This document shows, one piece after another, positions 1 through 64,000 of a stretch of DNA of 64,000 bases; within the stretch, counting starts at the first letter, position 1, and every line of letters starts with the position of its first letter. A model generated the notes under the pieces. The model saw only the letters and a program-made list of their open reading frames with translations. It was not told where the DNA came from and did no database searches. The translations under genes and the position numbers were made by a program. This DNA comes from Pseudomonas tohonis (GTDB lineage: Bacteria > Pseudomonadota > Gammaproteobacteria > Pseudomonadales > Pseudomonadaceae): contig NZ_AP023189.1 in assembly GCF_012767755.2 (NCBI RefSeq), positions 6,078,001 through 6,142,000 of the forward strand, read 5' to 3'.

Positions 1-214
1 GCGCACCGGCCAGTTCGCGCTGGTAGTGACGCTCCGCCTTGGCGCCCACCATCAGCTTGGCGAGCACGTCGCGCCCCTGCCAGCGGGCACGCCCGACATA
101 GCGTTGCCCGGGCAGCACGCGGAACAGCTGGATGAGCTCCAGGCCGCCCTCGGCGTCCACGAGCAGCGGCAGGGTCGGCGCACGACCGGCGCCGGCGAGT
201 TCAGCCAGCTTCAA
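1..214 (-). CDS. LPS core heptose/sugar kinase-like protein, 5' part only (runs off the left edge)
   Basis: This is the first 71 codons of a gene that continues beyond base 1. The protein begins with the start codon plus KLAELAGAGRAPTLPLL and contains GRARWQGRDVLAKL, the N-lobe pattern of small LPS-core kinases in which the lysine would bind ATP. I chose a TTG start at 214: it overlaps the TGA of the preceding kinase gene (TTGA), and AAGGAG lies 8 bases upstream, while no ATG fits. It is the last visible member of the minus-strand LPS-core operon. By position it matches PAO1 PA5006 (from memory). Which sugar it phosphorylates cannot be read from this fragment. Confidence 0.72.
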   Translation of the reverse strand, partial: MKLAELAGAGRAPTLPLLVDAEGGLELIQLFRVLPGQRYVGRARWQGRDVLAKLMVGAKAERHYQRELAGA

Positions 215-966
215 GCGCGGCGCTCCTTGTTGCGACGGCGCGCACCGAGGCGCCGGACCCAGGTGTCGACATCGCTGCTGGAGTGCCCGGCGCCCAGGTA
301 GGCCACCAGCAGCTCGCGCAGCTCGCTCTCGCCCCAGGGGTTGGCCCGGCGCACCAGCGGCTCGAGGTCCTTGACCCGGTCACGACGGCCCAGCAGCAGC
401 GGCCGGGTCTTCTCCAGGTCGATCAGGCAGCTCTCGTAATGCCCGCCGATCTCGCGCAGGAAGATGTGCTTGGGGTAGAAGCAGCCATGCACCTGGCCGG
501 CCGCATGCAGCCGGTGCGCAAGGGTGCCCACGGCGAGGATGATCGCCGCGCGCTGGTCCTCGCCCAGGGAGGGCCAGCGATCCAGCAACTCGGCCAGTTC
601 GGTCCAGCCATCCAGTGCGCGGGTCAGCAGGATGGCCCGGCGCTCGCCGTGCACCTCCCGCTCGGCGAAGAACGCGGCGCGCAGGGCCGGCACGTCCAGC
701 GCCTGGTAGCGCTGGATATTGCGGAACTCACGGGCGAAGGTGGGCTCGCCGAAGGGCCGCGCCAGGCTGCGGCTGAGGTAGTTGCTCTGCCGCTTGAGGT
801 AGTAGGCGGCATCGCCCAGGTCGAGGCGGAACACGCTGCTCCAGCCTCCCCGGCCGGTGTTGGGGGCGTCCACGGCCTCGAGCTGCAGGTTCCACAGCGC
901 CTCGAAACTGTCGAGACCATGGCGGGCCAGGATGTCCCGGTCGCTGGTGGCGATGAAGTCGCTCAT
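211..966 (-). CDS. LPS core kinase-fold protein (InaA/RfaP-like), possible pseudokinase
   Basis: A 251-residue cytoplasmic protein of the lipopolysaccharide-kinase (InaA/WaaP) fold, expected to act on inner-core heptose during LPS assembly. Visible elements are a glycine-rich N-lobe (GRGGWSSVFRL, residues 38-48), a candidate ATP-binding lysine in YYLKRQ (Lys59) and the metal-binding Asp in LIDLEK (Asp183). The catalytic loop reads HGCFYPKHIFL (160-170) where WaaP has HRD, so the usual catalytic Asp is missing. The ATG at 966 overlaps the upstream stop by four bases (ATGA), which fixes the start; an in-frame extension to 1218 lies wholly inside the neighbouring gene. By order it corresponds to PAO1 PA5007. 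It could be a divergent active kinase or a scaffold. Confidence 0.85.
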   Translation of the reverse strand: MSDFIATSDRDILARHGLDSFEALWNLQLEAVDAPNTGRGGWSSVFRLDLGDAAYYLKRQSNYLSRSLARPFGEPTFAREFRNIQRYQALDVPALRAAFFAEREVHGERRAILLTRALDGWTELAELLDRWPSLGEDQRAAIILAVGTLAHRLHAAGQVHGCFYPKHIFLREIGGHYESCLIDLEKTRPLLLGRRDRVKDLEPLVRRANPWGESELRELLVAYLGAGHSSSDVDTWVRRLGARRRNKERRA

Positions 967-1700
967 TCGCGTCCCTCGAAGAAACCGATGATCTGCCTGA
1001 TCCGCCGCTTGTCGCCGACGTTCAGGCGCTGGCGCCCGCGGTACTGCAGGTAGAAGCGCAGGCGCTGGGTGCGGCTCAGCTTGTACTTGGCGACCTTGTC
1101 CAGGCAGGCCAGGTCCTTGACGATGCGGCGCCGCAGGAAGGGGCCGAACCAGAAGGCGCCGGTGGGGCAGTCGATGAGGAACAGCTCGCCCTCGTCGTTG
1201 ACCAGCAGGTTGCGCCACTTCAGGTCGTTGTGGGCGAAGTGGTGGTCGTGCATGGCGCGGGTGGCTCGGGCCAGCTGGCGGCTGACGCCATCGACCCAGG
1301 TCGCGTCATCCAGGCGAGCGTCGTCGCGCTGCGCCAGGGCCGCCATGTCGGAGGTGCGCTCCAGCTCGCGGGTGATCAGCGCGCCACGGTGGAAGCGGCC
1401 GAAGCGGCGCTCCAGGCCCCAGCCCACCACCGGAGCCGTGGGGATGCCCCACTTGCTGAAATTCTTGAGGTTCTGCCACTCGGCCTTGACCCGCGGCCGG
1501 CCGATCCAGCGGCGCAGGCCCTTGCCCGCGCCCCAGTAGCGCTTGACGTAGTAGCGGATGCCGGCGTGCTCGACCCGCAAAACCTCGGAGAGCGGGTCAC
1601 CGGTGATCCAGTCCCCTTGCAGGGCGAACACCGCGTCGAGATCGGCGAACAGTCGGGCGACATCGGCGTCGAGCCCGGGCGCCAGTTTCCAGTTACTCAA
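963..1700 (-). CDS. LPS core kinase (Kdo/heptose kinase-like)
   Basis: A 245-residue cytoplasmic kinase-fold protein predicted to phosphorylate an inner-core LPS sugar. It has a lysine in YYVKRYW (Lys53), a complete catalytic loop HNDLKWRNLL (Asp159, Asn163 region) and a metal-binding Asp in LFLIDCPTG. It sits between waaP and the HGC-type kinase and overlaps both genes by four bases, so the three are probably translated together. It corresponds by order to PAO1 PA5008. Family membership is clear; the exact acceptor sugar and phosphorylation position are inference. Confidence 0.87.
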   Translation of the reverse strand: MSNWKLAPGLDADVARLFADLDAVFALQGDWITGDPLSEVLRVEHAGIRYYVKRYWGAGKGLRRWIGRPRVKAEWQNLKNFSKWGIPTAPVVGWGLERRFGRFHRGALITRELERTSDMAALAQRDDARLDDATWVDGVSRQLARATRAMHDHHFAHNDLKWRNLLVNDEGELFLIDCPTGAFWFGPFLRRRIVKDLACLDKVAKYKLSRTQRLRFYLQYRGRQRLNVGDKRRIRQIIGFFEGRE

Positions 1701-2512
1701 TCCGCTGCTCCTTCCACGTACTTGCGCTGGTAGCGCGCCAGCAGTCGTGCGGCCTTCTGCTCCATCCAGGCCAGCAGGCCGATCTCCTCACGCAGCACCT
1801 GGCGCAGGGGCTGCTGGAAGTAGACCCTGAGGAAGCGCAGCTTGTCGTGCCGGGTCAGGCCGATGTTCAGCGCGGAGAAGTACAGCGCCGCCAGGTCCTT
1901 GTCGCGCCAGCGGCGCGGCGTGCTCTCGCGCACCTGGGCGCGGTGCAGGTCGATCACCGAGAGACGGAAGTCCCCCGCCGTGACCGGTTTGTCGGTGTGC
2001 AGGAGGAAATGGCAGATGTAGCAGTCGCGGTGGTTGACCCCGGCGCGGTGCATCTCGCGCACCATGCGCGCCACCTCGTCGATCAGGGCGCGCTTGAGCG
2101 CCGGGGCTGGCGGGTTCTGCACCCAGTCGAGGCTGAAGTCCTCGAGACTGATGGTCGGCGCCAGCTCCTCGGTAATGATGAAGGAATGCTGCTGCGCGGG
2201 ATTGCTGCCGCGCTCGCCGAAGGCCGCCGCGGTCATGGTCGGCACCCCGGCGCGCTGCAGGCGCTGGATGGCCGCCCACTCCAGGCCGGCGCCCAGCACC
2301 GGCGCCTTGGCAGTGACCAGGTTCTTGAAAATCTCGCCCCAACCGATGCCGCGGTGGATCTTCACGAAGTAGCCGCGCCCGTCGACCTCGGTGCGCAGGG
2401 TGCGCCGGGCCTCCAGCTCGCGGAACACCTCGCCCTGCAGCTTCTCCACCTCGGCGAACGGGTCACGCCCGGCCCAGAGGTCCTTGAAGGGTTGTTCCAG
2501 CATCAGCTTCAT
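1697..2512 (-). CDS. waaP: LPS core heptose I kinase WaaP (RfaP)
   Basis: A 271-residue kinase that uses ATP to phosphorylate heptose I of the LPS inner core. In P. aeruginosa it is essential and underlies intrinsic antibiotic resistance (known for the family). Key residues are visible: Lys51 in YFVKIH, the catalytic loop HRDCYICHFLL with Asp163 at the same number as in characterised P. aeruginosa WaaP, and the metal-binding Asp188 in IDLHRAQ. I chose the ATG at 2512 because it overlaps the waaG stop (ATGA) and gives the family length (about 268 residues). It lies inside the waaF-waaC-waaG-waaP operon and its own stop overlaps the next kinase gene. Confidence 0.96.
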   Translation of the reverse strand: MKLMLEQPFKDLWAGRDPFAEVEKLQGEVFRELEARRTLRTEVDGRGYFVKIHRGIGWGEIFKNLVTAKAPVLGAGLEWAAIQRLQRAGVPTMTAAAFGERGSNPAQQHSFIITEELAPTISLEDFSLDWVQNPPAPALKRALIDEVARMVREMHRAGVNHRDCYICHFLLHTDKPVTAGDFRLSVIDLHRAQVRESTPRRWRDKDLAALYFSALNIGLTRHDKLRFLRVYFQQPLRQVLREEIGLLAWMEQKAARLLARYQRKYVEGAAD

Positions 2513-3630
2513 GGCCGTGCCTGCAGGATCACGTCGGCCGCGCGCTGCGGCATGCTGTAGAGGTCCGCCGTGTCGGCGAAGGCCAGGCCGTTGCGGGCCC
2601 ATTCGGTGCGGGCGTTATCGTCGTCGAGCATTTCGGCCAGCATGCGGTTCAGCTGCTCCTGTTCGAAGGGGCTCGGCACCACGCGGCCTGCCCTGGCCTC
2701 GTCGATGTAGTGGGCGTAGCCGCAGACGTCGGTCACCAGCACCGGCAGCCCGGCGACCAGCGCCTCCAGCAGCACGGTCCCGGTGTTTTCGTTGTAGGCG
2801 GGGTGGATCAGCAGGTCGGCACCCAGCAGGAAGCGCGGGATGTCGCTGCGCCCCTTGAGGATCTCGACCTGGTCGGAAATGCCCAGCGCCTTCATCTGCA
2901 GGATGAAGGGCTTGGGGTCGTCCTGGCCGATGACGATCAGCCGCGTGCGCTTCTTCAGTGCCCTGGGCAGCGCGGCGAGTGCACGCAGGCTGCGGTCGAG
3001 GCCCTTGGTCTTGAAGCCGGAGCCGATCTGCACCAGCAGCAACTGGTCGTCCGCCAGCTTGAACTCGCGACGGAATTCGGCGCGGATCTCGGCGGCGTTG
3101 GCCGGCGCGCGGCGGTCGGGGGCGATGCCCGGCGGCAGCAGGTGGAAGCGCTCGGCCGGCGTGGCGTAGTGCTTCACGAACAACGGCTGCTGCACCTCGG
3201 AGATCATCAGCACCTCGGTCTTCGACTCGGGGGCGAACACCGCGCGCTCGTAGTCGGAGAAGTGCTTGTAGCGCCCCCACTTGCGATACAGGCCGTTGCG
3301 CAGGGTCTGCGCCTTGTCCTCGAAGCAGGGATCGGCGGCGTAGTAGACGTCCAGGCCCGGCATCTTGTTGAAGCCGACCACCCGGTCCACCGGGCGCCTG
3401 GCCAGGTCGGCCTCGACCCAGGCGGTGAATTTCTCGTTGCGCTTGTGGTTGAACAGCGCCTTGACCGGCGCGATCAGCACCTCGAAACCGTCCGGGATGT
3501 CGCCTTCCCAGATCATGGTGTAGACGCGGATGGCGTGCCCACGGCGCTGGCAGTCCTGGGCGATGCGCATGAAGTCACGCTGCAGGCCACCGAACGGGAA
3601 GTACTTGTAAAGCACGAATGCCAGTTGCAT
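2509..3630 (-). CDS. waaG: LPS core glucosyltransferase I WaaG (UDP-glucose:heptosyl LPS alpha-1,3-glucosyltransferase family)
   Basis: A 373-residue GT-B fold, GT4-family retaining glycosyltransferase that adds the first outer-core hexose (a galactosamine in P. aeruginosa) to inner-core heptose at the cytoplasmic face of the inner membrane. The N terminus MQLAFVLYKYFPFGGLQRDF is the classic WaaG start. The nucleotide-sugar binding region includes LLVQIGSGFKTKGLDR, and NENTGTVLLEALVAGLPVL carries the E-x7-E retaining motif. The ATG at 3630 shares one base with the waaC stop (TGATG). Downstream overlap with waaP indicates translational coupling. Confidence 0.96.
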   Translation of the reverse strand: MQLAFVLYKYFPFGGLQRDFMRIAQDCQRRGHAIRVYTMIWEGDIPDGFEVLIAPVKALFNHKRNEKFTAWVEADLARRPVDRVVGFNKMPGLDVYYAADPCFEDKAQTLRNGLYRKWGRYKHFSDYERAVFAPESKTEVLMISEVQQPLFVKHYATPAERFHLLPPGIAPDRRAPANAAEIRAEFRREFKLADDQLLLVQIGSGFKTKGLDRSLRALAALPRALKKRTRLIVIGQDDPKPFILQMKALGISDQVEILKGRSDIPRFLLGADLLIHPAYNENTGTVLLEALVAGLPVLVTDVCGYAHYIDEARAGRVVPSPFEQEQLNRMLAEMLDDDNARTEWARNGLAFADTADLYSMPQRAADVILQARP

Positions 3631-4691
3631 CAGTGTGTGTCCTCGGTCAGCAGCAGGGCCTCCAGCTGGGTGGCCACGCGCTGCGGGTTCAGCCGGGTGA
3701 AGCACAGGGGCTGCTCGCGCTTGAGGTCGAAGCGACGCTTGTCGTCCTCGGTCGGCTGGTAGGTGCAGGTCTTCTTCAGGCACGGCGCGCAAGGGAAGTC
3801 GCTGCCCAGGTGCACCTGCGAACGCCCATAGGCACCGGTGAAGCCGGGATTGGTCGGCCCGTAGAGCGACAGGGTCGGCACATCCAGCGCCGCCGCCAGG
3901 TGGCCCAGGCCGGTGTCCACCGCCACGCAGGCACGCGCGCCGGCCAGTACCTTGGCCATCCCCGCCAGGGACAATCTGGGGAGCACCGCGGCGTTTTCCA
4001 AGCCCTCGGCGATGCGCTCGGCGCGCGCCTTCTCATTCGGGTTGCCCCAGGGCAGGCGCAGATTCCAGCCGTGCTCGCAGACCCGCTCGGCGAGGTCGCG
4101 CCAGTAGGCTTCGGGCCAGTGCTTGGTATCCCAGGTGGTGCCATGGAGGAACAGCAGGTACGGCGCGCCACCCGGCGCATCGGCCAGTTGCGCGCGGTTG
4201 AGGCCGTAATCGCCGGTGGTCGCCGGCAGCGGGTAGTCCAGCGCCTTGGCGAACAGCTGGCGTACGCGCTCGACGGCGTGCTGCCCCCAGGCCACCGCGT
4301 GGGCCTGGTGGTAGAAGCGCGCGGCGACGGGCTCGCGGGCGGATTCGCGATCCAGCCCGGCCACTGGGGCCTTGGCGTAACGGGTCAGCCAGGCGCTCTT
4401 GAACAGCCCTTGTGCGTCGATCACCAGGTCGTAGCGGGTCTCGCGCAGGCGCGCCTTGAAGCGCTTCCACTCGCCACTGCGGATGGTCTGCACGATGTTC
4501 TTGCGCCAGCGGCGGATGGCCACCGGGATGACCTGGGCCACGGCCGGATGCCAGGCGGGGATCTCGGCGAACCCCTCCTCCACCACCCAGTCGAACTGGA
4601 TGCCGGGAATGGCACGGGCGGCATCGGTGATCGCCGGCAGCGTATGGATCACGTCACCCAGGGATGAGGTCTTGACCAGCAAAACCCTCAT
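3630..4691 (-). CDS. waaC: LPS heptosyltransferase I WaaC
   Basis: A 353-residue GT9-family transferase that adds the first L-glycero-D-manno-heptose from ADP-heptose to Kdo2-lipid A. The family start MRVLLVKTSSLGDVIHTLPA is intact. The donor-site region GTTWDTKHWP and the C-terminal ACVAVDTGLGHLAAALDVPTLSLYGPTNP are typical of ADP-heptose transferases. Length is usual. Its ATG at 4691 overlaps the waaF stop by four bases. The enzyme acts as a peripheral protein at the cytoplasmic side of the inner membrane. Confidence 0.97.
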   Translation of the reverse strand: MRVLLVKTSSLGDVIHTLPAITDAARAIPGIQFDWVVEEGFAEIPAWHPAVAQVIPVAIRRWRKNIVQTIRSGEWKRFKARLRETRYDLVIDAQGLFKSAWLTRYAKAPVAGLDRESAREPVAARFYHQAHAVAWGQHAVERVRQLFAKALDYPLPATTGDYGLNRAQLADAPGGAPYLLFLHGTTWDTKHWPEAYWRDLAERVCEHGWNLRLPWGNPNEKARAERIAEGLENAAVLPRLSLAGMAKVLAGARACVAVDTGLGHLAAALDVPTLSLYGPTNPGFTGAYGRSQVHLGSDFPCAPCLKKTCTYQPTEDDKRRFDLKREQPLCFTRLNPQRVATQLEALLLTEDTH

Positions 4692-5725
4692 TCAGCGACC
4701 TCGGCCGGGTCCGCCACCAGGCGCCCCAGGGCATCCATCACCGGGCGCGGCTTGAGCTGGCGCAGGCAGTTGTAATGGCCGAAGCGGCAGGTGCGATCGA
4801 AACAGGGGCTGCACTCCAGGCCCAGGCGCACCACTTCCACCTGCTCCGCCTGCGGCGGGGTGAACAGCGGCGAGGTGGAACCATAGACGGCCACCAGCGG
4901 ACGGTTGAGCGCGGCGGCCACGTGCATCAGGCCGGAGTCGTTGGAGACCACGGCACCGGAGCAGGACATCAGGTCGATGGCTTCGGCCAGGCTGGTCTGC
5001 CCGGCGAGGTTGATCACCTCTTCGCGCAGGCCGGGGATCAGGCGCATGCGGATGTCTTCGCCGCCGGGGTGGTCGTTCTTCGAGCCGAACAGCCAGACCT
5101 GCCAGCCATCGCGCACCTTCAGTTCGGCGACCTTGGCGTAGTGCTCGGCCGGCCAGCGCTTGGCCTCGCCGAACTCGGCGCCGGGGCACAGGGCCAGGAC
5201 GGGGCGATCGAGGCTCAGGCCGAACTTGGCCAATGCCGCGTCGCGGCTCGCCGGGTCGATCTCGAGGGTCGGCCGCGGGTAGGGCTGCGGCAAATCGGCA
5301 CCGGGCTCGTAGGCCAGGGCCATGAAGCGCTCGATCATCAACGGGTAGCGGGACTTGTCCAGCTTGCGGATGTCGTTGAGCAGGCCATAGCGCAGCTCGC
5401 CCTTCCAGCCCGTGCGCTTGGGAATCCCGGCGAAGAAGGGCACCAGCGCCGACTTCAGCGAGTTGGGCAGGAGGATCGCCTGGTCATAGCGACCGGCGAG
5501 GGATTTGCCGATGCGGCGGCGCGTGGCCAGTTCCAGCGCGCCGTGGCCGAGCGGGAAGCTCAGGGCCTGGCGCACTTCGGGCATGCGCTCGAGGATGGGC
5601 CGGCTCCACTCGGGTGCCAGGACGTCGATCTGGCAGTCGCCATGGCGGGCTTTCAGGCACTGGAAGAGTGTCTGCGCCATCACCATGTCGCCCACCCAGG
5701 AGGGGCCAACGATCAGAATATTCAT
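4688..5725 (-). CDS. waaF: LPS heptosyltransferase II WaaF
   Basis: A 345-residue GT9 ADP-heptose:LPS heptosyltransferase that adds heptose II to heptose I. The N terminus MNILIVGPSWVGDMVMAQTL is diagnostic for WaaF. ALCPGAEFGEAKRWP and AVVSNDSGLMHVAAALNRPLVAVYG mark the donor-binding half. It is the first gene of the visible core operon; 94 bases holding a palindromic repeat separate it from ilvE, so it may have its own promoter there or be read through from ilvE. Confidence 0.97.
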   Translation of the reverse strand: MNILIVGPSWVGDMVMAQTLFQCLKARHGDCQIDVLAPEWSRPILERMPEVRQALSFPLGHGALELATRRRIGKSLAGRYDQAILLPNSLKSALVPFFAGIPKRTGWKGELRYGLLNDIRKLDKSRYPLMIERFMALAYEPGADLPQPYPRPTLEIDPASRDAALAKFGLSLDRPVLALCPGAEFGEAKRWPAEHYAKVAELKVRDGWQVWLFGSKNDHPGGEDIRMRLIPGLREEVINLAGQTSLAEAIDLMSCSGAVVSNDSGLMHVAAALNRPLVAVYGSTSPLFTPPQAEQVEVVRLGLECSPCFDRTCRFGHYNCLRQLKPRPVMDALGRLVADPAEVAE

Positions 5726-5742
5726 AAAGGCAGCTTCGGGGC

Positions 5743-5815
5743 CTCAAGCGACAAGCCGCAAGCGCCAAGCAGTACCCACTGCTTGCGGCTTGCGGCTTGC
5801 ACTTTGCAGCCTTGT
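5743..5815. repeat. Heptamer-based palindromic intergenic repeat, copy 1 (ilvE-waaF)
   Basis: The gap holds runs of GCAAGC/CTTGCGG heptamers arranged as a hairpin: AAGCAGT (5767-5773), loop ACCC, ACTGCTT (5778-5784), flanked by CAAGCCGCAAGC on one side and GCGGCTTGCGGCTTGC on the other. Related elements occur at 18869, 35640, 57745 and 59260. No coding function is visible; a transcript-end or mRNA-stabilising hairpin is an inference. Confidence 0.7.
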
Positions 5816-5819
5816 CTAT

Positions 5820-6743
5820 TTATTTGACCAGGGTACGCCACTCGGCGCGCGCGGCGGTCTTGCCGGTCACCAGGTCGAAGTAGGCCTTCTGCAGCTTCTC
5901 GGTCACCGGGCCACGGCTGCCGATGCCGATCTTGCGGCCATCGACTTCGCGGATCGGGGTCACTTCGGCGGCGGTGCCGGTGAAGAAGGCCTCGTCGGCG
6001 ATGTACACCTCGTCACGGGTGATGCGTTTCTCGACCAGCTTCAGGCCCTGTTCTTCGGCCAGGCGCAGCACGGTGTTGCGGGTGATGCCGTTGAGGCAGG
6101 CGGTCACCTCGGGGGTGTAGAGCACGCCGTCCTTGATGATGAAGATGTTCTCGCCGGAACCCTCGGCCACGTAGCCTTCCGGGTCCAGCATCAGGGCCTC
6201 GTCGGCGCCGCCGGAAATGGCTTCCTGCAGGGCCAGCATCGAGTTGATGTAGGCACCGTTGGACTTGGCGCGGGTCATGGAGATGTTCACATGGTGGCGG
6301 GTGAAGGAGCTGGTACGCACCTTGATGCCCTTCTGCAGCGCTTCCTCGCCCATGTACGCGCCCCAGTTCCAGGCGGCGACGATGACGTGGACCTTGAGGC
6401 CGGTGGCGCGCAGGCCCATGCCTTCGCTTCCGTAGAACACCATCGGGCGGATGTAGGCGCTTTCGAGGTTGTTCTCACGCACGGCGGCACGGGTGGCCTC
6501 GTTGATCTCGTCCTTGGACCACGGGATCTGCATGTTCATGATGTGAGCGGAGTCGAACAGGCGGTCGGTATGCGCCTGCAGGCGGAAGATCGCCGTGCCG
6601 TCGGGGGTGTTGTAGGCGCGCACGCCTTCGAACACGCCCATCCCGTAGTGCAGGGTGTGGGTGAGTACGTGAGTGGTCGCTTCGCGCCACGGCACCAGTT
6701 CGCCGTCATACCAGATCACGCCATCACGATCGGCCATCGACAT
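5820..6743 (-). CDS. ilvE: Branched-chain amino acid aminotransferase IlvE
   Basis: A 307-residue class IV PLP enzyme that interconverts leucine, isoleucine and valine with their 2-oxo acids, using 2-oxoglutarate/glutamate. The N-terminal block DGVIWYDGELVPW, the HYGMGVFEGVRAY segment, the PLP lysine in MTRAKSNGAYINS (Lys160) and GYVAEGSGENIF are all present. The start could be ATG 6743 (MSM) or 6737 (MADR); the longer form matches the usual Pseudomonas length. It lies 54 bases downstream of glnE on the same strand and 94 bases upstream of waaF, so amino-acid and nitrogen genes abut the LPS operon. Confidence 0.96.
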   Translation of the reverse strand: MSMADRDGVIWYDGELVPWREATTHVLTHTLHYGMGVFEGVRAYNTPDGTAIFRLQAHTDRLFDSAHIMNMQIPWSKDEINEATRAAVRENNLESAYIRPMVFYGSEGMGLRATGLKVHVIVAAWNWGAYMGEEALQKGIKVRTSSFTRHHVNISMTRAKSNGAYINSMLALQEAISGGADEALMLDPEGYVAEGSGENIFIIKDGVLYTPEVTACLNGITRNTVLRLAEEQGLKLVEKRITRDEVYIADEAFFTGTAAEVTPIREVDGRKIGIGSRGPVTEKLQKAYFDLVTGKTAARAEWRTLVK

Positions 6744-6797
6744 ATTTGCCAGCTCCTCAAAGGTTCGATTGATTCAGCACGGCGAGTTAGCAGGCTG

Positions 6798-9746
6798 TCA
6801 GCTCAAGCCCAACTCGCGCCAGATCCGCATCACGCCTTGGCGCTCCGCGTGGAACTGGTCACCACTCACTACGCCCGGCTGCTTCTGCAACGCCTGCCGG
6901 TGGGCGGCGGAGCGATAGGCCTTGTAGGCCTCCTGCAGCAGGCTGACCGCTTCACCGGACAGCAATCCGACCTGCTCGAGGCCATCGAGAATGCGGATGT
7001 TATCGGTGTAGCGCACCAGCTCAGGGTGCTGTCGCGACCAGGCAAGGGCCGCATATTGCACCATAAATTCGATATCGACGATACCGCCGGCGTCCTGCTT
7101 CAGATCGAAGGGAACGGTGCTTTCGAAGGCGTTCGCAGCGGTTCCCGCCGCAGTCTCGCGCGTTCCCAGGGTGGTACGCATCTTCGCCCGCATCTCGCTG
7201 ACCTCCTGCTGCAGGGTGGCCAGCTCACGCTCGCGCCCCAGCACCGCCAGGCGAACCGAGTCGAACGCCGCGGCCACGCGCTTGCAGCCCACCAGCACGC
7301 GGGCGCGCACCAGCGCCTGGTGTTCCCAGGTCCAGGCCTCGTTCTCCTGGTAGCGCTGGAAGGCTCCCAGCGAGCTCACCAGCAGGCCGGACGCGCCGGA
7401 AGGGCGCAAGCGCATGTCCACTTCGTAGAGCGAGCCGGAGGTGGTCTGGGTGGTGAGCAGGTGGATGATGCGCTGGCCCAGGCGGGTGAAGAACTGCGCA
7501 CCGTCGATGGGCTTGGCGCCGTCGGTCTCAGCCTGCGGGTCGCCGTCGTGGATGAACACCAGGTCCAGGTCGGAGCCATGGCCGAACTCGAGCCCGCCGA
7601 CCTTGCCGTAGCCGACGATGATGAAGTCCGGGTCGCAGGCACTGCCGTCCGCGCGACGCGGCGCACCATGGCGGGCCACGGTGTGGCGCCAGGCCAGGGC
7701 CAGCACCTGGTCGAGAATGGCTTCGGCCAGCCAGGTCAGGTAGTCGCTGACCTTCATCAGCGGCAAGGTGCCGGCGATCTCGGAGGCCGCCACCCGCAGG
7801 CTGTGGGCCAGCTTGAAGTGACGCAGGGCCTCCATCTGCTGCTCGAGGTCGTCCTCGGGAATGCGGGTCAGCCGCTCACGCAGCTCGGCGGCGAGCTCGG
7901 GGGCCAGTGGCGGATGATAGAGGCGGCCTTCGTTGAGCAGCTCGTCCAGCAACAGCGGGTAGCGCGCGATCTGCTCGGCGATCCAGGGGCTGGCGGCGCA
8001 GAGGGTGATCAGGCGTTCCAGGGCACCGGGGTTCTCGCTGAGCAGCACCAGGTAGGCCGAGCGCCGGGCCACCTTCTCCACCAGCGGCAGCACGCGTTCC
8101 AGCACCAGGTCGGGCTTGCCGTGCTCGCTGGCCATGTTCAGCAGGCGCGGGATGAAGGCGTCCATGCGCTCGCGCCCGAGGCGCTGCATGGCGCGCAGCT
8201 GAGGGCCGTTGCGCAGGTCGACCAGGCGCTTGAGGGCGGCCAGCGGGTCGAGGAAGCCAGCCTCGCTCAATTGCCGGCAGGCACTCTCTTCGTCCAGGGC
8301 GTCTTCCCACAGCGGCAGCCACTCGCCGCCGACGCAAGCGTCCTGCGGGCCCGCCTCCTCGTCCTGGTCGGGATCGGCGATGACCTGGTGGAAATGCCAC
8401 TCGATGCGACCGCGCCAGTACATCAGCCGCTCATGGAAGGCCGACCAGTCGCCGAAGCCCATGATGAAGGCGACGCGGGCGCGGTCCAGGTCGTTGTCCG
8501 GGAGCATCTGCGTCTGCCGGTCGGCGATGGCCTGCAAGGCGTGCTCGGTGTAGCGCAGGAAGGCATAGCCGTCGCGTAGCTCGGCCACCACCGCCGGCGG
8601 CAGGTAGCCCTGCCCTTCGAGCGTCGCCAGCACCTTGAGCAGCGGGCGCTGCTGCAGGCTCAGGTCGCGACCGCCGTGGATGAGCTGGAAGGCCTGGGCG
8701 ATGAACTCCACCTCGCGGATGCCGCCGGAGCCGAGCTTGACGTTCTCGGTCATGCCCTTGCGGCGCACTTCCTGCTGGATCAGCTGCTTCATCGAACGCA
8801 GCGCCTCGATGGCCGAGAAGTCCAGGTAGCGGCGGTAGACGAAGGGTCGCAGCATTTTCAGCAACTGCGCGCCGGCCTGCTGGTCACCGCCGACCACCCG
8901 TGCCTTGATCATCGCATAGCGCTCCCAGTCGCGCCCCTGGTCTTGGTAGTACTGCTCCAGCGCATTGAAGCTGAGCACCAACGCGCCGGACGAGCCGTAG
9001 GGGCGCAGGCGCATGTCGACGCGGAAGGCGAAACCGTCGACGGTGATGGCGTCCAGCGCCTTGATCAGCTTCTGGCCGAGGCGGATGAAGAACTCCTGGT
9101 TATCCAGCGCACGCTTGGCGCCTTCGGTCTCGCCACCCTCGGGGTAGCCGAAGATCAGGTCGATGTCCGAGGACAGGTTCAGCTCATGGGCGCCCAGCTT
9201 GCCCATGCCCAGGATGACCAGGTGCTGCGGCTGCCCGGAGCGGCGCCCGGTGGGGGTGCCGAACTGCGCGCAGTGGCGGCTGTAGAGCCAGTGGTAGGCG
9301 CCATCGATGCAGGCGTCGGCGAGATCGGAGAGATCGCGGCAGGTTTCCGCGAGGTCCGCCTGGCGGGTCAGGTCGCGCCAGATGATGCGCAGTTGCTGGC
9401 GATTGCGAAAACGCCTCAGGTGGTGCGCCAGCTCGTCCTCACTCGCACAGGTGGAGATGATTGAATCCAAATCTGTACACAATTCACCATTTTTAAGTGT
9501 ACATTCCAGCTCGCCCGATTCCGCCAGCTGCATGAGCATTGCCGGATCGCGCCGCGTCTGCTCGGCCACGAAATCACTGGCTGCGCACACCCGCAGGAAC
9601 GCCTGCTTCCGTTCGTCGGGCCAGCCGTCGAATGCCGCACGCAGGGATTCCGGAAGGCCCTCCTGATCGGAGGTGAAGGCCTGGCGCGCACGGTCGGCGA
9701 GCGATTGCAGTTGCGGAGGGAGGGCGACAAGCGGGGGCAGGCTCAT
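6798..9746 (-). CDS. glnE: Bifunctional glutamine synthetase adenylyltransferase/deadenylase GlnE
   Basis: A 982-residue cytoplasmic regulator that adenylylates (inactivates) and deadenylylates GlnA in response to PII and glutamine. The two nucleotidyltransferase domains expected of the family are visible: the N-terminal removing domain with LNLSSDIDLIFGYPEGG near residue 190, and the C-terminal adenylylating domain with FGHGSDLDLVFIHDG near residue 710. Full family length. The ATG at 9746 is divergent from aceE. Near the N-terminal coding end (9474-9503) there is an unusually AT-rich patch containing an inverted repeat, see findings. Confidence 0.97.
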   Translation of the reverse strand: MSLPPLVALPPQLQSLADRARQAFTSDQEGLPESLRAAFDGWPDERKQAFLRVCAASDFVAEQTRRDPAMLMQLAESGELECTLKNGELCTDLDSIISTCASEDELAHHLRRFRNRQQLRIIWRDLTRQADLAETCRDLSDLADACIDGAYHWLYSRHCAQFGTPTGRRSGQPQHLVILGMGKLGAHELNLSSDIDLIFGYPEGGETEGAKRALDNQEFFIRLGQKLIKALDAITVDGFAFRVDMRLRPYGSSGALVLSFNALEQYYQDQGRDWERYAMIKARVVGGDQQAGAQLLKMLRPFVYRRYLDFSAIEALRSMKQLIQQEVRRKGMTENVKLGSGGIREVEFIAQAFQLIHGGRDLSLQQRPLLKVLATLEGQGYLPPAVVAELRDGYAFLRYTEHALQAIADRQTQMLPDNDLDRARVAFIMGFGDWSAFHERLMYWRGRIEWHFHQVIADPDQDEEAGPQDACVGGEWLPLWEDALDEESACRQLSEAGFLDPLAALKRLVDLRNGPQLRAMQRLGRERMDAFIPRLLNMASEHGKPDLVLERVLPLVEKVARRSAYLVLLSENPGALERLITLCAASPWIAEQIARYPLLLDELLNEGRLYHPPLAPELAAELRERLTRIPEDDLEQQMEALRHFKLAHSLRVAASEIAGTLPLMKVSDYLTWLAEAILDQVLALAWRHTVARHGAPRRADGSACDPDFIIVGYGKVGGLEFGHGSDLDLVFIHDGDPQAETDGAKPIDGAQFFTRLGQRIIHLLTTQTTSGSLYEVDMRLRPSGASGLLVSSLGAFQRYQENEAWTWEHQALVRARVLVGCKRVAAAFDSVRLAVLGRERELATLQQEVSEMRAKMRTTLGTRETAAGTAANAFESTVPFDLKQDAGGIVDIEFMVQYAALAWSRQHPELVRYTDNIRILDGLEQVGLLSGEAVSLLQEAYKAYRSAAHRQALQKQPGVVSGDQFHAERQGVMRIWRELGLS

Positions 9747-9806
9747 GGTCTATCCTGTGATCGGCGTACGCCGGGCCTGTGGTTGCTGGCCTCGCGCCGC
9801 CCATCT

Positions 9807-9819
9807 GTAGTTTTACTAC
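9807..9819. promoter_or_regulatory. Palindrome 1 of the glnE/aceE divergent region (candidate operator)
   Basis: GTAGT-TTT-ACTAC is a perfect inverted repeat with 5-base arms. It is the reverse complement of the core of the second palindrome at 9858-9872, and the two centres are 52 bases apart, close to five turns of B-DNA. This is what a dimeric repressor or activator with cooperative binding would require. The regulator is not identifiable from the window; control of aceEF by a pyruvate-responsive factor is an inference. Confidence 0.55.
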
Positions 9820-9857
9820 GAAAGATTGTGTCCAGAGTGCTGAAACGGCCGTCGAAA

Positions 9858-9872
9858 TGTAGTAAAACTACA
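9858..9872. promoter_or_regulatory. Palindrome 2 of the glnE/aceE divergent region (candidate operator)
   Basis: TGTAGT-AAA-ACTACA is a perfect 15-base palindrome with 6-base arms, centred 120 bases before the aceE start codon. It matches the site at 9807-9819 in inverted orientation. No strong -35/-10 pair could be assigned with confidence around it. Confidence 0.58.
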
Positions 9873-9984
9873 CAAGGCCGGTTCGACCCCCGGTAAATCC
9901 AAGAATTAGCAATCTGCCAGCCCATAAGGCTGTCAGTGAACATAGGCGTCCGATTCTGGAAGCCTTTCCGCCCTGGAGCAAGCC

Positions 9985-12630
9985 ATGCAAGACCTCGATC
10001 CCGTCGAAACCCAGGAATGGCTGGACGCCCTGGAATCGGTTCTCGACAAAGAAGGCGAAGACCGCGCGCACTACCTGATGACCCGTATGGGTGAACTCGC
10101 TACCCGTAGCGGTTCGCAGCTTCCCTATGCCATCACCACGCCGTACCGCAACACGATCCCCGTCACCCACGAAGCACGCATGCCTGGCGACCTGTTCATG
10201 GAACGCCGCATTCGCTCGCTGGTACGCTGGAACGCGCTGGCAATGGTCATGCGCACCAACCTGAAGGACTCCGACCTGGGCGGTCACATCTCCAGCTTCG
10301 CGTCCTCGGCGACCCTCTACGACATCGGCTTCAACTACTTCTTCCAGGCCCCGACCGACGAACACGGCGGCGACCTGATCTACTTCCAGGGCCACGCCTC
10401 CCCCGGTGTCTACGCCCGCGCCTTTATGGAAGGCCGCATCACCGAAGAGCAGATGAACAACTTCCGCCAGGAAGTCGATGGCAACGGCCTGTCGTCCTAC
10501 CCGCACCCCTGGCTGATGCCGGACTTCTGGCAGTTCCCCACCGTTTCCATGGGCCTCGGCCCGATCCAGGCGATCTACCAGGCACGCTTCATGAAGTACC
10601 TGGAAAGCCGCGGCTTCATCCCCGCCGGCAAGCAGAAGGTCTGGTGCTTCATGGGTGACGGCGAGTGCGACGAGCCCGAATCCCTCGGCGCCATCTCCCT
10701 GGCCGGCCGCGAGAAGCTCGACAACCTGATCTTCGTCATCAACTGCAACCTGCAGCGCCTCGACGGCCCGGTACGCGGCAACGGCAAGATCATCCAGGAA
10801 CTCGAAGGCGTATTCCGTGGCGCCCAGTGGAACGTCAACAAGGTCATCTGGGGCCGCTTCTGGGACCCGCTGCTGGCCAAGGACGTCGACGGCATCCTGC
10901 AGCGCCGCATGGACGAAGTCATCGACGGCGAGTACCAGAACTACAAGGCCAAGGACGGCGCGTTCGTCCGCGAGCACTTCTTCAACACGCCCGAACTCAA
11001 GGCCATGGTCGCCGACCTGTCCGACGACGAGATCTGGAAGCTCAACCGTGGCGGCCACGACCCCTACAAGGTCTATGCGGCCTACCACCAGGCGGTCAAC
11101 CACAAGGACCAGCCCACCGTCATCCTGGCCAAGACCATCAAGGGCTACGGCACCGGAGCGGGCGAGGCGAAGAACACCGCGCACAACACCAAGAAGGTCG
11201 ACGTCGACAGCCTGAAGTCGTTCCGCGACCGCTTCGACATCCCGGTGAAGGACGACGAGCTGGAGAACCTGCCCTTCTTCAAACCCGAGGAAGGCAGCGC
11301 CGAAGCCCGTTACCTGAGCGAGCGCCGCGCCGCCCTGGGTGGCTTCGTGCCCCAGCGTCGCGCCAAGAGCTTCAGCATCCCCACCCCGCCGCTGGACACC
11401 CTCAAGGCCATCCTCGACGGCTCGGGCGACCGTGAGATCTCCACCACCATGGCCTTCGTGCGGATCCTCTCGCAGCTGGTCAAGGACAAGGAAATCGGCC
11501 AGCGCATCGTCCCCATCATCCCGGACGAAGCCCGCACCTTCGGCATGGAAGGCATGTTCCGCCAGCTGGGCATCTACTCCTCCGTCGGCCAGCTCTACGA
11601 GCCCGTCGACAAGGACCAGGTGATGTTCTACCGCGAGGACAAGAAGGGCCAGATCCTCGAGGAAGGCATCAACGAAGCGGGCGCCATGAGCTCCTTCATC
11701 GCCGCCGGCACTTCGTACTCCAGCCACAACCAGCCGATGCTGCCGTTCTACATCTTCTATTCGATGTTCGGCTTCCAGCGCATCGGCGACCTGGCCTGGG
11801 CCGCCGGTGACAGCCGTACCCGTGGCTTCCTGATCGGCGGCACCGCCGGTCGTACCACGCTCAACGGCGAAGGCCTGCAGCACGAGGACGGCCACAGCCA
11901 CATGCTGGCCGGCACCATCCCCAACTGCCGCACCTTCGACCCCACCTATGGCTATGAGCTCGCGGTGATCATCCGCGAAGGCATGCGCCAGATGACCGAA
12001 GAGCAGCAGGACGTCTTCTACTACATCACCGTGATGAACGAGGCCTACACCCAGCCCGCCATGCCGGCCGGTGTCGAGGAAGACATCATCAAGGGCATGT
12101 ACCTGCTCGAAGAGGACAAGAAGGAAGCCGCGCACCACGTGCAACTGCTGGGCTCGGGCACCATCCTGCGCGAAGTCCGCGAAGCGGCGAAGATCCTCCG
12201 CGACGAGTTCAACGTCGGCGCCGACGTCTGGAGCGTCACCAGCTTCAACGAACTGCGCCGCGACGGCCTGGCCATCGAGCGCCACAACCGCCTGCACCCG
12301 GGCCAGAAGCCCAAGTCGACCTACGTCGAGCAGTGCCTGAGCGGCCGCAAGGGCCCGGTCGTGGCCTCCACCGACTACATGAAGCTGTTCGCCGAACAGA
12401 TTCGCCAGTGGGTGCCGAGCAAGGAATTCAAGGTCCTGGGAACCGACGGCTTCGGCCGCAGCGACAGCCGCAAGAAGCTGCGCCACTTCTTCGAAGTGGA
12501 CCGCTACTGGGTCGTCCTGGCGGCGCTGGAAGCCCTCGCGGATCGTGGCGACATCGAACCGAAAGTGGTGGCCGAGGCCATCGCCAAGTTCGGCATCGAC
12601 CCCGATAAGCGCAACCCCCTGGACTGCTGA
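9985..12630 (+). CDS. aceE: Pyruvate dehydrogenase E1 component AceE (homodimeric type)
   Basis: An 881-residue thiamine-diphosphate enzyme that decarboxylates pyruvate and transfers the acetyl group to the lipoyl groups of E2. The start MQDLDPVETQEWLDALESVL and the ThDP-binding motif GDGECDEP...NLIFVINCN (about residues 230-255) are diagnostic of the homodimeric gammaproteobacterial E1p. Transketolase-like pyrimidine domain sequence (MLPFYIFYSMFGFQRIGDLAWAA) follows. The ATG at 9985 has GGAG 8 bases upstream. It precedes aceF by 11 bases, so E1 and E2 are co-transcribed. No lpd gene follows here, so E3 must be encoded elsewhere. Confidence 0.98.
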   Translation: MQDLDPVETQEWLDALESVLDKEGEDRAHYLMTRMGELATRSGSQLPYAITTPYRNTIPVTHEARMPGDLFMERRIRSLVRWNALAMVMRTNLKDSDLGGHISSFASSATLYDIGFNYFFQAPTDEHGGDLIYFQGHASPGVYARAFMEGRITEEQMNNFRQEVDGNGLSSYPHPWLMPDFWQFPTVSMGLGPIQAIYQARFMKYLESRGFIPAGKQKVWCFMGDGECDEPESLGAISLAGREKLDNLIFVINCNLQRLDGPVRGNGKIIQELEGVFRGAQWNVNKVIWGRFWDPLLAKDVDGILQRRMDEVIDGEYQNYKAKDGAFVREHFFNTPELKAMVADLSDDEIWKLNRGGHDPYKVYAAYHQAVNHKDQPTVILAKTIKGYGTGAGEAKNTAHNTKKVDVDSLKSFRDRFDIPVKDDELENLPFFKPEEGSAEARYLSERRAALGGFVPQRRAKSFSIPTPPLDTLKAILDGSGDREISTTMAFVRILSQLVKDKEIGQRIVPIIPDEARTFGMEGMFRQLGIYSSVGQLYEPVDKDQVMFYREDKKGQILEEGINEAGAMSSFIAAGTSYSSHNQPMLPFYIFYSMFGFQRIGDLAWAAGDSRTRGFLIGGTAGRTTLNGEGLQHEDGHSHMLAGTIPNCRTFDPTYGYELAVIIREGMRQMTEEQQDVFYYITVMNEAYTQPAMPAGVEEDIIKGMYLLEEDKKEAAHHVQLLGSGTILREVREAAKILRDEFNVGADVWSVTSFNELRRDGLAIERHNRLHPGQKPKSTYVEQCLSGRKGPVVASTDYMKLFAEQIRQWVPSKEFKVLGTDGFGRSDSRKKLRHFFEVDRYWVVLAALEALADRGDIEPKVVAEAIAKFGIDPDKRNPLDC

Positions 12631-12641
12631 GGAGACGCATT

Positions 12642-14618
12642 GTGAGTGAGTTGATCCGCGTACCCGATATCGGCGGCGAAGGCGAAGTGATCGAGATTCT
12701 GGTCAAGGTCGGCGACCGCGTCGAAGCCGACCAGAGCCTGGTCACCCTGGAATCCGACAAAGCCAGCATGGAAGTCCCCTCGCCCAAGGCCGGCGTGGTG
12801 AAGAGCCTGAAAGTGAAGATCGGCGACCGCCTCAAGGAAGGCGACGACCTGATCGAACTGGACGTCGAGGGAGCCGCCGCTGCGGCACCCGCGCCCCAGG
12901 CTCCGGCCGCCGCGCCCAAGGCGCAGGAGAAGCCCGCTGCCGCACCGGCACCGGCGGCCCCTGCCAGTGAAAGTGTCCAGGACGTGCACGTCCCGGACAT
13001 CGGTTCCGACAGCAAGGCCAAGGTCATCGAGATACTGGTCAAGGCCGGCGACCGCGTCGAAGCCGACCAGAGCCTGATCACCCTGGAGTCCGACAAGGCC
13101 AGCATGGAGATCCCCTCGCCTGCCGCAGGCATCGTCGAGAGCGTCGTGGTCAAGCTGGATGCCGAAGTCGGCACCGGCGACCTGATCATCAAGCTGCGCA
13201 CCGCAGGCGCCGCCCCGGCTGCCGCCATGGCCGCCGAAGCACCTGCCGCCGCACCGGCACCGGCCCCCGCTGCTGCGCCGGCCGCTCCGGCTGCCGAAGC
13301 GGTGCAGGACGTCCACGTCCCGGACATCGGCTCCGACAGCAAGGCCAAGGTGATCGAGATCCTGGTCAAGGCCGGCGATCGCGTCGAAGCCGACCAGAGC
13401 CTGATCACCCTGGAGTCCGACAAGGCCAGCATGGAGATCCCCTCGCCCGCCGCAGGCGTGGTCGAGAGCATCGTGGTCAAGCTGGATACCGAAGTCGGCA
13501 CCGGCGACCTGATCCTCAAGCTGCGCACCGCTGGCGCCGCCCCGGCTGCCGCACCAGCACCCGCTGCGCAGGACAGCCAGCCGGTGCATCGCGTACCGGC
13601 CGGCGCCAGTCCGGCCGTGGCCGCCGAGGTCAACGCCATCGCCTCGCTGTCGGCCGCCGCCGCCGGCAGCCCCGGCGCACCGGCGCGCTCCGACGGCGCC
13701 AAGGTCCATGCCGGCCCGGCCGTGCGCCAGCTGGCCCGCGAGTTCGGCGTCGAGCTGAGCGCGGTCACCGCCACCGGCCCGCACGGCCGTGTGCTCAAGG
13801 AAGACGTGCAGGCCTACGTCAAGGCCGTGATGCAGAAGTCCAAGGACGCCCCGGCAGCCGCCGCGGCGGCCACTGGTGGCGCCGGCATCCCGCCGATCCC
13901 CACCGTCGACTTCAGCAAGTTCGGTGAGATCGAGGAAGTGGCGATGACCCGCCTGATGCAGGTCGGCGCTGCCAACCTGCACCGCAGCTGGCTCAACGTC
14001 CCGCACGTGACCCAGTTCGACTCCTCCGACATCACCGAGCTGGAAGCCTTCCGCGTCGCCCAGAAAGCCGTCGCCGAGAAAGCCGGCGTCAAGCTGACCG
14101 TGCTGCCGCTGCTGCTCAAGGCCTGCGCCTACCTGCTCAGGGAAATGCCGGACTTCAACAGCTCCCTCGCCCCCAGCGGCAAGGCGCTGATCCGCAAGAA
14201 GTACGTGCACATCGGCTTCGCCGTGGACACCCCGGACGGCCTGCTGGTCCCGGTGATCCGCAACGTCGACCAGAAGAGCCTGCTGCAACTGGCCGCCGAA
14301 GCCGCCGCCCTGGCCGAGAAGGCCCGGACCAAGAAACTCTCGGCGGACGACATGCAAGGCGCCTGCTTCACCATCTCCAGCCTCGGCCACATTGGCGGCA
14401 CCGGCTTCACGCCGATCGTCAACGCGCCGGAAGTGGCGATCCTCGGCGTGTCCAAGGCCACCATCCAGCCGGTCTGGGACGGCAAGGCCTTCCAGCCGCG
14501 CCTGATGCTGCCGCTGTCGCTGTCCTACGACCACCGCGTGATCAATGGCGCCGCCGCCGCGCGCTTCACCAAGCGCCTGGGTGACGTGCTGGCGGATATC
14601 CGCACCATGCTGCTGTAA
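12642..14618 (+). CDS. aceF: Dihydrolipoamide acetyltransferase (pyruvate dehydrogenase E2) with three lipoyl domains
   Basis: A 658-residue E2 core subunit. It has three lipoyl domains (about residues 1-76, 112-188, 221-297), each with ESDKAS and lipoyl lysines at Lys40, Lys152 and Lys261, joined by Ala/Pro linkers. A peripheral subunit-binding domain follows (VRQLAREFGVELSAVTATGPHGRVLKEDV), then the acetyltransferase domain ending in SYDHRVINGAAAARF. The DHRxxDG motif has Asn in place of Asp, as I recall for Azotobacter E2p. The start is GTG (12642), preceded by GAGGAG. P. aeruginosa AceF, from memory, has only two lipoyl domains; domains 2 and 3 here are near-identical at DNA level over a 327-base unit. 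Confidence 0.96.
   Translation: MSELIRVPDIGGEGEVIEILVKVGDRVEADQSLVTLESDKASMEVPSPKAGVVKSLKVKIGDRLKEGDDLIELDVEGAAAAAPAPQAPAAAPKAQEKPAAAPAPAAPASESVQDVHVPDIGSDSKAKVIEILVKAGDRVEADQSLITLESDKASMEIPSPAAGIVESVVVKLDAEVGTGDLIIKLRTAGAAPAAAMAAEAPAAAPAPAPAAAPAAPAAEAVQDVHVPDIGSDSKAKVIEILVKAGDRVEADQSLITLESDKASMEIPSPAAGVVESIVVKLDTEVGTGDLILKLRTAGAAPAAAPAPAAQDSQPVHRVPAGASPAVAAEVNAIASLSAAAAGSPGAPARSDGAKVHAGPAVRQLAREFGVELSAVTATGPHGRVLKEDVQAYVKAVMQKSKDAPAAAAAATGGAGIPPIPTVDFSKFGEIEEVAMTRLMQVGAANLHRSWLNVPHVTQFDSSDITELEAFRVAQKAVAEKAGVKLTVLPLLLKACAYLLREMPDFNSSLAPSGKALIRKKYVHIGFAVDTPDGLLVPVIRNVDQKSLLQLAAEAAALAEKARTKKLSADDMQGACFTISSLGHIGGTGFTPIVNAPEVAILGVSKATIQPVWDGKAFQPRLMLPLSLSYDHRVINGAAAARFTKRLGDVLADIRTMLL
12975..13549 (+). 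repeat. Near-identical tandem duplication encoding AceF lipoyl domains 2 and 3
   Basis: The segment starting at 12975 is repeated starting at 13302, an offset of 327 bases or 109 codons. The copies share long identical runs across the lipoyl-lysine region and differ mainly by synonymous changes and a few conservative substitutions. The linkers between copies are more divergent. Lipoyl domain 1 (12642-12870) is clearly less similar. Confidence 0.85.
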
Positions 14619-14658
14619 ACCTTTGCTTCATCGCGAGCACGCCACGCTCGCACCTCGA

Positions 14659-14686
14659 CCCCGCCCCCTTAGGCGGGGTTTTTTTT
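14659..14686 (+). terminator. Rho-independent terminator of aceEF
   Basis: A stem CCCCGCC (14659-14665) and GGCGGGG (14672-14678) with loop CCCTTA is followed by eight T residues. It lies 40 bases after the aceF stop. Confidence 0.92.
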
Positions 14687-14819
14687 GCCCTGAATCCACC
14701 CACGGACTCGCCCGCTGGCGCCCACGCCCGGCCCTGCGGTGGCCCGCATCGCGTCGAAGGAAGGAGGAGGGAGAGGCGGTGCCCACCCGCGCCGGCGGGT
14801 GGGTCCGGTCGCAGCCGGG

Positions 14820-15350
14820 TCAGCCCTTCTGCAGGTTGCGGATCAGGAAGCTGAACGCCTTGGCCAACTGCCCGGCACCGTCCAGGTCGCGCACGATGGT
14901 CAGCATCGGCTCGCTGGAGCCTGGCACGTTGAGCACGCAGGCCTGGCCCTCGCGCGGGCAGGCATAGCTGATGCTCGGATCGACGCCGAACACCGGCAGC
15001 AGCCGGTTGCGCACCGCGACGCCGGTTCCCGTCGTGGCCCGGACCTCCTCGCGCAGCATCAGCTCGCCCGGCCGCGCCAGGCTCACCTGGTACTGCAGGT
15101 CACGCCGATCGCTGGAGCCGACCTGGTAGCCGGCGCTCAGGGCATAGGTCTTCAGCAGCGCATTGGTGTGCGCGAACAGGGCCTTGCGCTCGTCATCGGT
15201 CAGGTAGAGACGCTTGATCTCGGCCAGGTAGCGGGTCTGCTCAGCGCTGCTGAGAACCGGCTCCGAACCGGCCGCCGAGGCCGGTGATAAAAAAAACATA
15301 CCGCACAGCATCAAAGCCCCACCAAGTTGTCTTGTCAGCCCCATCCGCAT
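14820..15350 (-). CDS. Conserved exported protein of unknown function
   Basis: A 176-residue protein that I do not recognise as a named family. The N terminus has a short basic stretch followed by GGALMLCGMFFLSPASAAG, a convincing Sec signal peptide with cleavage near ASA-A, so it is probably periplasmic. The mature part has two cysteines (ISYACPREGQACVLNV) that could form a disulfide and no obvious catalytic motif. Start choice is ATG 15350 with AGGG six bases upstream; ATG 15344 is possible. It is divergent from dipA across a 78-base gap and convergent with the aceF terminator, so it is a single-gene unit. Confidence 0.78.
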   Translation of the reverse strand: MRMGLTRQLGGALMLCGMFFLSPASAAGSEPVLSSAEQTRYLAEIKRLYLTDDERKALFAHTNALLKTYALSAGYQVGSSDRRDLQYQVSLARPGELMLREEVRATTGTGVAVRNRLLPVFGVDPSISYACPREGQACVLNVPGSSEPMLTIVRDLDGAGQLAKAFSFLIRNLQKG

Positions 15351-15428
15351 GATGCACCCTTGCCCGACGCCATATTAAGAAGTGGGCCGAGGCCCGACTC
15401 GGTCAGCATACTGGAACCCCCCCGCCCG

Positions 15429-18134
15429 ATGAAAAGCCATCCCGATGCCGCCAGCCGTACGGTGGCCGAGGTTGTGACGCAGTTGCCAGTCCCTTCGCGG
15501 CTTGGCCTCATGCGTTTCGAGCGGATCAACGAGGCCAGCTGGGCGCTGCTGTTCCTCGACCCCAATTGCGAACGCCATATCGGCATGCCGGCCACCGAGC
15601 TCTGTGCCCTGGTCGGCTCGCCCTACGCCAGCCTGATGTCCCCCGAAGCGCGCTACCGCCTTCACGACGAAATCCAGCGCCAGCTGGCCGGCGGCGCCAG
15701 CTACCAGGTGCAGTACAGCCTGCACACGACCGACGGCGTGCGCACCATCCTCGAGCTCGGCGAAGCCTTCCAGCAGCATGGCCGCAGCCTGCTTCGCGGC
15801 TACCTGCTGCCGGTGGATGTCGAGGACGGCGACGCGGGTGACGACACCGACCAGCGCCTCAGCGAACTGGAAGCCCAGAACACCCGACTCAAGAGCTCCC
15901 TGGACCTCTATCAGCGCTCCCAGGAAGACCACCTGCAACACCTGATCCGCTCCCGCGCGCAGCAGAGCCTGATCGTGCGCCTGGCCCGCCACCGCTACGG
16001 TGCCGGCGACCCCGCCCTGGAGGCGGCCAAGCTGATCACCCAGGCCGCCTGCGAAGCCTACGAAGTGTCCCGCGCCTCCCTGTGGATGTTCGACGGCGAC
16101 CTGTTGCGCGCCATCAACCTCTACCGGCGCGACCAGGACCACCATGAACACCCCGACGCCATCGACGTCAGCCGCTACCCGCAATACCTCGAAGCCCTGC
16201 ACAGCGGGCGCGCCATCGACGCCCACAATGCCCAGCGCGACCCCCGCACCAGCGAGCTGGTGAACGACTACCTCAAGCCCCAGGGCATCATCGCCCTGCT
16301 CGATGCCAGCGTGCGCATCGGCGGCGATGTGGTCGGCGTGCTGTGCCTGGAACACACCGGCGGCCAGCGCGTCTGGCAGACCGACGAGATCGCCTTCGCC
16401 GGCGAGTTGGCCGACCAGTTCGCCCAGGTCCTGGTCAACCAGCAACGCCTCGACGCCACCAACGCCCTGCACCTGTTCCAGCGCGCCGTCGAGCAGAGCG
16501 CCAGCGCCTTCCTGCTGGTGGACCGCGACGGCCTGGTGGAATACGTCAACCCCAGCTTCACCGCCATCACCCAGTACAGCTCGGATGAGGTCCATGGCCG
16601 CCGCCTGTCCGACCTGCCGGCCCTGGAGAACCTCAGCGACCTCTTGTTCGACGCCCGCTCCAGCCTCTCCACCAGCAACAGCTGGCAGGGCGAGTTCCGC
16701 AGCCGGCGCAAGAACCTGGAGCCCTACTGGGGCCAGCTGTCCATCTCCAAGGTATTCGGCGAGAACGGCGAGCTGACGCACTACATCGGCATCTACGAGG
16801 ACGTCACCCACAACAAGCTGGCCCAGCAGCGCATCGAGAAGCTGGCCTACACCGACAACCTCACCGGGCTGGGCAACCGCCCGTACTTCATCCGCAGCCT
16901 GGAGGAGCGCTTCCAGAGCGACCTCGAATCGCCCCTCTGCCTGCTGCTGGTGGACATCGACAACTTCAAGCGCATCAACGACAGCCTCGGCCACCAGACC
17001 GGCGACAAGCTCCTGGTCAGCCTCGCCCGCCGCCTGCGCAACACCCTCGGCCAGGGCGACATCCTCGCGCGCTTCGCCAGCAACGAGTTCGCCGTGCTGC
17101 TCGACGGCGCCGACCTGGAAAGCGGGCAGAGAACCGCCGGGCAGATCCTCCACACCCTCGACAAACCGCTGTTCGTCGACAACCAGCTGATCAGCGTCAC
17201 CGGCTCCCTCGGCCTCGCCTGCGCACCGCAGCACGGGCGTGACCCGCAGACCCTGATGAAGCACGCCGGCCTCGCCCTGCACAAGGCCAAGGCCAACGGC
17301 AAGCACCAGCTGCAGCTGTTCACCGAGACCCTCAACGCCGAAGCCAGCTACAAGCTGTTCGTCGAGAACAACCTGCGCCGCGCCCTGGCGCAGAACGAGC
17401 TGGAAGTCTTCTACCAGCCCAAGCTCTGCCTCAAGACCGGGCAACTGCTGGGCATGGAGGCGCTGCTCCGCTGGCAGCACCCGGAACGCGGCATGATCCG
17501 CCCCGACCAGTTCATCAGCGTCGCCGAGGAAACCGGGATGATCATCCCCATCGGCAAGTGGGTGATCCGCGAAGCCTGCCGCATGAGCCGACGCCTCAGC
17601 GCCTCGGGCATGGGCGATGTGCAGGTGGCGATCAACCTCTCGCCCAAGCAATTCAGCGACCCGGACCTGGTGGGTTCCATCGCCGCCATCCTCCACGAGG
17701 AACAGCTGCCCTCGGGGCTGCTGGAGCTGGAGCTGACCGAAGGCCTGCTGCTGGAAGCCACCGACGACACCAAGCACCAGCTCAACCGCCTCAAGACCCT
17801 CGGCCTGACCCTGGCCATGGACGACTTCGGCACCGGCTACTCCTCTCTGAGCTACCTGAAGAAGTTCCCGATCGACGTCATCAAGATCGACCGCAGCTTC
17901 ATCAAGGACATCCCCGACAACCAGGACGACATGGAAATCACCTCGGCGGTGATCGCCATGGCCCACAACCTCAAGCTCAAGGTCGTCGCCGAAGGCATCG
18001 AGAGCGCCCAGCAGCTGGCCTTCCTCCGTCGCCAGCGCTGCGATGTCGGCCAGGGCTACCTGTTCGACCAGCCCATCCCCGGGCACCTGCTGGTGGAAAG
18101 CCTGCGCCGCTACCCCTGCCGCCCGCAGCCCTGA
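15429..18134 (+). CDS. dipA: Cyclic-di-GMP phosphodiesterase DipA (GAF-PAS-GGDEF-EAL)
   Basis: A 901-residue signalling protein. From N to C terminus it has a PAS-like/unassigned region (about 20-140), a GAF domain (about 210-370), a PAS domain (about 375-490, FLLVDRDGLVEYVNPSF), a GGDEF domain and an EAL domain. The GGDEF signature is degenerate (ASNEF, residues 550-554), so no cyclase activity is expected. The EAL motif is intact (Glu677-Ala-Leu in MEALLRW) and DDFGTGYSSLSYL with IKIDRSFI supports phosphodiesterase activity. P. aeruginosa DipA of similar length and position (PA5017) promotes biofilm dispersal (family knowledge). I chose ATG 15429 over upstream codons because it gives the family length; an upstream extension would overlap the divergent gene. 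Confidence 0.93.
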   Translation: MKSHPDAASRTVAEVVTQLPVPSRLGLMRFERINEASWALLFLDPNCERHIGMPATELCALVGSPYASLMSPEARYRLHDEIQRQLAGGASYQVQYSLHTTDGVRTILELGEAFQQHGRSLLRGYLLPVDVEDGDAGDDTDQRLSELEAQNTRLKSSLDLYQRSQEDHLQHLIRSRAQQSLIVRLARHRYGAGDPALEAAKLITQAACEAYEVSRASLWMFDGDLLRAINLYRRDQDHHEHPDAIDVSRYPQYLEALHSGRAIDAHNAQRDPRTSELVNDYLKPQGIIALLDASVRIGGDVVGVLCLEHTGGQRVWQTDEIAFAGELADQFAQVLVNQQRLDATNALHLFQRAVEQSASAFLLVDRDGLVEYVNPSFTAITQYSSDEVHGRRLSDLPALENLSDLLFDARSSLSTSNSWQGEFRSRRKNLEPYWGQLSISKVFGENGELTHYIGIYEDVTHNKLAQQRIEKLAYTDNLTGLGNRPYFIRSLEERFQSDLESPLCLLLVDIDNFKRINDSLGHQTGDKLLVSLARRLRNTLGQGDILARFASNEFAVLLDGADLESGQRTAGQILHTLDKPLFVDNQLISVTGSLGLACAPQHGRDPQTLMKHAGLALHKAKANGKHQLQLFTETLNAEASYKLFVENNLRRALAQNELEVFYQPKLCLKTGQLLGMEALLRWQHPERGMIRPDQFISVAEETGMIIPIGKWVIREACRMSRRLSASGMGDVQVAINLSPKQFSDPDLVGSIAAILHEEQLPSGLLELELTEGLLLEATDDTKHQLNRLKTLGLTLAMDDFGTGYSSLSYLKKFPIDVIKIDRSFIKDIPDNQDDMEITSAVIAMAHNLKLKVVAEGIESAQQLAFLRRQRCDVGQGYLFDQPIPGHLLVESLRRYPCRPQP

Positions 18135-18200
18135 GCCTGCTGTAACATCGGCCATTCCCGCAGGTCTATCGACCAGCCAGCCACCTTCGAGGAGAACGCC

Positions 18201-18848
18201 ATGGTCCTGCGCTCGCAGATCCTTGCCCACAAAATCGAGCTGCCCACCGCGGCACAGGCATTGCCCGGCCGCGAATCGCCGATGCCGGTTCCCGATGCCC
18301 ACTACGTCAACGGCCGCCCCCTGCAGGCGCCCTTCCCCGCCCACCTGCAGCAAGCGGTGTTCGGCCTCGGCTGCTTCTGGGGCGCCGAGCGACGTTTCTG
18401 GCAACAGGAAGGCGTCTGGACCACCGCGGTCGGCTACGCCGGCGGCCACACCCCGAACCCGACCTACGACGAAGTCTGCTCCGGCCTCACCGGGCACACC
18501 GAAGTGGTGCTGGTGGTGTTCGACCCGCAGGTGATCAGCTACGAGAAACTGCTCTCGGTGTTCTGGGAAGCCCACAACCCGACCCAGGGCATGCGCCAGG
18601 GCAACGACATCGGCACCCAGTACCGCTCGGCCATCTACTGCAGCGACGACGCCCAGCTGGAAGCCGCCAAGGCCAGCGAAGCACGCTTCCAGGCCGAGCT
18701 GAGCAAATCCGGCTTCGGCGCCATCACCACCGAGATCGACGAAATGCCGCCCTTCTATTACGCCGAGGCGTACCACCAGCAGTACCTGGCGAAGAATCCG
18801 GGGGGGTATTGCGGGTTGGGGGGGACGGGGGTTTGTATGCCGGCCTGA
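18201..18848 (+). CDS. msrA: Peptide-methionine (S)-S-oxide reductase MsrA
   Basis: A 215-residue enzyme that reduces methionine-S-sulfoxide in proteins and free methionine sulfoxide. The catalytic [11 protein letters not shown] motif contains the nucleophilic cysteine, GYAGG follows, and the C-terminal [15 protein letters not shown] contains the resolving cysteines. GAGGAG lies 6-8 bases before the ATG. It follows dipA by 66 bases and may be part of the same transcript. The length and N-terminal extension match the long Pseudomonas form. Confidence 0.97.
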
Positions 18849-18868
18849 CGGCCGGGAGAGGGGAGCCA

Positions 18869-18968
18869 TAAGCTACAAGCTGCAAGTAAGAGCGAAGCGG
18901 CCGCTGCTTTTAGCTTGCGGCTTATAGCTTGCCGCTCCCTGAACTTGCCGCTTGCAGCTTGAAACTTA
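18869..18968. repeat. Heptamer-based palindromic intergenic repeat, copy 2 (msrA-rlmJ)
   Basis: This convergent gap is filled by AAGCTACAAGCTGCAAG on the left and TAGCTTGCGGCTTATAGCTTG plus CTTGCCGCTTGCAGCTTG on the right, with a central perfect palindrome AGCGGCCGCT (18896-18905). The arms are mutually complementary, so transcripts from either side could fold into a long imperfect hairpin. No classical U-tract terminator is seen for either gene, so the element may serve as a bidirectional transcript end. Confidence 0.72.
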
Positions 18969-18986
18969 CGCTGGCGCGCAGCGCCC

Positions 18987-19826
18987 CTACTTCTCCGCTA
19001 TCAACCAGTCCAGCCGCCAACTGCCCTGACTCTGCGCCAGCTTCTCGCTCAGCCAGGGCAGGAGCTGGCGCAACTCTTCTTCTATTCCCCACGGCGGGTT
19101 GGCGATGGCCAGGCCCGAGCCGTTGAGGCCGAGGGCGTTGTCCGCCGGGTGCACCATCAGCTCCACCCGCAGCAGCTTGGGCGCGCCGGAGGCTTCCAGG
19201 CCCTGGTAGAAGCGCTTGAGCTGGCGCTGGTCCTTGATCGGGTACCAGATCGCGACGACGGTCTGGCGCATGCGGCCGATGGCTTCCTTCAGCGCGTTGA
19301 CGCAGCGTTCCAGTTCGTCGGCCTTCTCGAAGGGCGGGTCGATCAGCATCAGCGCGCGCTTCTCTGCCGTCGGCAACAGCGCCCGGGGCAGGTGCCAGCC
19401 TTCGCCCAGGTGCACGGCGACGCGGCGGTCGCCGGCCATGTTCTCCTTCAGCGCCTGGCCGTCTTCCGGGTGTTTCTCGTTCAGGTGCAGGCGGTCCTGC
19501 GGGCGGGTCAGCTGGCGCGCCAGTTCGGGGGAGCCCGGGTAATGACGAAGCTCGCCGTCCGGGTTCAGCGCCTGCAGCACGCCGAGGTAGTCCACCATCA
19601 GCGCCGGCAGATCGGGCTGGCCCCAAAGCCGGCCGATGCCCTCCTCCCATTCCCCGGTGCGGCTGGCCTGGTCGCCCGCCAGGTCGTAGAGGCCGACGCC
19701 GGCGTGGCTGTCGAGGTAGGCGAAGGGCGCCTCCTTGCGTGACAGCAGGGCGATCAGGCGGGCCAGGGTCAGGTGTTTGAGCACATCGGCATGGTTGCCG
19801 GCATGAAAGGCGTGACGGTAGTTCAT
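18987..19826 (-). CDS. rlmJ: 23S rRNA (adenine(2030)-N6)-methyltransferase RlmJ
   Basis: A 279-residue SAM-dependent methyltransferase that modifies A2030 of 23S rRNA. The N terminus MNYRHAFHAGNHADVLKHL is highly diagnostic, followed by YLDSHAGVGLYDL as the SAM-binding loop and the catalytic LMLIDPPFEKADELE motif. Length is normal. It was earlier called ComJ/YhiR and annotated as competence-related in some genomes. Convergent with msrA; divergent from the acyl-CoA dehydrogenase across 139 bases. Confidence 0.95.
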   Translation of the reverse strand: MNYRHAFHAGNHADVLKHLTLARLIALLSRKEAPFAYLDSHAGVGLYDLAGDQASRTGEWEEGIGRLWGQPDLPALMVDYLGVLQALNPDGELRHYPGSPELARQLTRPQDRLHLNEKHPEDGQALKENMAGDRRVAVHLGEGWHLPRALLPTAEKRALMLIDPPFEKADELERCVNALKEAIGRMRQTVVAIWYPIKDQRQLKRFYQGLEASGAPKLLRVELMVHPADNALGLNGSGLAIANPPWGIEEELRQLLPWLSEKLAQSQGSWRLDWLIAEK

Positions 19827-19965
19827 GGTGTGGGAATCCTCGCGAGGCGCGCAGTTTAGCAGCCGCGACGCTGGCCGGGTTTTGCTGCTTTATCACCCTT
19901 ATGGATGTTGCTAGGCGACCTTCATTCACCGATCTAGACTCGGCCGATCCAACCGGAGATCCGAC

Positions 19966-21768
<1,803 letters not shown>

Positions 21769-21792
21769 TTCCAACGCTTTCAGGGTTTCCCT

Positions 21793-21820
21793 GCCCCGCG
21801 CACATGCGGGGCTTTTTTTT
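21793..21820 (+). terminator. Rho-independent terminator after the acyl-CoA dehydrogenase gene
   Basis: A stem GCCCCGC (21793-21799) and GCGGGGC (21806-21812) is followed by eight T residues, 24 bases after the stop codon. Confidence 0.93.
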
Positions 21821-22125
21821 GCCCGCGCCCCGCCGCTGCGCCGACGATACTGCGAGGGGGACGCGCCATCCCCGCGAACGCGGGGACCGACGTGCGCGCC
21901 CACCGGCACCGCCCCCTCTCTTCGGCAAAGCGGGCTCGGACAACATCCTGACCGCCTGGTCGATTCCGTGAACCGGCGGCTCGGCTTCGTTCGAAAAAAC
22001 CTGGGGATTTCTACCGATCAGCGCTTGCGGCGCGTTGCGGGTAGCAGGTTAGAATCCGGCTGGCATGCACGCTGCATGCATCCCTCCAGCATCACCCCCG
22101 ACATCGTCACCAGGAGCCTCAATAC
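21821..22125. other. Noncoding gap between the terminator and nhaP2
   Basis: About 305 bases without a supportable gene. It contains a compact hairpin TCCCCGCG-AA-CGCGGGGA (21869-21886), a Pyr-rich run, and the direct repeat GCATGCACGCTGCATGCATC near 22063-22081 shortly before the nhaP2 ribosome binding site. The promoter of nhaP2 is presumably here, but no clear -35/-10 pair was found. Confidence 0.5.
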
Positions 22126-23874
<1,749 letters not shown>

Positions 23875-23953
23875 AGGCGCGGCACATCCCAGCACGGGGC
23901 CGCGTCCTGACATATCATCAACCGCACTTTTTCCAGAGCCGCCCCACGCGACC

Positions 23954-27268
<3,315 letters not shown>

Positions 27269-27278
27269 GCCACCGCCA

Positions 27279-27301
27279 CGCGGGGACCACCCATCCCCGC
27301 G
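27279..27301 (+). terminator. Hairpin after mscK (weak terminator candidate)
   Basis: CGCGGGGA (27279-27286) and TCCCCGCG (27294-27301) form a perfect 8-base stem with a 7-base loop. Only three T residues follow, so termination efficiency is doubtful and read-through into selO is possible. Confidence 0.45.
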
Positions 27302-27326
27302 ATTTCCCCCGGCCCCGGCCGCGTGA

Positions 27327-28799
<1,473 letters not shown>

Positions 28800-28821
28800 A
28801 CCCCGGCGCACGGCGAGGCCC

Positions 28822-30279
28822 TCAGCGCGCCAGTCCCTCTACCCGCTCCAGCCGCTGCAGCAGGTAGGGGAAGAAGGGATTGGACGTCGCCCGTTGCAGG
28901 GCGTCCATGTTCATCACCAGCACCCCGCGCTCACCCCGCAGCGACAGGTTGCCCAGGTGGATGCCGAAGTCGTCCGTCGCATCGGGGTGGCGGCCGTAGA
29001 GCCCGTCGCTGTCCGGGAACGGCAGCGCCACGTGGGACAGCGAGAACAGCTCGCGCGGGAAGGCCATGTCCAGGGGCCGGACCCACTCCTCGCGGCCACC
29101 GGCCTCGATCACCCGCTCGACCACCTCCCGGCTGCTCGCCGTGGCGTTGGTGATCACCGCCGTGCGGTAGGCCCGCGGTGGCGGCTGCAACAGCCGCGCC
29201 AGCGCCAGGCTGGCGTCCGGGCGCAGCAGCGGGCCGAAGTCCACCGAGCGGTTGATGTCGAACAGCACCAGCTCGCTGCCGTTGTCCGGCACCAGGCGAT
29301 AGAGCGACTCCACCACCGCCGAGGTGCTCACGGTCGCATCCACCACCGACTGGAAGGTCAGCAGCGGCGGCAGGCCCCGCAGCCCGTCGCGTCGCGAGGC
29401 GCTCAGCAACTGCTCCTGCAGCGCGACGGTGAGCTGGTAGGACTGGCGCGCGCCGTTGACCGGGAAGGAGTTGTACTTGAAGGGGTTGTACTCGGGCAGC
29501 AGGTCGAGCCAGGCGGCCTTGGCGAAGGCCGGGAACACGGCGGGCAGGCCCGCCAGCCCGGCGAAACGCGCGTAGCCAGCGACCCCCAGCATGGGCGAGA
29601 GCAGCACCAGGCGCTCGGCGCGTGGCAGGGACGGGTCCTCCAGCGCATCCAGCGAATACTTCAACGCCAGCGCACCGCCGTTGGAGTAGCCCACCAGCCG
29701 CAGCGGCCGCTGTGCCCCCACGAGCCGCCGGGCCTCGCGCATCGCCAGGCGGGTGGCGGCCAGCCACTGCTCCCAGCTCACATCCGTCAGCGCCGCCGGC
29801 ACCGTGCCGTGCCCGGGCAGGCGCAGGCCGAGCACCACGAAGCCCGCCTGGCGGTAACGCAGCGCCAGGTGGCGCAGGCTGTAGGGCGAATCGGTGAGGC
29901 CGTGCAGCATCACCACCGCGCCCACCGGCTCGCCCTCGGGGCGCAGCACATAGGAGCGGTTCCAGTCCTGGCTGAAACGGCCGGGGTACAGCGGGCTGCC
30001 CGGGAAATAGCGGTTGGCCGGCACCTGCTCCTCGGCGTCCAGCTGCTCGCTGACCTGTTCACGCACTTGCGCGAAGACGCGCGCCTCGGCGTTCATCCAG
30101 GCGCTCCAGTCGGCCTGGTCGAGCTCGCGCTCGTCGAGCTCCTCCGGCACGAACCTGTGCCAGGGCTCGAGTGACGGTTCGCCCTGGATGTCCAGCACCC
30201 GCACGGCGAACACCAGCGACATCGCCAAGGCCAGCAGCAGCGCGCCCCGGCCCGCCCAACGGATGATCCCCGTCCGCAT
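28822..30279 (-). CDS. Membrane-anchored alpha/beta hydrolase (lipase/esterase-like)
   Basis: A 485-residue alpha/beta-hydrolase. An N-terminal hydrophobic helix (WAGRGALLLALAMSLVFAVRVL) suggests a membrane anchor facing the periplasm. Downstream are the oxyanion strand VVMLHGLTDSPYSLRHLA, GLRLPGHGTVP and the nucleophile elbow LVGYSNGGALALKYSL with Ser as nucleophile. Histidine and acid candidates lie in the C-terminal third. Substrate unknown. I chose ATG 30279 because GGAG lies eight bases upstream and the anchor starts at once; ATG 30303, three bases after the racemase stop, would add eight residues. It probably forms a two-gene unit with the racemase. I do not recall a counterpart at this place in PAO1. 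Confidence 0.83.
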   Translation of the reverse strand: MRTGIIRWAGRGALLLALAMSLVFAVRVLDIQGEPSLEPWHRFVPEELDERELDQADWSAWMNAEARVFAQVREQVSEQLDAEEQVPANRYFPGSPLYPGRFSQDWNRSYVLRPEGEPVGAVVMLHGLTDSPYSLRHLALRYRQAGFVVLGLRLPGHGTVPAALTDVSWEQWLAATRLAMREARRLVGAQRPLRLVGYSNGGALALKYSLDALEDPSLPRAERLVLLSPMLGVAGYARFAGLAGLPAVFPAFAKAAWLDLLPEYNPFKYNSFPVNGARQSYQLTVALQEQLLSASRRDGLRGLPPLLTFQSVVDATVSTSAVVESLYRLVPDNGSELVLFDINRSVDFGPLLRPDASLALARLLQPPPRAYRTAVITNATASSREVVERVIEAGGREEWVRPLDMAFPRELFSLSHVALPFPDSDGLYGRHPDATDDFGIHLGNLSLRGERGVLVMNMDALQRATSNPFFPYLLQRLERVEGLAR

Positions 30280-30306
30280 CGTTCCCGCTCCGTCATGCAC
30301 CATGGT

Positions 30307-31011
30307 TCAGCCTTCGGCCAGCATCCAGCGCAGGCCCATGCGTACGTGCTGCTCGGTGCTGTCCACCAGGGGCAGCGGCGAGTCGCAGCCCTCCAGCAGC
30401 AGGCCGATCTCGGTGCAGCCGAGGATCGCCGCCTGGGCACCCGCGGCTTGCAGCTGGCGCAGCTGGTCGAGGTAGAACGCCCGTGCCTCGGGGAGGAAGC
30501 GGCCCAGGCACAGCTCCTGGAAGATCACCCGGTCGATCTCCGCCATCGCCGCGGCGTCGGGCACCTGCACCTGGATGCCGAAACGCTCGTCCAGGCGCCG
30601 CCGGTAGAAATCCTCCTGCATGGTGAAGCGCGTGCCGAGCAGCGCCGCCCGCTCGCAGCCCAGCGCCTGCAGGGCCTCGCCCACGCCATCGCCGATATGC
30701 AGCAGGGGGATGTCCACCGCCGCCTCGATCGCCGCCGCGACCTTGTGCATGGTGTTGGTGGCCAGCAGCAGGGCACCGGCGCCGGCCCGCGCCAATCCTT
30801 GCGCAGCGGCGGCCAGCTGATGCCCGGCCTCGTCCCAGCCGCCGGACTTCTGCAGCGCGGCGATGCCGGCGAAATCCACCGAATGCAGCAGCAACGGCGC
30901 CGAATGCAGGCCGCCGAGCTGGTCACGCACGCCCTCGTTGAGCAGCCGGTAATAGCTCAGGGTCGACTCCCAGCTCATACCGCCCAGTACACCCAATGTC
31001 CTCATCGCCAC
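30307..31011 (-). CDS. Aspartate/glutamate racemase family protein
   Basis: A 234-residue cofactor-independent racemase. MRTLGVLGGMSWESTLSYYR is the family N terminus. The two catalytic positions are Thr85 (in LLATNTMHK) and Cys199 (in ILGCTEIGLLL). A Thr/Cys pair, rather than Cys/Cys, is what I recall for the E. coli YgeA-type L-Asp/Glu racemase, so a similar broad specificity is the best guess. Start could be ATG 31011 or 31005. It lies just upstream of the membrane hydrolase, suggesting co-expression, though no shared pathway is obvious. Confidence 0.87.
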   Translation of the reverse strand: MAMRTLGVLGGMSWESTLSYYRLLNEGVRDQLGGLHSAPLLLHSVDFAGIAALQKSGGWDEAGHQLAAAAQGLARAGAGALLLATNTMHKVAAAIEAAVDIPLLHIGDGVGEALQALGCERAALLGTRFTMQEDFYRRRLDERFGIQVQVPDAAAMAEIDRVIFQELCLGRFLPEARAFYLDQLRQLQAAGAQAAILGCTEIGLLLEGCDSPLPLVDSTEQHVRMGLRWMLAEG

Positions 31012-31161
31012 CTCTGCGCCAAAAGCTCAAAGCCTAGCCCAGCCTCAGAGGGCGCCGGGCATACAGTTGCCAGGCAATCGGTGCGTACAGCCCCACGCGT
31101 CGAGCGCCATCCCGCGCCGCTTCCATCCAACGAAAATGGAATATGAACCTGCGGAAATCTT

Positions 31162-31176
31162 CTTAGACTCTCTAAG
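31162..31176. promoter_or_regulatory. 15-base palindrome upstream of the TauE/SafE permease (candidate operator)
   Basis: CTTAGA-CTC-TCTAAG is a perfect inverted repeat with 6-base arms, located 73-87 bases before the permease start in an AT-richer stretch than the surroundings. It could be an operator for the divergent racemase/permease pair. The binding protein is unknown. Confidence 0.5.
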
Positions 31177-31248
31177 CAAAGGCGCTTATCTTCGCCGCCT
31201 GCTTATTCCGGCCTGTTCTACCACCCACTGTCAGGCGCCGTACCCCGC

Positions 31249-32226
31249 ATGAAGATCCGCAACCTCGACCTCAGCCAGAGCCCGATCAACACCGAGCACG
31301 AGGCACTGGGCATTCCTCCCGTCGAGGATTTCGTCAGCCACCCCGACAACCACCCGGTGCTGCGCGCCGCGATGTGGGCGGCCGTGCTGATCCTGGTGAG
31401 CCTGCTGGGCTTCCTCGCCTGGCGCCTGTTCTTCGGCGACCACGGCGGCGCCACCGGCCTCGACATCATCGAACGCACCCTGAGCAGCCCGACCTTCTGG
31501 AGCGCCGTGGCCGTGGGCTTCCTCGCCCAGGTGGTGGATGGCGCGCTGGGCATGGCCTACGGCATCACCGCGACCACCTTCCTGCTCACCGCAGGCGCCT
31601 CGCCAGCGGCGGCCAGCGCCAGCGTGCACATCGCCGAAGTGTTCACCACCGGCCTCTCCGGCATCTCCCACGTGAAGCTGGGCAACGTCAACAAGTCCCT
31701 GTTCCTGCGCCTGCTGCTGCCGGGCATCATCGGCGCCGTGCTCGGTGCGGTGCTGATCACCACCTTCGACGGCGCCGCGCTCAAGCCCTTCATCTCCGCC
31801 TACCTGCTGCTGATGGGCCTGTACATCCTCAGCAAGGCCTACCGCCACGTGGCCCAGCGCCGCGCGCCGAAACACGTGGCCAAGCTGGCGCTGTTCGGGG
31901 GCTTCGTCGATGCCGCCGGCGGCGGTGGCTGGGGCCCGGTGGTCACCAGCAGCCTGCTGGGCTCGGGCAGCGACCCGCGCACCACCATCGGCTCGGTGAA
32001 CTTCGCCGAGTTCTTCCTGACCATCTCCAGCGCCACCTCCTTCATCCTCCTGGCGGGCGAGCTGAACACCTGGATGCTGGTGGCCGGCCTGGTCTTCGGC
32101 GGCCTGTTCGCCGCGCCCTTCGCCGCCATGCTGTGCAAGAAGCTGCCGGCACGCACCCTGCTGACCCTGGTGGGCACCCTGATCACCCTGATCAGCGCCT
32201 TCAACATCTACATGGCCCTGCGCTGA
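31249..32226 (+). CDS. TauE/SafE family sulfite/organosulfonate exporter-like permease
   Basis: A 325-residue inner-membrane protein. A soluble N-terminal 40 residues precede one anchor helix (MWAAVLILVSLLGFLAW) and then the two TauE repeats. The first repeat contains LAQVVDGALGMAYGITATTFLLTAGASPAAASASVH and the second ALFGGFVDAAGGGGWGPVVTSSLLGSG, a duplicated topology with about eight helices. Members move small anions such as sulfite or sulfoacetate. The next gene is metY, a sulfur-assimilation enzyme, and the order matches PA5024-PA5025, so a role in sulfur metabolism is plausible. Substrate is inference. Confidence 0.88.
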   Translation: MKIRNLDLSQSPINTEHEALGIPPVEDFVSHPDNHPVLRAAMWAAVLILVSLLGFLAWRLFFGDHGGATGLDIIERTLSSPTFWSAVAVGFLAQVVDGALGMAYGITATTFLLTAGASPAAASASVHIAEVFTTGLSGISHVKLGNVNKSLFLRLLLPGIIGAVLGAVLITTFDGAALKPFISAYLLLMGLYILSKAYRHVAQRRAPKHVAKLALFGGFVDAAGGGGWGPVVTSSLLGSGSDPRTTIGSVNFAEFFLTISSATSFILLAGELNTWMLVAGLVFGGLFAAPFAAMLCKKLPARTLLTLVGTLITLISAFNIYMALR

Positions 32227-32283
32227 TCGGCCGGTTCTAGCCACCTAACTTTTCGGTCTAGCCACGCGCCTGCGCGATTGCCT

Positions 32284-32298
32284 CAGGTCATTGACCTG
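32284..32298. promoter_or_regulatory. 15-base palindrome in the metY leader
   Basis: CAGGTCA-T-TGACCTG is a perfect palindrome with 7-base arms, 59-73 bases before the metY start. It could be an operator or, if transcribed, a hairpin. The sequence just before it has two copies of TCTAGCCAC (about 32236 and 32257). Confidence 0.52.
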
Positions 32299-32356
32299 GG
32301 CCCTTCCGCTTTCACATGCTGCGCTCCTCAATCAGCCCCGAAGGAACGCAGCCACG

Positions 32357-33634
32357 ATGAAACCGGAAACCCTCGCCATCCACGCCGGCTACAGCCCCGA
32401 TCCAACCACGCGTGCGGTGGCGGTACCGATCTACCAGACCACCTCCTACGCCTTCGACGACACCCAGCACGGCGCCGACCTGTTCGACCTCAAGGTCGCC
32501 GGCAACATCTACACCCGCATCATGAACCCCACCAACGACGTGCTGGAGAAGCGCGTCGCCGCGCTGGAAGGCGGCGTCGGCGCCCTGGCGGTGGCCTCCG
32601 GCATGGCGGCCATCACCTACGCCATCCAGACCGTCGCCGAGGCCGGCGACAACATCGTCTCGGTGGCCAAGCTCTACGGCGGCACCTACAACCTGTTCGC
32701 CCACACCCTGCCGCGCTCCGGCATCCAGGTGCGCTTCGCCGCCCATGACGACATCGCCGCCCTGGAAGCGCTGATCGACGAGCGCACCAAGGCGGTGTTC
32801 TGCGAATCCATCGGCAACCCGGCCGGCAATATCATCGACCTCGCCGCCCTGGCCGCCGCCGCGCATCGCCATGGCGTGCCGCTGATCGTCGACAACACCG
32901 TCGCCACGCCCATCCTCTGCCGCCCCTTCGAGCATGGCGCCGACATCGTCGTGCACTCGCTGACCAAGTACATCGGCGGCCACGGCAACAGCATCGGCGG
33001 CATCGTCGTCGACTCCGGGAAGTTCCCCTGGGCCGAGCACAAGGCACGCTTCCCGCTGCTCAACACCCCGGACGCCTCCTACCACGGCGTGACCTACACC
33101 GAAGCCTTCGGCCCCGCCGCCTTCATCGGCCGCTGCCGCGTGGTGCCGCTGCGCAACATGGGCGCGGCGCTGTCGCCGTTCAACGCCTTCCTCATCCTCC
33201 AGGGCCTGGAGACACTGGCCCTGCGCATGGAGCGCCACACCGAGAACGCGCTGAAGGTCGCCCACTTCCTCCAGGCCCACCCGCAGGTGGCCTGGGTGAA
33301 ATACGCCGGCCTGCCGGACCACCCCGAGCACGCACTGGCCCAGCGCTACACCGGCGGCAAGCCGGCGGCGATCCTCTCCTTCGGCATCGTCGGCGGCGCC
33401 GAGGCGGGGGCACGCTTCATCGACGCGCTGAAGCTGGTGGTGCGCCTGGTGAACATCGGCGACGCCAAGTCCCTGGCCTGCCACCCGGCCTCCACCACCC
33501 ACCGCCAGCTCAACGACGAGGAACTGGAGAAGGCCGGCGTACCGCGCGACATGGTGCGCCTGTCCATCGGCATCGAGCACATCGACGACATCCTCGCCGA
33601 CCTCAGCCAGTCCCTCGAAGCCGCGCGGGGCTGA
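32357..33634 (+). CDS. metY: O-acetylhomoserine (O-succinylhomoserine) sulfhydrylase MetY
   Basis: A 425-residue PLP enzyme of the Cys/Met metabolism family that makes homocysteine from an acylated homoserine and sulfide. MKPETLAIHAGYSPDPTTRAVAVPIYQTTSYAF is the standard N terminus. The PLP lysine is Lys204 in VHSLTKYIGGHG. The C-terminal LACHPASTTHRQLNDEE block is typical. I chose ATG 32357 because it gives the family length; upstream codons would run through the palindromic leader. It stands 130 bases after the permease gene. Confidence 0.95.
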   Translation: MKPETLAIHAGYSPDPTTRAVAVPIYQTTSYAFDDTQHGADLFDLKVAGNIYTRIMNPTNDVLEKRVAALEGGVGALAVASGMAAITYAIQTVAEAGDNIVSVAKLYGGTYNLFAHTLPRSGIQVRFAAHDDIAALEALIDERTKAVFCESIGNPAGNIIDLAALAAAAHRHGVPLIVDNTVATPILCRPFEHGADIVVHSLTKYIGGHGNSIGGIVVDSGKFPWAEHKARFPLLNTPDASYHGVTYTEAFGPAAFIGRCRVVPLRNMGAALSPFNAFLILQGLETLALRMERHTENALKVAHFLQAHPQVAWVKYAGLPDHPEHALAQRYTGGKPAAILSFGIVGGAEAGARFIDALKLVVRLVNIGDAKSLACHPASTTHRQLNDEELEKAGVPRDMVRLSIGIEHIDDILADLSQSLEAARG

Positions 33635-33657
33635 TGAACAGGGGTTGATATTCGGCG

Positions 33658-33697
33658 GGTCGGCTCCAGATCAGGGGAATCTGCTCCGGAGCCGACC
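33658..33697 (+). promoter_or_regulatory. Inverted repeat covering the trxC ribosome binding site
   Basis: GGTCGGCTCC (33658-33667) and GGAGCCGACC (33688-33697) are perfect 10-base complements, the right arm ending at the base before the ATG. The ribosome binding site GGAG (33688-33691) lies inside the right arm. In the interior, AGAT and ATCT can extend the fold. A transcript starting upstream of 33658 would hide the site in a hairpin. Confidence 0.7.
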
Positions 33698-34132
33698 ATG
33701 ACCGATCCCCTGATGATTCCCTGCGCCCACTGCGCCGGGCTCAACCGCATCCCCGCCGAGCGCCTGGGCGACTCGCCCCGCTGCGGCCACTGCAAGGCCG
33801 CCGTGCTGCCGGCCAGCCCCTTCGACCTCAGCGAAGCCAGCTTCGCCAAGCAGCTGCGCGGCGACCTGCCGCTGCTGGTGGACGTCTGGGCCGACTGGTG
33901 CGGCCCCTGCAAGGCCTTCGCCCCCACCTATCAGCAAGCGGCCACCCAGCTCCAGGGCCGCTGCCGCCTGGGCAAGCTGGACAGCGAAGCCAACCGCCAG
34001 CTGGCCGGGCAGCTCAACATCCGCTCCATACCCACGCTCATCCTGTTCAAGGGCGGCGTCGAAATCGCCCGCCAGAGCGGCGCCCTGCCCCTGCCGCAAC
34101 TGCTGGGCTGGCTGAAGAGCCAGGGCATCTGA
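33698..34132 (+). CDS. trxC: Thioredoxin 2 (TrxC) with N-terminal zinc-binding motif
   Basis: A 144-residue disulfide reductase. The N-terminal extension has two CxxC pairs (Cys9/Cys12 and Cys29/Cys32), the zinc-binding module of Trx2-type proteins. The thioredoxin fold follows with the active site WADWCGPCK (Cys68, Cys71) and the cis-proline loop in RSIPTLILF. Length matches E. coli TrxC. TrxC genes are commonly induced by oxidative stress; here translation may be controlled by the hairpin over the ribosome binding site. It stands between metY and a thioesterase-like gene as its own unit. Confidence 0.93.
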   Translation: MTDPLMIPCAHCAGLNRIPAERLGDSPRCGHCKAAVLPASPFDLSEASFAKQLRGDLPLLVDVWADWCGPCKAFAPTYQQAATQLQGRCRLGKLDSEANRQLAGQLNIRSIPTLILFKGGVEIARQSGALPLPQLLGWLKSQGI

Positions 34133-34139
34133 ACCGAGG

Positions 34140-34175
34140 CGCATGCCCGGCCTACCCGCTGGTGACGGGCATGCG
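34140..34175. terminator. Long inverted repeat after trxC
   Basis: CGCATGCCCG (34140-34149) and CGGGCATGCG (34166-34175) are perfect complements around a 16-base loop, starting seven bases after the trxC stop. There is no T-run, so it may be a processing or stability hairpin rather than an intrinsic terminator. Confidence 0.45.
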
Positions 34176-34287
34176 TTCGCGGCGGCGTGCGCGCTGATCG
34201 TTTCGGTCACCCGCACTGGCCGTCCCGGTCATTGCCGGCGGCACGCATCCGGCTAGGCTCCTGGCATTGGACCTGCCGGAGATCGTC

Positions 34288-34731
34288 ATGCAATTCAGCG
34301 AAGAGATGGCCCGCCACTTCACCGAGGACAAGATCGCCTTCGTCCGCCGCATGGGCCTCAAGGCCGTGACCCTGGAACCGGGCCACGTGAAGCTGCTGGT
34401 GCCCCTGGCCGGCAACGAGAACCACATCGGCACCATGTACGCCGGCGCCCTGTTCACCCTGGCGGAGATTCCCGGCGGCGCGCTGTTCATCACCAGCTTC
34501 GACACCCGCCGCTTCTACCCCATCATCAAGGACATGAGCCTGCGCTTCCGCCGCCCGGCCAAGGGCGACATCAGCGTCGAGGCGCGCATCGGCGCCGAGG
34601 AGATCGAGCGCATCCAGGCCGAGGCGAGTGCCAACGGCAAGGCCGACTACCTGCTGGAGCTGGACCTGGTGGACGCCACCGGCGAGGTGGTGGCGCAGAG
34701 CCGCGGGCTTTACCAGCTGCGCGCCCACTGA
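34288..34731 (+). CDS. Hotdog-fold thioesterase-like protein (PaaI/DUF4442 type)
   Basis: A 147-residue single-domain protein. ENHIGTMYAGALFTLAEIPGG resembles the hotdog helix and active-site region of PaaI/DUF4442 thioesterases, and IIKDMSLRFRRPAKGDISVEARI matches the following strands. It probably hydrolyses a small acyl-CoA, but the substrate is unknown. The ATG at 34288 has GGAG eight bases upstream and is preferred over the in-frame TTG at 34267. It precedes the universal stress gene by 80 bases. Order matches the PA5026 position. Confidence 0.82.
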   Translation: MQFSEEMARHFTEDKIAFVRRMGLKAVTLEPGHVKLLVPLAGNENHIGTMYAGALFTLAEIPGGALFITSFDTRRFYPIIKDMSLRFRRPAKGDISVEARIGAEEIERIQAEASANGKADYLLELDLVDATGEVVAQSRGLYQLRAH

Positions 34732-34744
34732 GCCGGGGGGCGGA

Positions 34745-34758
34745 TTGCCCTGGATCAA
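34745..34758. promoter_or_regulatory. Candidate Anr/FNR box before the universal stress protein gene
   Basis: TTGCC-CTGG-ATCAA matches 8 of the 10 fixed positions of the Anr/FNR consensus TTGAT-N4-ATCAA, with a perfect right half. Its centre at 34751.5 would place a class II start site near 34793. Tandem universal stress genes of P. aeruginosa, including the one at this locus, are known to me as Anr-dependent, which supports the reading. Confidence 0.55.
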
Positions 34759-34784
34759 GTTGCCGCGCGGCGAATTGCCCCACA

Positions 34785-34809
34785 GTGGCACCTCACCCGG
34801 AGGTGCCAT
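34785..34809. promoter_or_regulatory. Inverted repeat at the universal stress gene start
   Basis: GTGGCACCT (34785-34793) and AGGTGCCAT (34801-34809) pair over nine positions (one G-U) around CACCCGG. The ribosome binding site GGAGG (34799-34803) straddles loop and stem. If transcription starts near 34793, as the Anr box suggests, the left arm is not transcribed and the element would act as DNA instead. Confidence 0.5.
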
Positions 34810-34811
34810 CC

Positions 34812-35630
34812 ATGTTCAGCCATATCCTCATCGCCCATGACCTGAGCCGCGAGGCCGACCTCGCCCTGCAACGCGCCGTGGACCTCGCGCGCCAGTACGA
34901 CGCCCGCCTGACCCTGCTGCACGTGCTCGAAGACCACCTGCCCAATGCGCTCCAGGAAAACCTGCGCGAAGGCGCCCAGCGCCTGTTCCAGCAGCGCCTG
35001 GAACAACTCGGCGCGCCGCCCACCCAGGTGCTGCTGCGCAAGGGCCGCCCGGCGCTGCAGATTCTCGAAGAGGTGGAAGAAAGCAGGGCCGACCTGCTGG
35101 TGATCGGCAACCACCACCACAACGCACCGGAGCTGTTCATCGGCACCACGCTGGAGCGCGTCGCCCGGCACATCGACATCCCCTTGCTGCTGGCGGTGGG
35201 CGAAAAACCCGCCCCCTACCGCAAGGGCCTCACCGCGCTGGACTTCTCCCTCTGCGCCTGCGACGCCCTGCGCAGCGCCTGCAGCCTGCTGAGCGCCGAA
35301 GGCCACCTGCAGGCCGTGAACGTGATGGAGGTGACCGGCCGCCTGCTGGCCAAGGCGGGCAGCGCCGGCGAATACCTCAAGACCCAGCGCGAGCTGCTGG
35401 AGCAACTGCTGAAGGATGAACTGGGCAACATGAAGGCCGCCCCGAGGATCAGCCTGGAGGTCACCCACGGAACCCTGCCACGCGCCCTGGACGAGGCCAT
35501 CGCCGCGACCCAGCCGCAGTTCGTCACCCTCGGCAGCCACGGTCGCAGCATGATCTCCCAGGCGCTGCTGGGCAGCCTGGCGCTGCATTACCTGCAGCGC
35601 CCGCCCTGTGATGTGTTGGTGGTGAAGTAG
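34812..35630 (+). CDS. Tandem-domain universal stress protein (UspO-like)
   Basis: A 272-residue cytoplasmic protein made of two Usp domains (about 1-135 and 143-272). The first starts MFSHILIAHDLSREADLALQRA; the second ends FVTLGSHGRSMISQALLGSLALHYLQRPPCDVLVVK with the G-x2-G-x9-G-S type nucleotide loop. Proteins of this type support survival under oxygen limitation in Pseudomonas. The ATG at 34812 has GGAGG eight bases upstream; the in-frame GTG at 34785 lies in the inverted repeat and is rejected. By order this is the PA5027 (UspO) equivalent. Confidence 0.9.
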   Translation: MFSHILIAHDLSREADLALQRAVDLARQYDARLTLLHVLEDHLPNALQENLREGAQRLFQQRLEQLGAPPTQVLLRKGRPALQILEEVEESRADLLVIGNHHHNAPELFIGTTLERVARHIDIPLLLAVGEKPAPYRKGLTALDFSLCACDALRSACSLLSAEGHLQAVNVMEVTGRLLAKAGSAGEYLKTQRELLEQLLKDELGNMKAAPRISLEVTHGTLPRALDEAIAATQPQFVTLGSHGRSMISQALLGSLALHYLQRPPCDVLVVK

Positions 35631-35639
35631 GAGGCTAAG

Positions 35640-35720
35640 CGGCAAGCCGGAAGCCGGAAGCTTCAAGCTTCAAGCTTCAAGCTTCAAGCTTCAAGCTTCA
35701 AGCTTCAAGCTTCAAGCTTC
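35640..35720. repeat. Heptamer array (AAGCTTC)x9 with flank, repeat copy 3
   Basis: Nine perfect tandem copies of AAGCTTC run from 35658 to 35720, after a degenerate flank of CAAGCCGGAAGCCGG. Each unit contains the palindrome AAGCTT. The array lies at the convergent end of the universal stress gene and the ParA gene, and its right end overlaps the last three codons and stop of the ParA gene. Confidence 0.93.
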
Positions 35721-36479
35721 TAGAAGATTGTGCAGCTCGATGAATTGCTGGGTCAGCTTGTGGCTGCGGTCCAGGTGGATCAGCGGGGTGCAGGCCTGGT
35801 GGGATTCGCGCATCTTCACCGAGCTCATCAGGTTCACCGGCAGCACCGGCAGGCCCTCGGCGACCAGCTCGTCCAGCAACTGCTGGGGCAGGCTGGCGCG
35901 GGGCTGGAACTGGTTGACCACGATGCCTTCCACCTCCAGGCCGTCGTTGTGGTCTTCCTTCAACTCCTCGATCTCGGCAAGCAGGCCGTAGAGGGCATTG
36001 CGCGAGAAGCTGTCGCAATCGAAGGGGATCAACACGCGATCCGCCGCGATCAGCGCCGAAACCGTATAGAAATTCAAGGCCGGCGGCGTATCCAGGTAGA
36101 TACGGTCGTAATCCTCGGCCAGCTCGTCCAGCAGTTTCGCCAGCTTGTTGATCTTGTGCTTGGCCTCGAGCTTGGGCTGCAGGTCGGCCAGCTCCGCCGT
36201 GGCGGTGATCACATGCAGGTTGTCGAAGGGGGTCTCGTAGATATCGACCTTGCCCTTCTTGCCGAAGGGGCCGGAAGAGAGGGTCTGCTTGAAGAAATCG
36301 GCGATTCCCATGGGAATGTCGTCGCCGGTGAGTCCGGTCAGGTAGTGGGTGGAGTTGGCCTGTGTGTCGAGGTCGATCAGCAGCGTGCGATAGCCCTCCG
36401 AGGCACTGACCGCCGCCAGGTTGCAGGCGATGCTCGACTTGCCCACGCCGCCCTTCTGATTGAACACCACTCGCCGCAT
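35712..36479 (-). CDS. ParA-family (MinD/Soj-like) ATPase
   Basis: A 255-residue P-loop ATPase with the deviant Walker A motif KGGVGKSS (residues 9-16, signature Lys9 and Lys14), the switch region [13 protein letters not shown] and Walker [15 protein letters not shown]. Such proteins position chromosomes, plasmids or large protein clusters. No ParB-type partner is adjacent, so an orphan positioning role is likely. By order it equals PAO1 PA5028. The stop TGA (35714-35712) lies inside the first heptamer of the repeat array, so the C-terminal Glu-Ala codons are repeat-derived. It is divergent from the aryl-polyene operon. Confidence 0.92.
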
Positions 36480-36607
36480 CGCACACCTCCCGGATCCCTT
36501 GGATAGTCCCGGATTCTATGCAAAGCCCGTGACAAGGGCGAGCACTGCCGGGGCTTTCTTACCGGCGGATATTTATGTGCCTTACATCTGAAGATTGTGT
36601 CTGAAGT

Positions 36608-36637
36608 TTGCGAAGTAACCCGACGCTCGGGGATAAT
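36608..36637 (+). promoter_or_regulatory. Candidate sigma70 promoter of the aryl-polyene operon
   Basis: A -35 box TTGCGA (36608-36613, 4 of 6) and a -10 box GATAAT (36632-36637, 5 of 6) are 18 bases apart. The predicted leader of about 90 bases contains the palindromes CGACAA-GGCCT-TTGTCG (36661-36677) and AAGAGCTCTT (36721-36730), the latter just before the first start codon. Confidence 0.55.
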
Positions 36638-36733
36638 GCGGCACTTTGCTATGGCGTCATCGACAAGGCCTTTGTCGTTCAGGGATTGCCAGTCGACAAG
36701 GACGCCCGACAGGGGCCGAAAAGAGCTCTTAGC

Positions 36734-37456
36734 GTGACTCACTTCAGCATCGAACAATGGCGTGCCTGGGCCCCGGGCCTGGAAAGCGAGGACGACTGGC
36801 GCGCCTGGTGCAGGCAGCCGTTCGCGCCCGCCGACAGCGAAACACAGCCCGATGTCTCCTTCCTCCCCGCCATGCAGCGGCGCCGCCTGTCGCGCCTCGC
36901 ACGCATGGCGATGAGCGTCGCCTGGCCCCTGGCCGCCGAGGGCGAGCAACTGCCCATGGTGTTCGCCTCGCGCCACGGCGAGACGCCGCGCACCCTGGCC
37001 CTGCTGCAGGACCTGGCGCGCGGCGAGCCGCTGTCACCCACCCAGTTCAGCCTCTCGGTGCACAACGCGATCATCGGCCAGTGGTCGATCCTGCGCGGCG
37101 ACACCAGCGAGATGACCGCCCTGGCCGCCGAAGGCGATGGGCTGGAGCACGCGGTCCTGGAAGCCGCCGGCATGCTCGCCGAGGGCGCCCCGGCCGTGCT
37201 GCTGGTGATCACCGAGGAAAGCCCGCCGGAGATCTACCGCCCCTGGGTGGAGGACGTGCCCTTCCCCTACGCCGTCGCCCTCAGGCTCGCGCCCGGCGAC
37301 CAGTGGCAGCTGAGGCTGTCCCCCGAAGCGCCGGAACAGGCGCCGGAACCCTGGCCCCACGCACTGGGCCTGCTGCAAGCACTGCTCAACGATCTGCCCC
37401 ACCGTCAGCATCAATGGAAGAGCCGTAAATGGACCTGGCAACGCAACCGGCCCTGA
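36734..37456 (+). CDS. Beta-ketoacyl synthase-like chain-length-factor subunit (ApeC-like)
   Basis: A 240-residue protein of the ketosynthase-like N-terminal family (PF13723 type). FSLSVHNAIIGQWSI is the diagnostic block. It is only half the length of a ketosynthase and lacks an active-site cysteine motif, so it is probably a non-catalytic partner that pairs with a true ketosynthase such as the one at 51451, as ApeC does with ApeO in the E. coli aryl-polyene system (from memory). The start is taken as GTG 36734 (then THFSIEQW); the ribosome binding site is weak. It overlaps the next gene by 28 bases. First gene of the operon. Confidence 0.82.
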   Translation: MTHFSIEQWRAWAPGLESEDDWRAWCRQPFAPADSETQPDVSFLPAMQRRRLSRLARMAMSVAWPLAAEGEQLPMVFASRHGETPRTLALLQDLARGEPLSPTQFSLSVHNAIIGQWSILRGDTSEMTALAAEGDGLEHAVLEAAGMLAEGAPAVLLVITEESPPEIYRPWVEDVPFPYAVALRLAPGDQWQLRLSPEAPEQAPEPWPHALGLLQALLNDLPHRQHQWKSRKWTWQRNRP

Positions 37457-38241
37457 ACGCCCGCCCCAACGCCCCCTACTGGTGGCGCCTGATCGCCACC
37501 GCGCTGTCCTTCACCCTGTTCGGGGTCGGCGGCGTGCTGCTGCGCATCGTCGTGTTCCCGCTGCTCTCGCTGCTGCCGGGCGACGCCACCGACCACCGCC
37601 GCCGTGCCCGCGCCACCACCAGCCGGCTGTTCTGGCTGTTCGTCCAGTTCATGTACCGCAGCGGCGTGCTCACCTACGAGGTGGAAGGCGCCGAACGCCT
37701 GGGCCGCCCCGGGCAGATGATCATCGCCAACCACCCCTCGCTGATCGACGTGGTGGTGCTGATCGCCCTGATCCGCGACACCAACTGCGTGGTCAAGCAG
37801 AGCCTGTGGGACAACCCCTGCATGCGCGGCCCGATCCGCGCCGCCCAATACATCAGCAACAGCGGCAGCATGGACATGCTCGACGAGGCCGCCGCCGCCC
37901 TGCAGGAAGGCCAGACCCTGATCGTCTTCCCCGAAGGCACCCGCACCACGCCGGGGCAGGCCCCGCAATTCCACCGTGGCGCGGCCGCCATCGCCCTGCG
38001 CGGCGCCCGCATCCTCACCCCGGTGACCATCAGCGTGACCCCGACCACCCTGACCAAGGCCGAGCCCTGGTACAGCATTCCGTCGCGGCGCTTCCACTTC
38101 CACCTGCGCGTCGGCCAAGACATCGACCCGCAGAGCTTCGCCTCACAGGGGTCGGCACCCATCGCTTCACGCCGCCTCAACGACCATCTGCATCAATATT
38201 TCATGAAGGAGCTCGGCCTGGATGAGCGCTCTGCAACTTGA
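37429..38241 (+). CDS. PlsC-like lysophospholipid acyltransferase (ApeD-like)
   Basis: A 270-residue membrane-associated 1-acylglycerol-3-phosphate acyltransferase-fold protein. A hydrophobic N-terminal helix (ATALSFTLFGVGGVLLRIVVFPLL) precedes the catalytic NHPSLID motif (Asn101-Asp107, an NHx4D variant) and the FPEGTR acceptor-site motif. In aryl-polyene clusters such enzymes are thought to help mount the polyene on a lipid. Start overlaps the first gene and the end overlaps the ACP gene by 20 bases, so translation is probably coupled. Confidence 0.88.
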   Translation: MDLATQPALNARPNAPYWWRLIATALSFTLFGVGGVLLRIVVFPLLSLLPGDATDHRRRARATTSRLFWLFVQFMYRSGVLTYEVEGAERLGRPGQMIIANHPSLIDVVVLIALIRDTNCVVKQSLWDNPCMRGPIRAAQYISNSGSMDMLDEAAAALQEGQTLIVFPEGTRTTPGQAPQFHRGAAAIALRGARILTPVTISVTPTTLTKAEPWYSIPSRRFHFHLRVGQDIDPQSFASQGSAPIASRRLNDHLHQYFMKELGLDERSAT

Positions 38242-38482
38242 GATCAAGAACCTGATCATCGAGGCCCTGGGCCTCGAAGACATCGGCCCCGACGACATCG
38301 ACGCCGAACAGACCCTGTTCGGCGAAGGCCTGGGCCTGGACTCGGTGGACGCCCTGGAACTGGGCCTGGCCATCCAGAAGCGCTTCGGCATCAAGATCGA
38401 CGCCGATGCCAAGGACACCCGCAAACACTTTGCCAACGTGGCCAGCCTCGCGGCCTTCGTCTCGGCACAGAAAGCCGCCTGA
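38222..38482 (+). CDS. Acyl carrier protein 1 (ApeE-like)
   Basis: An 86-residue acidic acyl carrier protein. The phosphopantetheine attachment serine is Ser41 in GLGLDSVDALELG, followed by the usual helix III region. The polyene chain would be built on it. It is followed by a second, dissimilar ACP after 13 bases. Confidence 0.93.
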   Translation: MSALQLEIKNLIIEALGLEDIGPDDIDAEQTLFGEGLGLDSVDALELGLAIQKRFGIKIDADAKDTRKHFANVASLAAFVSAQKAA

Positions 38483-38495
38483 GGAAAAGACCGCG

Positions 38496-38750
38496 ATGCA
38501 AACCCGTGACGAGATCTTCACCACCCTGCGCGACGCCCTGGTCGAACTCTTCGAGCTGGACCCGGCGCAGATCAGCCTGGAATCCAACCTCTACGAGGAC
38601 CTGGAGATCGACAGCATCGACGCCGTCGACCTGATCGACCACATCAAGCGCCACACCGGCCGCAAGATCGCCGCCGAGGACTTCAAGGCCGTGCGCACCG
38701 TCAGCGACGTGGTCGAGGCCGTGCACCGCCTGGTGAACGAGCCCGCATGA
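38496..38750 (+). CDS. Acyl carrier protein 2 (ApeF-like)
   Basis: An 84-residue carrier protein with attachment serine Ser40 in LEIDSIDAVDLIDHI. The DSIDAVDL form differs from the first ACP, suggesting separate partners, for example one for starter loading and one for elongation. GAGG lies upstream of the ATG at 38496. Its stop overlaps the next start (ATGA). Confidence 0.93.
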   Translation: MQTRDEIFTTLRDALVELFELDPAQISLESNLYEDLEIDSIDAVDLIDHIKRHTGRKIAAEDFKAVRTVSDVVEAVHRLVNEPA

Positions 38751-39292
38751 GCCGCCTGATCGGGCTGCTGCTGGTGCTGGCCGGGCTGGGCTACCCCTTC
38801 GCCGTGTACTACGGCATGGAGCACCTGTCGCCGCGCCTGTTCGCCCTGCTGCTGGGCAGCCTCTGGCTGGCCCGCAGCCTGAGCGCCGCGCAACGCCCCG
38901 GCAACCGCTGGACGGCCGTCGCCGCCCTGGGTTTCTGCATGCTGCTGGGGCTGGTCAACCAGGCCGACCTGCTGCGCTGGTACCCGGTGCTGATGAGCGC
39001 CGTGCTGCTCGGCCTGTTCGGCGCCAGCCTGTTCCACGGCACCCCGCTGGTGGAACGCATGGCACGCCTGCGCGAGCCCGAGCTACCCGAGGTGGCGGTG
39101 CGCTACACCCGTCGCGTCACGGCCGTCTGGGCCGGGTTCTTCCTCGCTAACGGCCTGGTCGCCGCCGGCCTCACCCTGTGGGCACCGCTGAGCTGGTGGA
39201 CGCTCTACACCGGCTTCATCGCCTACCTGCTGATGGGCCTGCTGTTCGCCGGTGAATGGCTGGTGCGCCAGCGTGTACGGAGGTTCGCGTGA
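38747..39292 (+). CDS. Integral membrane protein of aryl-polyene clusters (ApeG/COG4648-like)
   Basis: A 181-residue protein with about six hydrophobic segments and no enzymatic motif. It begins MSRLIGLLLVLAGLGYPFAV. Proteins of this type always accompany the two ACPs in aryl-polyene operons; their role is unknown. The start overlaps the ACP2 stop and the end overlaps the ligase start by four bases each. Confidence 0.8.
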   Translation: MSRLIGLLLVLAGLGYPFAVYYGMEHLSPRLFALLLGSLWLARSLSAAQRPGNRWTAVAALGFCMLLGLVNQADLLRWYPVLMSAVLLGLFGASLFHGTPLVERMARLREPELPEVAVRYTRRVTAVWAGFFLANGLVAAGLTLWAPLSWWTLYTGFIAYLLMGLLFAGEWLVRQRVRRFA

Positions 39293-40950
39293 GCTGGATC
39301 GCCCTGCAAGACCTGCTGCTGCAGGCCGACCCGCGACGCCCGGTCACCCTGGCCCCGGCACTGGACCAGGCCGCCCTCGCCGAACAGGCCCTGCGCCTGG
39401 CCGGCGCCCTCCGGACCCGTGGCGCGCGGCGCGTCGCGCTCTACCTCGAAGACGGCGCCGAGCTGGCCGCCGCCCTGCTGGCCGCCTGGCGTGCCGGCAT
39501 CGACGTGCTGTTGCCGGCCGACGCCCAGGCGCAGACCCGCAAGCGCCTGGCCGAACGCTGCGACCTCTGGCTCGATAGCCTCGACGGCCTCGATGGCGAG
39601 CCGCTGGCCCCCGCCGCCCTTGACCTGGACGCCTGCCGCCTGGTGCTGTGCACCTCCGGCTCCAGCGGCGAGGCCAAGCTGATCGACAAGACCCTGCGCC
39701 AGCTGGCCAATGAAGTCCAAGCCCTGGAAACCCTCTGGGGCGCCGACCTCGCCGGTGCGACCCTGGTCGCCAGCGTCTCCGCCCAGCACATCTACGGCCT
39801 GCTGTTCCGCGTGCTCTGGCCGCTGTGCGCCGGCCGCCCCTTCGTGCGCCGGGCGCAGCCCTTCGCCGAGGACATCCAGCAGGCCAGCCTGGAAGCCGGC
39901 GACTTCGCCTGGATCGCCAGCCCCGCCCTGCTCAAGCGCATGGGCGACAACCTCGACTGGCCCGCCCTGCGCGGCGTGCGCCGGGTGTTCTCCTCCGGCG
40001 GCGCCCTGCCCGCCGAAGCCGCCGCCGAGTTGCAGCAACGCCTCGGCCAGTGGCCCACGGAAATCTACGGCAGCTCCGAAACCGGCGGCATCGCCTGGCG
40101 CCAGGGCGGCGCCCTGTGGCAGCCCTTCGCCGGCGTCGAGCTGGGCCGGGACGAGGAAGGCGCGCTGAACCTCGCCTCGCCCTACCTGCCCGCCGGCCAC
40201 CGCGAACAGACCGCCGATGCCGTGCGCATCGACGCCGACGGCCGCTTCGAACTGCTCGGCCGGCTCGACCGCATCGTCAAGCTGGAAGAAAAACGCATCT
40301 CCCTGCCCATGCTGGAACAGGCCCTGGGCGAACACCCCTGGGTGACCGAGGCCCGCCTGGGCGTGGTGCAGGAAGGCCGCGCCTTCCTCGGCGCGCTGGT
40401 GGCCCTGAGCACCGAGGGCATCCATGCCCTGCGCAACCAGGGTCGGCGCACCGTCACCGAGACCCTGCGCCGCCACCTGGCCGGCCACTGCGAAACCATC
40501 GCCCTGCCGCGCCGCTGGCGCCTGCTGCGCCAGTTGCCCTGGAGCAGCCAGGGCAAGCTGCCCCAGGCGCTGGTGGAGAACCTGGTCAAGGCCCCCCGTC
40601 CGAAGACGGTGGAGCCACTGGCCAGCCGCGAAATCGACGGTGAATGGCAGCTGGAGCTGGAAGTGCCGCTGGACCTGGCGCACTTCTCCGGCCACTTCCC
40701 ACGCACACCGGTCCTGCCCGGCGTGGTGCAGATCGACTGGGCCCAGCACCTCGCCCGCCAGGTCATGACCCTGCCCCCGCGCTTCGCCGGCATGGAGGTC
40801 CTCAAGTTCCAGCAACTGGTCCGCCCCGGCGACCGCCTGCAACTGTCCCTGCGCTTCGACACCGACAAGGGCAAGCTCTACTTCGCCTACCGCAACGGCG
40901 AAGCCGCCTGCTCCTCCGGGCGCATCCTGCTGGTGGCCGACCATGCGTAA
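39289..40950 (+). CDS. AMP-dependent aryl acid ligase fused to a hotdog dehydratase (ApeH-ApeI type)
   Basis: A 553-residue two-domain protein. Residues 1-440 are an ANL-family adenylating domain with the P-loop LVLCTSGSSGEAKLIDK, the substrate/ATP loop EIYGSSETGGIAWR and GRLDRIVKLEEKRIS. It should activate an aryl acid and load it on an ACP. Residues from about 446 form a FabZ/ApeI-like dehydratase with HFSGHFPRTPVLPGVVQIDWAQ, in which Asp stands where FabZ has its catalytic Glu. In the E. coli system these are two genes (from memory). The GTG start at 39289 overlaps the previous stop (GTGA) and has GGAGG upstream. The stop is within ATGCGTAA, see the repeat element next door. Confidence 0.9.
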   Translation: MSWIALQDLLLQADPRRPVTLAPALDQAALAEQALRLAGALRTRGARRVALYLEDGAELAAALLAAWRAGIDVLLPADAQAQTRKRLAERCDLWLDSLDGLDGEPLAPAALDLDACRLVLCTSGSSGEAKLIDKTLRQLANEVQALETLWGADLAGATLVASVSAQHIYGLLFRVLWPLCAGRPFVRRAQPFAEDIQQASLEAGDFAWIASPALLKRMGDNLDWPALRGVRRVFSSGGALPAEAAAELQQRLGQWPTEIYGSSETGGIAWRQGGALWQPFAGVELGRDEEGALNLASPYLPAGHREQTADAVRIDADGRFELLGRLDRIVKLEEKRISLPMLEQALGEHPWVTEARLGVVQEGRAFLGALVALSTEGIHALRNQGRRTVTETLRRHLAGHCETIALPRRWRLLRQLPWSSQGKLPQALVENLVKAPRPKTVEPLASREIDGEWQLELEVPLDLAHFSGHFPRTPVLPGVVQIDWAQHLARQVMTLPPRFAGMEVLKFQQLVRPGDRLQLSLRFDTDKGKLYFAYRNGEAACSSGRILLVADHA

Positions 40951-41324
40951 GGCCAGCGCTGCCCTCTCAACCGTGGATATGAACCTGCCGCTCTGGATCG
41001 ACGAACACCTGCTCGTGCCCCGCTCAGAAGGTGGGCGGGGCAAACGCCCCTTCAGCAGGCCGAATGCAGGCGTTACGCAGGAGGACGTGCGGCATGGATG
41101 CCGCGAGAGGCGTGTCAGGCCATGGATGGCCTGTCGCGCCGACCTCCGGAGCGACGCCGGAGTGAGGGCACCCCGGCAACGCCGGGGCCGGATGCAGGGG
41201 CAAGCCTTTTTGGTTCCTTTTGGGGCGACTGCCAAAAGGAACTCGCCCGGCAAGGCGAAACAGGCGCTTTCCGCCAGGCACGGCAATCAGCCAGACGCCC
41301 ACGTACTTCAAGGGGAAGCGCGCA
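40951..41324. repeat. Hairpin-rich noncoding element interrupting the aryl-polyene operon
   Basis: These 374 bases carry no supportable gene. Between 41017 and 41242 there are six successive hairpins: GCCCCGC/GCGGGGC (41017-41041), GCGGCAT/ATGCCGC (41089-41104), CAGGCCAT/ATGGCCTG (41116-41133), CTCCGG/CCGGAG (41144-41162), CCCCGGC/GCCGGGG (41171-41187) and GTTCCTTTTGG/CCAAAAGGAAC (41213-41242). The last hairpin with its AGCCTTTTTGG context resembles, in my memory, a dispersed intergenic repeat common in Pseudomonas. All other gaps in this operon are under 15 bases, so this is an insertion. Confidence 0.78.
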
Positions 41325-42059
41325 ATGTTTAAGCCCTGCGCCGTCATCCCCGTCTACAACCACGAGCACGCCCTGCCCCTGGTGGTCGACGCCCTGCGCC
41401 AGCACGGCCTGCCCTGCGTGCTGGTGGACGACGCCTCCAGCCCCGCCTGCGCCCAGGTGATGGACCAGCTGGCCACCCAGCCCGACGTCCACCTGGTGCG
41501 CCTGGCGGTGAACCAGGGCAAGGGCGGCGCCGTCATGGCCGGCCTGCGCGAAGCCGGCCGGCTGGGCTTCTCCCACGCCCTGCAGGTGGACGCCGACGGC
41601 CAGCACGACCTCGAAGACGTACAGCGCTTCCTCGCCGCCGCCGAAAACCGCCCGGGCGAGCTGATCTGCGGCTACCCGCAGTACGACGAGAGCGTGCCGA
41701 AAAGCCGCCTCTACGCCCGCTACCTGACCCACGTGTGGGTGTGGATCAACAGCCTGTCGCTGTCGATCCGCGACGGCATGTGCGGCTTCCGCGTCTACCC
41801 CCTGGCGCCAACCATCGCCCTGATCGATTCCACCCGCCTCGGCAAGCGCATGGATTTCGACCCGGAAGTCCTCGTGCGCCTGGCCTGGCGCAACCAGCCC
41901 ATGCACTGGCTGCCGACCAAGGTGCACTACCCGCTGGACGGGCTCTCGCACTTCCGCCTGTTCCACGACAACGCGCTGATCTCCAAGATGCACGCCAAGC
42001 TGTTCTTCGGCATGCTCCTGCGCGCCCCACTGATCCTCTGGCGCAGGTGCCGGCCATGA
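41325..42059 (+). CDS. GT2-family glycosyltransferase (ApeJ-like)
   Basis: A 244-residue GT-A glycosyltransferase, related to dolichol-phosphate mannosyltransferase. PCAVIPVYNHEHALPLVVDAL is the N-terminal strand, LVDDASSP binds the nucleotide and LQVDADGQHD carries the metal-binding DxD. It probably transfers a sugar onto the lipid or polyene carrier at the inner membrane. The ATG at 41325 has AGGGGAAG upstream, but that site lies at the edge of the inserted element, so expression here may depend on it. An upstream ATGCGTAAG at 40943 may be the remnant of the ancestral coupled start. Confidence 0.87.
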   Translation: MFKPCAVIPVYNHEHALPLVVDALRQHGLPCVLVDDASSPACAQVMDQLATQPDVHLVRLAVNQGKGGAVMAGLREAGRLGFSHALQVDADGQHDLEDVQRFLAAAENRPGELICGYPQYDESVPKSRLYARYLTHVWVWINSLSLSIRDGMCGFRVYPLAPTIALIDSTRLGKRMDFDPEVLVRLAWRNQPMHWLPTKVHYPLDGLSHFRLFHDNALISKMHAKLFFGMLLRAPLILWRRCRP

Positions 42060-42988
42060 GCGAAGGACACTGGGCACGCCAGGACGAGCGCGGCAGCTTC
42101 CTGCTGATGAAGTTCACCGCCCTGGCGGTGCGCCACCTGGGCCGGCGCGTGCTCAGCCCGCTGCTCTACGTCATCGTCTTCTACTTCTTCCTCTTCGGCA
42201 CCAAGGCCCGGCGCAGTGCCCGGCGCTACCAGGCCAACCTCGCCGCCTGGAGCGGCCGCCCGGAGCTGGCGCCCACCCTCGGCTCGGTGTTCGCCCAGTT
42301 CATGGCTTTCGCCGACGCCCTGCTGGACAAGCTCGACATCTGGCGCGGCAAGCTGCCCCTGGAGCGCATCGAACTGGTGGACCCGACCGGCCTGCGCCAG
42401 CAGTTGCGCGGCGGGCGCGGCCAACTGCTGGTCGGCGCGCACCTGGGCAACCTGGAGGTGTGCCGCGCCCTGGCCGAGCTGGGCGAGAAGGTGCAGATGA
42501 ACGTGCTGGTGCACACCCGCCACGCCGAACGCTTCAATCGCCTGCTGGGCGAGGCCGGCGCGAGCCACCTGCGGCTGATCCAGGTCAGCGAGCTGGACCC
42601 GGCGATCATGCTGCAATTGAGCGAACGCCTGGAGCGCGGCGAGTGGCTGGCTATCGCCGGCGACCGCGTGCCGCTGCACGGCGGGCGCACCACCCAGGTC
42701 GATTTCCTCGGCCACCCCGCCGCCTTTCCCCAGGGCCCCTGGCTGCTGGCCGGGCTGCTCAAGTGCCCGCTCAACCTGATGACCTGCCTGAAGATCGACG
42801 GCCGCTACAAGGTCTTCCTCGAACCCTTCGCCGAGCGCGTGCAATGGCGCCGCAGCGAGCGTGACGCGGTGATCGAAGGCTGGGTCCAACGCTATGCCCA
42901 GCGCCTCGGCGAGCTGTGCCTGAAGGCCCCCGAGCAATGGTTCAACTTCTACCCGTTCTGGAACGAACATGACGACACATCAGCCTGA
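42056..42988 (+). CDS. LpxL/HtrB-like lysophospholipid acyltransferase
   Basis: A 310-residue membrane-bound acyltransferase of the lipid A biosynthesis (LpxL/WaaM) superfamily. A membrane helix (VLSPLLYVIVFYFFLFGTKARRS) precedes the catalytic GAHLGNLEVCRAL (HxxxxE variant) and AIAGDRVPLHGGR. It would acylate the polyene headgroup or its lipid anchor. Its ATG overlaps the glycosyltransferase stop (ATGA) and its 3' end overlaps the ammonia-lyase gene by 20 bases. In some aryl-polyene clusters this and the GT are fused. Confidence 0.88.
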   Translation: MSEGHWARQDERGSFLLMKFTALAVRHLGRRVLSPLLYVIVFYFFLFGTKARRSARRYQANLAAWSGRPELAPTLGSVFAQFMAFADALLDKLDIWRGKLPLERIELVDPTGLRQQLRGGRGQLLVGAHLGNLEVCRALAELGEKVQMNVLVHTRHAERFNRLLGEAGASHLRLIQVSELDPAIMLQLSERLERGEWLAIAGDRVPLHGGRTTQVDFLGHPAAFPQGPWLLAGLLKCPLNLMTCLKIDGRYKVFLEPFAERVQWRRSERDAVIEGWVQRYAQRLGELCLKAPEQWFNFYPFWNEHDDTSA

Positions 42989-44510
42989 ACCCGTGGTCTT
43001 CGGCGAGCTGCCGCTGTCCATCGAGCAGGTCGTGGCCCTCTCCCAGCGCCGCGCCTCCGCCCTGCTGCAGGGCGACGCCGCCTGGCGCGAGCGCATCGCC
43101 AAGGGCGCGCGCTTCCTCGACACCCTGCTGGACAAGGAAGGCGTGATCTACGGCGTCACCACCGGCTACGGCGACTCCTGCGTGGTGGCCGTGCCGCTGG
43201 AGCAGGTCGAGGCCCTGCCGCGCCACCTGTTCACCTTCCACGGCTGCGGCCTGGGCAAGGTGCTGGACGAGGCCGCCACCCGCGCGGTGCTGGCGGCGCG
43301 CCTGCAGTCGCTGTGCCACGGCGTTTCCGGCGTACGCGTGGAGCTGCTGGAGCGCCTGCGGGCGTTCCTCGAGCACGACGTGCTGCCGGTGATCCCGGAG
43401 GAAGGCTCGGTGGGCGCCAGCGGCGACCTCACCCCGCTGTCCTACGTGGCCGCCACCCTCTCCGGCCAGCGCGAGGTGCTCTACCAGGGCCAGCGCCGCA
43501 GCGCCGCCGAGGTGCACGCCGAGCTGGGCTGGCAGCCCCTGGTGCTGCGCCCCAAGGAAGCCCTGGCGCTGATGAACGGCACCGCCGTGATGACCGCCCT
43601 GGCCTGCCTGGCCTACGCCCGCGCCGACTACCTGCTGCAACTGGCCACCCGCATCACCGCGCTCAACGTGGTGGCGCTGGAGGGCAACCCCGAGCATTTC
43701 GACGAGCGCCTGTTCGCCGCCAAGCCGCACCCGGGGCAGATGCAGGTGGCCGCCTGGCTGCGCCAGGACCTGGCCATCGACGCGCCGACCGCGCCGCTGC
43801 ACCGCCTGCAGGACCGCTACTCGCTGCGCTGCGCGCCCCATGTGCTGGGCGTGCTGGCCGACAGCCTGGGCCTGTTGAGGCAGTTCATCGAAACCGAGCT
43901 GAACAGTGCCAACGACAACCCGCTGATCGACGCCGAGGCCGAGCGCGTCCTGCACGGCGGGCACTTCTACGGCGGCCACATCGCCTTCGCCATGGACAGC
44001 CTGAAGAACCTGGTGGGCAACGTCGCCGACCTGCTCGACCGCCAGCTCGCCCTGCTGGTGGACGTGCGCTACAACCACGGCCTGCCGAGCAACCTCTCCG
44101 GCGCGCCCCAGGCCACGGCGATGATCAACCACGGCTTCAAGGCCGTGCAGATCGGCGCCAGCGCCTGGACCGCCGAGGCACTGAAGAACACGATGCCGGC
44201 CAGCGTCTTCTCACGCTCCACCGAGTGCCACAACCAGGACAAGGTGAGCATGGGCACCATCGCCGCCCGCGACGCCCTGCGCAGCCTGGAGCTGACCGAG
44301 CAGGTGGCCGCCGCCACCCTGCTGGCCGCCAACCAGGGCGTCTGGCTGCGCCAGCGCGAGAACCCGCGCGCACTGCCCGAGCCGCTCACCGCCATGCACC
44401 GGCAACTGGCCGGGGACTTCCCGCCGGTGATCGAGGACCGCGCCCTGGAAGGCGAGCTGCGCCTGTGCCTGGAACGCATCCGCGCCCGCCACTGGAGGCT
44501 CTATGCGTAG
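42969..44510 (+). CDS. Aromatic amino acid ammonia-lyase (HAL/PAL/TAL family)
   Basis: A 513-residue enzyme that deaminates an aromatic amino acid to an aryl acrylate. The self-forming MIO prosthetic group comes from Ala150-Ser151-Gly152 in VGASGDLTPLSYVA. The catalytic Tyr61 is in YGVTTGYGDS. The selectivity loop reads LFTFHGCGLG (residues 87-96), unlike the SH pair of histidine lyases. With an AMP-ligase and ACPs next to it, tyrosine or phenylalanine giving coumarate or cinnamate as polyene starter is the best hypothesis. hut genes are absent, so histidine catabolism is unlikely. Full family length. Confidence 0.9.
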   Translation: MTTHQPEPVVFGELPLSIEQVVALSQRRASALLQGDAAWRERIAKGARFLDTLLDKEGVIYGVTTGYGDSCVVAVPLEQVEALPRHLFTFHGCGLGKVLDEAATRAVLAARLQSLCHGVSGVRVELLERLRAFLEHDVLPVIPEEGSVGASGDLTPLSYVAATLSGQREVLYQGQRRSAAEVHAELGWQPLVLRPKEALALMNGTAVMTALACLAYARADYLLQLATRITALNVVALEGNPEHFDERLFAAKPHPGQMQVAAWLRQDLAIDAPTAPLHRLQDRYSLRCAPHVLGVLADSLGLLRQFIETELNSANDNPLIDAEAERVLHGGHFYGGHIAFAMDSLKNLVGNVADLLDRQLALLVDVRYNHGLPSNLSGAPQATAMINHGFKAVQIGASAWTAEALKNTMPASVFSRSTECHNQDKVSMGTIAARDALRSLELTEQVAAATLLAANQGVWLRQRENPRALPEPLTAMHRQLAGDFPPVIEDRALEGELRLCLERIRARHWRLYA

Positions 44511-44928
44511 CGCCGGGGTGATCCAGGCCGAGGTCGAGATCCTCGTGCCCTTCTTCGACGTCGACATGATGGAAGTGGTCTGGCACGGCCACTACGTCAA
44601 GTACCTGGAAGTGGCCCGTTGCGCCCTGCTCGACAAGCTCGACCACAACTACTCGCAGATGCGTGACGCCGGCTACGCCTGGCCCATCATCGACCTGCAG
44701 CTGCGCTACATCCGTGGCGCCCGCTTCGGCCAGAAGATCGTCGTGCGCGCCGACCTGGTGGAGTGGGAGAACCGCCTGAAGATCAACTACCTGATCACCG
44801 ACGCCGCCACCGGCGAACGCCTGACCCGGGGCAGCAGCGTGCAGGTGGCGGTGGAGATCGCCACCCGCGAGATGCTGCTGGCCTCGCCGAAAGTGTTCGT
44901 CGAAGCCGTGGAGCGGGCGCTGCCATGA
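44503..44928 (+). CDS. 4HBT-family acyl thioesterase (ApeK-like)
   Basis: A 141-residue hotdog thioesterase. PFFDVDMMEVVWHGHYVKYLEVAR contains the family Asp (DVDMM) and the HGHY segment. It may release the finished polyene from its ACP or edit stalled intermediates. It overlaps the ammonia-lyase gene by eight bases and the LolA-like gene by four. Confidence 0.9.
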   Translation: MRSAGVIQAEVEILVPFFDVDMMEVVWHGHYVKYLEVARCALLDKLDHNYSQMRDAGYAWPIIDLQLRYIRGARFGQKIVVRADLVEWENRLKINYLITDAATGERLTRGSSVQVAVEIATREMLLASPKVFVEAVERALP

Positions 44929-45524
44929 TCCGCCTGCGCGCCCTGCTGCTGGTGCCGGCCCTGCTGGCGAGTTCGCTCGCCCAGGCCTTCGACCTCGACC
45001 AGCTCGCCGCGCAACTGGGCAAGCCCGCCGTGGTGCGCGGCCCCTTCGTGCAGGAGAAACACCTGCGCGCCCTGCCCAGGCCGCTGACCAGCGAGGGGCG
45101 CTTCGTGCTCTCCCGCGAGCAGGGGCTGCTCTGGCTGCTGGAAAGGCCGCTGAAGCAGGACTACCGCATCGGCGCCGCCGGCATCGCCCGTCGCGTCGAC
45201 GGCCAGTGGCAGGCCCAGCCCGGCCAGGACGTCGCCGCCCAGCAGAGCCGCCTGTTCCTCGCCGTGCTCAAGGGCGATCACCAGGGCCTGGCCCGCGACT
45301 TCCAGCTGCAGCTCAGCGGCGATGCCGCGCACTGGCAGCTGCAGCTGACGCCGAACTCCCTGCTGCTCAAGCAGATCTTCAGTGCCATCCGGATCGAGGG
45401 CGGCGCCCTGGTGGAGCGCATCGAGCTGCTCGAGACCCAGGGCGACAGCACCCTGCTGCGCCTGCCGGCGAGCGAAGCCGGCGATGCCCTCGCGGCCACG
45501 GAGGCGCGCGACCTTGCGCCCTGA
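44925..45524 (+). CDS. LolA-like outer-membrane lipoprotein carrier (ApeL-like)
   Basis: A 199-residue periplasmic protein with signal peptide MIRLRALLLVPALLASSLAQA and a LolA-type half-barrel sequence (VVRGPFVQEKHLRALPRPLTSEGRFVLSREQGLLWLLERP). It presumably ferries the lipid-linked polyene across the periplasm. The ATG at 44925 overlaps the thioesterase stop. It overlaps the exporter start by 11 bases. Confidence 0.9.
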   Translation: MIRLRALLLVPALLASSLAQAFDLDQLAAQLGKPAVVRGPFVQEKHLRALPRPLTSEGRFVLSREQGLLWLLERPLKQDYRIGAAGIARRVDGQWQAQPGQDVAAQQSRLFLAVLKGDHQGLARDFQLQLSGDAAHWQLQLTPNSLLLKQIFSAIRIEGGALVERIELLETQGDSTLLRLPASEAGDALAATEARDLAP

Positions 45525-47844
45525 ACGCCTGCTGCCGCGCCTGTTCCTGCTGGGCCTCGTCGCCCTGCTGGCGCTGGCCGCCTGGCAATGGCGCAACGGC
45601 CCGCCGGTGGCCGCCGACATGCTCGCCCTGCTGCCCCAGGGCGCCGGTGATGCCTGGGTGCGACGTGCCGAGCAACGCATGCAGGAGCCGCTGAACCGCG
45701 AGGTCCTGCTGCTGGTAGGGCACACCGACGCCGCACGCGCCCGGACTCTGGCCCAGCGTATCGCCGAACGCTGGCAGCAGGAGCCGCGCTTCGAGCGCGT
45801 GCAGTGGAGCCTGCAGGCCGACCTGCCGGCCCTGCGCCAGCAACTGCTGGACAACCGCCTGGCGCTGCTGCCCCGGGCCGATCGGGCGCTGCTGGAGCAG
45901 GAACCCGGGCGCTTCATCGCCCAACGCGCGGAACGCCTGTTCGACCCCTTCTCCGCCGTCGCCCTGGTGCCGACCGAAAACGACTGGCTGGGCCTCGCCG
46001 GCCTCGCGCAGAAGGCACTGGTGCCCGCCAGCCGGGTGCAGGCCGACCTGGCCAGCGGCGCCCTGCAGGTGCAGGACGGCGATACCACCTGGGTGCTGCT
46101 GCGTGCCCGCACCCGGGAAGGCGCCTTCGACATGCAGGCACCGCCCTGGCTCGCAGGCGAAGTCGCCCGCGCCCGCCAGCACATCGAAGTCGATGGCGGT
46201 CGCCTGCTCGCCGCCAGCGGCCTGCTCCACGCCGCCGCCGGGCAGGCCAAGGCCGCCCGCGAGATCAGCCTGATCGGCGGTGGCGCCAGCCTCGGCACCC
46301 TGCTGCTGATGCTGCTGGTGTTCCGCCGCCCGCGCACCCTGCTCAGCCTGTTGCCGGTGGGCCTGGCCCTGGGCGCGGGCTGCACCGCCTGCGTGCTCGT
46401 GTTCGGCGAGATCAATGCACTGACCCTGGTGCTCGGCGCCAGCCTCACCGGTGTCGCCGCCGACTACCCGCTGCACTACCTGAGCAAGAGCTGGACCGGC
46501 CAGCCCTGGCGCGCCTGGCAGGCGGTGCGCGAGACCCTGCCGGGCCTCAGCCTGAGCCTGGGCACCAACCTGATCGGCTACCTGGCCCTGGCCTTCACCC
46601 CCTTCCCGGCACTGACCCAGATCGCGGTGTTCTCCGCCGCCGGCCTGGTCACCGCCTACCTCTGCTCGGTGTGCCTGCTGCCGGCGCTGCTGGGCAGCCT
46701 GCGCCTGGCACCGCCTCGCGCACCGCTGCGCCTGGCCGAGCGCCTGCTGGAGCGCCGCGAGCGCCTGCTGGCACGCACCGGCAGCCTGCCCTGGCTGCTC
46801 GCCCTGCTGGCCTTCAGCGCCGCCGGCCTGTGGCAGGTGCAGCCGCAGAACGACCTGCGCCAGTGGCTCGGTGCCGAGCCGCGCCTGCTCGACGAGGCCC
46901 GCGAGATCGCCCGCCTCACCGGCCTGCAGCCCACCAGCCAGTTCTTCCTGGTGCGCGGCGACAGCCAGGACCAGATGCTCCAGCGCCAGGCCGAGCTGGC
47001 CGAGCGCCTCGACCGCGCCGTGGCCGACGGCAACCTGCAGGGCTACCGCGCCCTCAGCCAGCTGGTGCCGCCCGGCACCGAGCGCCAGGCCCTGCGTGAA
47101 GCCCTGGCGCGCCTGCCGCAACACTGGCAGCCATTGCTGGCGCTCGGCATCCCCGCCCAAGCGCTGGAGAACGAGATCGCCCAGCTGCGCGCGCAGCCCG
47201 AGCAGGACCTCGACACGGCCCTGGCCGGCACCCTGGGCGAGGCCTGGCGCCCGCTCTGGCTGGGCGTCGACACCCAGGGCCGCGCGGCAGGCATCGTCAG
47301 CCTGCAGGGCCTGGCCTCGCCCATGCTGATGGCCGACGCCGCCGAGGACCTGGAAGGCGTGCAGCTGGTCGACCGCATCGGCGAGCTGAACCGCCTGTTC
47401 GCCGCCACCCAGCTCAGCGCTGCAGAACTCAAGCTGGCGTCCTGCCTGGCCATCCTCCTCCTGCTGTGCATCCCCTTCGGCTTCGGCGGTTCGCTGCGCA
47501 TCGTGGCGCTGCCGCTGCTGGCGGCGCTGGCCGCCCTGGCGAGCCTCGGCTGGCTGGGCCAGCCGCTGACCCTGTTCAGCCTGTTCGGCCTGCTGCTGGT
47601 CACCGCCATAGGCGTGGACTACGCGATCCTCATGCGCGAGGCGATCGGCGGCGCGGCGGTGAGCCTGCTGGGCACGCTGCTGTCGGGCCTGACCAGCTGG
47701 CTGTCCTTCGGCCTGCTGCTGCTGAGCCAGACCCCGGCCATCGCCAACTTCGGCCTGACCATCAGCCTCGGGCTGTTCTTCTGCTTCCTGCTCGCCCCCT
47801 GGGCGCAGGCCGCGCCACAGCAGGGCAAGGAAGTGCCGGCATGA
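45514..47844 (+). CDS. MMPL/RND-superfamily exporter (ApeM-like)
   Basis: A 776-residue inner-membrane transporter with two repeats, each a large periplasmic loop followed by five to six helices. The motif LVLGASLTGVAADYPLHYLS in the first half and LLLVTAIGVDYAILMREA in the second carry the acidic proton-relay residues of MMPL proteins. It likely extracts the aryl-polyene lipid from the inner membrane. The start is TTG 45514, with GGAGG nine bases upstream and MRPERLLPRLFLLGLVALLAL as the first helix; upstream in-frame ATGs lie deep in the LolA gene. Confidence 0.9.
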   Translation: MRPERLLPRLFLLGLVALLALAAWQWRNGPPVAADMLALLPQGAGDAWVRRAEQRMQEPLNREVLLLVGHTDAARARTLAQRIAERWQQEPRFERVQWSLQADLPALRQQLLDNRLALLPRADRALLEQEPGRFIAQRAERLFDPFSAVALVPTENDWLGLAGLAQKALVPASRVQADLASGALQVQDGDTTWVLLRARTREGAFDMQAPPWLAGEVARARQHIEVDGGRLLAASGLLHAAAGQAKAAREISLIGGGASLGTLLLMLLVFRRPRTLLSLLPVGLALGAGCTACVLVFGEINALTLVLGASLTGVAADYPLHYLSKSWTGQPWRAWQAVRETLPGLSLSLGTNLIGYLALAFTPFPALTQIAVFSAAGLVTAYLCSVCLLPALLGSLRLAPPRAPLRLAERLLERRERLLARTGSLPWLLALLAFSAAGLWQVQPQNDLRQWLGAEPRLLDEAREIARLTGLQPTSQFFLVRGDSQDQMLQRQAELAERLDRAVADGNLQGYRALSQLVPPGTERQALREALARLPQHWQPLLALGIPAQALENEIAQLRAQPEQDLDTALAGTLGEAWRPLWLGVDTQGRAAGIVSLQGLASPMLMADAAEDLEGVQLVDRIGELNRLFAATQLSAAELKLASCLAILLLLCIPFGFGGSLRIVALPLLAALAALASLGWLGQPLTLFSLFGLLLVTAIGVDYAILMREAIGGAAVSLLGTLLSGLTSWLSFGLLLLSQTPAIANFGLTISLGLFFCFLLAPWAQAAPQQGKEVPA

Positions 47845-48998
47845 GCGTCGTCGTGTTCTGGATCGGCCTGCTGGCCCTGTTCGCCCTGGCCACCTGGCTG
47901 GGTCGCAGGCTCGGCCTGATCCCCATCGTCAGCCAGCTGTTGCTGGCCAGCTTCGGCCTGCCGCTGGTGATGCTCTGGCTGGCCGCGCCGGTGGGCCTGG
48001 ACAACGCCCAGGTGCTGGCCGCGCCCTGGCTCAAGCCGCTGTACGGCGTGGCCTTCACCCTGCTGCTGGGGCACATCCTCAGCGATGTGATCGACCTGCG
48101 CCTGGAAGCGGCCAGCGTGAAGATCGCCCTGCCGAGCTTCTTCCTGCCGTTCTTCTGCGGCCTGGGCTGTGCCCTCTGGCTGCTGCCCGCCGACGGCCTG
48201 CTCTCGGCCATCGCCGTGGGCCTGCTGTTCGCCCTGACGGCGATCCCGGTGCTGTTCCTCTACCTGCGCCACCTGGGCTACGCCGAGGCGTCCATCCGCC
48301 GACTGCTGCAGGCGGCGATCCTGATGGACCTGATGTGCTGGAGCATCTTCGGCCTGGCCCAGGGCAGCGCCGCGCCCGGCGCCCTGCTCTGGCCGCTGCT
48401 GGCCGCCCTGCTGCCCCTGGCGCTGCACCTGGCGCGGGTGCGGGCGCCGCTGGCCTACAGCCTGGCCTTCTTCGCGCTGCTGCTGACGCTGCAGCAGCTC
48501 AAGCTCAACGCCCTGGTGTTCGGCATCGCCTACCTGCTGGTGATGGCCCTGCTGCGCGTGCCGTTCCGCCTGCCGTTGCCGGTGCGCGTCTTCCACGGCG
48601 TGCAGGTGTGGCTGGCGGTGCCGCTGATCCTCGCCTTCGGCCTGCTGCAGATCGACTGGCACACGGCCTGGCAGAACTATTCCTGGCTGCAGTTCGGCGC
48701 CCTGCTGGTGTTGCCCATCGTCAGCAAGCTGGCGGGCAACTGGCTGGGCCTGTCCTGGGCCGAGGGCCGCCTGGCGGCCAGCCCGGTGAAGTGGCGCGAG
48801 ACCGTGCTGCTCAACACCCGCGGCCTGACCGAGATCGTCTTCCTCAACCTTCTGTTCCAGCAGCACATCATCAGCGCGCAGCTGTACTTCGCGCTGATGC
48901 TGATGGGACTGATCGCCACCCTGTTGCCGGCCCTGACGCGCAGAGCGCACGTGGTCGCCACCCCCGCCCCGGAAAGGAGTCCCCATGAAGCCCATTGA
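47841..48998 (+). CDS. CPA2-type cation/proton antiporter-like membrane protein
   Basis: A 385-residue polytopic protein with about 10-12 hydrophobic segments. The C-terminal NTRGLTEIVFLNLLFQQHIISAQLYFALMLMGLIATLLPAL, read in parts, resembles the NTRGLxELVxLN region of Kef-like CPA2 antiporters. There is no cytosolic nucleotide-binding tail. It is embedded by a four-base overlap with the exporter and a 14-base overlap with the flavoenzyme, so it is an integral member of the operon. I do not know it as a standard aryl-polyene gene. It could drive export by ion exchange or transport an unrelated substrate. Confidence 0.78.
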   Translation: MSVVVFWIGLLALFALATWLGRRLGLIPIVSQLLLASFGLPLVMLWLAAPVGLDNAQVLAAPWLKPLYGVAFTLLLGHILSDVIDLRLEAASVKIALPSFFLPFFCGLGCALWLLPADGLLSAIAVGLLFALTAIPVLFLYLRHLGYAEASIRRLLQAAILMDLMCWSIFGLAQGSAAPGALLWPLLAALLPLALHLARVRAPLAYSLAFFALLLTLQQLKLNALVFGIAYLLVMALLRVPFRLPLPVRVFHGVQVWLAVPLILAFGLLQIDWHTAWQNYSWLQFGALLVLPIVSKLAGNWLGLSWAEGRLAASPVKWRETVLLNTRGLTEIVFLNLLFQQHIISAQLYFALMLMGLIATLLPALTRRAHVVATPAPERSPHEAH

Positions 48999-50226
48999 AA
49001 TCCAGCAGCGCCAGGTCGTGGTCATCGGTGCCGGCCCCTCCGGCGCCATCGCCGCCGCCCTGCTCAAGCGCAAGGGCCACGATGTGCTGATCCTCGAGCG
49101 CCAGCGCTTCCCGCGCTTCTCCATCGGCGAGAGCCTGCTGTCCCATTGCCTGGACTTCATCGAGGAAGCGGGGATGCTCGAAGCGGTCATGGCCGCCGGC
49201 TTCCAGATCAAGCACGGCGCGGCCTTCGCCTGGGGCGGGCGCTACACCGCCTTCGATTTCCGCGACAAGTTCACCCCCGGCAAAGGCACCACCTTCCAGG
49301 TACAGCGGGCCGACTTCGACAAGCTGCTGGCCGACCAGGCCGAGCTGCAGGGCGTGGAGATCCGCTACGAGGAGGAGATCATCGCCGCCGACTTCTCCAG
49401 CGACTGCCCGCGCCTGACCGTGCAGCGCCTGGACGGCAGCCAGTACCAGGTGGAGACCGCCTTCGTCCTCGACGGCAGCGGCTACGGCCGGGTGCTGCCG
49501 CGCCTGCTGGACCTGGAGGCGCCGTCCAGCTTCCCGGTGCGCCAGGCGGTGTTCACCCATATCGAGGACCGCATCGACGATGCCGGCTTCGACCGCGAGA
49601 AGATCCTCATCAGCATCCACCCCGAGCACCGTGACATCTGGTTCTGGCTGATCCCCTTCAGCAACGGCCGCTGCTCCCTGGGCGTGGTGGGCGAAGCCGG
49701 CCGCTATGCGGGCCGCCCCGAGGACCTGGATGCCTGCCTCAAGGGCTTCATCGCCGAGACGCCGAACCTGCGCCGCCTGCTGGCCAATGCCGTGTGGGAC
49801 ACCCCGGCCCGCGCCCTGGGCGGCTACTCGGCCAACGTGAAGGCCTTGCACGGCCCGGGCTTCGCCCTGCTGGGCAACGCGGCCGAGTTCCTCGACCCGG
49901 TGTTCTCCTCCGGCGTGACCATCGCCATGCGCTCGGCGAGCATGGCCGCGGCGGTGCTCGACCGGCAGCTGAACGGCGAACAGGTGGACTGGGAGAGCGA
50001 GTTCGCCACGCCGCTGAAGAAGGGCGTGGACACCTTCCGTGCCTACGTCGAGGGCTGGTACGAGGGCAGCTTCCAGGACGTGATCTTCCATGAGGGCGGG
50101 TCGCCGGAAATCCGCGGGATGATCTGCTCGATCCTCGCCGGCTACGCCTGGGACACGCGCAACCCCTTCGTCGCCGAGCCCAAGCGCCGCCTGCGCATGA
50201 TCAGCGAATTCTGCGCCACGGAATGA
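48985..50226 (+). CDS. FAD-dependent halogenase-like oxidoreductase
   Basis: A 413-residue flavoprotein. The Rossmann motif GAGPSG (15-20) binds FAD. ILERQRFPRFSIGESLL is shared with flavin-dependent halogenases. The halogenase signature WxWxIP is complete (Trp219, Trp221, Ile223, Pro224 in DIWFWLIPF), and Lys76 in FQIKHGAAFAWG aligns with the haloamine lysine of PrnA-type enzymes (Lys79). The family members acting on carrier-bound phenols and pyrroles are closest in pattern. Halogenation of the aryl head is plausible because xanthomonadins are brominated, but some relatives with these motifs are hydroxylases. Confidence 0.85.
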   Translation: MKPIEIQQRQVVVIGAGPSGAIAAALLKRKGHDVLILERQRFPRFSIGESLLSHCLDFIEEAGMLEAVMAAGFQIKHGAAFAWGGRYTAFDFRDKFTPGKGTTFQVQRADFDKLLADQAELQGVEIRYEEEIIAADFSSDCPRLTVQRLDGSQYQVETAFVLDGSGYGRVLPRLLDLEAPSSFPVRQAVFTHIEDRIDDAGFDREKILISIHPEHRDIWFWLIPFSNGRCSLGVVGEAGRYAGRPEDLDACLKGFIAETPNLRRLLANAVWDTPARALGGYSANVKALHGPGFALLGNAAEFLDPVFSSGVTIAMRSASMAAAVLDRQLNGEQVDWESEFATPLKKGVDTFRAYVEGWYEGSFQDVIFHEGGSPEIRGMICSILAGYAWDTRNPFVAEPKRRLRMISEFCATE

Positions 50227-50237
50227 GGGAGCCGACC

Positions 50238-50966
50238 ATGGAACGCGCCGCCGCCACCTACGTCGAGGAGACCCGCTTCGGCTTCTGGTTCCTGCAGAGC
50301 CACACCTGGCAGCACCACGTGCTGCGCGTGGCGATCAACGACCTCAGGGGCCTGTTCAGCGAGCCGTTGCCGGAGGCGCCGGTGCTGCTGGACGCCGGCT
50401 GCGGCCAGGGCAAGTCCTTCCGCCTGCTGGCGGACGCCTTCGCCCCGGCGCGGATGATCGGCCTGGACGCCGACCCGCACAGCCTCGACTGCTCCCGCGC
50501 CGAGGCCGAGCGCCTGGGCCTGGAGGTGCAGCTGGTGAGCAGCGACTGCGCCGCGATCGCCCTGCCGGACGCCAGCGTCGACCTCCTCTTCTGCCACCAG
50601 ACCTTCCACCACCTGGTGGAGCAGGAGCGCGCCCTGGCCGAGTTCTGGCGGGTGCTGAAGCCGGGCGGCTACCTGCTGTTCGCCGAATCCACGCGCTACT
50701 ACATCGACACCTGGGTGATCCGCTGGCTGTTCCGCCATCCGATGCACGTGCAGCGCACCGCCGAGCAGTACCTGGAGATGCTGCGCGGCCAGGGCTTCGT
50801 CTTCGAAGCGCGCAATGTGTCCTACCCCTACCTGTGGTGGAGCCGCTCCGCCGACTTCGGCCTGCTGGAGCGCTGGGGGCTGCGCAACCCGCCGCCGCCC
50901 GGCCAGCGCAACGAGACCCTGGTCAACGCCGTGGCGCGCAAGCCGCTGGAGAATGACGGTCGATGA
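50238..50966 (+). CDS. Class I SAM-dependent methyltransferase
   Basis: A 242-residue methyltransferase of the Methyltransf_11 type. Motif I is VLLDAGCGQGKSFRLL, the acidic end of strand 2 is IGLDADPHS and motif IV/post is LLFCHQTFHHLVEQERAL. It probably methylates the aryl headgroup or its phenolic oxygen, as aryl polyenes often carry a methyl. I prefer ATG 50238, which has GAGGGAG seven bases upstream, over ATG 50223, which overlaps the previous stop but has no ribosome binding site. Confidence 0.88.
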   Translation: MERAAATYVEETRFGFWFLQSHTWQHHVLRVAINDLRGLFSEPLPEAPVLLDAGCGQGKSFRLLADAFAPARMIGLDADPHSLDCSRAEAERLGLEVQLVSSDCAAIALPDASVDLLFCHQTFHHLVEQERALAEFWRVLKPGGYLLFAESTRYYIDTWVIRWLFRHPMHVQRTAEQYLEMLRGQGFVFEARNVSYPYLWWSRSADFGLLERWGLRNPPPPGQRNETLVNAVARKPLENDGR

Positions 50967-51454
50967 AGCGCCTGCTGCTCGCCGGCCTGTGCCTGCTGCT
51001 CGCCGCCTGTGCGGCGCGTACGCCGGTGCCCGAACGACCGCCACGGCTGGACCTGCCGCAATCCCTGCAGGTGCAGCGCCAGGCGCAGGGCGAGACCCGC
51101 GACTGGCTGCTGGTGGTGCAGGCCGAGGGGCCGGCGTTGCGCTGGTCGCTGTTCGACCCGCTGGGGGTGCCCCTGTCGCGCCAGGTGCTGGAGGACGGCT
51201 CCTGGCGCAACGACGGCCTGCTGCCGCCCAACGACGAGGCCCGCGAACTCTTCGCCGCGCTGCTCTATGCCCTGGCCCCGGCCGAGGCATTGCAGCCGGC
51301 CTACGCCGGTATCGAGCAACGCATCGCCACCGATGGCCGGCGCGAGCTGGCCGGACGCTGGAGCATCGCCTACCGCGCGCCGCTGGACTTCGACCTGCAG
51401 CGCCGCGACGGCCCGCACTACCGAATCACCGCTCTCGACGAGGAACCCCGATGA
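50963..51454 (+). CDS. DUF3261-type lipoprotein (ApeN-like)
   Basis: A 163-residue lipoprotein. The signal peptide MKRLLLAGLCLLLAACAA has lipobox LAAC with Cys16. It is typical of aryl-polyene operons and probably accepts the product from the LolA-like carrier at the outer membrane. The Ala at +2 argues against inner-membrane retention. Four-base overlaps on both sides. Confidence 0.87.
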   Translation: MKRLLLAGLCLLLAACAARTPVPERPPRLDLPQSLQVQRQAQGETRDWLLVVQAEGPALRWSLFDPLGVPLSRQVLEDGSWRNDGLLPPNDEARELFAALLYALAPAEALQPAYAGIEQRIATDGRRELAGRWSIAYRAPLDFDLQRRDGPHYRITALDEEPR

Positions 51455-52638
51455 TCGCCAATCTCAATGCCCTGGGCCTGGTCTGCGCCCTGGGCCAGGG
51501 CAAGCAGGCGGTGGCCGACGCGCTGTTCGCCGGCGACGCATCGGGCATGCGCCGCCAGGCCGGCTGGGTCGCGGGACGCGAACTGAGCATCGGGGCGGTG
51601 CCCGGCGAGCTGCCGGCCATGCCCGCCGGCCTGGAGGCCTGCCAGAGCCGCAACAACCAGTTGCTGCTGGCCGCCGCGCTGGAGATCGAGCCGCAGTTGC
51701 GTGCCGCCATCGAGCGCCATGGCCTGGACCGCGTGGGCATCGTCCTCGGTACCAGCACCTCGGGCATCCAGGAAGCCAGCGAAGGCATTGGCGAACACCT
51801 GCGCACCGGCACCCTGCCGGATGACTACCGCTACCCGCAGCAGGAGCTGGCCGCCCCGGCCGCCTTCCTCGCCGCCTGGCTGGGCACGCGCGGCCCGGCC
51901 TATTGCATCTCCACCGCCTGCACCTCCAGCGCCCGCGCCCTGCTCAGCGCACGCCGGCTTCTGGCACTCGGCGTGTGCGACGCGGTGATCTGCGGCGGCG
52001 TGGATTCGCTCTGCGGCCTCACCCTCAATGGGTTCAGCGCGCTGGAAGCGGTCTCCGCCGAGCCCTGCAACCCGCTGTCGCGCAACCGCAACGGCATCAA
52101 CATCGGCGAAGGCGCGGCGCTGTTCCTGCTCGACCGCGAGCCGGGACCCATCGCCCTGCTGGGTGCCGGCGCCTGCTCCGACGCGCACCACATCTCGGCC
52201 CCGGAGCCCGCAGGCGTCGGGGCCCAGCGCGCCATGCGCCTGGCCCTGGCCGACGCCGGGACCAACGCCGAAGGCATCCACTACCTGAACCTGCATGGCA
52301 CCGCCACGGTGCACAACGACGCCATGGAGAGCCATGCCACCGCCGCGCTGTTCCCCGCCGGGCTGCCGGTGTCGTCCACCAAGCCGCTGACCGGCCATAC
52401 CCTGGGCGCCGCCGGTGCGCTGGAGGCCGCCTTCTGCTGGCTGGCGCTGAGCGGGCACAACCGCGACCGCCTGCTGCCGCCGCACCTGTGGGACGGCGAG
52501 GCCGACCCCGAGCTGCCCGCGTTGGAGCCGGCGCACCGTGGCCGCGCCCTGGAGCCATCCTCGGGCCGCCGCCTGATGAGCAATTCGTTCGCCTTCGGCG
52601 GCAGCAACATCAGCCTGATCATCGGAGATGCGCCATGA
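51451..52638 (+). CDS. Beta-ketoacyl-ACP synthase (ApeO-like)
   Basis: A 395-residue type II ketosynthase. The catalytic triad is Cys157 (CISTACTSSA), His282 (NLHGTATVHND) and His316 (TGHTLGAAG), with Lys311 nearby. It condenses malonyl-ACP onto the growing polyene. In the E. coli system the equivalent pairs with the chain-length-factor-like ApeC (from memory), here encoded at 36734, 15 kb away in the same operon. Confidence 0.92.
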   Translation: MIANLNALGLVCALGQGKQAVADALFAGDASGMRRQAGWVAGRELSIGAVPGELPAMPAGLEACQSRNNQLLLAAALEIEPQLRAAIERHGLDRVGIVLGTSTSGIQEASEGIGEHLRTGTLPDDYRYPQQELAAPAAFLAAWLGTRGPAYCISTACTSSARALLSARRLLALGVCDAVICGGVDSLCGLTLNGFSALEAVSAEPCNPLSRNRNGINIGEGAALFLLDREPGPIALLGAGACSDAHHISAPEPAGVGAQRAMRLALADAGTNAEGIHYLNLHGTATVHNDAMESHATAALFPAGLPVSSTKPLTGHTLGAAGALEAAFCWLALSGHNRDRLLPPHLWDGEADPELPALEPAHRGRALEPSSGRRLMSNSFAFGGSNISLIIGDAP

Positions 52639-53084
52639 ACGACTGGCCGATTGCCGAGCTGGTCCCCCATGCCGGGGACATGATCCTCATCGACCGCGTC
52701 CTGCGCTTCGGCGACGAGGACGTGGAAACCCTCGCCACCGTGCGCCCCGGGCTGTTCAGCCAGGACGACGGCAGCCTGCCGGCCTGGGTCGGCGTGGAGC
52801 TGATGGCCCAGAGCATCGCCGCCTACGCCGGCTGCCAGGCGCGCCAGGCGGGGCTTCCCGTGGAGCTGGGCTTCCTGCTCGGCACCCGCAACTATCAATG
52901 CGACGTCGACCGCTTCCCGGCCGGCGCCGAGCTGCACATCAGCGCCACCCGCACGCTGCAGGACGACAACGGCATGGGCGTGTTCGAATGCCGCCTGGAA
53001 GGGCCGGGCCTCACGGCCTTCGCCCGCCTCAACGTCTTCCGTCCGCCGCAGGTGGCCAGTTACCTGGAGGAACCCCAACCATGA
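52635..53084 (+). CDS. 3-hydroxyacyl-ACP dehydratase (ApeP-like, hotdog fold)
   Basis: A 149-residue single hotdog domain: ELVPHAGDMILIDRV is the N-terminal active-site segment with His12, and WVGVELMAQSIAAYAG the central helix with the acidic residue. It dehydrates beta-hydroxyacyl-ACP to the 2-enoyl form. No enoyl reductase is encoded, which fits a fully unsaturated product. It may pair with the dehydratase domain of the ligase fusion. Confidence 0.9.
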   Translation: MNDWPIAELVPHAGDMILIDRVLRFGDEDVETLATVRPGLFSQDDGSLPAWVGVELMAQSIAAYAGCQARQAGLPVELGFLLGTRNYQCDVDRFPAGAELHISATRTLQDDNGMGVFECRLEGPGLTAFARLNVFRPPQVASYLEEPQP

Positions 53085-53809
53085 GCGAGACCATCCTGGT
53101 CACCGGCTCCAGCCGTGGCATCGGCCGCGCCATCGCCCTGCGCCTGGCGCGCGCCGGCTTCGACCTGGTGCTGCATTGCCGCTCGCGCCGCGACGAAGCC
53201 GACGCGGTGAAGGCCGAGATCCAAACCCTGGGCCGCAGCGCCCGGGTGCTGCAGTTCGATGTCTCCGACCGCGCCGCCTGCCGCGAGCAGCTGGAGGCCG
53301 ACGTGGAAGCCCATGGCGCCTACTACGGCGTGGTGTGCAACGCCGGCCTGACCCGCGACGGCGCCTTCCCGGCCCTCAGCGAGGACGACTGGGACAGCGT
53401 GCTGCGCACCAACCTGGACGGTTTCTACAACGTGCTGCACCCGCTGTGCATGCCGATGATCCGCCGCCGCAAGCCGGGACGCATCGTCTGCATCACCTCG
53501 GTCTCGGGCCTGATCGGCAACCGTGGCCAGGTCAACTACAGCGCGTCCAAGGCCGGCGTGATCGGTGCGGCCAAGGCCCTGGCCATCGAGCTGGGCAAGC
53601 GCCGCATCACGGTCAACTGCGTGGCCCCGGGGCTGATCGATACCGAGATACTCGACGAGCAGGTGCCGGTGGAGGAGATCCTCAAGATGGTCCCGGCGCA
53701 GCGCATGGGCACGCCGGAAGAAGTGGCCGGCGCCGTGAATTTCCTGATGTCCGAGGAGGCGGGGTACATCACCCGCCAGGTCCTCGCTGTGAATGGTGGG
53801 TTGTGCTGA
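53081..53809 (+). CDS. 3-oxoacyl-ACP reductase FabG-type (ApeQ-like)
   Basis: A 242-residue short-chain dehydrogenase/reductase. The cofactor loop is TGSSRGIGRA (8-17), and the catalytic residues are Ser140, Tyr153 and Lys157 (VNYSASKAG). Basic residues in HCRSRRDE suggest NADPH. It reduces the beta-keto group in each elongation cycle. Overlaps the dehydratase stop by four bases. Confidence 0.93.
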   Translation: MSETILVTGSSRGIGRAIALRLARAGFDLVLHCRSRRDEADAVKAEIQTLGRSARVLQFDVSDRAACREQLEADVEAHGAYYGVVCNAGLTRDGAFPALSEDDWDSVLRTNLDGFYNVLHPLCMPMIRRRKPGRIVCITSVSGLIGNRGQVNYSASKAGVIGAAKALAIELGKRRITVNCVAPGLIDTEILDEQVPVEEILKMVPAQRMGTPEEVAGAVNFLMSEEAGYITRQVLAVNGGLC

Positions 53810-55035
53810 TGAAACGCGTCGTCATTACCGGCATGGCCGGCGTCACCTCCCTGGGCAACGACTGGGCCGGCATCTCGGCCAACTTCCTGGGCAACCGCAG
53901 CGGCATCCGCCGCATGGACGAGTGGGACCGCTTCACCGAGCTGAACACCCGCCTGGCCGGCCCCATCGATGATTTCGCCACGCCCTCGCACTGGACGCGC
54001 AAGCAGATGCGCAGCATGGGTCGCGTCTCCAAGCTGGCGGTCTACGCGGCGGAGCGGGCGCTGGCCGACGCGGGGCTGGCGGGTGAGGCGATGATCAAGG
54101 ACGGGCGCATGGGCGTGGCCTGTGGCTCGTCCACCGGCAGCACCGACGAGATCAAGGCCTTCGGCAACATGCTGCTGAACTCGGTGGCGGACGGCCTCAA
54201 CGCCAACTCCTACGTGCGCATGATGCCGCACACGGCAGCGGCCAATATCAGCATCTTCTTCGGCCTCAAGGGCCGCCTGATCCCCACCTCCAGCGCCTGC
54301 ACCAGCGGCAGCCAGGGCATCGGCTACGCCTATGAGGCGATCAAGTTCGGCCGCCTGCCGATGATGCTCGCCGGCGGCGCCGAGGAGCTCTGCCCCACCG
54401 AGGCGATGGTGTTCGATGCGCTCTACGCCACCAGCCTGAAGAACGACGCCCCGCACACCTCGCCGCGTCCCTACGACAGCGGCCGCGACGGCCTGGTGAT
54501 CGGCGAAGGCGCCGGCATCCTGGTGCTGGAGGAGCTGGAGCATGCCCTGGCCCGGGGCGCGAAGATCCACGCCGAGATCGTCGGCTTCGGCTGCAACGCC
54601 GATGGCCAGCACACCACCAAGCCGGAGCAGGCGACCATGCGCGGGGCGATGGAGCTGGCCCTGGCCGACGCCGGCCTGGCACCGGAGGCCATCGGCTACG
54701 TCAACGGCCACGGCACCGCCACCGAGCAGGGCGACGTGGCGGAGACGCTCGCCACCAGCAGCCTGTTCGGCGCGCGCATGCCCATCAGCTCGCAGAAGAG
54801 CTTTCTCGGCCACACCCTGGGCGCCTGCGGCGCGCTGGAGTCCTGGTTCAGCATCGAGATGATGAACAGCGACCAGTACATCCACACCCTCAACCTCGAT
54901 GCCGTGGACCCGGCCTGCGGCGAGCTCGACTACCTGCGTGGCGAGCCCCGGCAGATGAGCAACGAATACGTGATGAACAACAACTTCGCCTTCGGTGGGG
55001 TCAACACCTCGTTGATCTTCCGTCGCTGGCGCTGA
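53809..55035 (+). CDS. Beta-ketoacyl-ACP synthase (ApeR-like)
   Basis: A 408-residue ketosynthase with triad Cys164 (TSSACTSGSQ), His301 (NGHGTATEQGD) and His335 (FLGHTLGACG). It is FabF-like and distinct from the ketosynthase at 51451; it may act in early condensations or set chain length. Its ATG shares one base with the reductase stop (TGATG). It is the last gene of the tightly packed operon; the next gene follows after 43 bases. Confidence 0.93.
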   Translation: MKRVVITGMAGVTSLGNDWAGISANFLGNRSGIRRMDEWDRFTELNTRLAGPIDDFATPSHWTRKQMRSMGRVSKLAVYAAERALADAGLAGEAMIKDGRMGVACGSSTGSTDEIKAFGNMLLNSVADGLNANSYVRMMPHTAAANISIFFGLKGRLIPTSSACTSGSQGIGYAYEAIKFGRLPMMLAGGAEELCPTEAMVFDALYATSLKNDAPHTSPRPYDSGRDGLVIGEGAGILVLEELEHALARGAKIHAEIVGFGCNADGQHTTKPEQATMRGAMELALADAGLAPEAIGYVNGHGTATEQGDVAETLATSSLFGARMPISSQKSFLGHTLGACGALESWFSIEMMNSDQYIHTLNLDAVDPACGELDYLRGEPRQMSNEYVMNNNFAFGGVNTSLIFRRWR

Positions 55036-55078
55036 CTTCCAAGCCCCCATACCCAACAAGACCGTCAAGGAGACGACC

Positions 55079-55525
55079 ATGAGCCTCAAGACCTGGACCG
55101 CTGTTGCTGTACTGTCCGCCGCTGTTCTGCCCGGCATCAGCCAGGCCCGCGATACCGTGCATTACCTCGACTTCAATTCGGTGGTCACCGAGGCCGTGCA
55201 GGCAGGACGCCTGGATGGCAGCGTGAAGTTCTACCTGGCCGGCAACACCCCCGCCGGCAAGGTGACGGTGATCAACCCCAACATCACCACCAACCAGAAG
55301 ACCAACGCCTTCAACAAGAGCGACGAGGAAGCCTGCCGCTGGGTGCTGCAGTCCGCCCTGATCCGCCTGCAGGACGCGGCCAAGTCGGCCGGCGCCAACG
55401 CGGTGGTGGACATCGCCAGCAACTACAAGCGCAAGGAATACAAGGACGCCAGCAAGTACGAGTGCCACGCGGGCGCCTTCGTCGCCGGCGTCGCCCTCAA
55501 GGGCGCCATCGCCAACGTCAAGTAA
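55079..55525 (+). CDS. Small exported protein, often mislabelled 'excinuclease ATPase subunit'
   Basis: A 148-residue protein with Sec signal MSLKTWTAVAVLSAAVLPGISQA. The mature part has LQDAAKSAGANAVVDIASNYKRKEY, resembling small periplasmic proteins of the YbjQ/excinuclease-labelled type, with two cysteines (EEACRW and YECHAG) that could pair. It has no ATPase motifs, so the common database name is not supported. Function unknown. It follows the last ketosynthase by 43 bases and is closed by a terminator, so it may be co-transcribed with the polyene operon. Confidence 0.8.
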   Translation: MSLKTWTAVAVLSAAVLPGISQARDTVHYLDFNSVVTEAVQAGRLDGSVKFYLAGNTPAGKVTVINPNITTNQKTNAFNKSDEEACRWVLQSALIRLQDAAKSAGANAVVDIASNYKRKEYKDASKYECHAGAFVAGVALKGAIANVK

Positions 55526-55544
55526 GGCGTTGCAGCTGTTGGGG

Positions 55545-55567
55545 AAGGCCGCGCGAGCGGCCTTTTT
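55545..55567 (+). terminator. Rho-independent terminator at the end of the aryl-polyene transcript
   Basis: A stem AAGGCCGC (55545-55552) and GCGGCCTT (55557-55564) with tetraloop GCGA is followed by TTTTT. It closes the unit ending at 55525. Confidence 0.9.
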
Positions 55568-55652
55568 CATGGGCGCGGGAAATGCCCTGAACGAAATAGC
55601 TGACCGCCAAGTCAACTCAATCGAGACCGCCCACCCTCCGAGGAGACCGCCC

Positions 55653-55880
55653 ATGCCCCTGCAGCCGTACACGATCCACTATCGCTTCCACGACGAACCG
55701 CGCCGCCACGTGCTGGAACTGGAGCACCGCCCCGACCCGGGCGAGACCGCCATGCACCTCCTGGTGCTGCATTTCGCCGACGCCGAGAACAGCCTGGTGA
55801 TGCCCGCGGCGGACGCCTCTGCGCAGGAGATCATCCAGCAGGCCGAGCTGCTGGGGATAAGCGATATGCGCCTTTCCTGA
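55653..55880 (+). CDS. Small protein of unknown function
   Basis: A 75-residue protein, MPLQPYTIHYRFHDEPRRH at the start, hydrophilic, without signal peptide, cysteines or recognisable motif. GAGGAGA lies eight bases before ATG 55653, and codon use is like its neighbours, which support a real gene. An upstream in-frame extension would run through the terminator and is rejected. I do not recognise a family. Confidence 0.68.
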   Translation: MPLQPYTIHYRFHDEPRRHVLELEHRPDPGETAMHLLVLHFADAENSLVMPAADASAQEIIQQAELLGISDMRLS

Positions 55881-56020
55881 GCACAGCGGGGATAGACGCT
55901 CCTTGTCGAAGAAGGGTGCAGATGACATCAATTTGCCACCTTCGTATAGTGCCGCTGCCCACGCGCAACGCGAAAAGCCATCAGGGCCCGGGCACACGCC
56001 AAGACGACAAGGAGCTGATC

Positions 56021-56524
56021 TTGCGCAACTTCCAAAGGAACCTGTTTCTCTCGTTCGCCCTCTCCACCACGCTGCTTTCCGGGTGCGCCAGCATCGTCAG
56101 TGACAGCGCCTATCCGGTTTCGGTCAGCAGCACGCCGGTGGGGGCGAACTTCGAGATCAAGGACAGCACGGGGACCATCATCCACAGCGGCACCACGCCG
56201 GGAACGGTGACGCTGAAGTCGGGCCGCGGCTACTTCAAGAAGGCGAACTACACCATCGCCTTCAAGAAGGAAGGCTTCGCCGACCAGGAGATCAAGCTGA
56301 ACTCGAGCCTCAACGGCTGGTACTGGGGCAATCTGCTGTTCGGTGGCCTGATCGGCATGCTGATCGTCGACCCGCTGACCGGCGCGATGTACAAGCTGCC
56401 GGAGAACACGGCGGCGGACCTGGGCAACCAACTGGTCGGCCAGGCGGGCGGCAAGGACCTGACGCTGCTCACCATCGACCAGATCCCCGAGGACCGCAGG
56501 GCGGAACTGATCAAGGTGAACTGA
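56021..56524 (+). CDS. PEGA-domain-like lipoprotein
   Basis: A 167-residue lipoprotein. The start is TTG 56021 (AAGGAG six bases upstream), giving MRNFQRNLFLSFALSTTLLSGC with lipobox LLSGC and Cys22 as lipidation site. Mature sequence PVSVSSTPVGANFEIKDSTG...TPGTVTL resembles a PEGA domain. A hydrophobic stretch WGNLLFGGLIGMLIVDPLTGAMY lies in the second half and could insert in or contact the membrane. Role unknown; PEGA proteins often interact with the cell envelope. Codon use and G+C are slightly lower than in the polyene genes. Confidence 0.82.
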   Translation: MRNFQRNLFLSFALSTTLLSGCASIVSDSAYPVSVSSTPVGANFEIKDSTGTIIHSGTTPGTVTLKSGRGYFKKANYTIAFKKEGFADQEIKLNSSLNGWYWGNLLFGGLIGMLIVDPLTGAMYKLPENTAADLGNQLVGQAGGKDLTLLTIDQIPEDRRAELIKVN

Positions 56525-56533
56525 GAAATGAAG

Positions 56534-56556
56534 AAGGCCGCATCAGCGGCCTTTTT
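56534..56556 (+). terminator. Rho-independent terminator after the PEGA-like lipoprotein
   Basis: A stem AAGGCCGC (56534-56541) and GCGGCCTT (56546-56553) with loop ATCA is followed by TTTTT. It is the same stem as at 55545 and sits in the convergent gap with hemE. Confidence 0.9.
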
Positions 56557-56572
56557 CATGGGCGGGTGCCAC

Positions 56573-57640
56573 TCAGCGGTGGTACTGCGCCGACAGCTCG
56601 TGGACGGCCTCGAAGAAGGCGCCGGCGTTGGCCGGGTCGACTTCCGGGGTGACGCCATGGCCGAGGTTGAACACCTGGCCGCTGCCCTGGCCGTAGGCAG
56701 CGAGGATGCGCCCCACTTCGGCGCGGATGGCGGCGGGGTTGGCATAGAGCACGGCCGGGTCCATGTTGCCCTGCAGGGCGACCTTGGCGCCGACGCGGGC
56801 GCGGGCGCTGCCGATGTCGCAGGTCCAGTCCAGGCCCAGCGCTTCGGCGCCGCTATCGGCCATGGATTCGAGCCACAGGCCGCCGCCCTTGGTGAAGAGG
56901 ATCACCGGCACGCGACGCCCGTCATGCTCGCGGATCAGGCCGTCGATGATCTGCTTCATGTAGGCCAGGGAAAACTCCTGGTAGGCCGCCGCCGAGAGGC
57001 TGCCGCCCCAGGAGTCGAAGATCTGCACGGCCTGGGCGCCGGCGCGGATCTGCCCGTTGAGGTAGGCGATGATGGATTTCGCCAGCTTGTCGAGCAGGGC
57101 GTGCATGGCCTGGGGATCGTTGTAGAGCATCGCCTTGGACTTGCGGAAGTCGCGGCTGGAGCCGCCTTCGACCATGTAGGTGGCGAGCGTCCAGGGGCTG
57201 CCGGTGAAGCCGATCAGCGGCACGCGGCCGTTCAGTTCGCGACGGATGTTGCGCACGGCGTCCATCACGTAGCCCAGGTCCTGCTCGGGATCGGGGATCG
57301 GCAGGGCCTCGACGTCGGCCAGGCTGCTCACCACCTTCTTGAAGCGCGGACCTTCGCCGGTCTCGAAGTACAGGCCCTGGCCCATGGCGTCGGGGATGGT
57401 GAGGATGTCGGAGAAGAGGATCGCGGCGTCCAGCTGCGGGTAGCGGTCCAGCGGCTGGATGGTGACCTCGCAGGCCAGCTCGGGGTTCTTCATCAGGCTG
57501 ACGAAGTCACCGGCCTTGGCGCGGGTGGCCCGGTATTCCGGCAGGTAACGACCGGCCTGGCGCATCATCCAGACGGGGGTGACATCGACGGGCTGCTTGA
57601 GCAGGGCGCGGAGGAAACGGTCGTTCTTCAAGACGGTCAT
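56573..57640 (-). CDS. hemE: Uroporphyrinogen decarboxylase HemE
   Basis: A 355-residue cofactor-free enzyme that converts uroporphyrinogen III to coproporphyrinogen III in heme synthesis. The N terminus [37 protein letters not shown] with the substrate-binding Arg residues, and [16 protein letters not shown] and [13 protein letters not shown] are all conserved. I chose ATG 57640 because it gives the normal length; an in-frame TTG at 57652 adds four residues. It lies downstream of gltD on the same strand, but a strong hairpin at 57688-57715 separates them. Confidence 0.97.
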
Positions 57641-57687
57641 GGCAGTGTCCAACGAAAAAGTGCGGGCATTTTCGCAAAGCCCAACGC

Positions 57688-57715
57688 AAAAGGCACGGCG
57701 GGGGCCGTGCCTTTT
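57688..57715. terminator. Bidirectional hairpin between gltD and hemE
   Basis: AAAAGGCACGGC (57688-57699) and GCCGTGCCTTTT (57704-57715) form a perfect 12-base stem with loop GGGG. A-rich and T-rich ends make it a terminator in either direction. On the minus strand it would stop gltBD transcripts 48 bases before the hemE start codon, leaving little room for a separate hemE promoter. Confidence 0.82.
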
Positions 57716-57744
57716 GTCTTTAGCGACAGAATGTCGCGGTCAAG

Positions 57745-57815
57745 AGCTACAAGCTTCAAGCTTCAAGCTTCAAGCACAAGCTGAAGTGAGCTCCACTTGC
57801 AGCTTGCAGCTTGCC
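57745..57815. repeat. Heptamer-based palindromic intergenic repeat, copy 4 (gltD-hemE)
   Basis: Left arm AGCTACAAGCTTCAAGC repeats, centre AAGTG-AGCTC-CACTT (57784-57798), right arm GCAGCTTGCAGCTTGC. The arms are imperfectly complementary. It begins right after the gltD stop (57818). Confidence 0.75.
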
Positions 57816-57817
57816 CC

Positions 57818-59248
<1,431 letters not shown>

Positions 59249-59259
59249 TTAACAGCAGC

Positions 59260-59287
59260 GGCAAGCTACAAGCTGCAAGCTGCAAGA
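59260..59287. repeat. Short heptamer repeat, copy 5 (gltB-gltD)
   Basis: GCAAGCTACAAGCTGCAAGC with one further CTGCAAG unit, a half-size version of the elements at 5743, 18869, 35640 and 57745. No opposing arm is present. Confidence 0.7.
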
Positions 59288-59336
59288 CTCATCACGGTAC
59301 CCGGCAGGCCGATGGGCCTGCCGGGCTGGGCGTTTG

Positions 59337-63782
<4,446 letters not shown>

Positions 63783-63798
63783 AGGGAACTCTCACCAG

Positions 63799-63816
63799 GA
63801 ACTGCCTTGGTAAAAA
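63799..63816 (-). other. Leader hairpin upstream of gltB
   Basis: On the minus strand TGCCTT-TTTACC-AAGGCA forms a 6-base stem about 20 bases before the start codon, within the predicted roughly 107-base gltB leader. It may influence translation; no known riboswitch was recognised. Confidence 0.4.
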
Positions 63817-63895
63817 GGCAAAATTGCTTTGTAGTTCAACCACTTACCACACGCGCAGGACTAGGCGCCAGCTTTGCGCAGGCAAAAGGGAGGTC

Positions 63896-63924
63896 ATTGT
63901 ACATATCCACTTGGTCCGTCACAA
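63896..63924 (-). promoter_or_regulatory. Sigma70-type promoter of gltBD
   Basis: Read on the minus strand, the -35 box TTGTGA (63924-63919) and the -10 box TACAAT (63901-63896, 5 of 6) are separated by exactly 17 bases. The start site would lie near 63889. The rest of the region up to 64000 holds no supportable gene; it is AT-richer than the coding DNA. Confidence 0.68.
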
Positions 63925-64000
63925 ATCTTCGCGACGATTAAGTGAAAGTTTATGTCGCCAAACCGAAGGATTAGACCGGAAGGTCGTGCTAACGACCCTC

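Follow-up and report, generated by a model that had tools for sequence, protein, structure and literature searches.

Pseudomonas tohonis probably has the Pseudomonadaceae type of aryl-polyene (APE) operon in complete form, and gene content, synteny and flank trees suggest that this operon is an old resident of the family's ParA-hemE interval that has been lost in most species of the genus (probability about 93%). Aryl polyenes are very common yellow membrane pigments in Gram-negative bacteria. The operon lies within the window, the stretch of 64,000 nucleotides that was analyzed, and it is ordinary in kind, because it is a common pigment gene set located where related bacteria having APE usually carry it. 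It departs from the ordinary in two respects: an extra antiporter-like gene, resembling sodium/proton exchangers, and a repeat rich in hairpins that lies between two of the operon's genes.

Translation and domain scanning placed 20 genes on the + strand at 36734-55035. With the chosen starts, neighboring genes share 1-28 bases at 17 of the 19 junctions, which agrees with a sequence-only reading of this DNA that had described 20 co-directional, nearly all overlapping genes; the other two junctions are a 7-base gap (38483-38489) and a 374-base gap (40951-41324). That reading had set the ends at 36608 and 55567, and both have been moved: the first gene more likely begins at 36734 (GTG), the 20th stops at 55035, and 55079-55525 is a 21st, associated gene. 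Promoter and terminator scans gave one promoter-like site upstream of the operon (36608-36637) and otherwise nothing decisive. The features are as follows (percentages and E values for Ape proteins refer to E. coli).

36734..37456, +, ApeC-like half ketosynthase / chain-length factor (PF13723 E 1.6e-78; ApeC 33%, E 1e-34)
37429..38241, +, ApeD-like lysophospholipid acyltransferase (PF01553; ApeD 41%, E 1.5e-41)
38222..38482, +, ApeE-like acyl carrier protein (PF00550; ApeE 59%)
38490..38750, +, ApeF-like acyl carrier protein (PF00550; ApeF 57%)
38747..39292, +, ApeG-like membrane protein (no Pfam family; ApeG 49% over 127 residues, E 1.6e-38)
39289..40950, +, ApeH AMP-ligase fused to ApeI dehydratase domain (PF00501, PF22818; successive parts match ApeH, E 4e-50, and ApeI, E 1e-11)
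40951..41324, +, intergenic insert with TwoAYGGAY-like dispersed hairpin-rich repeat at about 41040-41292 (genome matches, Rfam RF01731, RNA fold)
41325..42059, +, GT2 glycosyltransferase, the N-terminal half of ApeJ (PF00535; ApeJ 5-242, 57%)
42056..42988, +, LpxL-type acyltransferase, the C-terminal half of ApeJ (PF03279; ApeJ 246-550, 37%)
42969..44510, +, MIO-type aromatic amino acid ammonia-lyase (PF00221 E 8.6e-159)
44503..44928, +, ApeK-like 4HBT thioesterase (PF13279; ApeK 50%)
44925..45524, +, ApeL, LolA-like periplasmic carrier (PF19574; ApeL 30%, E 2e-19)
45514..47844, +, ApeM, MMPL/RND-type exporter, start codon uncertain (PF03176; ApeM 29%, E 1.7e-54)
47841..48998, +, NapA/KefC-fold antiporter-like membrane protein, extra to E. 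coli APE (AF2 model, Foldseek, ApeR proximity)
48985..50226, +, flavin-dependent halogenase-like protein (PDB 3nix E 1.6e-106; CmlS 5.8e-42)
50223..50966, +, SAM methyltransferase, not ApeB-like (PF08241; no significant ApeB match)
50963..51454, +, ApeN-like DUF3261 lipoprotein (PF11659, a name common to the E. coli gene; no significant BLASTP match)
51451..52638, +, ApeO elongating ketosynthase (PF00109/PF02801; ApeO 49%)
52635..53084, +, ApeP dehydratase (PF22817; ApeP 35%)
53081..53809, +, ApeQ ketoreductase (NCBIfam FabG2 above cut-off; ApeQ 58%)
53809..55035, +, ApeR ketosynthase (NCBIfam NF006587 above cut-off; ApeR 55%)
55079..55525, +, 21st cluster-associated small protein with signal-peptide-like start ("excinuclease"/YbjQ-like by source names)

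E. coli CFT073 has one of the closest known systems, its apeA-apeR APE cluster. Sixteen of the 20 window genes correspond to ApeC-ApeR in preserved order (ApeN by Pfam name only), and BLASTP pairs 15 of the 16 E. coli ApeC-R proteins with a window protein (E ≤1e-11), which bears out the earlier call of an APE cluster. Unlike the E. coli cluster, the window joins ApeH to ApeI in one protein, divides ApeJ between two genes, and has no counterpart of ApeA or ApeB in the operon, and it adds an ammonia-lyase, the antiporter-like and halogenase-like genes, and an unrelated methyltransferase. Every function named in the sequence-only reading was found: the half ketosynthase (PF13723), two ketosynthases, two acyl carrier proteins (ACPs), a FabG-type ketoreductase, an AMP-ligase (in one protein with the dehydratase domain of ApeI), another dehydratase (ApeP), an aromatic ammonia-lyase, a methyltransferase, a GT2 glycosyltransferase, two acyltransferases, LolA_3, MMPL, and DUF3261. 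The antiporter-like, halogenase-like (48985-50226), ApeG-like (38747-39292), and 4HBT thioesterase (44503-44928) genes had gone unnamed. The set includes a ketosynthase-chain-length factor pair with a half-size chain-length factor (ApeC with the ApeO-like ketosynthase), a second FabF/B-type ketosynthase (ApeR), ketoreductase, two dehydratases, ACPs, AMP-ligase, the ApeG/L/M/N export set (ApeN by Pfam name), and the ApeD/J attachment enzymes, and it is without an enoyl reductase, as had been claimed. The sole SDR (53081-53809) matches PF13561, whose description is "enoyl-(ACP) reductase," but it scores as FabG/FabG2 above NCBIfam cut-offs and matches ApeQ at 58%, and the operon holds no other enoyl reductase candidate.

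Homology predicts the following route. The AMP-ligase portion of 39289-40950 would load an aromatic acid onto the ACP ApeE, ApeR and ApeO/ApeC would add malonyl units, and each unit would be reduced by FabG (ApeQ) and dehydrated by ApeI/ApeP. The chain would stay a conjugated polyene because there is no enoyl reductase. The two acyltransferases and the GT2 enzyme would then attach it to lipid, and ApeG/L/M/N would transfer it to the outer membrane. The ammonia-lyase may supply a cinnamate- or coumarate-type starter (putative substrate), and the halogenase-like protein and methyltransferase may decorate the ring (putative activities).

Key residues are retained wherever they align in a set of 103 loci. 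Of these, 80 came in via the antiporter gene (the best 80 of 174), and some are near-duplicates (L049/L071, L033/L072, L064/L074). The ammonia-lyase keeps its Ala-Ser-Gly triad and Phe90-His91 (96/96 aligned loci), ApeM keeps Asp317 and Asp702 (99/99), the halogenase-like protein Lys76 and WxWxIP (102/102), and ApeO its Cys-His-His (102/102). The ketoreductase Tyr/Lys and dehydratase His are also kept wherever alignable. For the ACP Ser the count is 22 of 103 loci, the named loci ending before they reach the ACPs.

An ammonia-lyase beside the APE core, as here, is described in the available portions of reports on the APE-Vf type (Aliivibrio fischeri) and on Pseudomonas APE clusters (PMC5851621, PMC8719888). 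The window ammonia-lyase is consistent with the APE-Vf type, of which Pseudomonas examples have been published, and papers on Pseudomonas set such clusters beside APE-Vf. The label "xanthomonadin-like" in the earlier reading is too narrow for the operon. It is unlikely that the cluster is of the xanthomonadin type, with 3-hydroxybenzoate as the precursor of a brominated or chlorinated aryl octaene. The window shares the APE core and a halogenase-like gene with xanthomonadin (pig/xan) clusters; the predicted protein has the Lys and WxWxIP motif (putative activity), and Xanthomonas clusters include a halogenase gene according to the accessible part of PMC3691225. The same part assigns xanB2 to Xanthomonas clusters, whereas the xanB2/pteridine-dependent dioxygenase family is absent among the matches of the 20 operon proteins. 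There are two ACP genes here (38222-38482 and 38490-38750), whereas the second ACP is missing from xanthomonadin clusters as described in the portion consulted of PMC8253772. The ammonia-lyase also counts against this type, and a Pseudomonas cluster with an ammonia-lyase was judged nearer APE-Vf than xanthomonadin in the consulted portion of PMC5851621. A flexirubin or dialkylresorcinol cluster is highly improbable: the ammonia-lyase, SDR, and LolA proteins match the flexirubin NCBIfam models FlxA (a tyrosine ammonia-lyase model), FlxB, and LolA2, and the nearest PDB entry to the halogenase-like protein is the flavoprotein 3nix, but all three models score below cut-off (304.7 against 700 bits, 267 against 340, and 43 against 125, respectively), and KAS III-type and resorcinol-synthase families are absent among the family matches of the 20 operon proteins.

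The distribution of the APE operon best fits an old family-wide position with losses. ApeR is present in 170 of 298 family genomes and in 17 of 19 genera. The cluster (or ApeR) faces hemE within 25 kb in 81 of the 82 listed family genomes with both on one contig, and lies 2 Mb from hemE in the exception (G128); the 82 derive from 88 genomes listed in both sets (150 of 170 ApeR and 150 of 295 hemE genomes were listed with places), 6 of which had the two genes on different contigs. Among 20 loci picked across 12 other genera, ParA borders the cluster in 12, and gene order is the same in all 20, missing genes aside. The 21st gene is present in 19 and the methyltransferase (50223-50966) in 12 of these loci, which were hand-picked among ApeR genomes and are mostly antiporter-bearing, and shares such as 16/20 are not frequencies. 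Within the genus, the operon and the 21st gene occur in the same 4 of 18 genomes only, and the cluster is indeed accessory, as first proposed. ParA-cluster-hemE is unbroken only in G000 and G009 and split over contigs in G004 and G008; a synteny check of the 14 genus genomes without APE found ParA and hemE 107-2014 bp apart in every one.

Unrooted flank trees of seven genomes split three APE-bearing from four APE-less genomes (support 1.0 on the left, 0.71 on the right). Divergence of the P. tohonis genome from G004 is 0.18 for the cluster, 0.18 for the left flank, and 0.13 for the right flank, and G004 is nearer than the APE-less genomes in most left-flank bins having G004 sequence. Regain by recombination in one lineage, e.g., from a G004-like donor, may have occurred, given the hemE tree and identities and the placement of ParA, although this reading was set aside. 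The ParA and hemE identities first suggested it: hemE of P. tohonis is 96% to APE-less G006 and 89% to APE-bearing G004. The hemE single-gene tree disagrees with the flank trees, setting G004 and the P. tohonis lineage apart with outgroups intermixed, and the ParA tree groups the four APE-bearing genus members with APE-bearing outgroups. The flank profile and flank trees are explained by a common clade. ApeR and hemE identities correlate weakly (rho 0.25, p 0.02, 87 genomes), a correlation given no weight here.

A recent horizontal insertion between ParA and hemE in the P. tohonis lineage is quite unlikely. ParA and hemE lie side by side in 14 of 18 genus genomes, and the hemE identities and tree also speak for it. 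It is rejected because of the family-wide hemE linkage; ParA on the opposite side in 12 of the 20 picked loci, flank trees of seven genomes that hold the APE-bearing ones together, and cluster GC like that of the flanks or higher also count against it, and no integrase or transposase family match was seen among 8 scanned flanking genes (2 matched nothing). The sequence-only reading had the cluster inserted in a conserved core region, which as an event is unsupported. A limited literature search, in which hemE is confusable with "heme," recognized no paper on APE-hemE linkage or a Pseudomonas APE pigment.

The antiporter-like gene (47841-48998) is an APE-operon gene of Pseudomonadaceae. It is co-located with APE in 74 of the 75 family genomes having it (73 judged by the ApeR proximity listing, G023 via locus L056), the remaining one, G039, lying outside the check; it is near ApeR in all 73 genomes with both listed. 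Its protein has no Pfam match at E 0.001, PF00999 (Na_H_Exchanger) included. Some relatives carry PF00999. Pfam, NCBIfam, and PDB searches were uninformative as a sequence route to its identity; a fold search gave its kind. Foldseek matched the AF2 model (pLDDT 85.7) to NapA 5bz2 (TM 0.65) and KefC 8bxg (TM 0.61), with rmsd about 6, and also to NhaA, indicating a CPA/NhaA fold; identity was 10-20% among the 50 listed matches. NapA and KefC are CPA2 antiporters. The ion site of CPA antiporters is a two-residue motif (DD, ND, or QD). Here Asp163, present in 99 of 99 aligned loci, and the conserved Lys296 are points of likeness to NapA and KefC. The residue ahead of the Asp is Met (34), Ile (64), or Val (1), which together with the low identity and its encoding in APE operons sets the protein apart from them. 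It is possible, although doubtful, that Pseudomonadaceae APE export gained a dedicated NapA/KefC-fold carrier beside MMPL, with a rewired ion site in which a hydrophobic residue precedes the Asp and Lys296 is conserved; assembly or export would then be coupled to a second ion gradient. The available portions of PMC5851621 and PMC8719888 carry no mention of an antiporter-like gene for APE-Vf or Pseudomonas APE clusters, and a limited literature search recognized no published APE-linked antiporter.

The repeat at about 41040-41292, between apeHI and apeJ, has at least 34 further matches in its own genome (among the best 40 of 70 candidates), some of which are two pieces of one copy. Rfam RF01731 matches at 41081-41146 with 40.7 bits (E 4.7e-5), below the gathering cut-off of 43, and at least 17 of 32 genome matches pass 43 bits (best 150 of 303 candidates scored). 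The RNA fold has a z of -3.64. The hairpins are candidate RsmA/CsrA-binding sites; the TwoAYGGAY RNA family was proposed to bind CsrA in the accessible part of PMC4333381. A further step, in which RsmA/CsrA acts through this element to control the later half of the P. tohonis operon, is less likely still than a dedicated carrier. A limited literature search found no published description of a TwoAYGGAY-like repeat inside an APE operon.

These comparisons replace the reading of an insertion with that of an old position with losses. The many-copy TwoAYGGAY-like repeat within a biosynthetic operon is a place where the CsrA-binding proposal is testable. The antiporter-like gene is a lineage-specific candidate export component; if the dedicated-carrier reading is true, APE assembly or export in Pseudomonadaceae would be tied to a component that the APE cluster of E. 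coli lacks.

The stretch carries a complete aryl polyene (APE) operon that is ordinary in kind. Gene calling and translation placed it on the single 6,826,062-base contig of this genome, together with the features discussed below:

36734-55035, + strand, APE operon of 20 genes
40951-41324, intergenic gap of 374 bases within the operon
41040-41292, TwoAYGGAY-like repeat (inner 250 bases of the gap)
42969-44510, + strand, ammonia-lyase gene
47841-48998, + strand, antiporter-like gene
50223-50966, + strand, methyltransferase gene
55079-55525, small gene following the operon

The sequence-only reading had described a co-directional 20-gene APE operon at 36608-55567. Gene number, direction and type were all confirmed with a shifted extent, and profile searches recovered every function it had listed. 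With the start codons chosen here, adjacent genes share 1-28 bases at 17 of the 19 junctions; at the other two they are separated by 7 and 374 bases. When the 18 ape genes of Escherichia coli CFT073 were compared with all operon proteins, 15 (ApeC, D, E, F, G, H, I, J, K, L, M, O, P, Q, and R) were matched, each at E 1e-11 or better and in the E. coli gene order. The ApeN counterpart was recognized by Pfam name only (DUF3261), and ApeA and ApeB had no counterpart among the operon proteins in this comparison. The APE core accounts for 16 of the 20 genes. In contrast to E. coli, ApeH and ApeI are fused into one protein, ApeJ is split into two, and four extra genes are present (ammonia-lyase, antiporter-like, halogenase-like, and methyltransferase, the last unrelated to E. 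coli ApeB). This kind of cluster is already known in the group, because 23 of 37 Pseudomonas genomes have a predicted APE cluster (PMC8704066) and ammonia-lyase clusters have been published there.

Judged from its sequence, the operon is probably working. Residue conservation was counted over 103 loci, each gene only where at least 60% aligned; these include the best 80 of 174 loci found with the antiporter-like protein and the near-duplicates L049/L071, L033/L072, and L064/L074. Residues counted as catalytic were those of general family knowledge. The Cys-His-His of the ApeO ketosynthase (102/102) and the triad of the ApeR ketosynthase (101/101, 101/101, and 100/100) are kept, as are the ketoreductase Tyr/Lys (102/102), the ammonia-lyase Ala-Ser-Gly (96/96), Lys76 and WxWxIP of the halogenase-like protein (102/102), and Asp317 and Asp702 of the MMPL protein (99/99). 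At two ammonia-lyase positions that we take to be substrate-selecting, alignment gave Phe-His in 96 of 96 loci where the phenylalanine/histidine ammonia-lyase 2nyn has Phe-Leu. The usual selectivity pairs are Phe-Leu in PAL, His-Leu in TAL, and Ser-His in HAL; Phe-His is not known from any of them, and the pair does not indicate the substrate.

The description "xanthomonadin-like" held in part. Xanthomonas clusters are reported to include a halogenase gene and the Lysobacter cluster to lack one (PMC3691225), so the halogenase-like gene may be a feature in common with xanthomonadin. The cluster differs in having two ACPs and an ammonia-lyase, and profile searches found no xanB2 among the 20 operon proteins. 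Pseudomonas studies regard such an ammonia-lyase as characteristic of APE-Vf-type clusters, or as similar to them (PMC5851621, PMC8719888).

The small gene at 55079-55525 is a 21st, cluster-associated gene. It follows ApeR in 19 of 20 hand-picked clusters from other genera, and within the genus it occurs only in the four APE genomes and is missing from the 14 APE-less ones. A Pfam search gave no family for it; source annotations call its relatives "excinuclease" or YbjQ-like.

ApeR is present in 4 of 18 genus genomes, whereas ParA and hemE are both present in 18 of 18, which agrees with the earlier suggestion that the cluster is accessory (patchy) in the genus. In the 14 genomes lacking ApeR, the ParA and hemE match ends lie 107-2014 bp apart (under 230 bp in 11), and a search at E 0.001 found none of the 20 cluster genes in these intervals. 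Family-wide, 170 of 298 genomes carry ApeR, and 17 of 19 genera are represented among them. Among the matches listed, ApeR and hemE were both found in 88 genomes and share a contig in 82; in 81 of these the two genes point toward each other at a distance of no more than 25 kb (<3 kb in 39, 3-6 kb in 24, 6-13 kb in 16, and 13-25 kb in 2). The sole unlinked case among them, G128, has an antiporter-bearing cluster (L069) 2 Mb from hemE, possibly through transfer or rearrangement. ParA lies at the other cluster end in 12 of the 20 other-genus loci, which were hand-picked and give no frequency. Unrooted trees of seven genomes split three APE-bearing from four APE-less members on both flanks (support 1.0 left, 0.71 right). 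Linkage to hemE, bordering by ParA, and these flank trees all speak against the proposed insertion between the two genes. The best reading is that the ParA-hemE site is an old position across the family and that the operon was lost in most of the genus. One lineage may instead have regained the cluster: the hemE tree sets G004, another APE-bearing genus member, apart from the own lineage, and the ParA tree groups APE-bearing members with outgroups. The own-to-G004 divergence of the cluster (0.18), close to the left-flank value (0.18) and higher than in the right flank (0.13), is in line with the old position.

Two side features of the operon merit work at the bench. The first is the antiporter-like gene, which shares 4 and 14 bases with the genes on either side. 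Sources already annotate its product as "sodium:proton antiporter"; a Pfam search gave no match. Its AlphaFold2 model (48 sequences; mean pLDDT 85.7, pTM 0.82) was closest among solved structures in Foldseek to NapA (TM 0.65), with KefC third (TM 0.61), at rmsd about 6. All 99 aligned loci have Asp163, Lys296, Arg327, and Glu331, with Met, Ile, or Val preceding Asp163. The gene is found in 75 family genomes compared with 170 for ApeR and is thus optional. Co-location was checked in 74 of the 75 (G039 left out): ApeR was listed in 73, always on the same strand and 4.1-6.3 kb away (73/73), and in G023 the gene also lies inside the cluster (L056). A class-wide draw of 369 genomes gave one match besides the own genome, at 31% identity. 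A non-exhaustive literature search found no published link between this gene and APE.

The second is the dispersed, hairpin-rich repeat in the 374-base gap. The close relative G009 lacks the gap, its ApeHI and GT2 genes overlapping by about 8 bases, and G004 has an altered copy in the same place that gave no match in an Rfam search. At least 34 further matches to the repeat occur in the own genome, some being two pieces of one copy. In a 21-copy alignment 65 pairs were predicted, of which 20 vary on both sides, a number that overstates independence because the copies are related. Against Rfam TwoAYGGAY (RF01731) the window repeat scored 40.7 bits, below the cut-off of 43, and a search at the gathering threshold returned no match; 20 of 20 other copies (L154-L173) matched at 35.6-57.8 bits. 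TwoAYGGAY has at least 32 matches in the own genome (at least 17 over the cut-off) and occurs in at least 14 of 18 genus genomes; none of 14 control genomes had a match among those listed. A further copy (G004:C44:38759-38825) lies behind the APE cluster of G004, about 500 bases before the contig end, and may have caused this assembly break. In the predicted fold of the window repeat, two hairpins present AUGGAU in the loop, resembling RsmA/CsrA sites (PMC4333381); the same paper bases its proposal that TwoAYGGAY binds CsrA on the GGA loops of this RNA. The discoverers' table (PMC2864571) lists it as probably RNA and probably not cis-regulatory, which speaks against cis-regulation, whereas Rfam classes it as Cis-reg. 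The element is a candidate regulator of the APE operon.

For the pathway, the gene set and its conservation are directly established. In relatives, ApeR with ApeO/ApeC elongates an aryl starter carried on an ACP, the chain is processed by ApeQ and ApeI/P, and ApeD/J are proposed to anchor the polyene and ApeG/L/M/N to export it (PMC8253772, PMC8358021). Here the starter acid would come from the ammonia-lyase, ring decoration would fall to the halogenase-like protein and methyltransferase, and the product would be an outer-membrane polyene with a lipid anchor. The methyltransferase was not found in 8 of the 20 picked other-genus clusters (L055, L056, L059, L060, L061, L064, L068, and L070), so head-group methylation may vary across the family.
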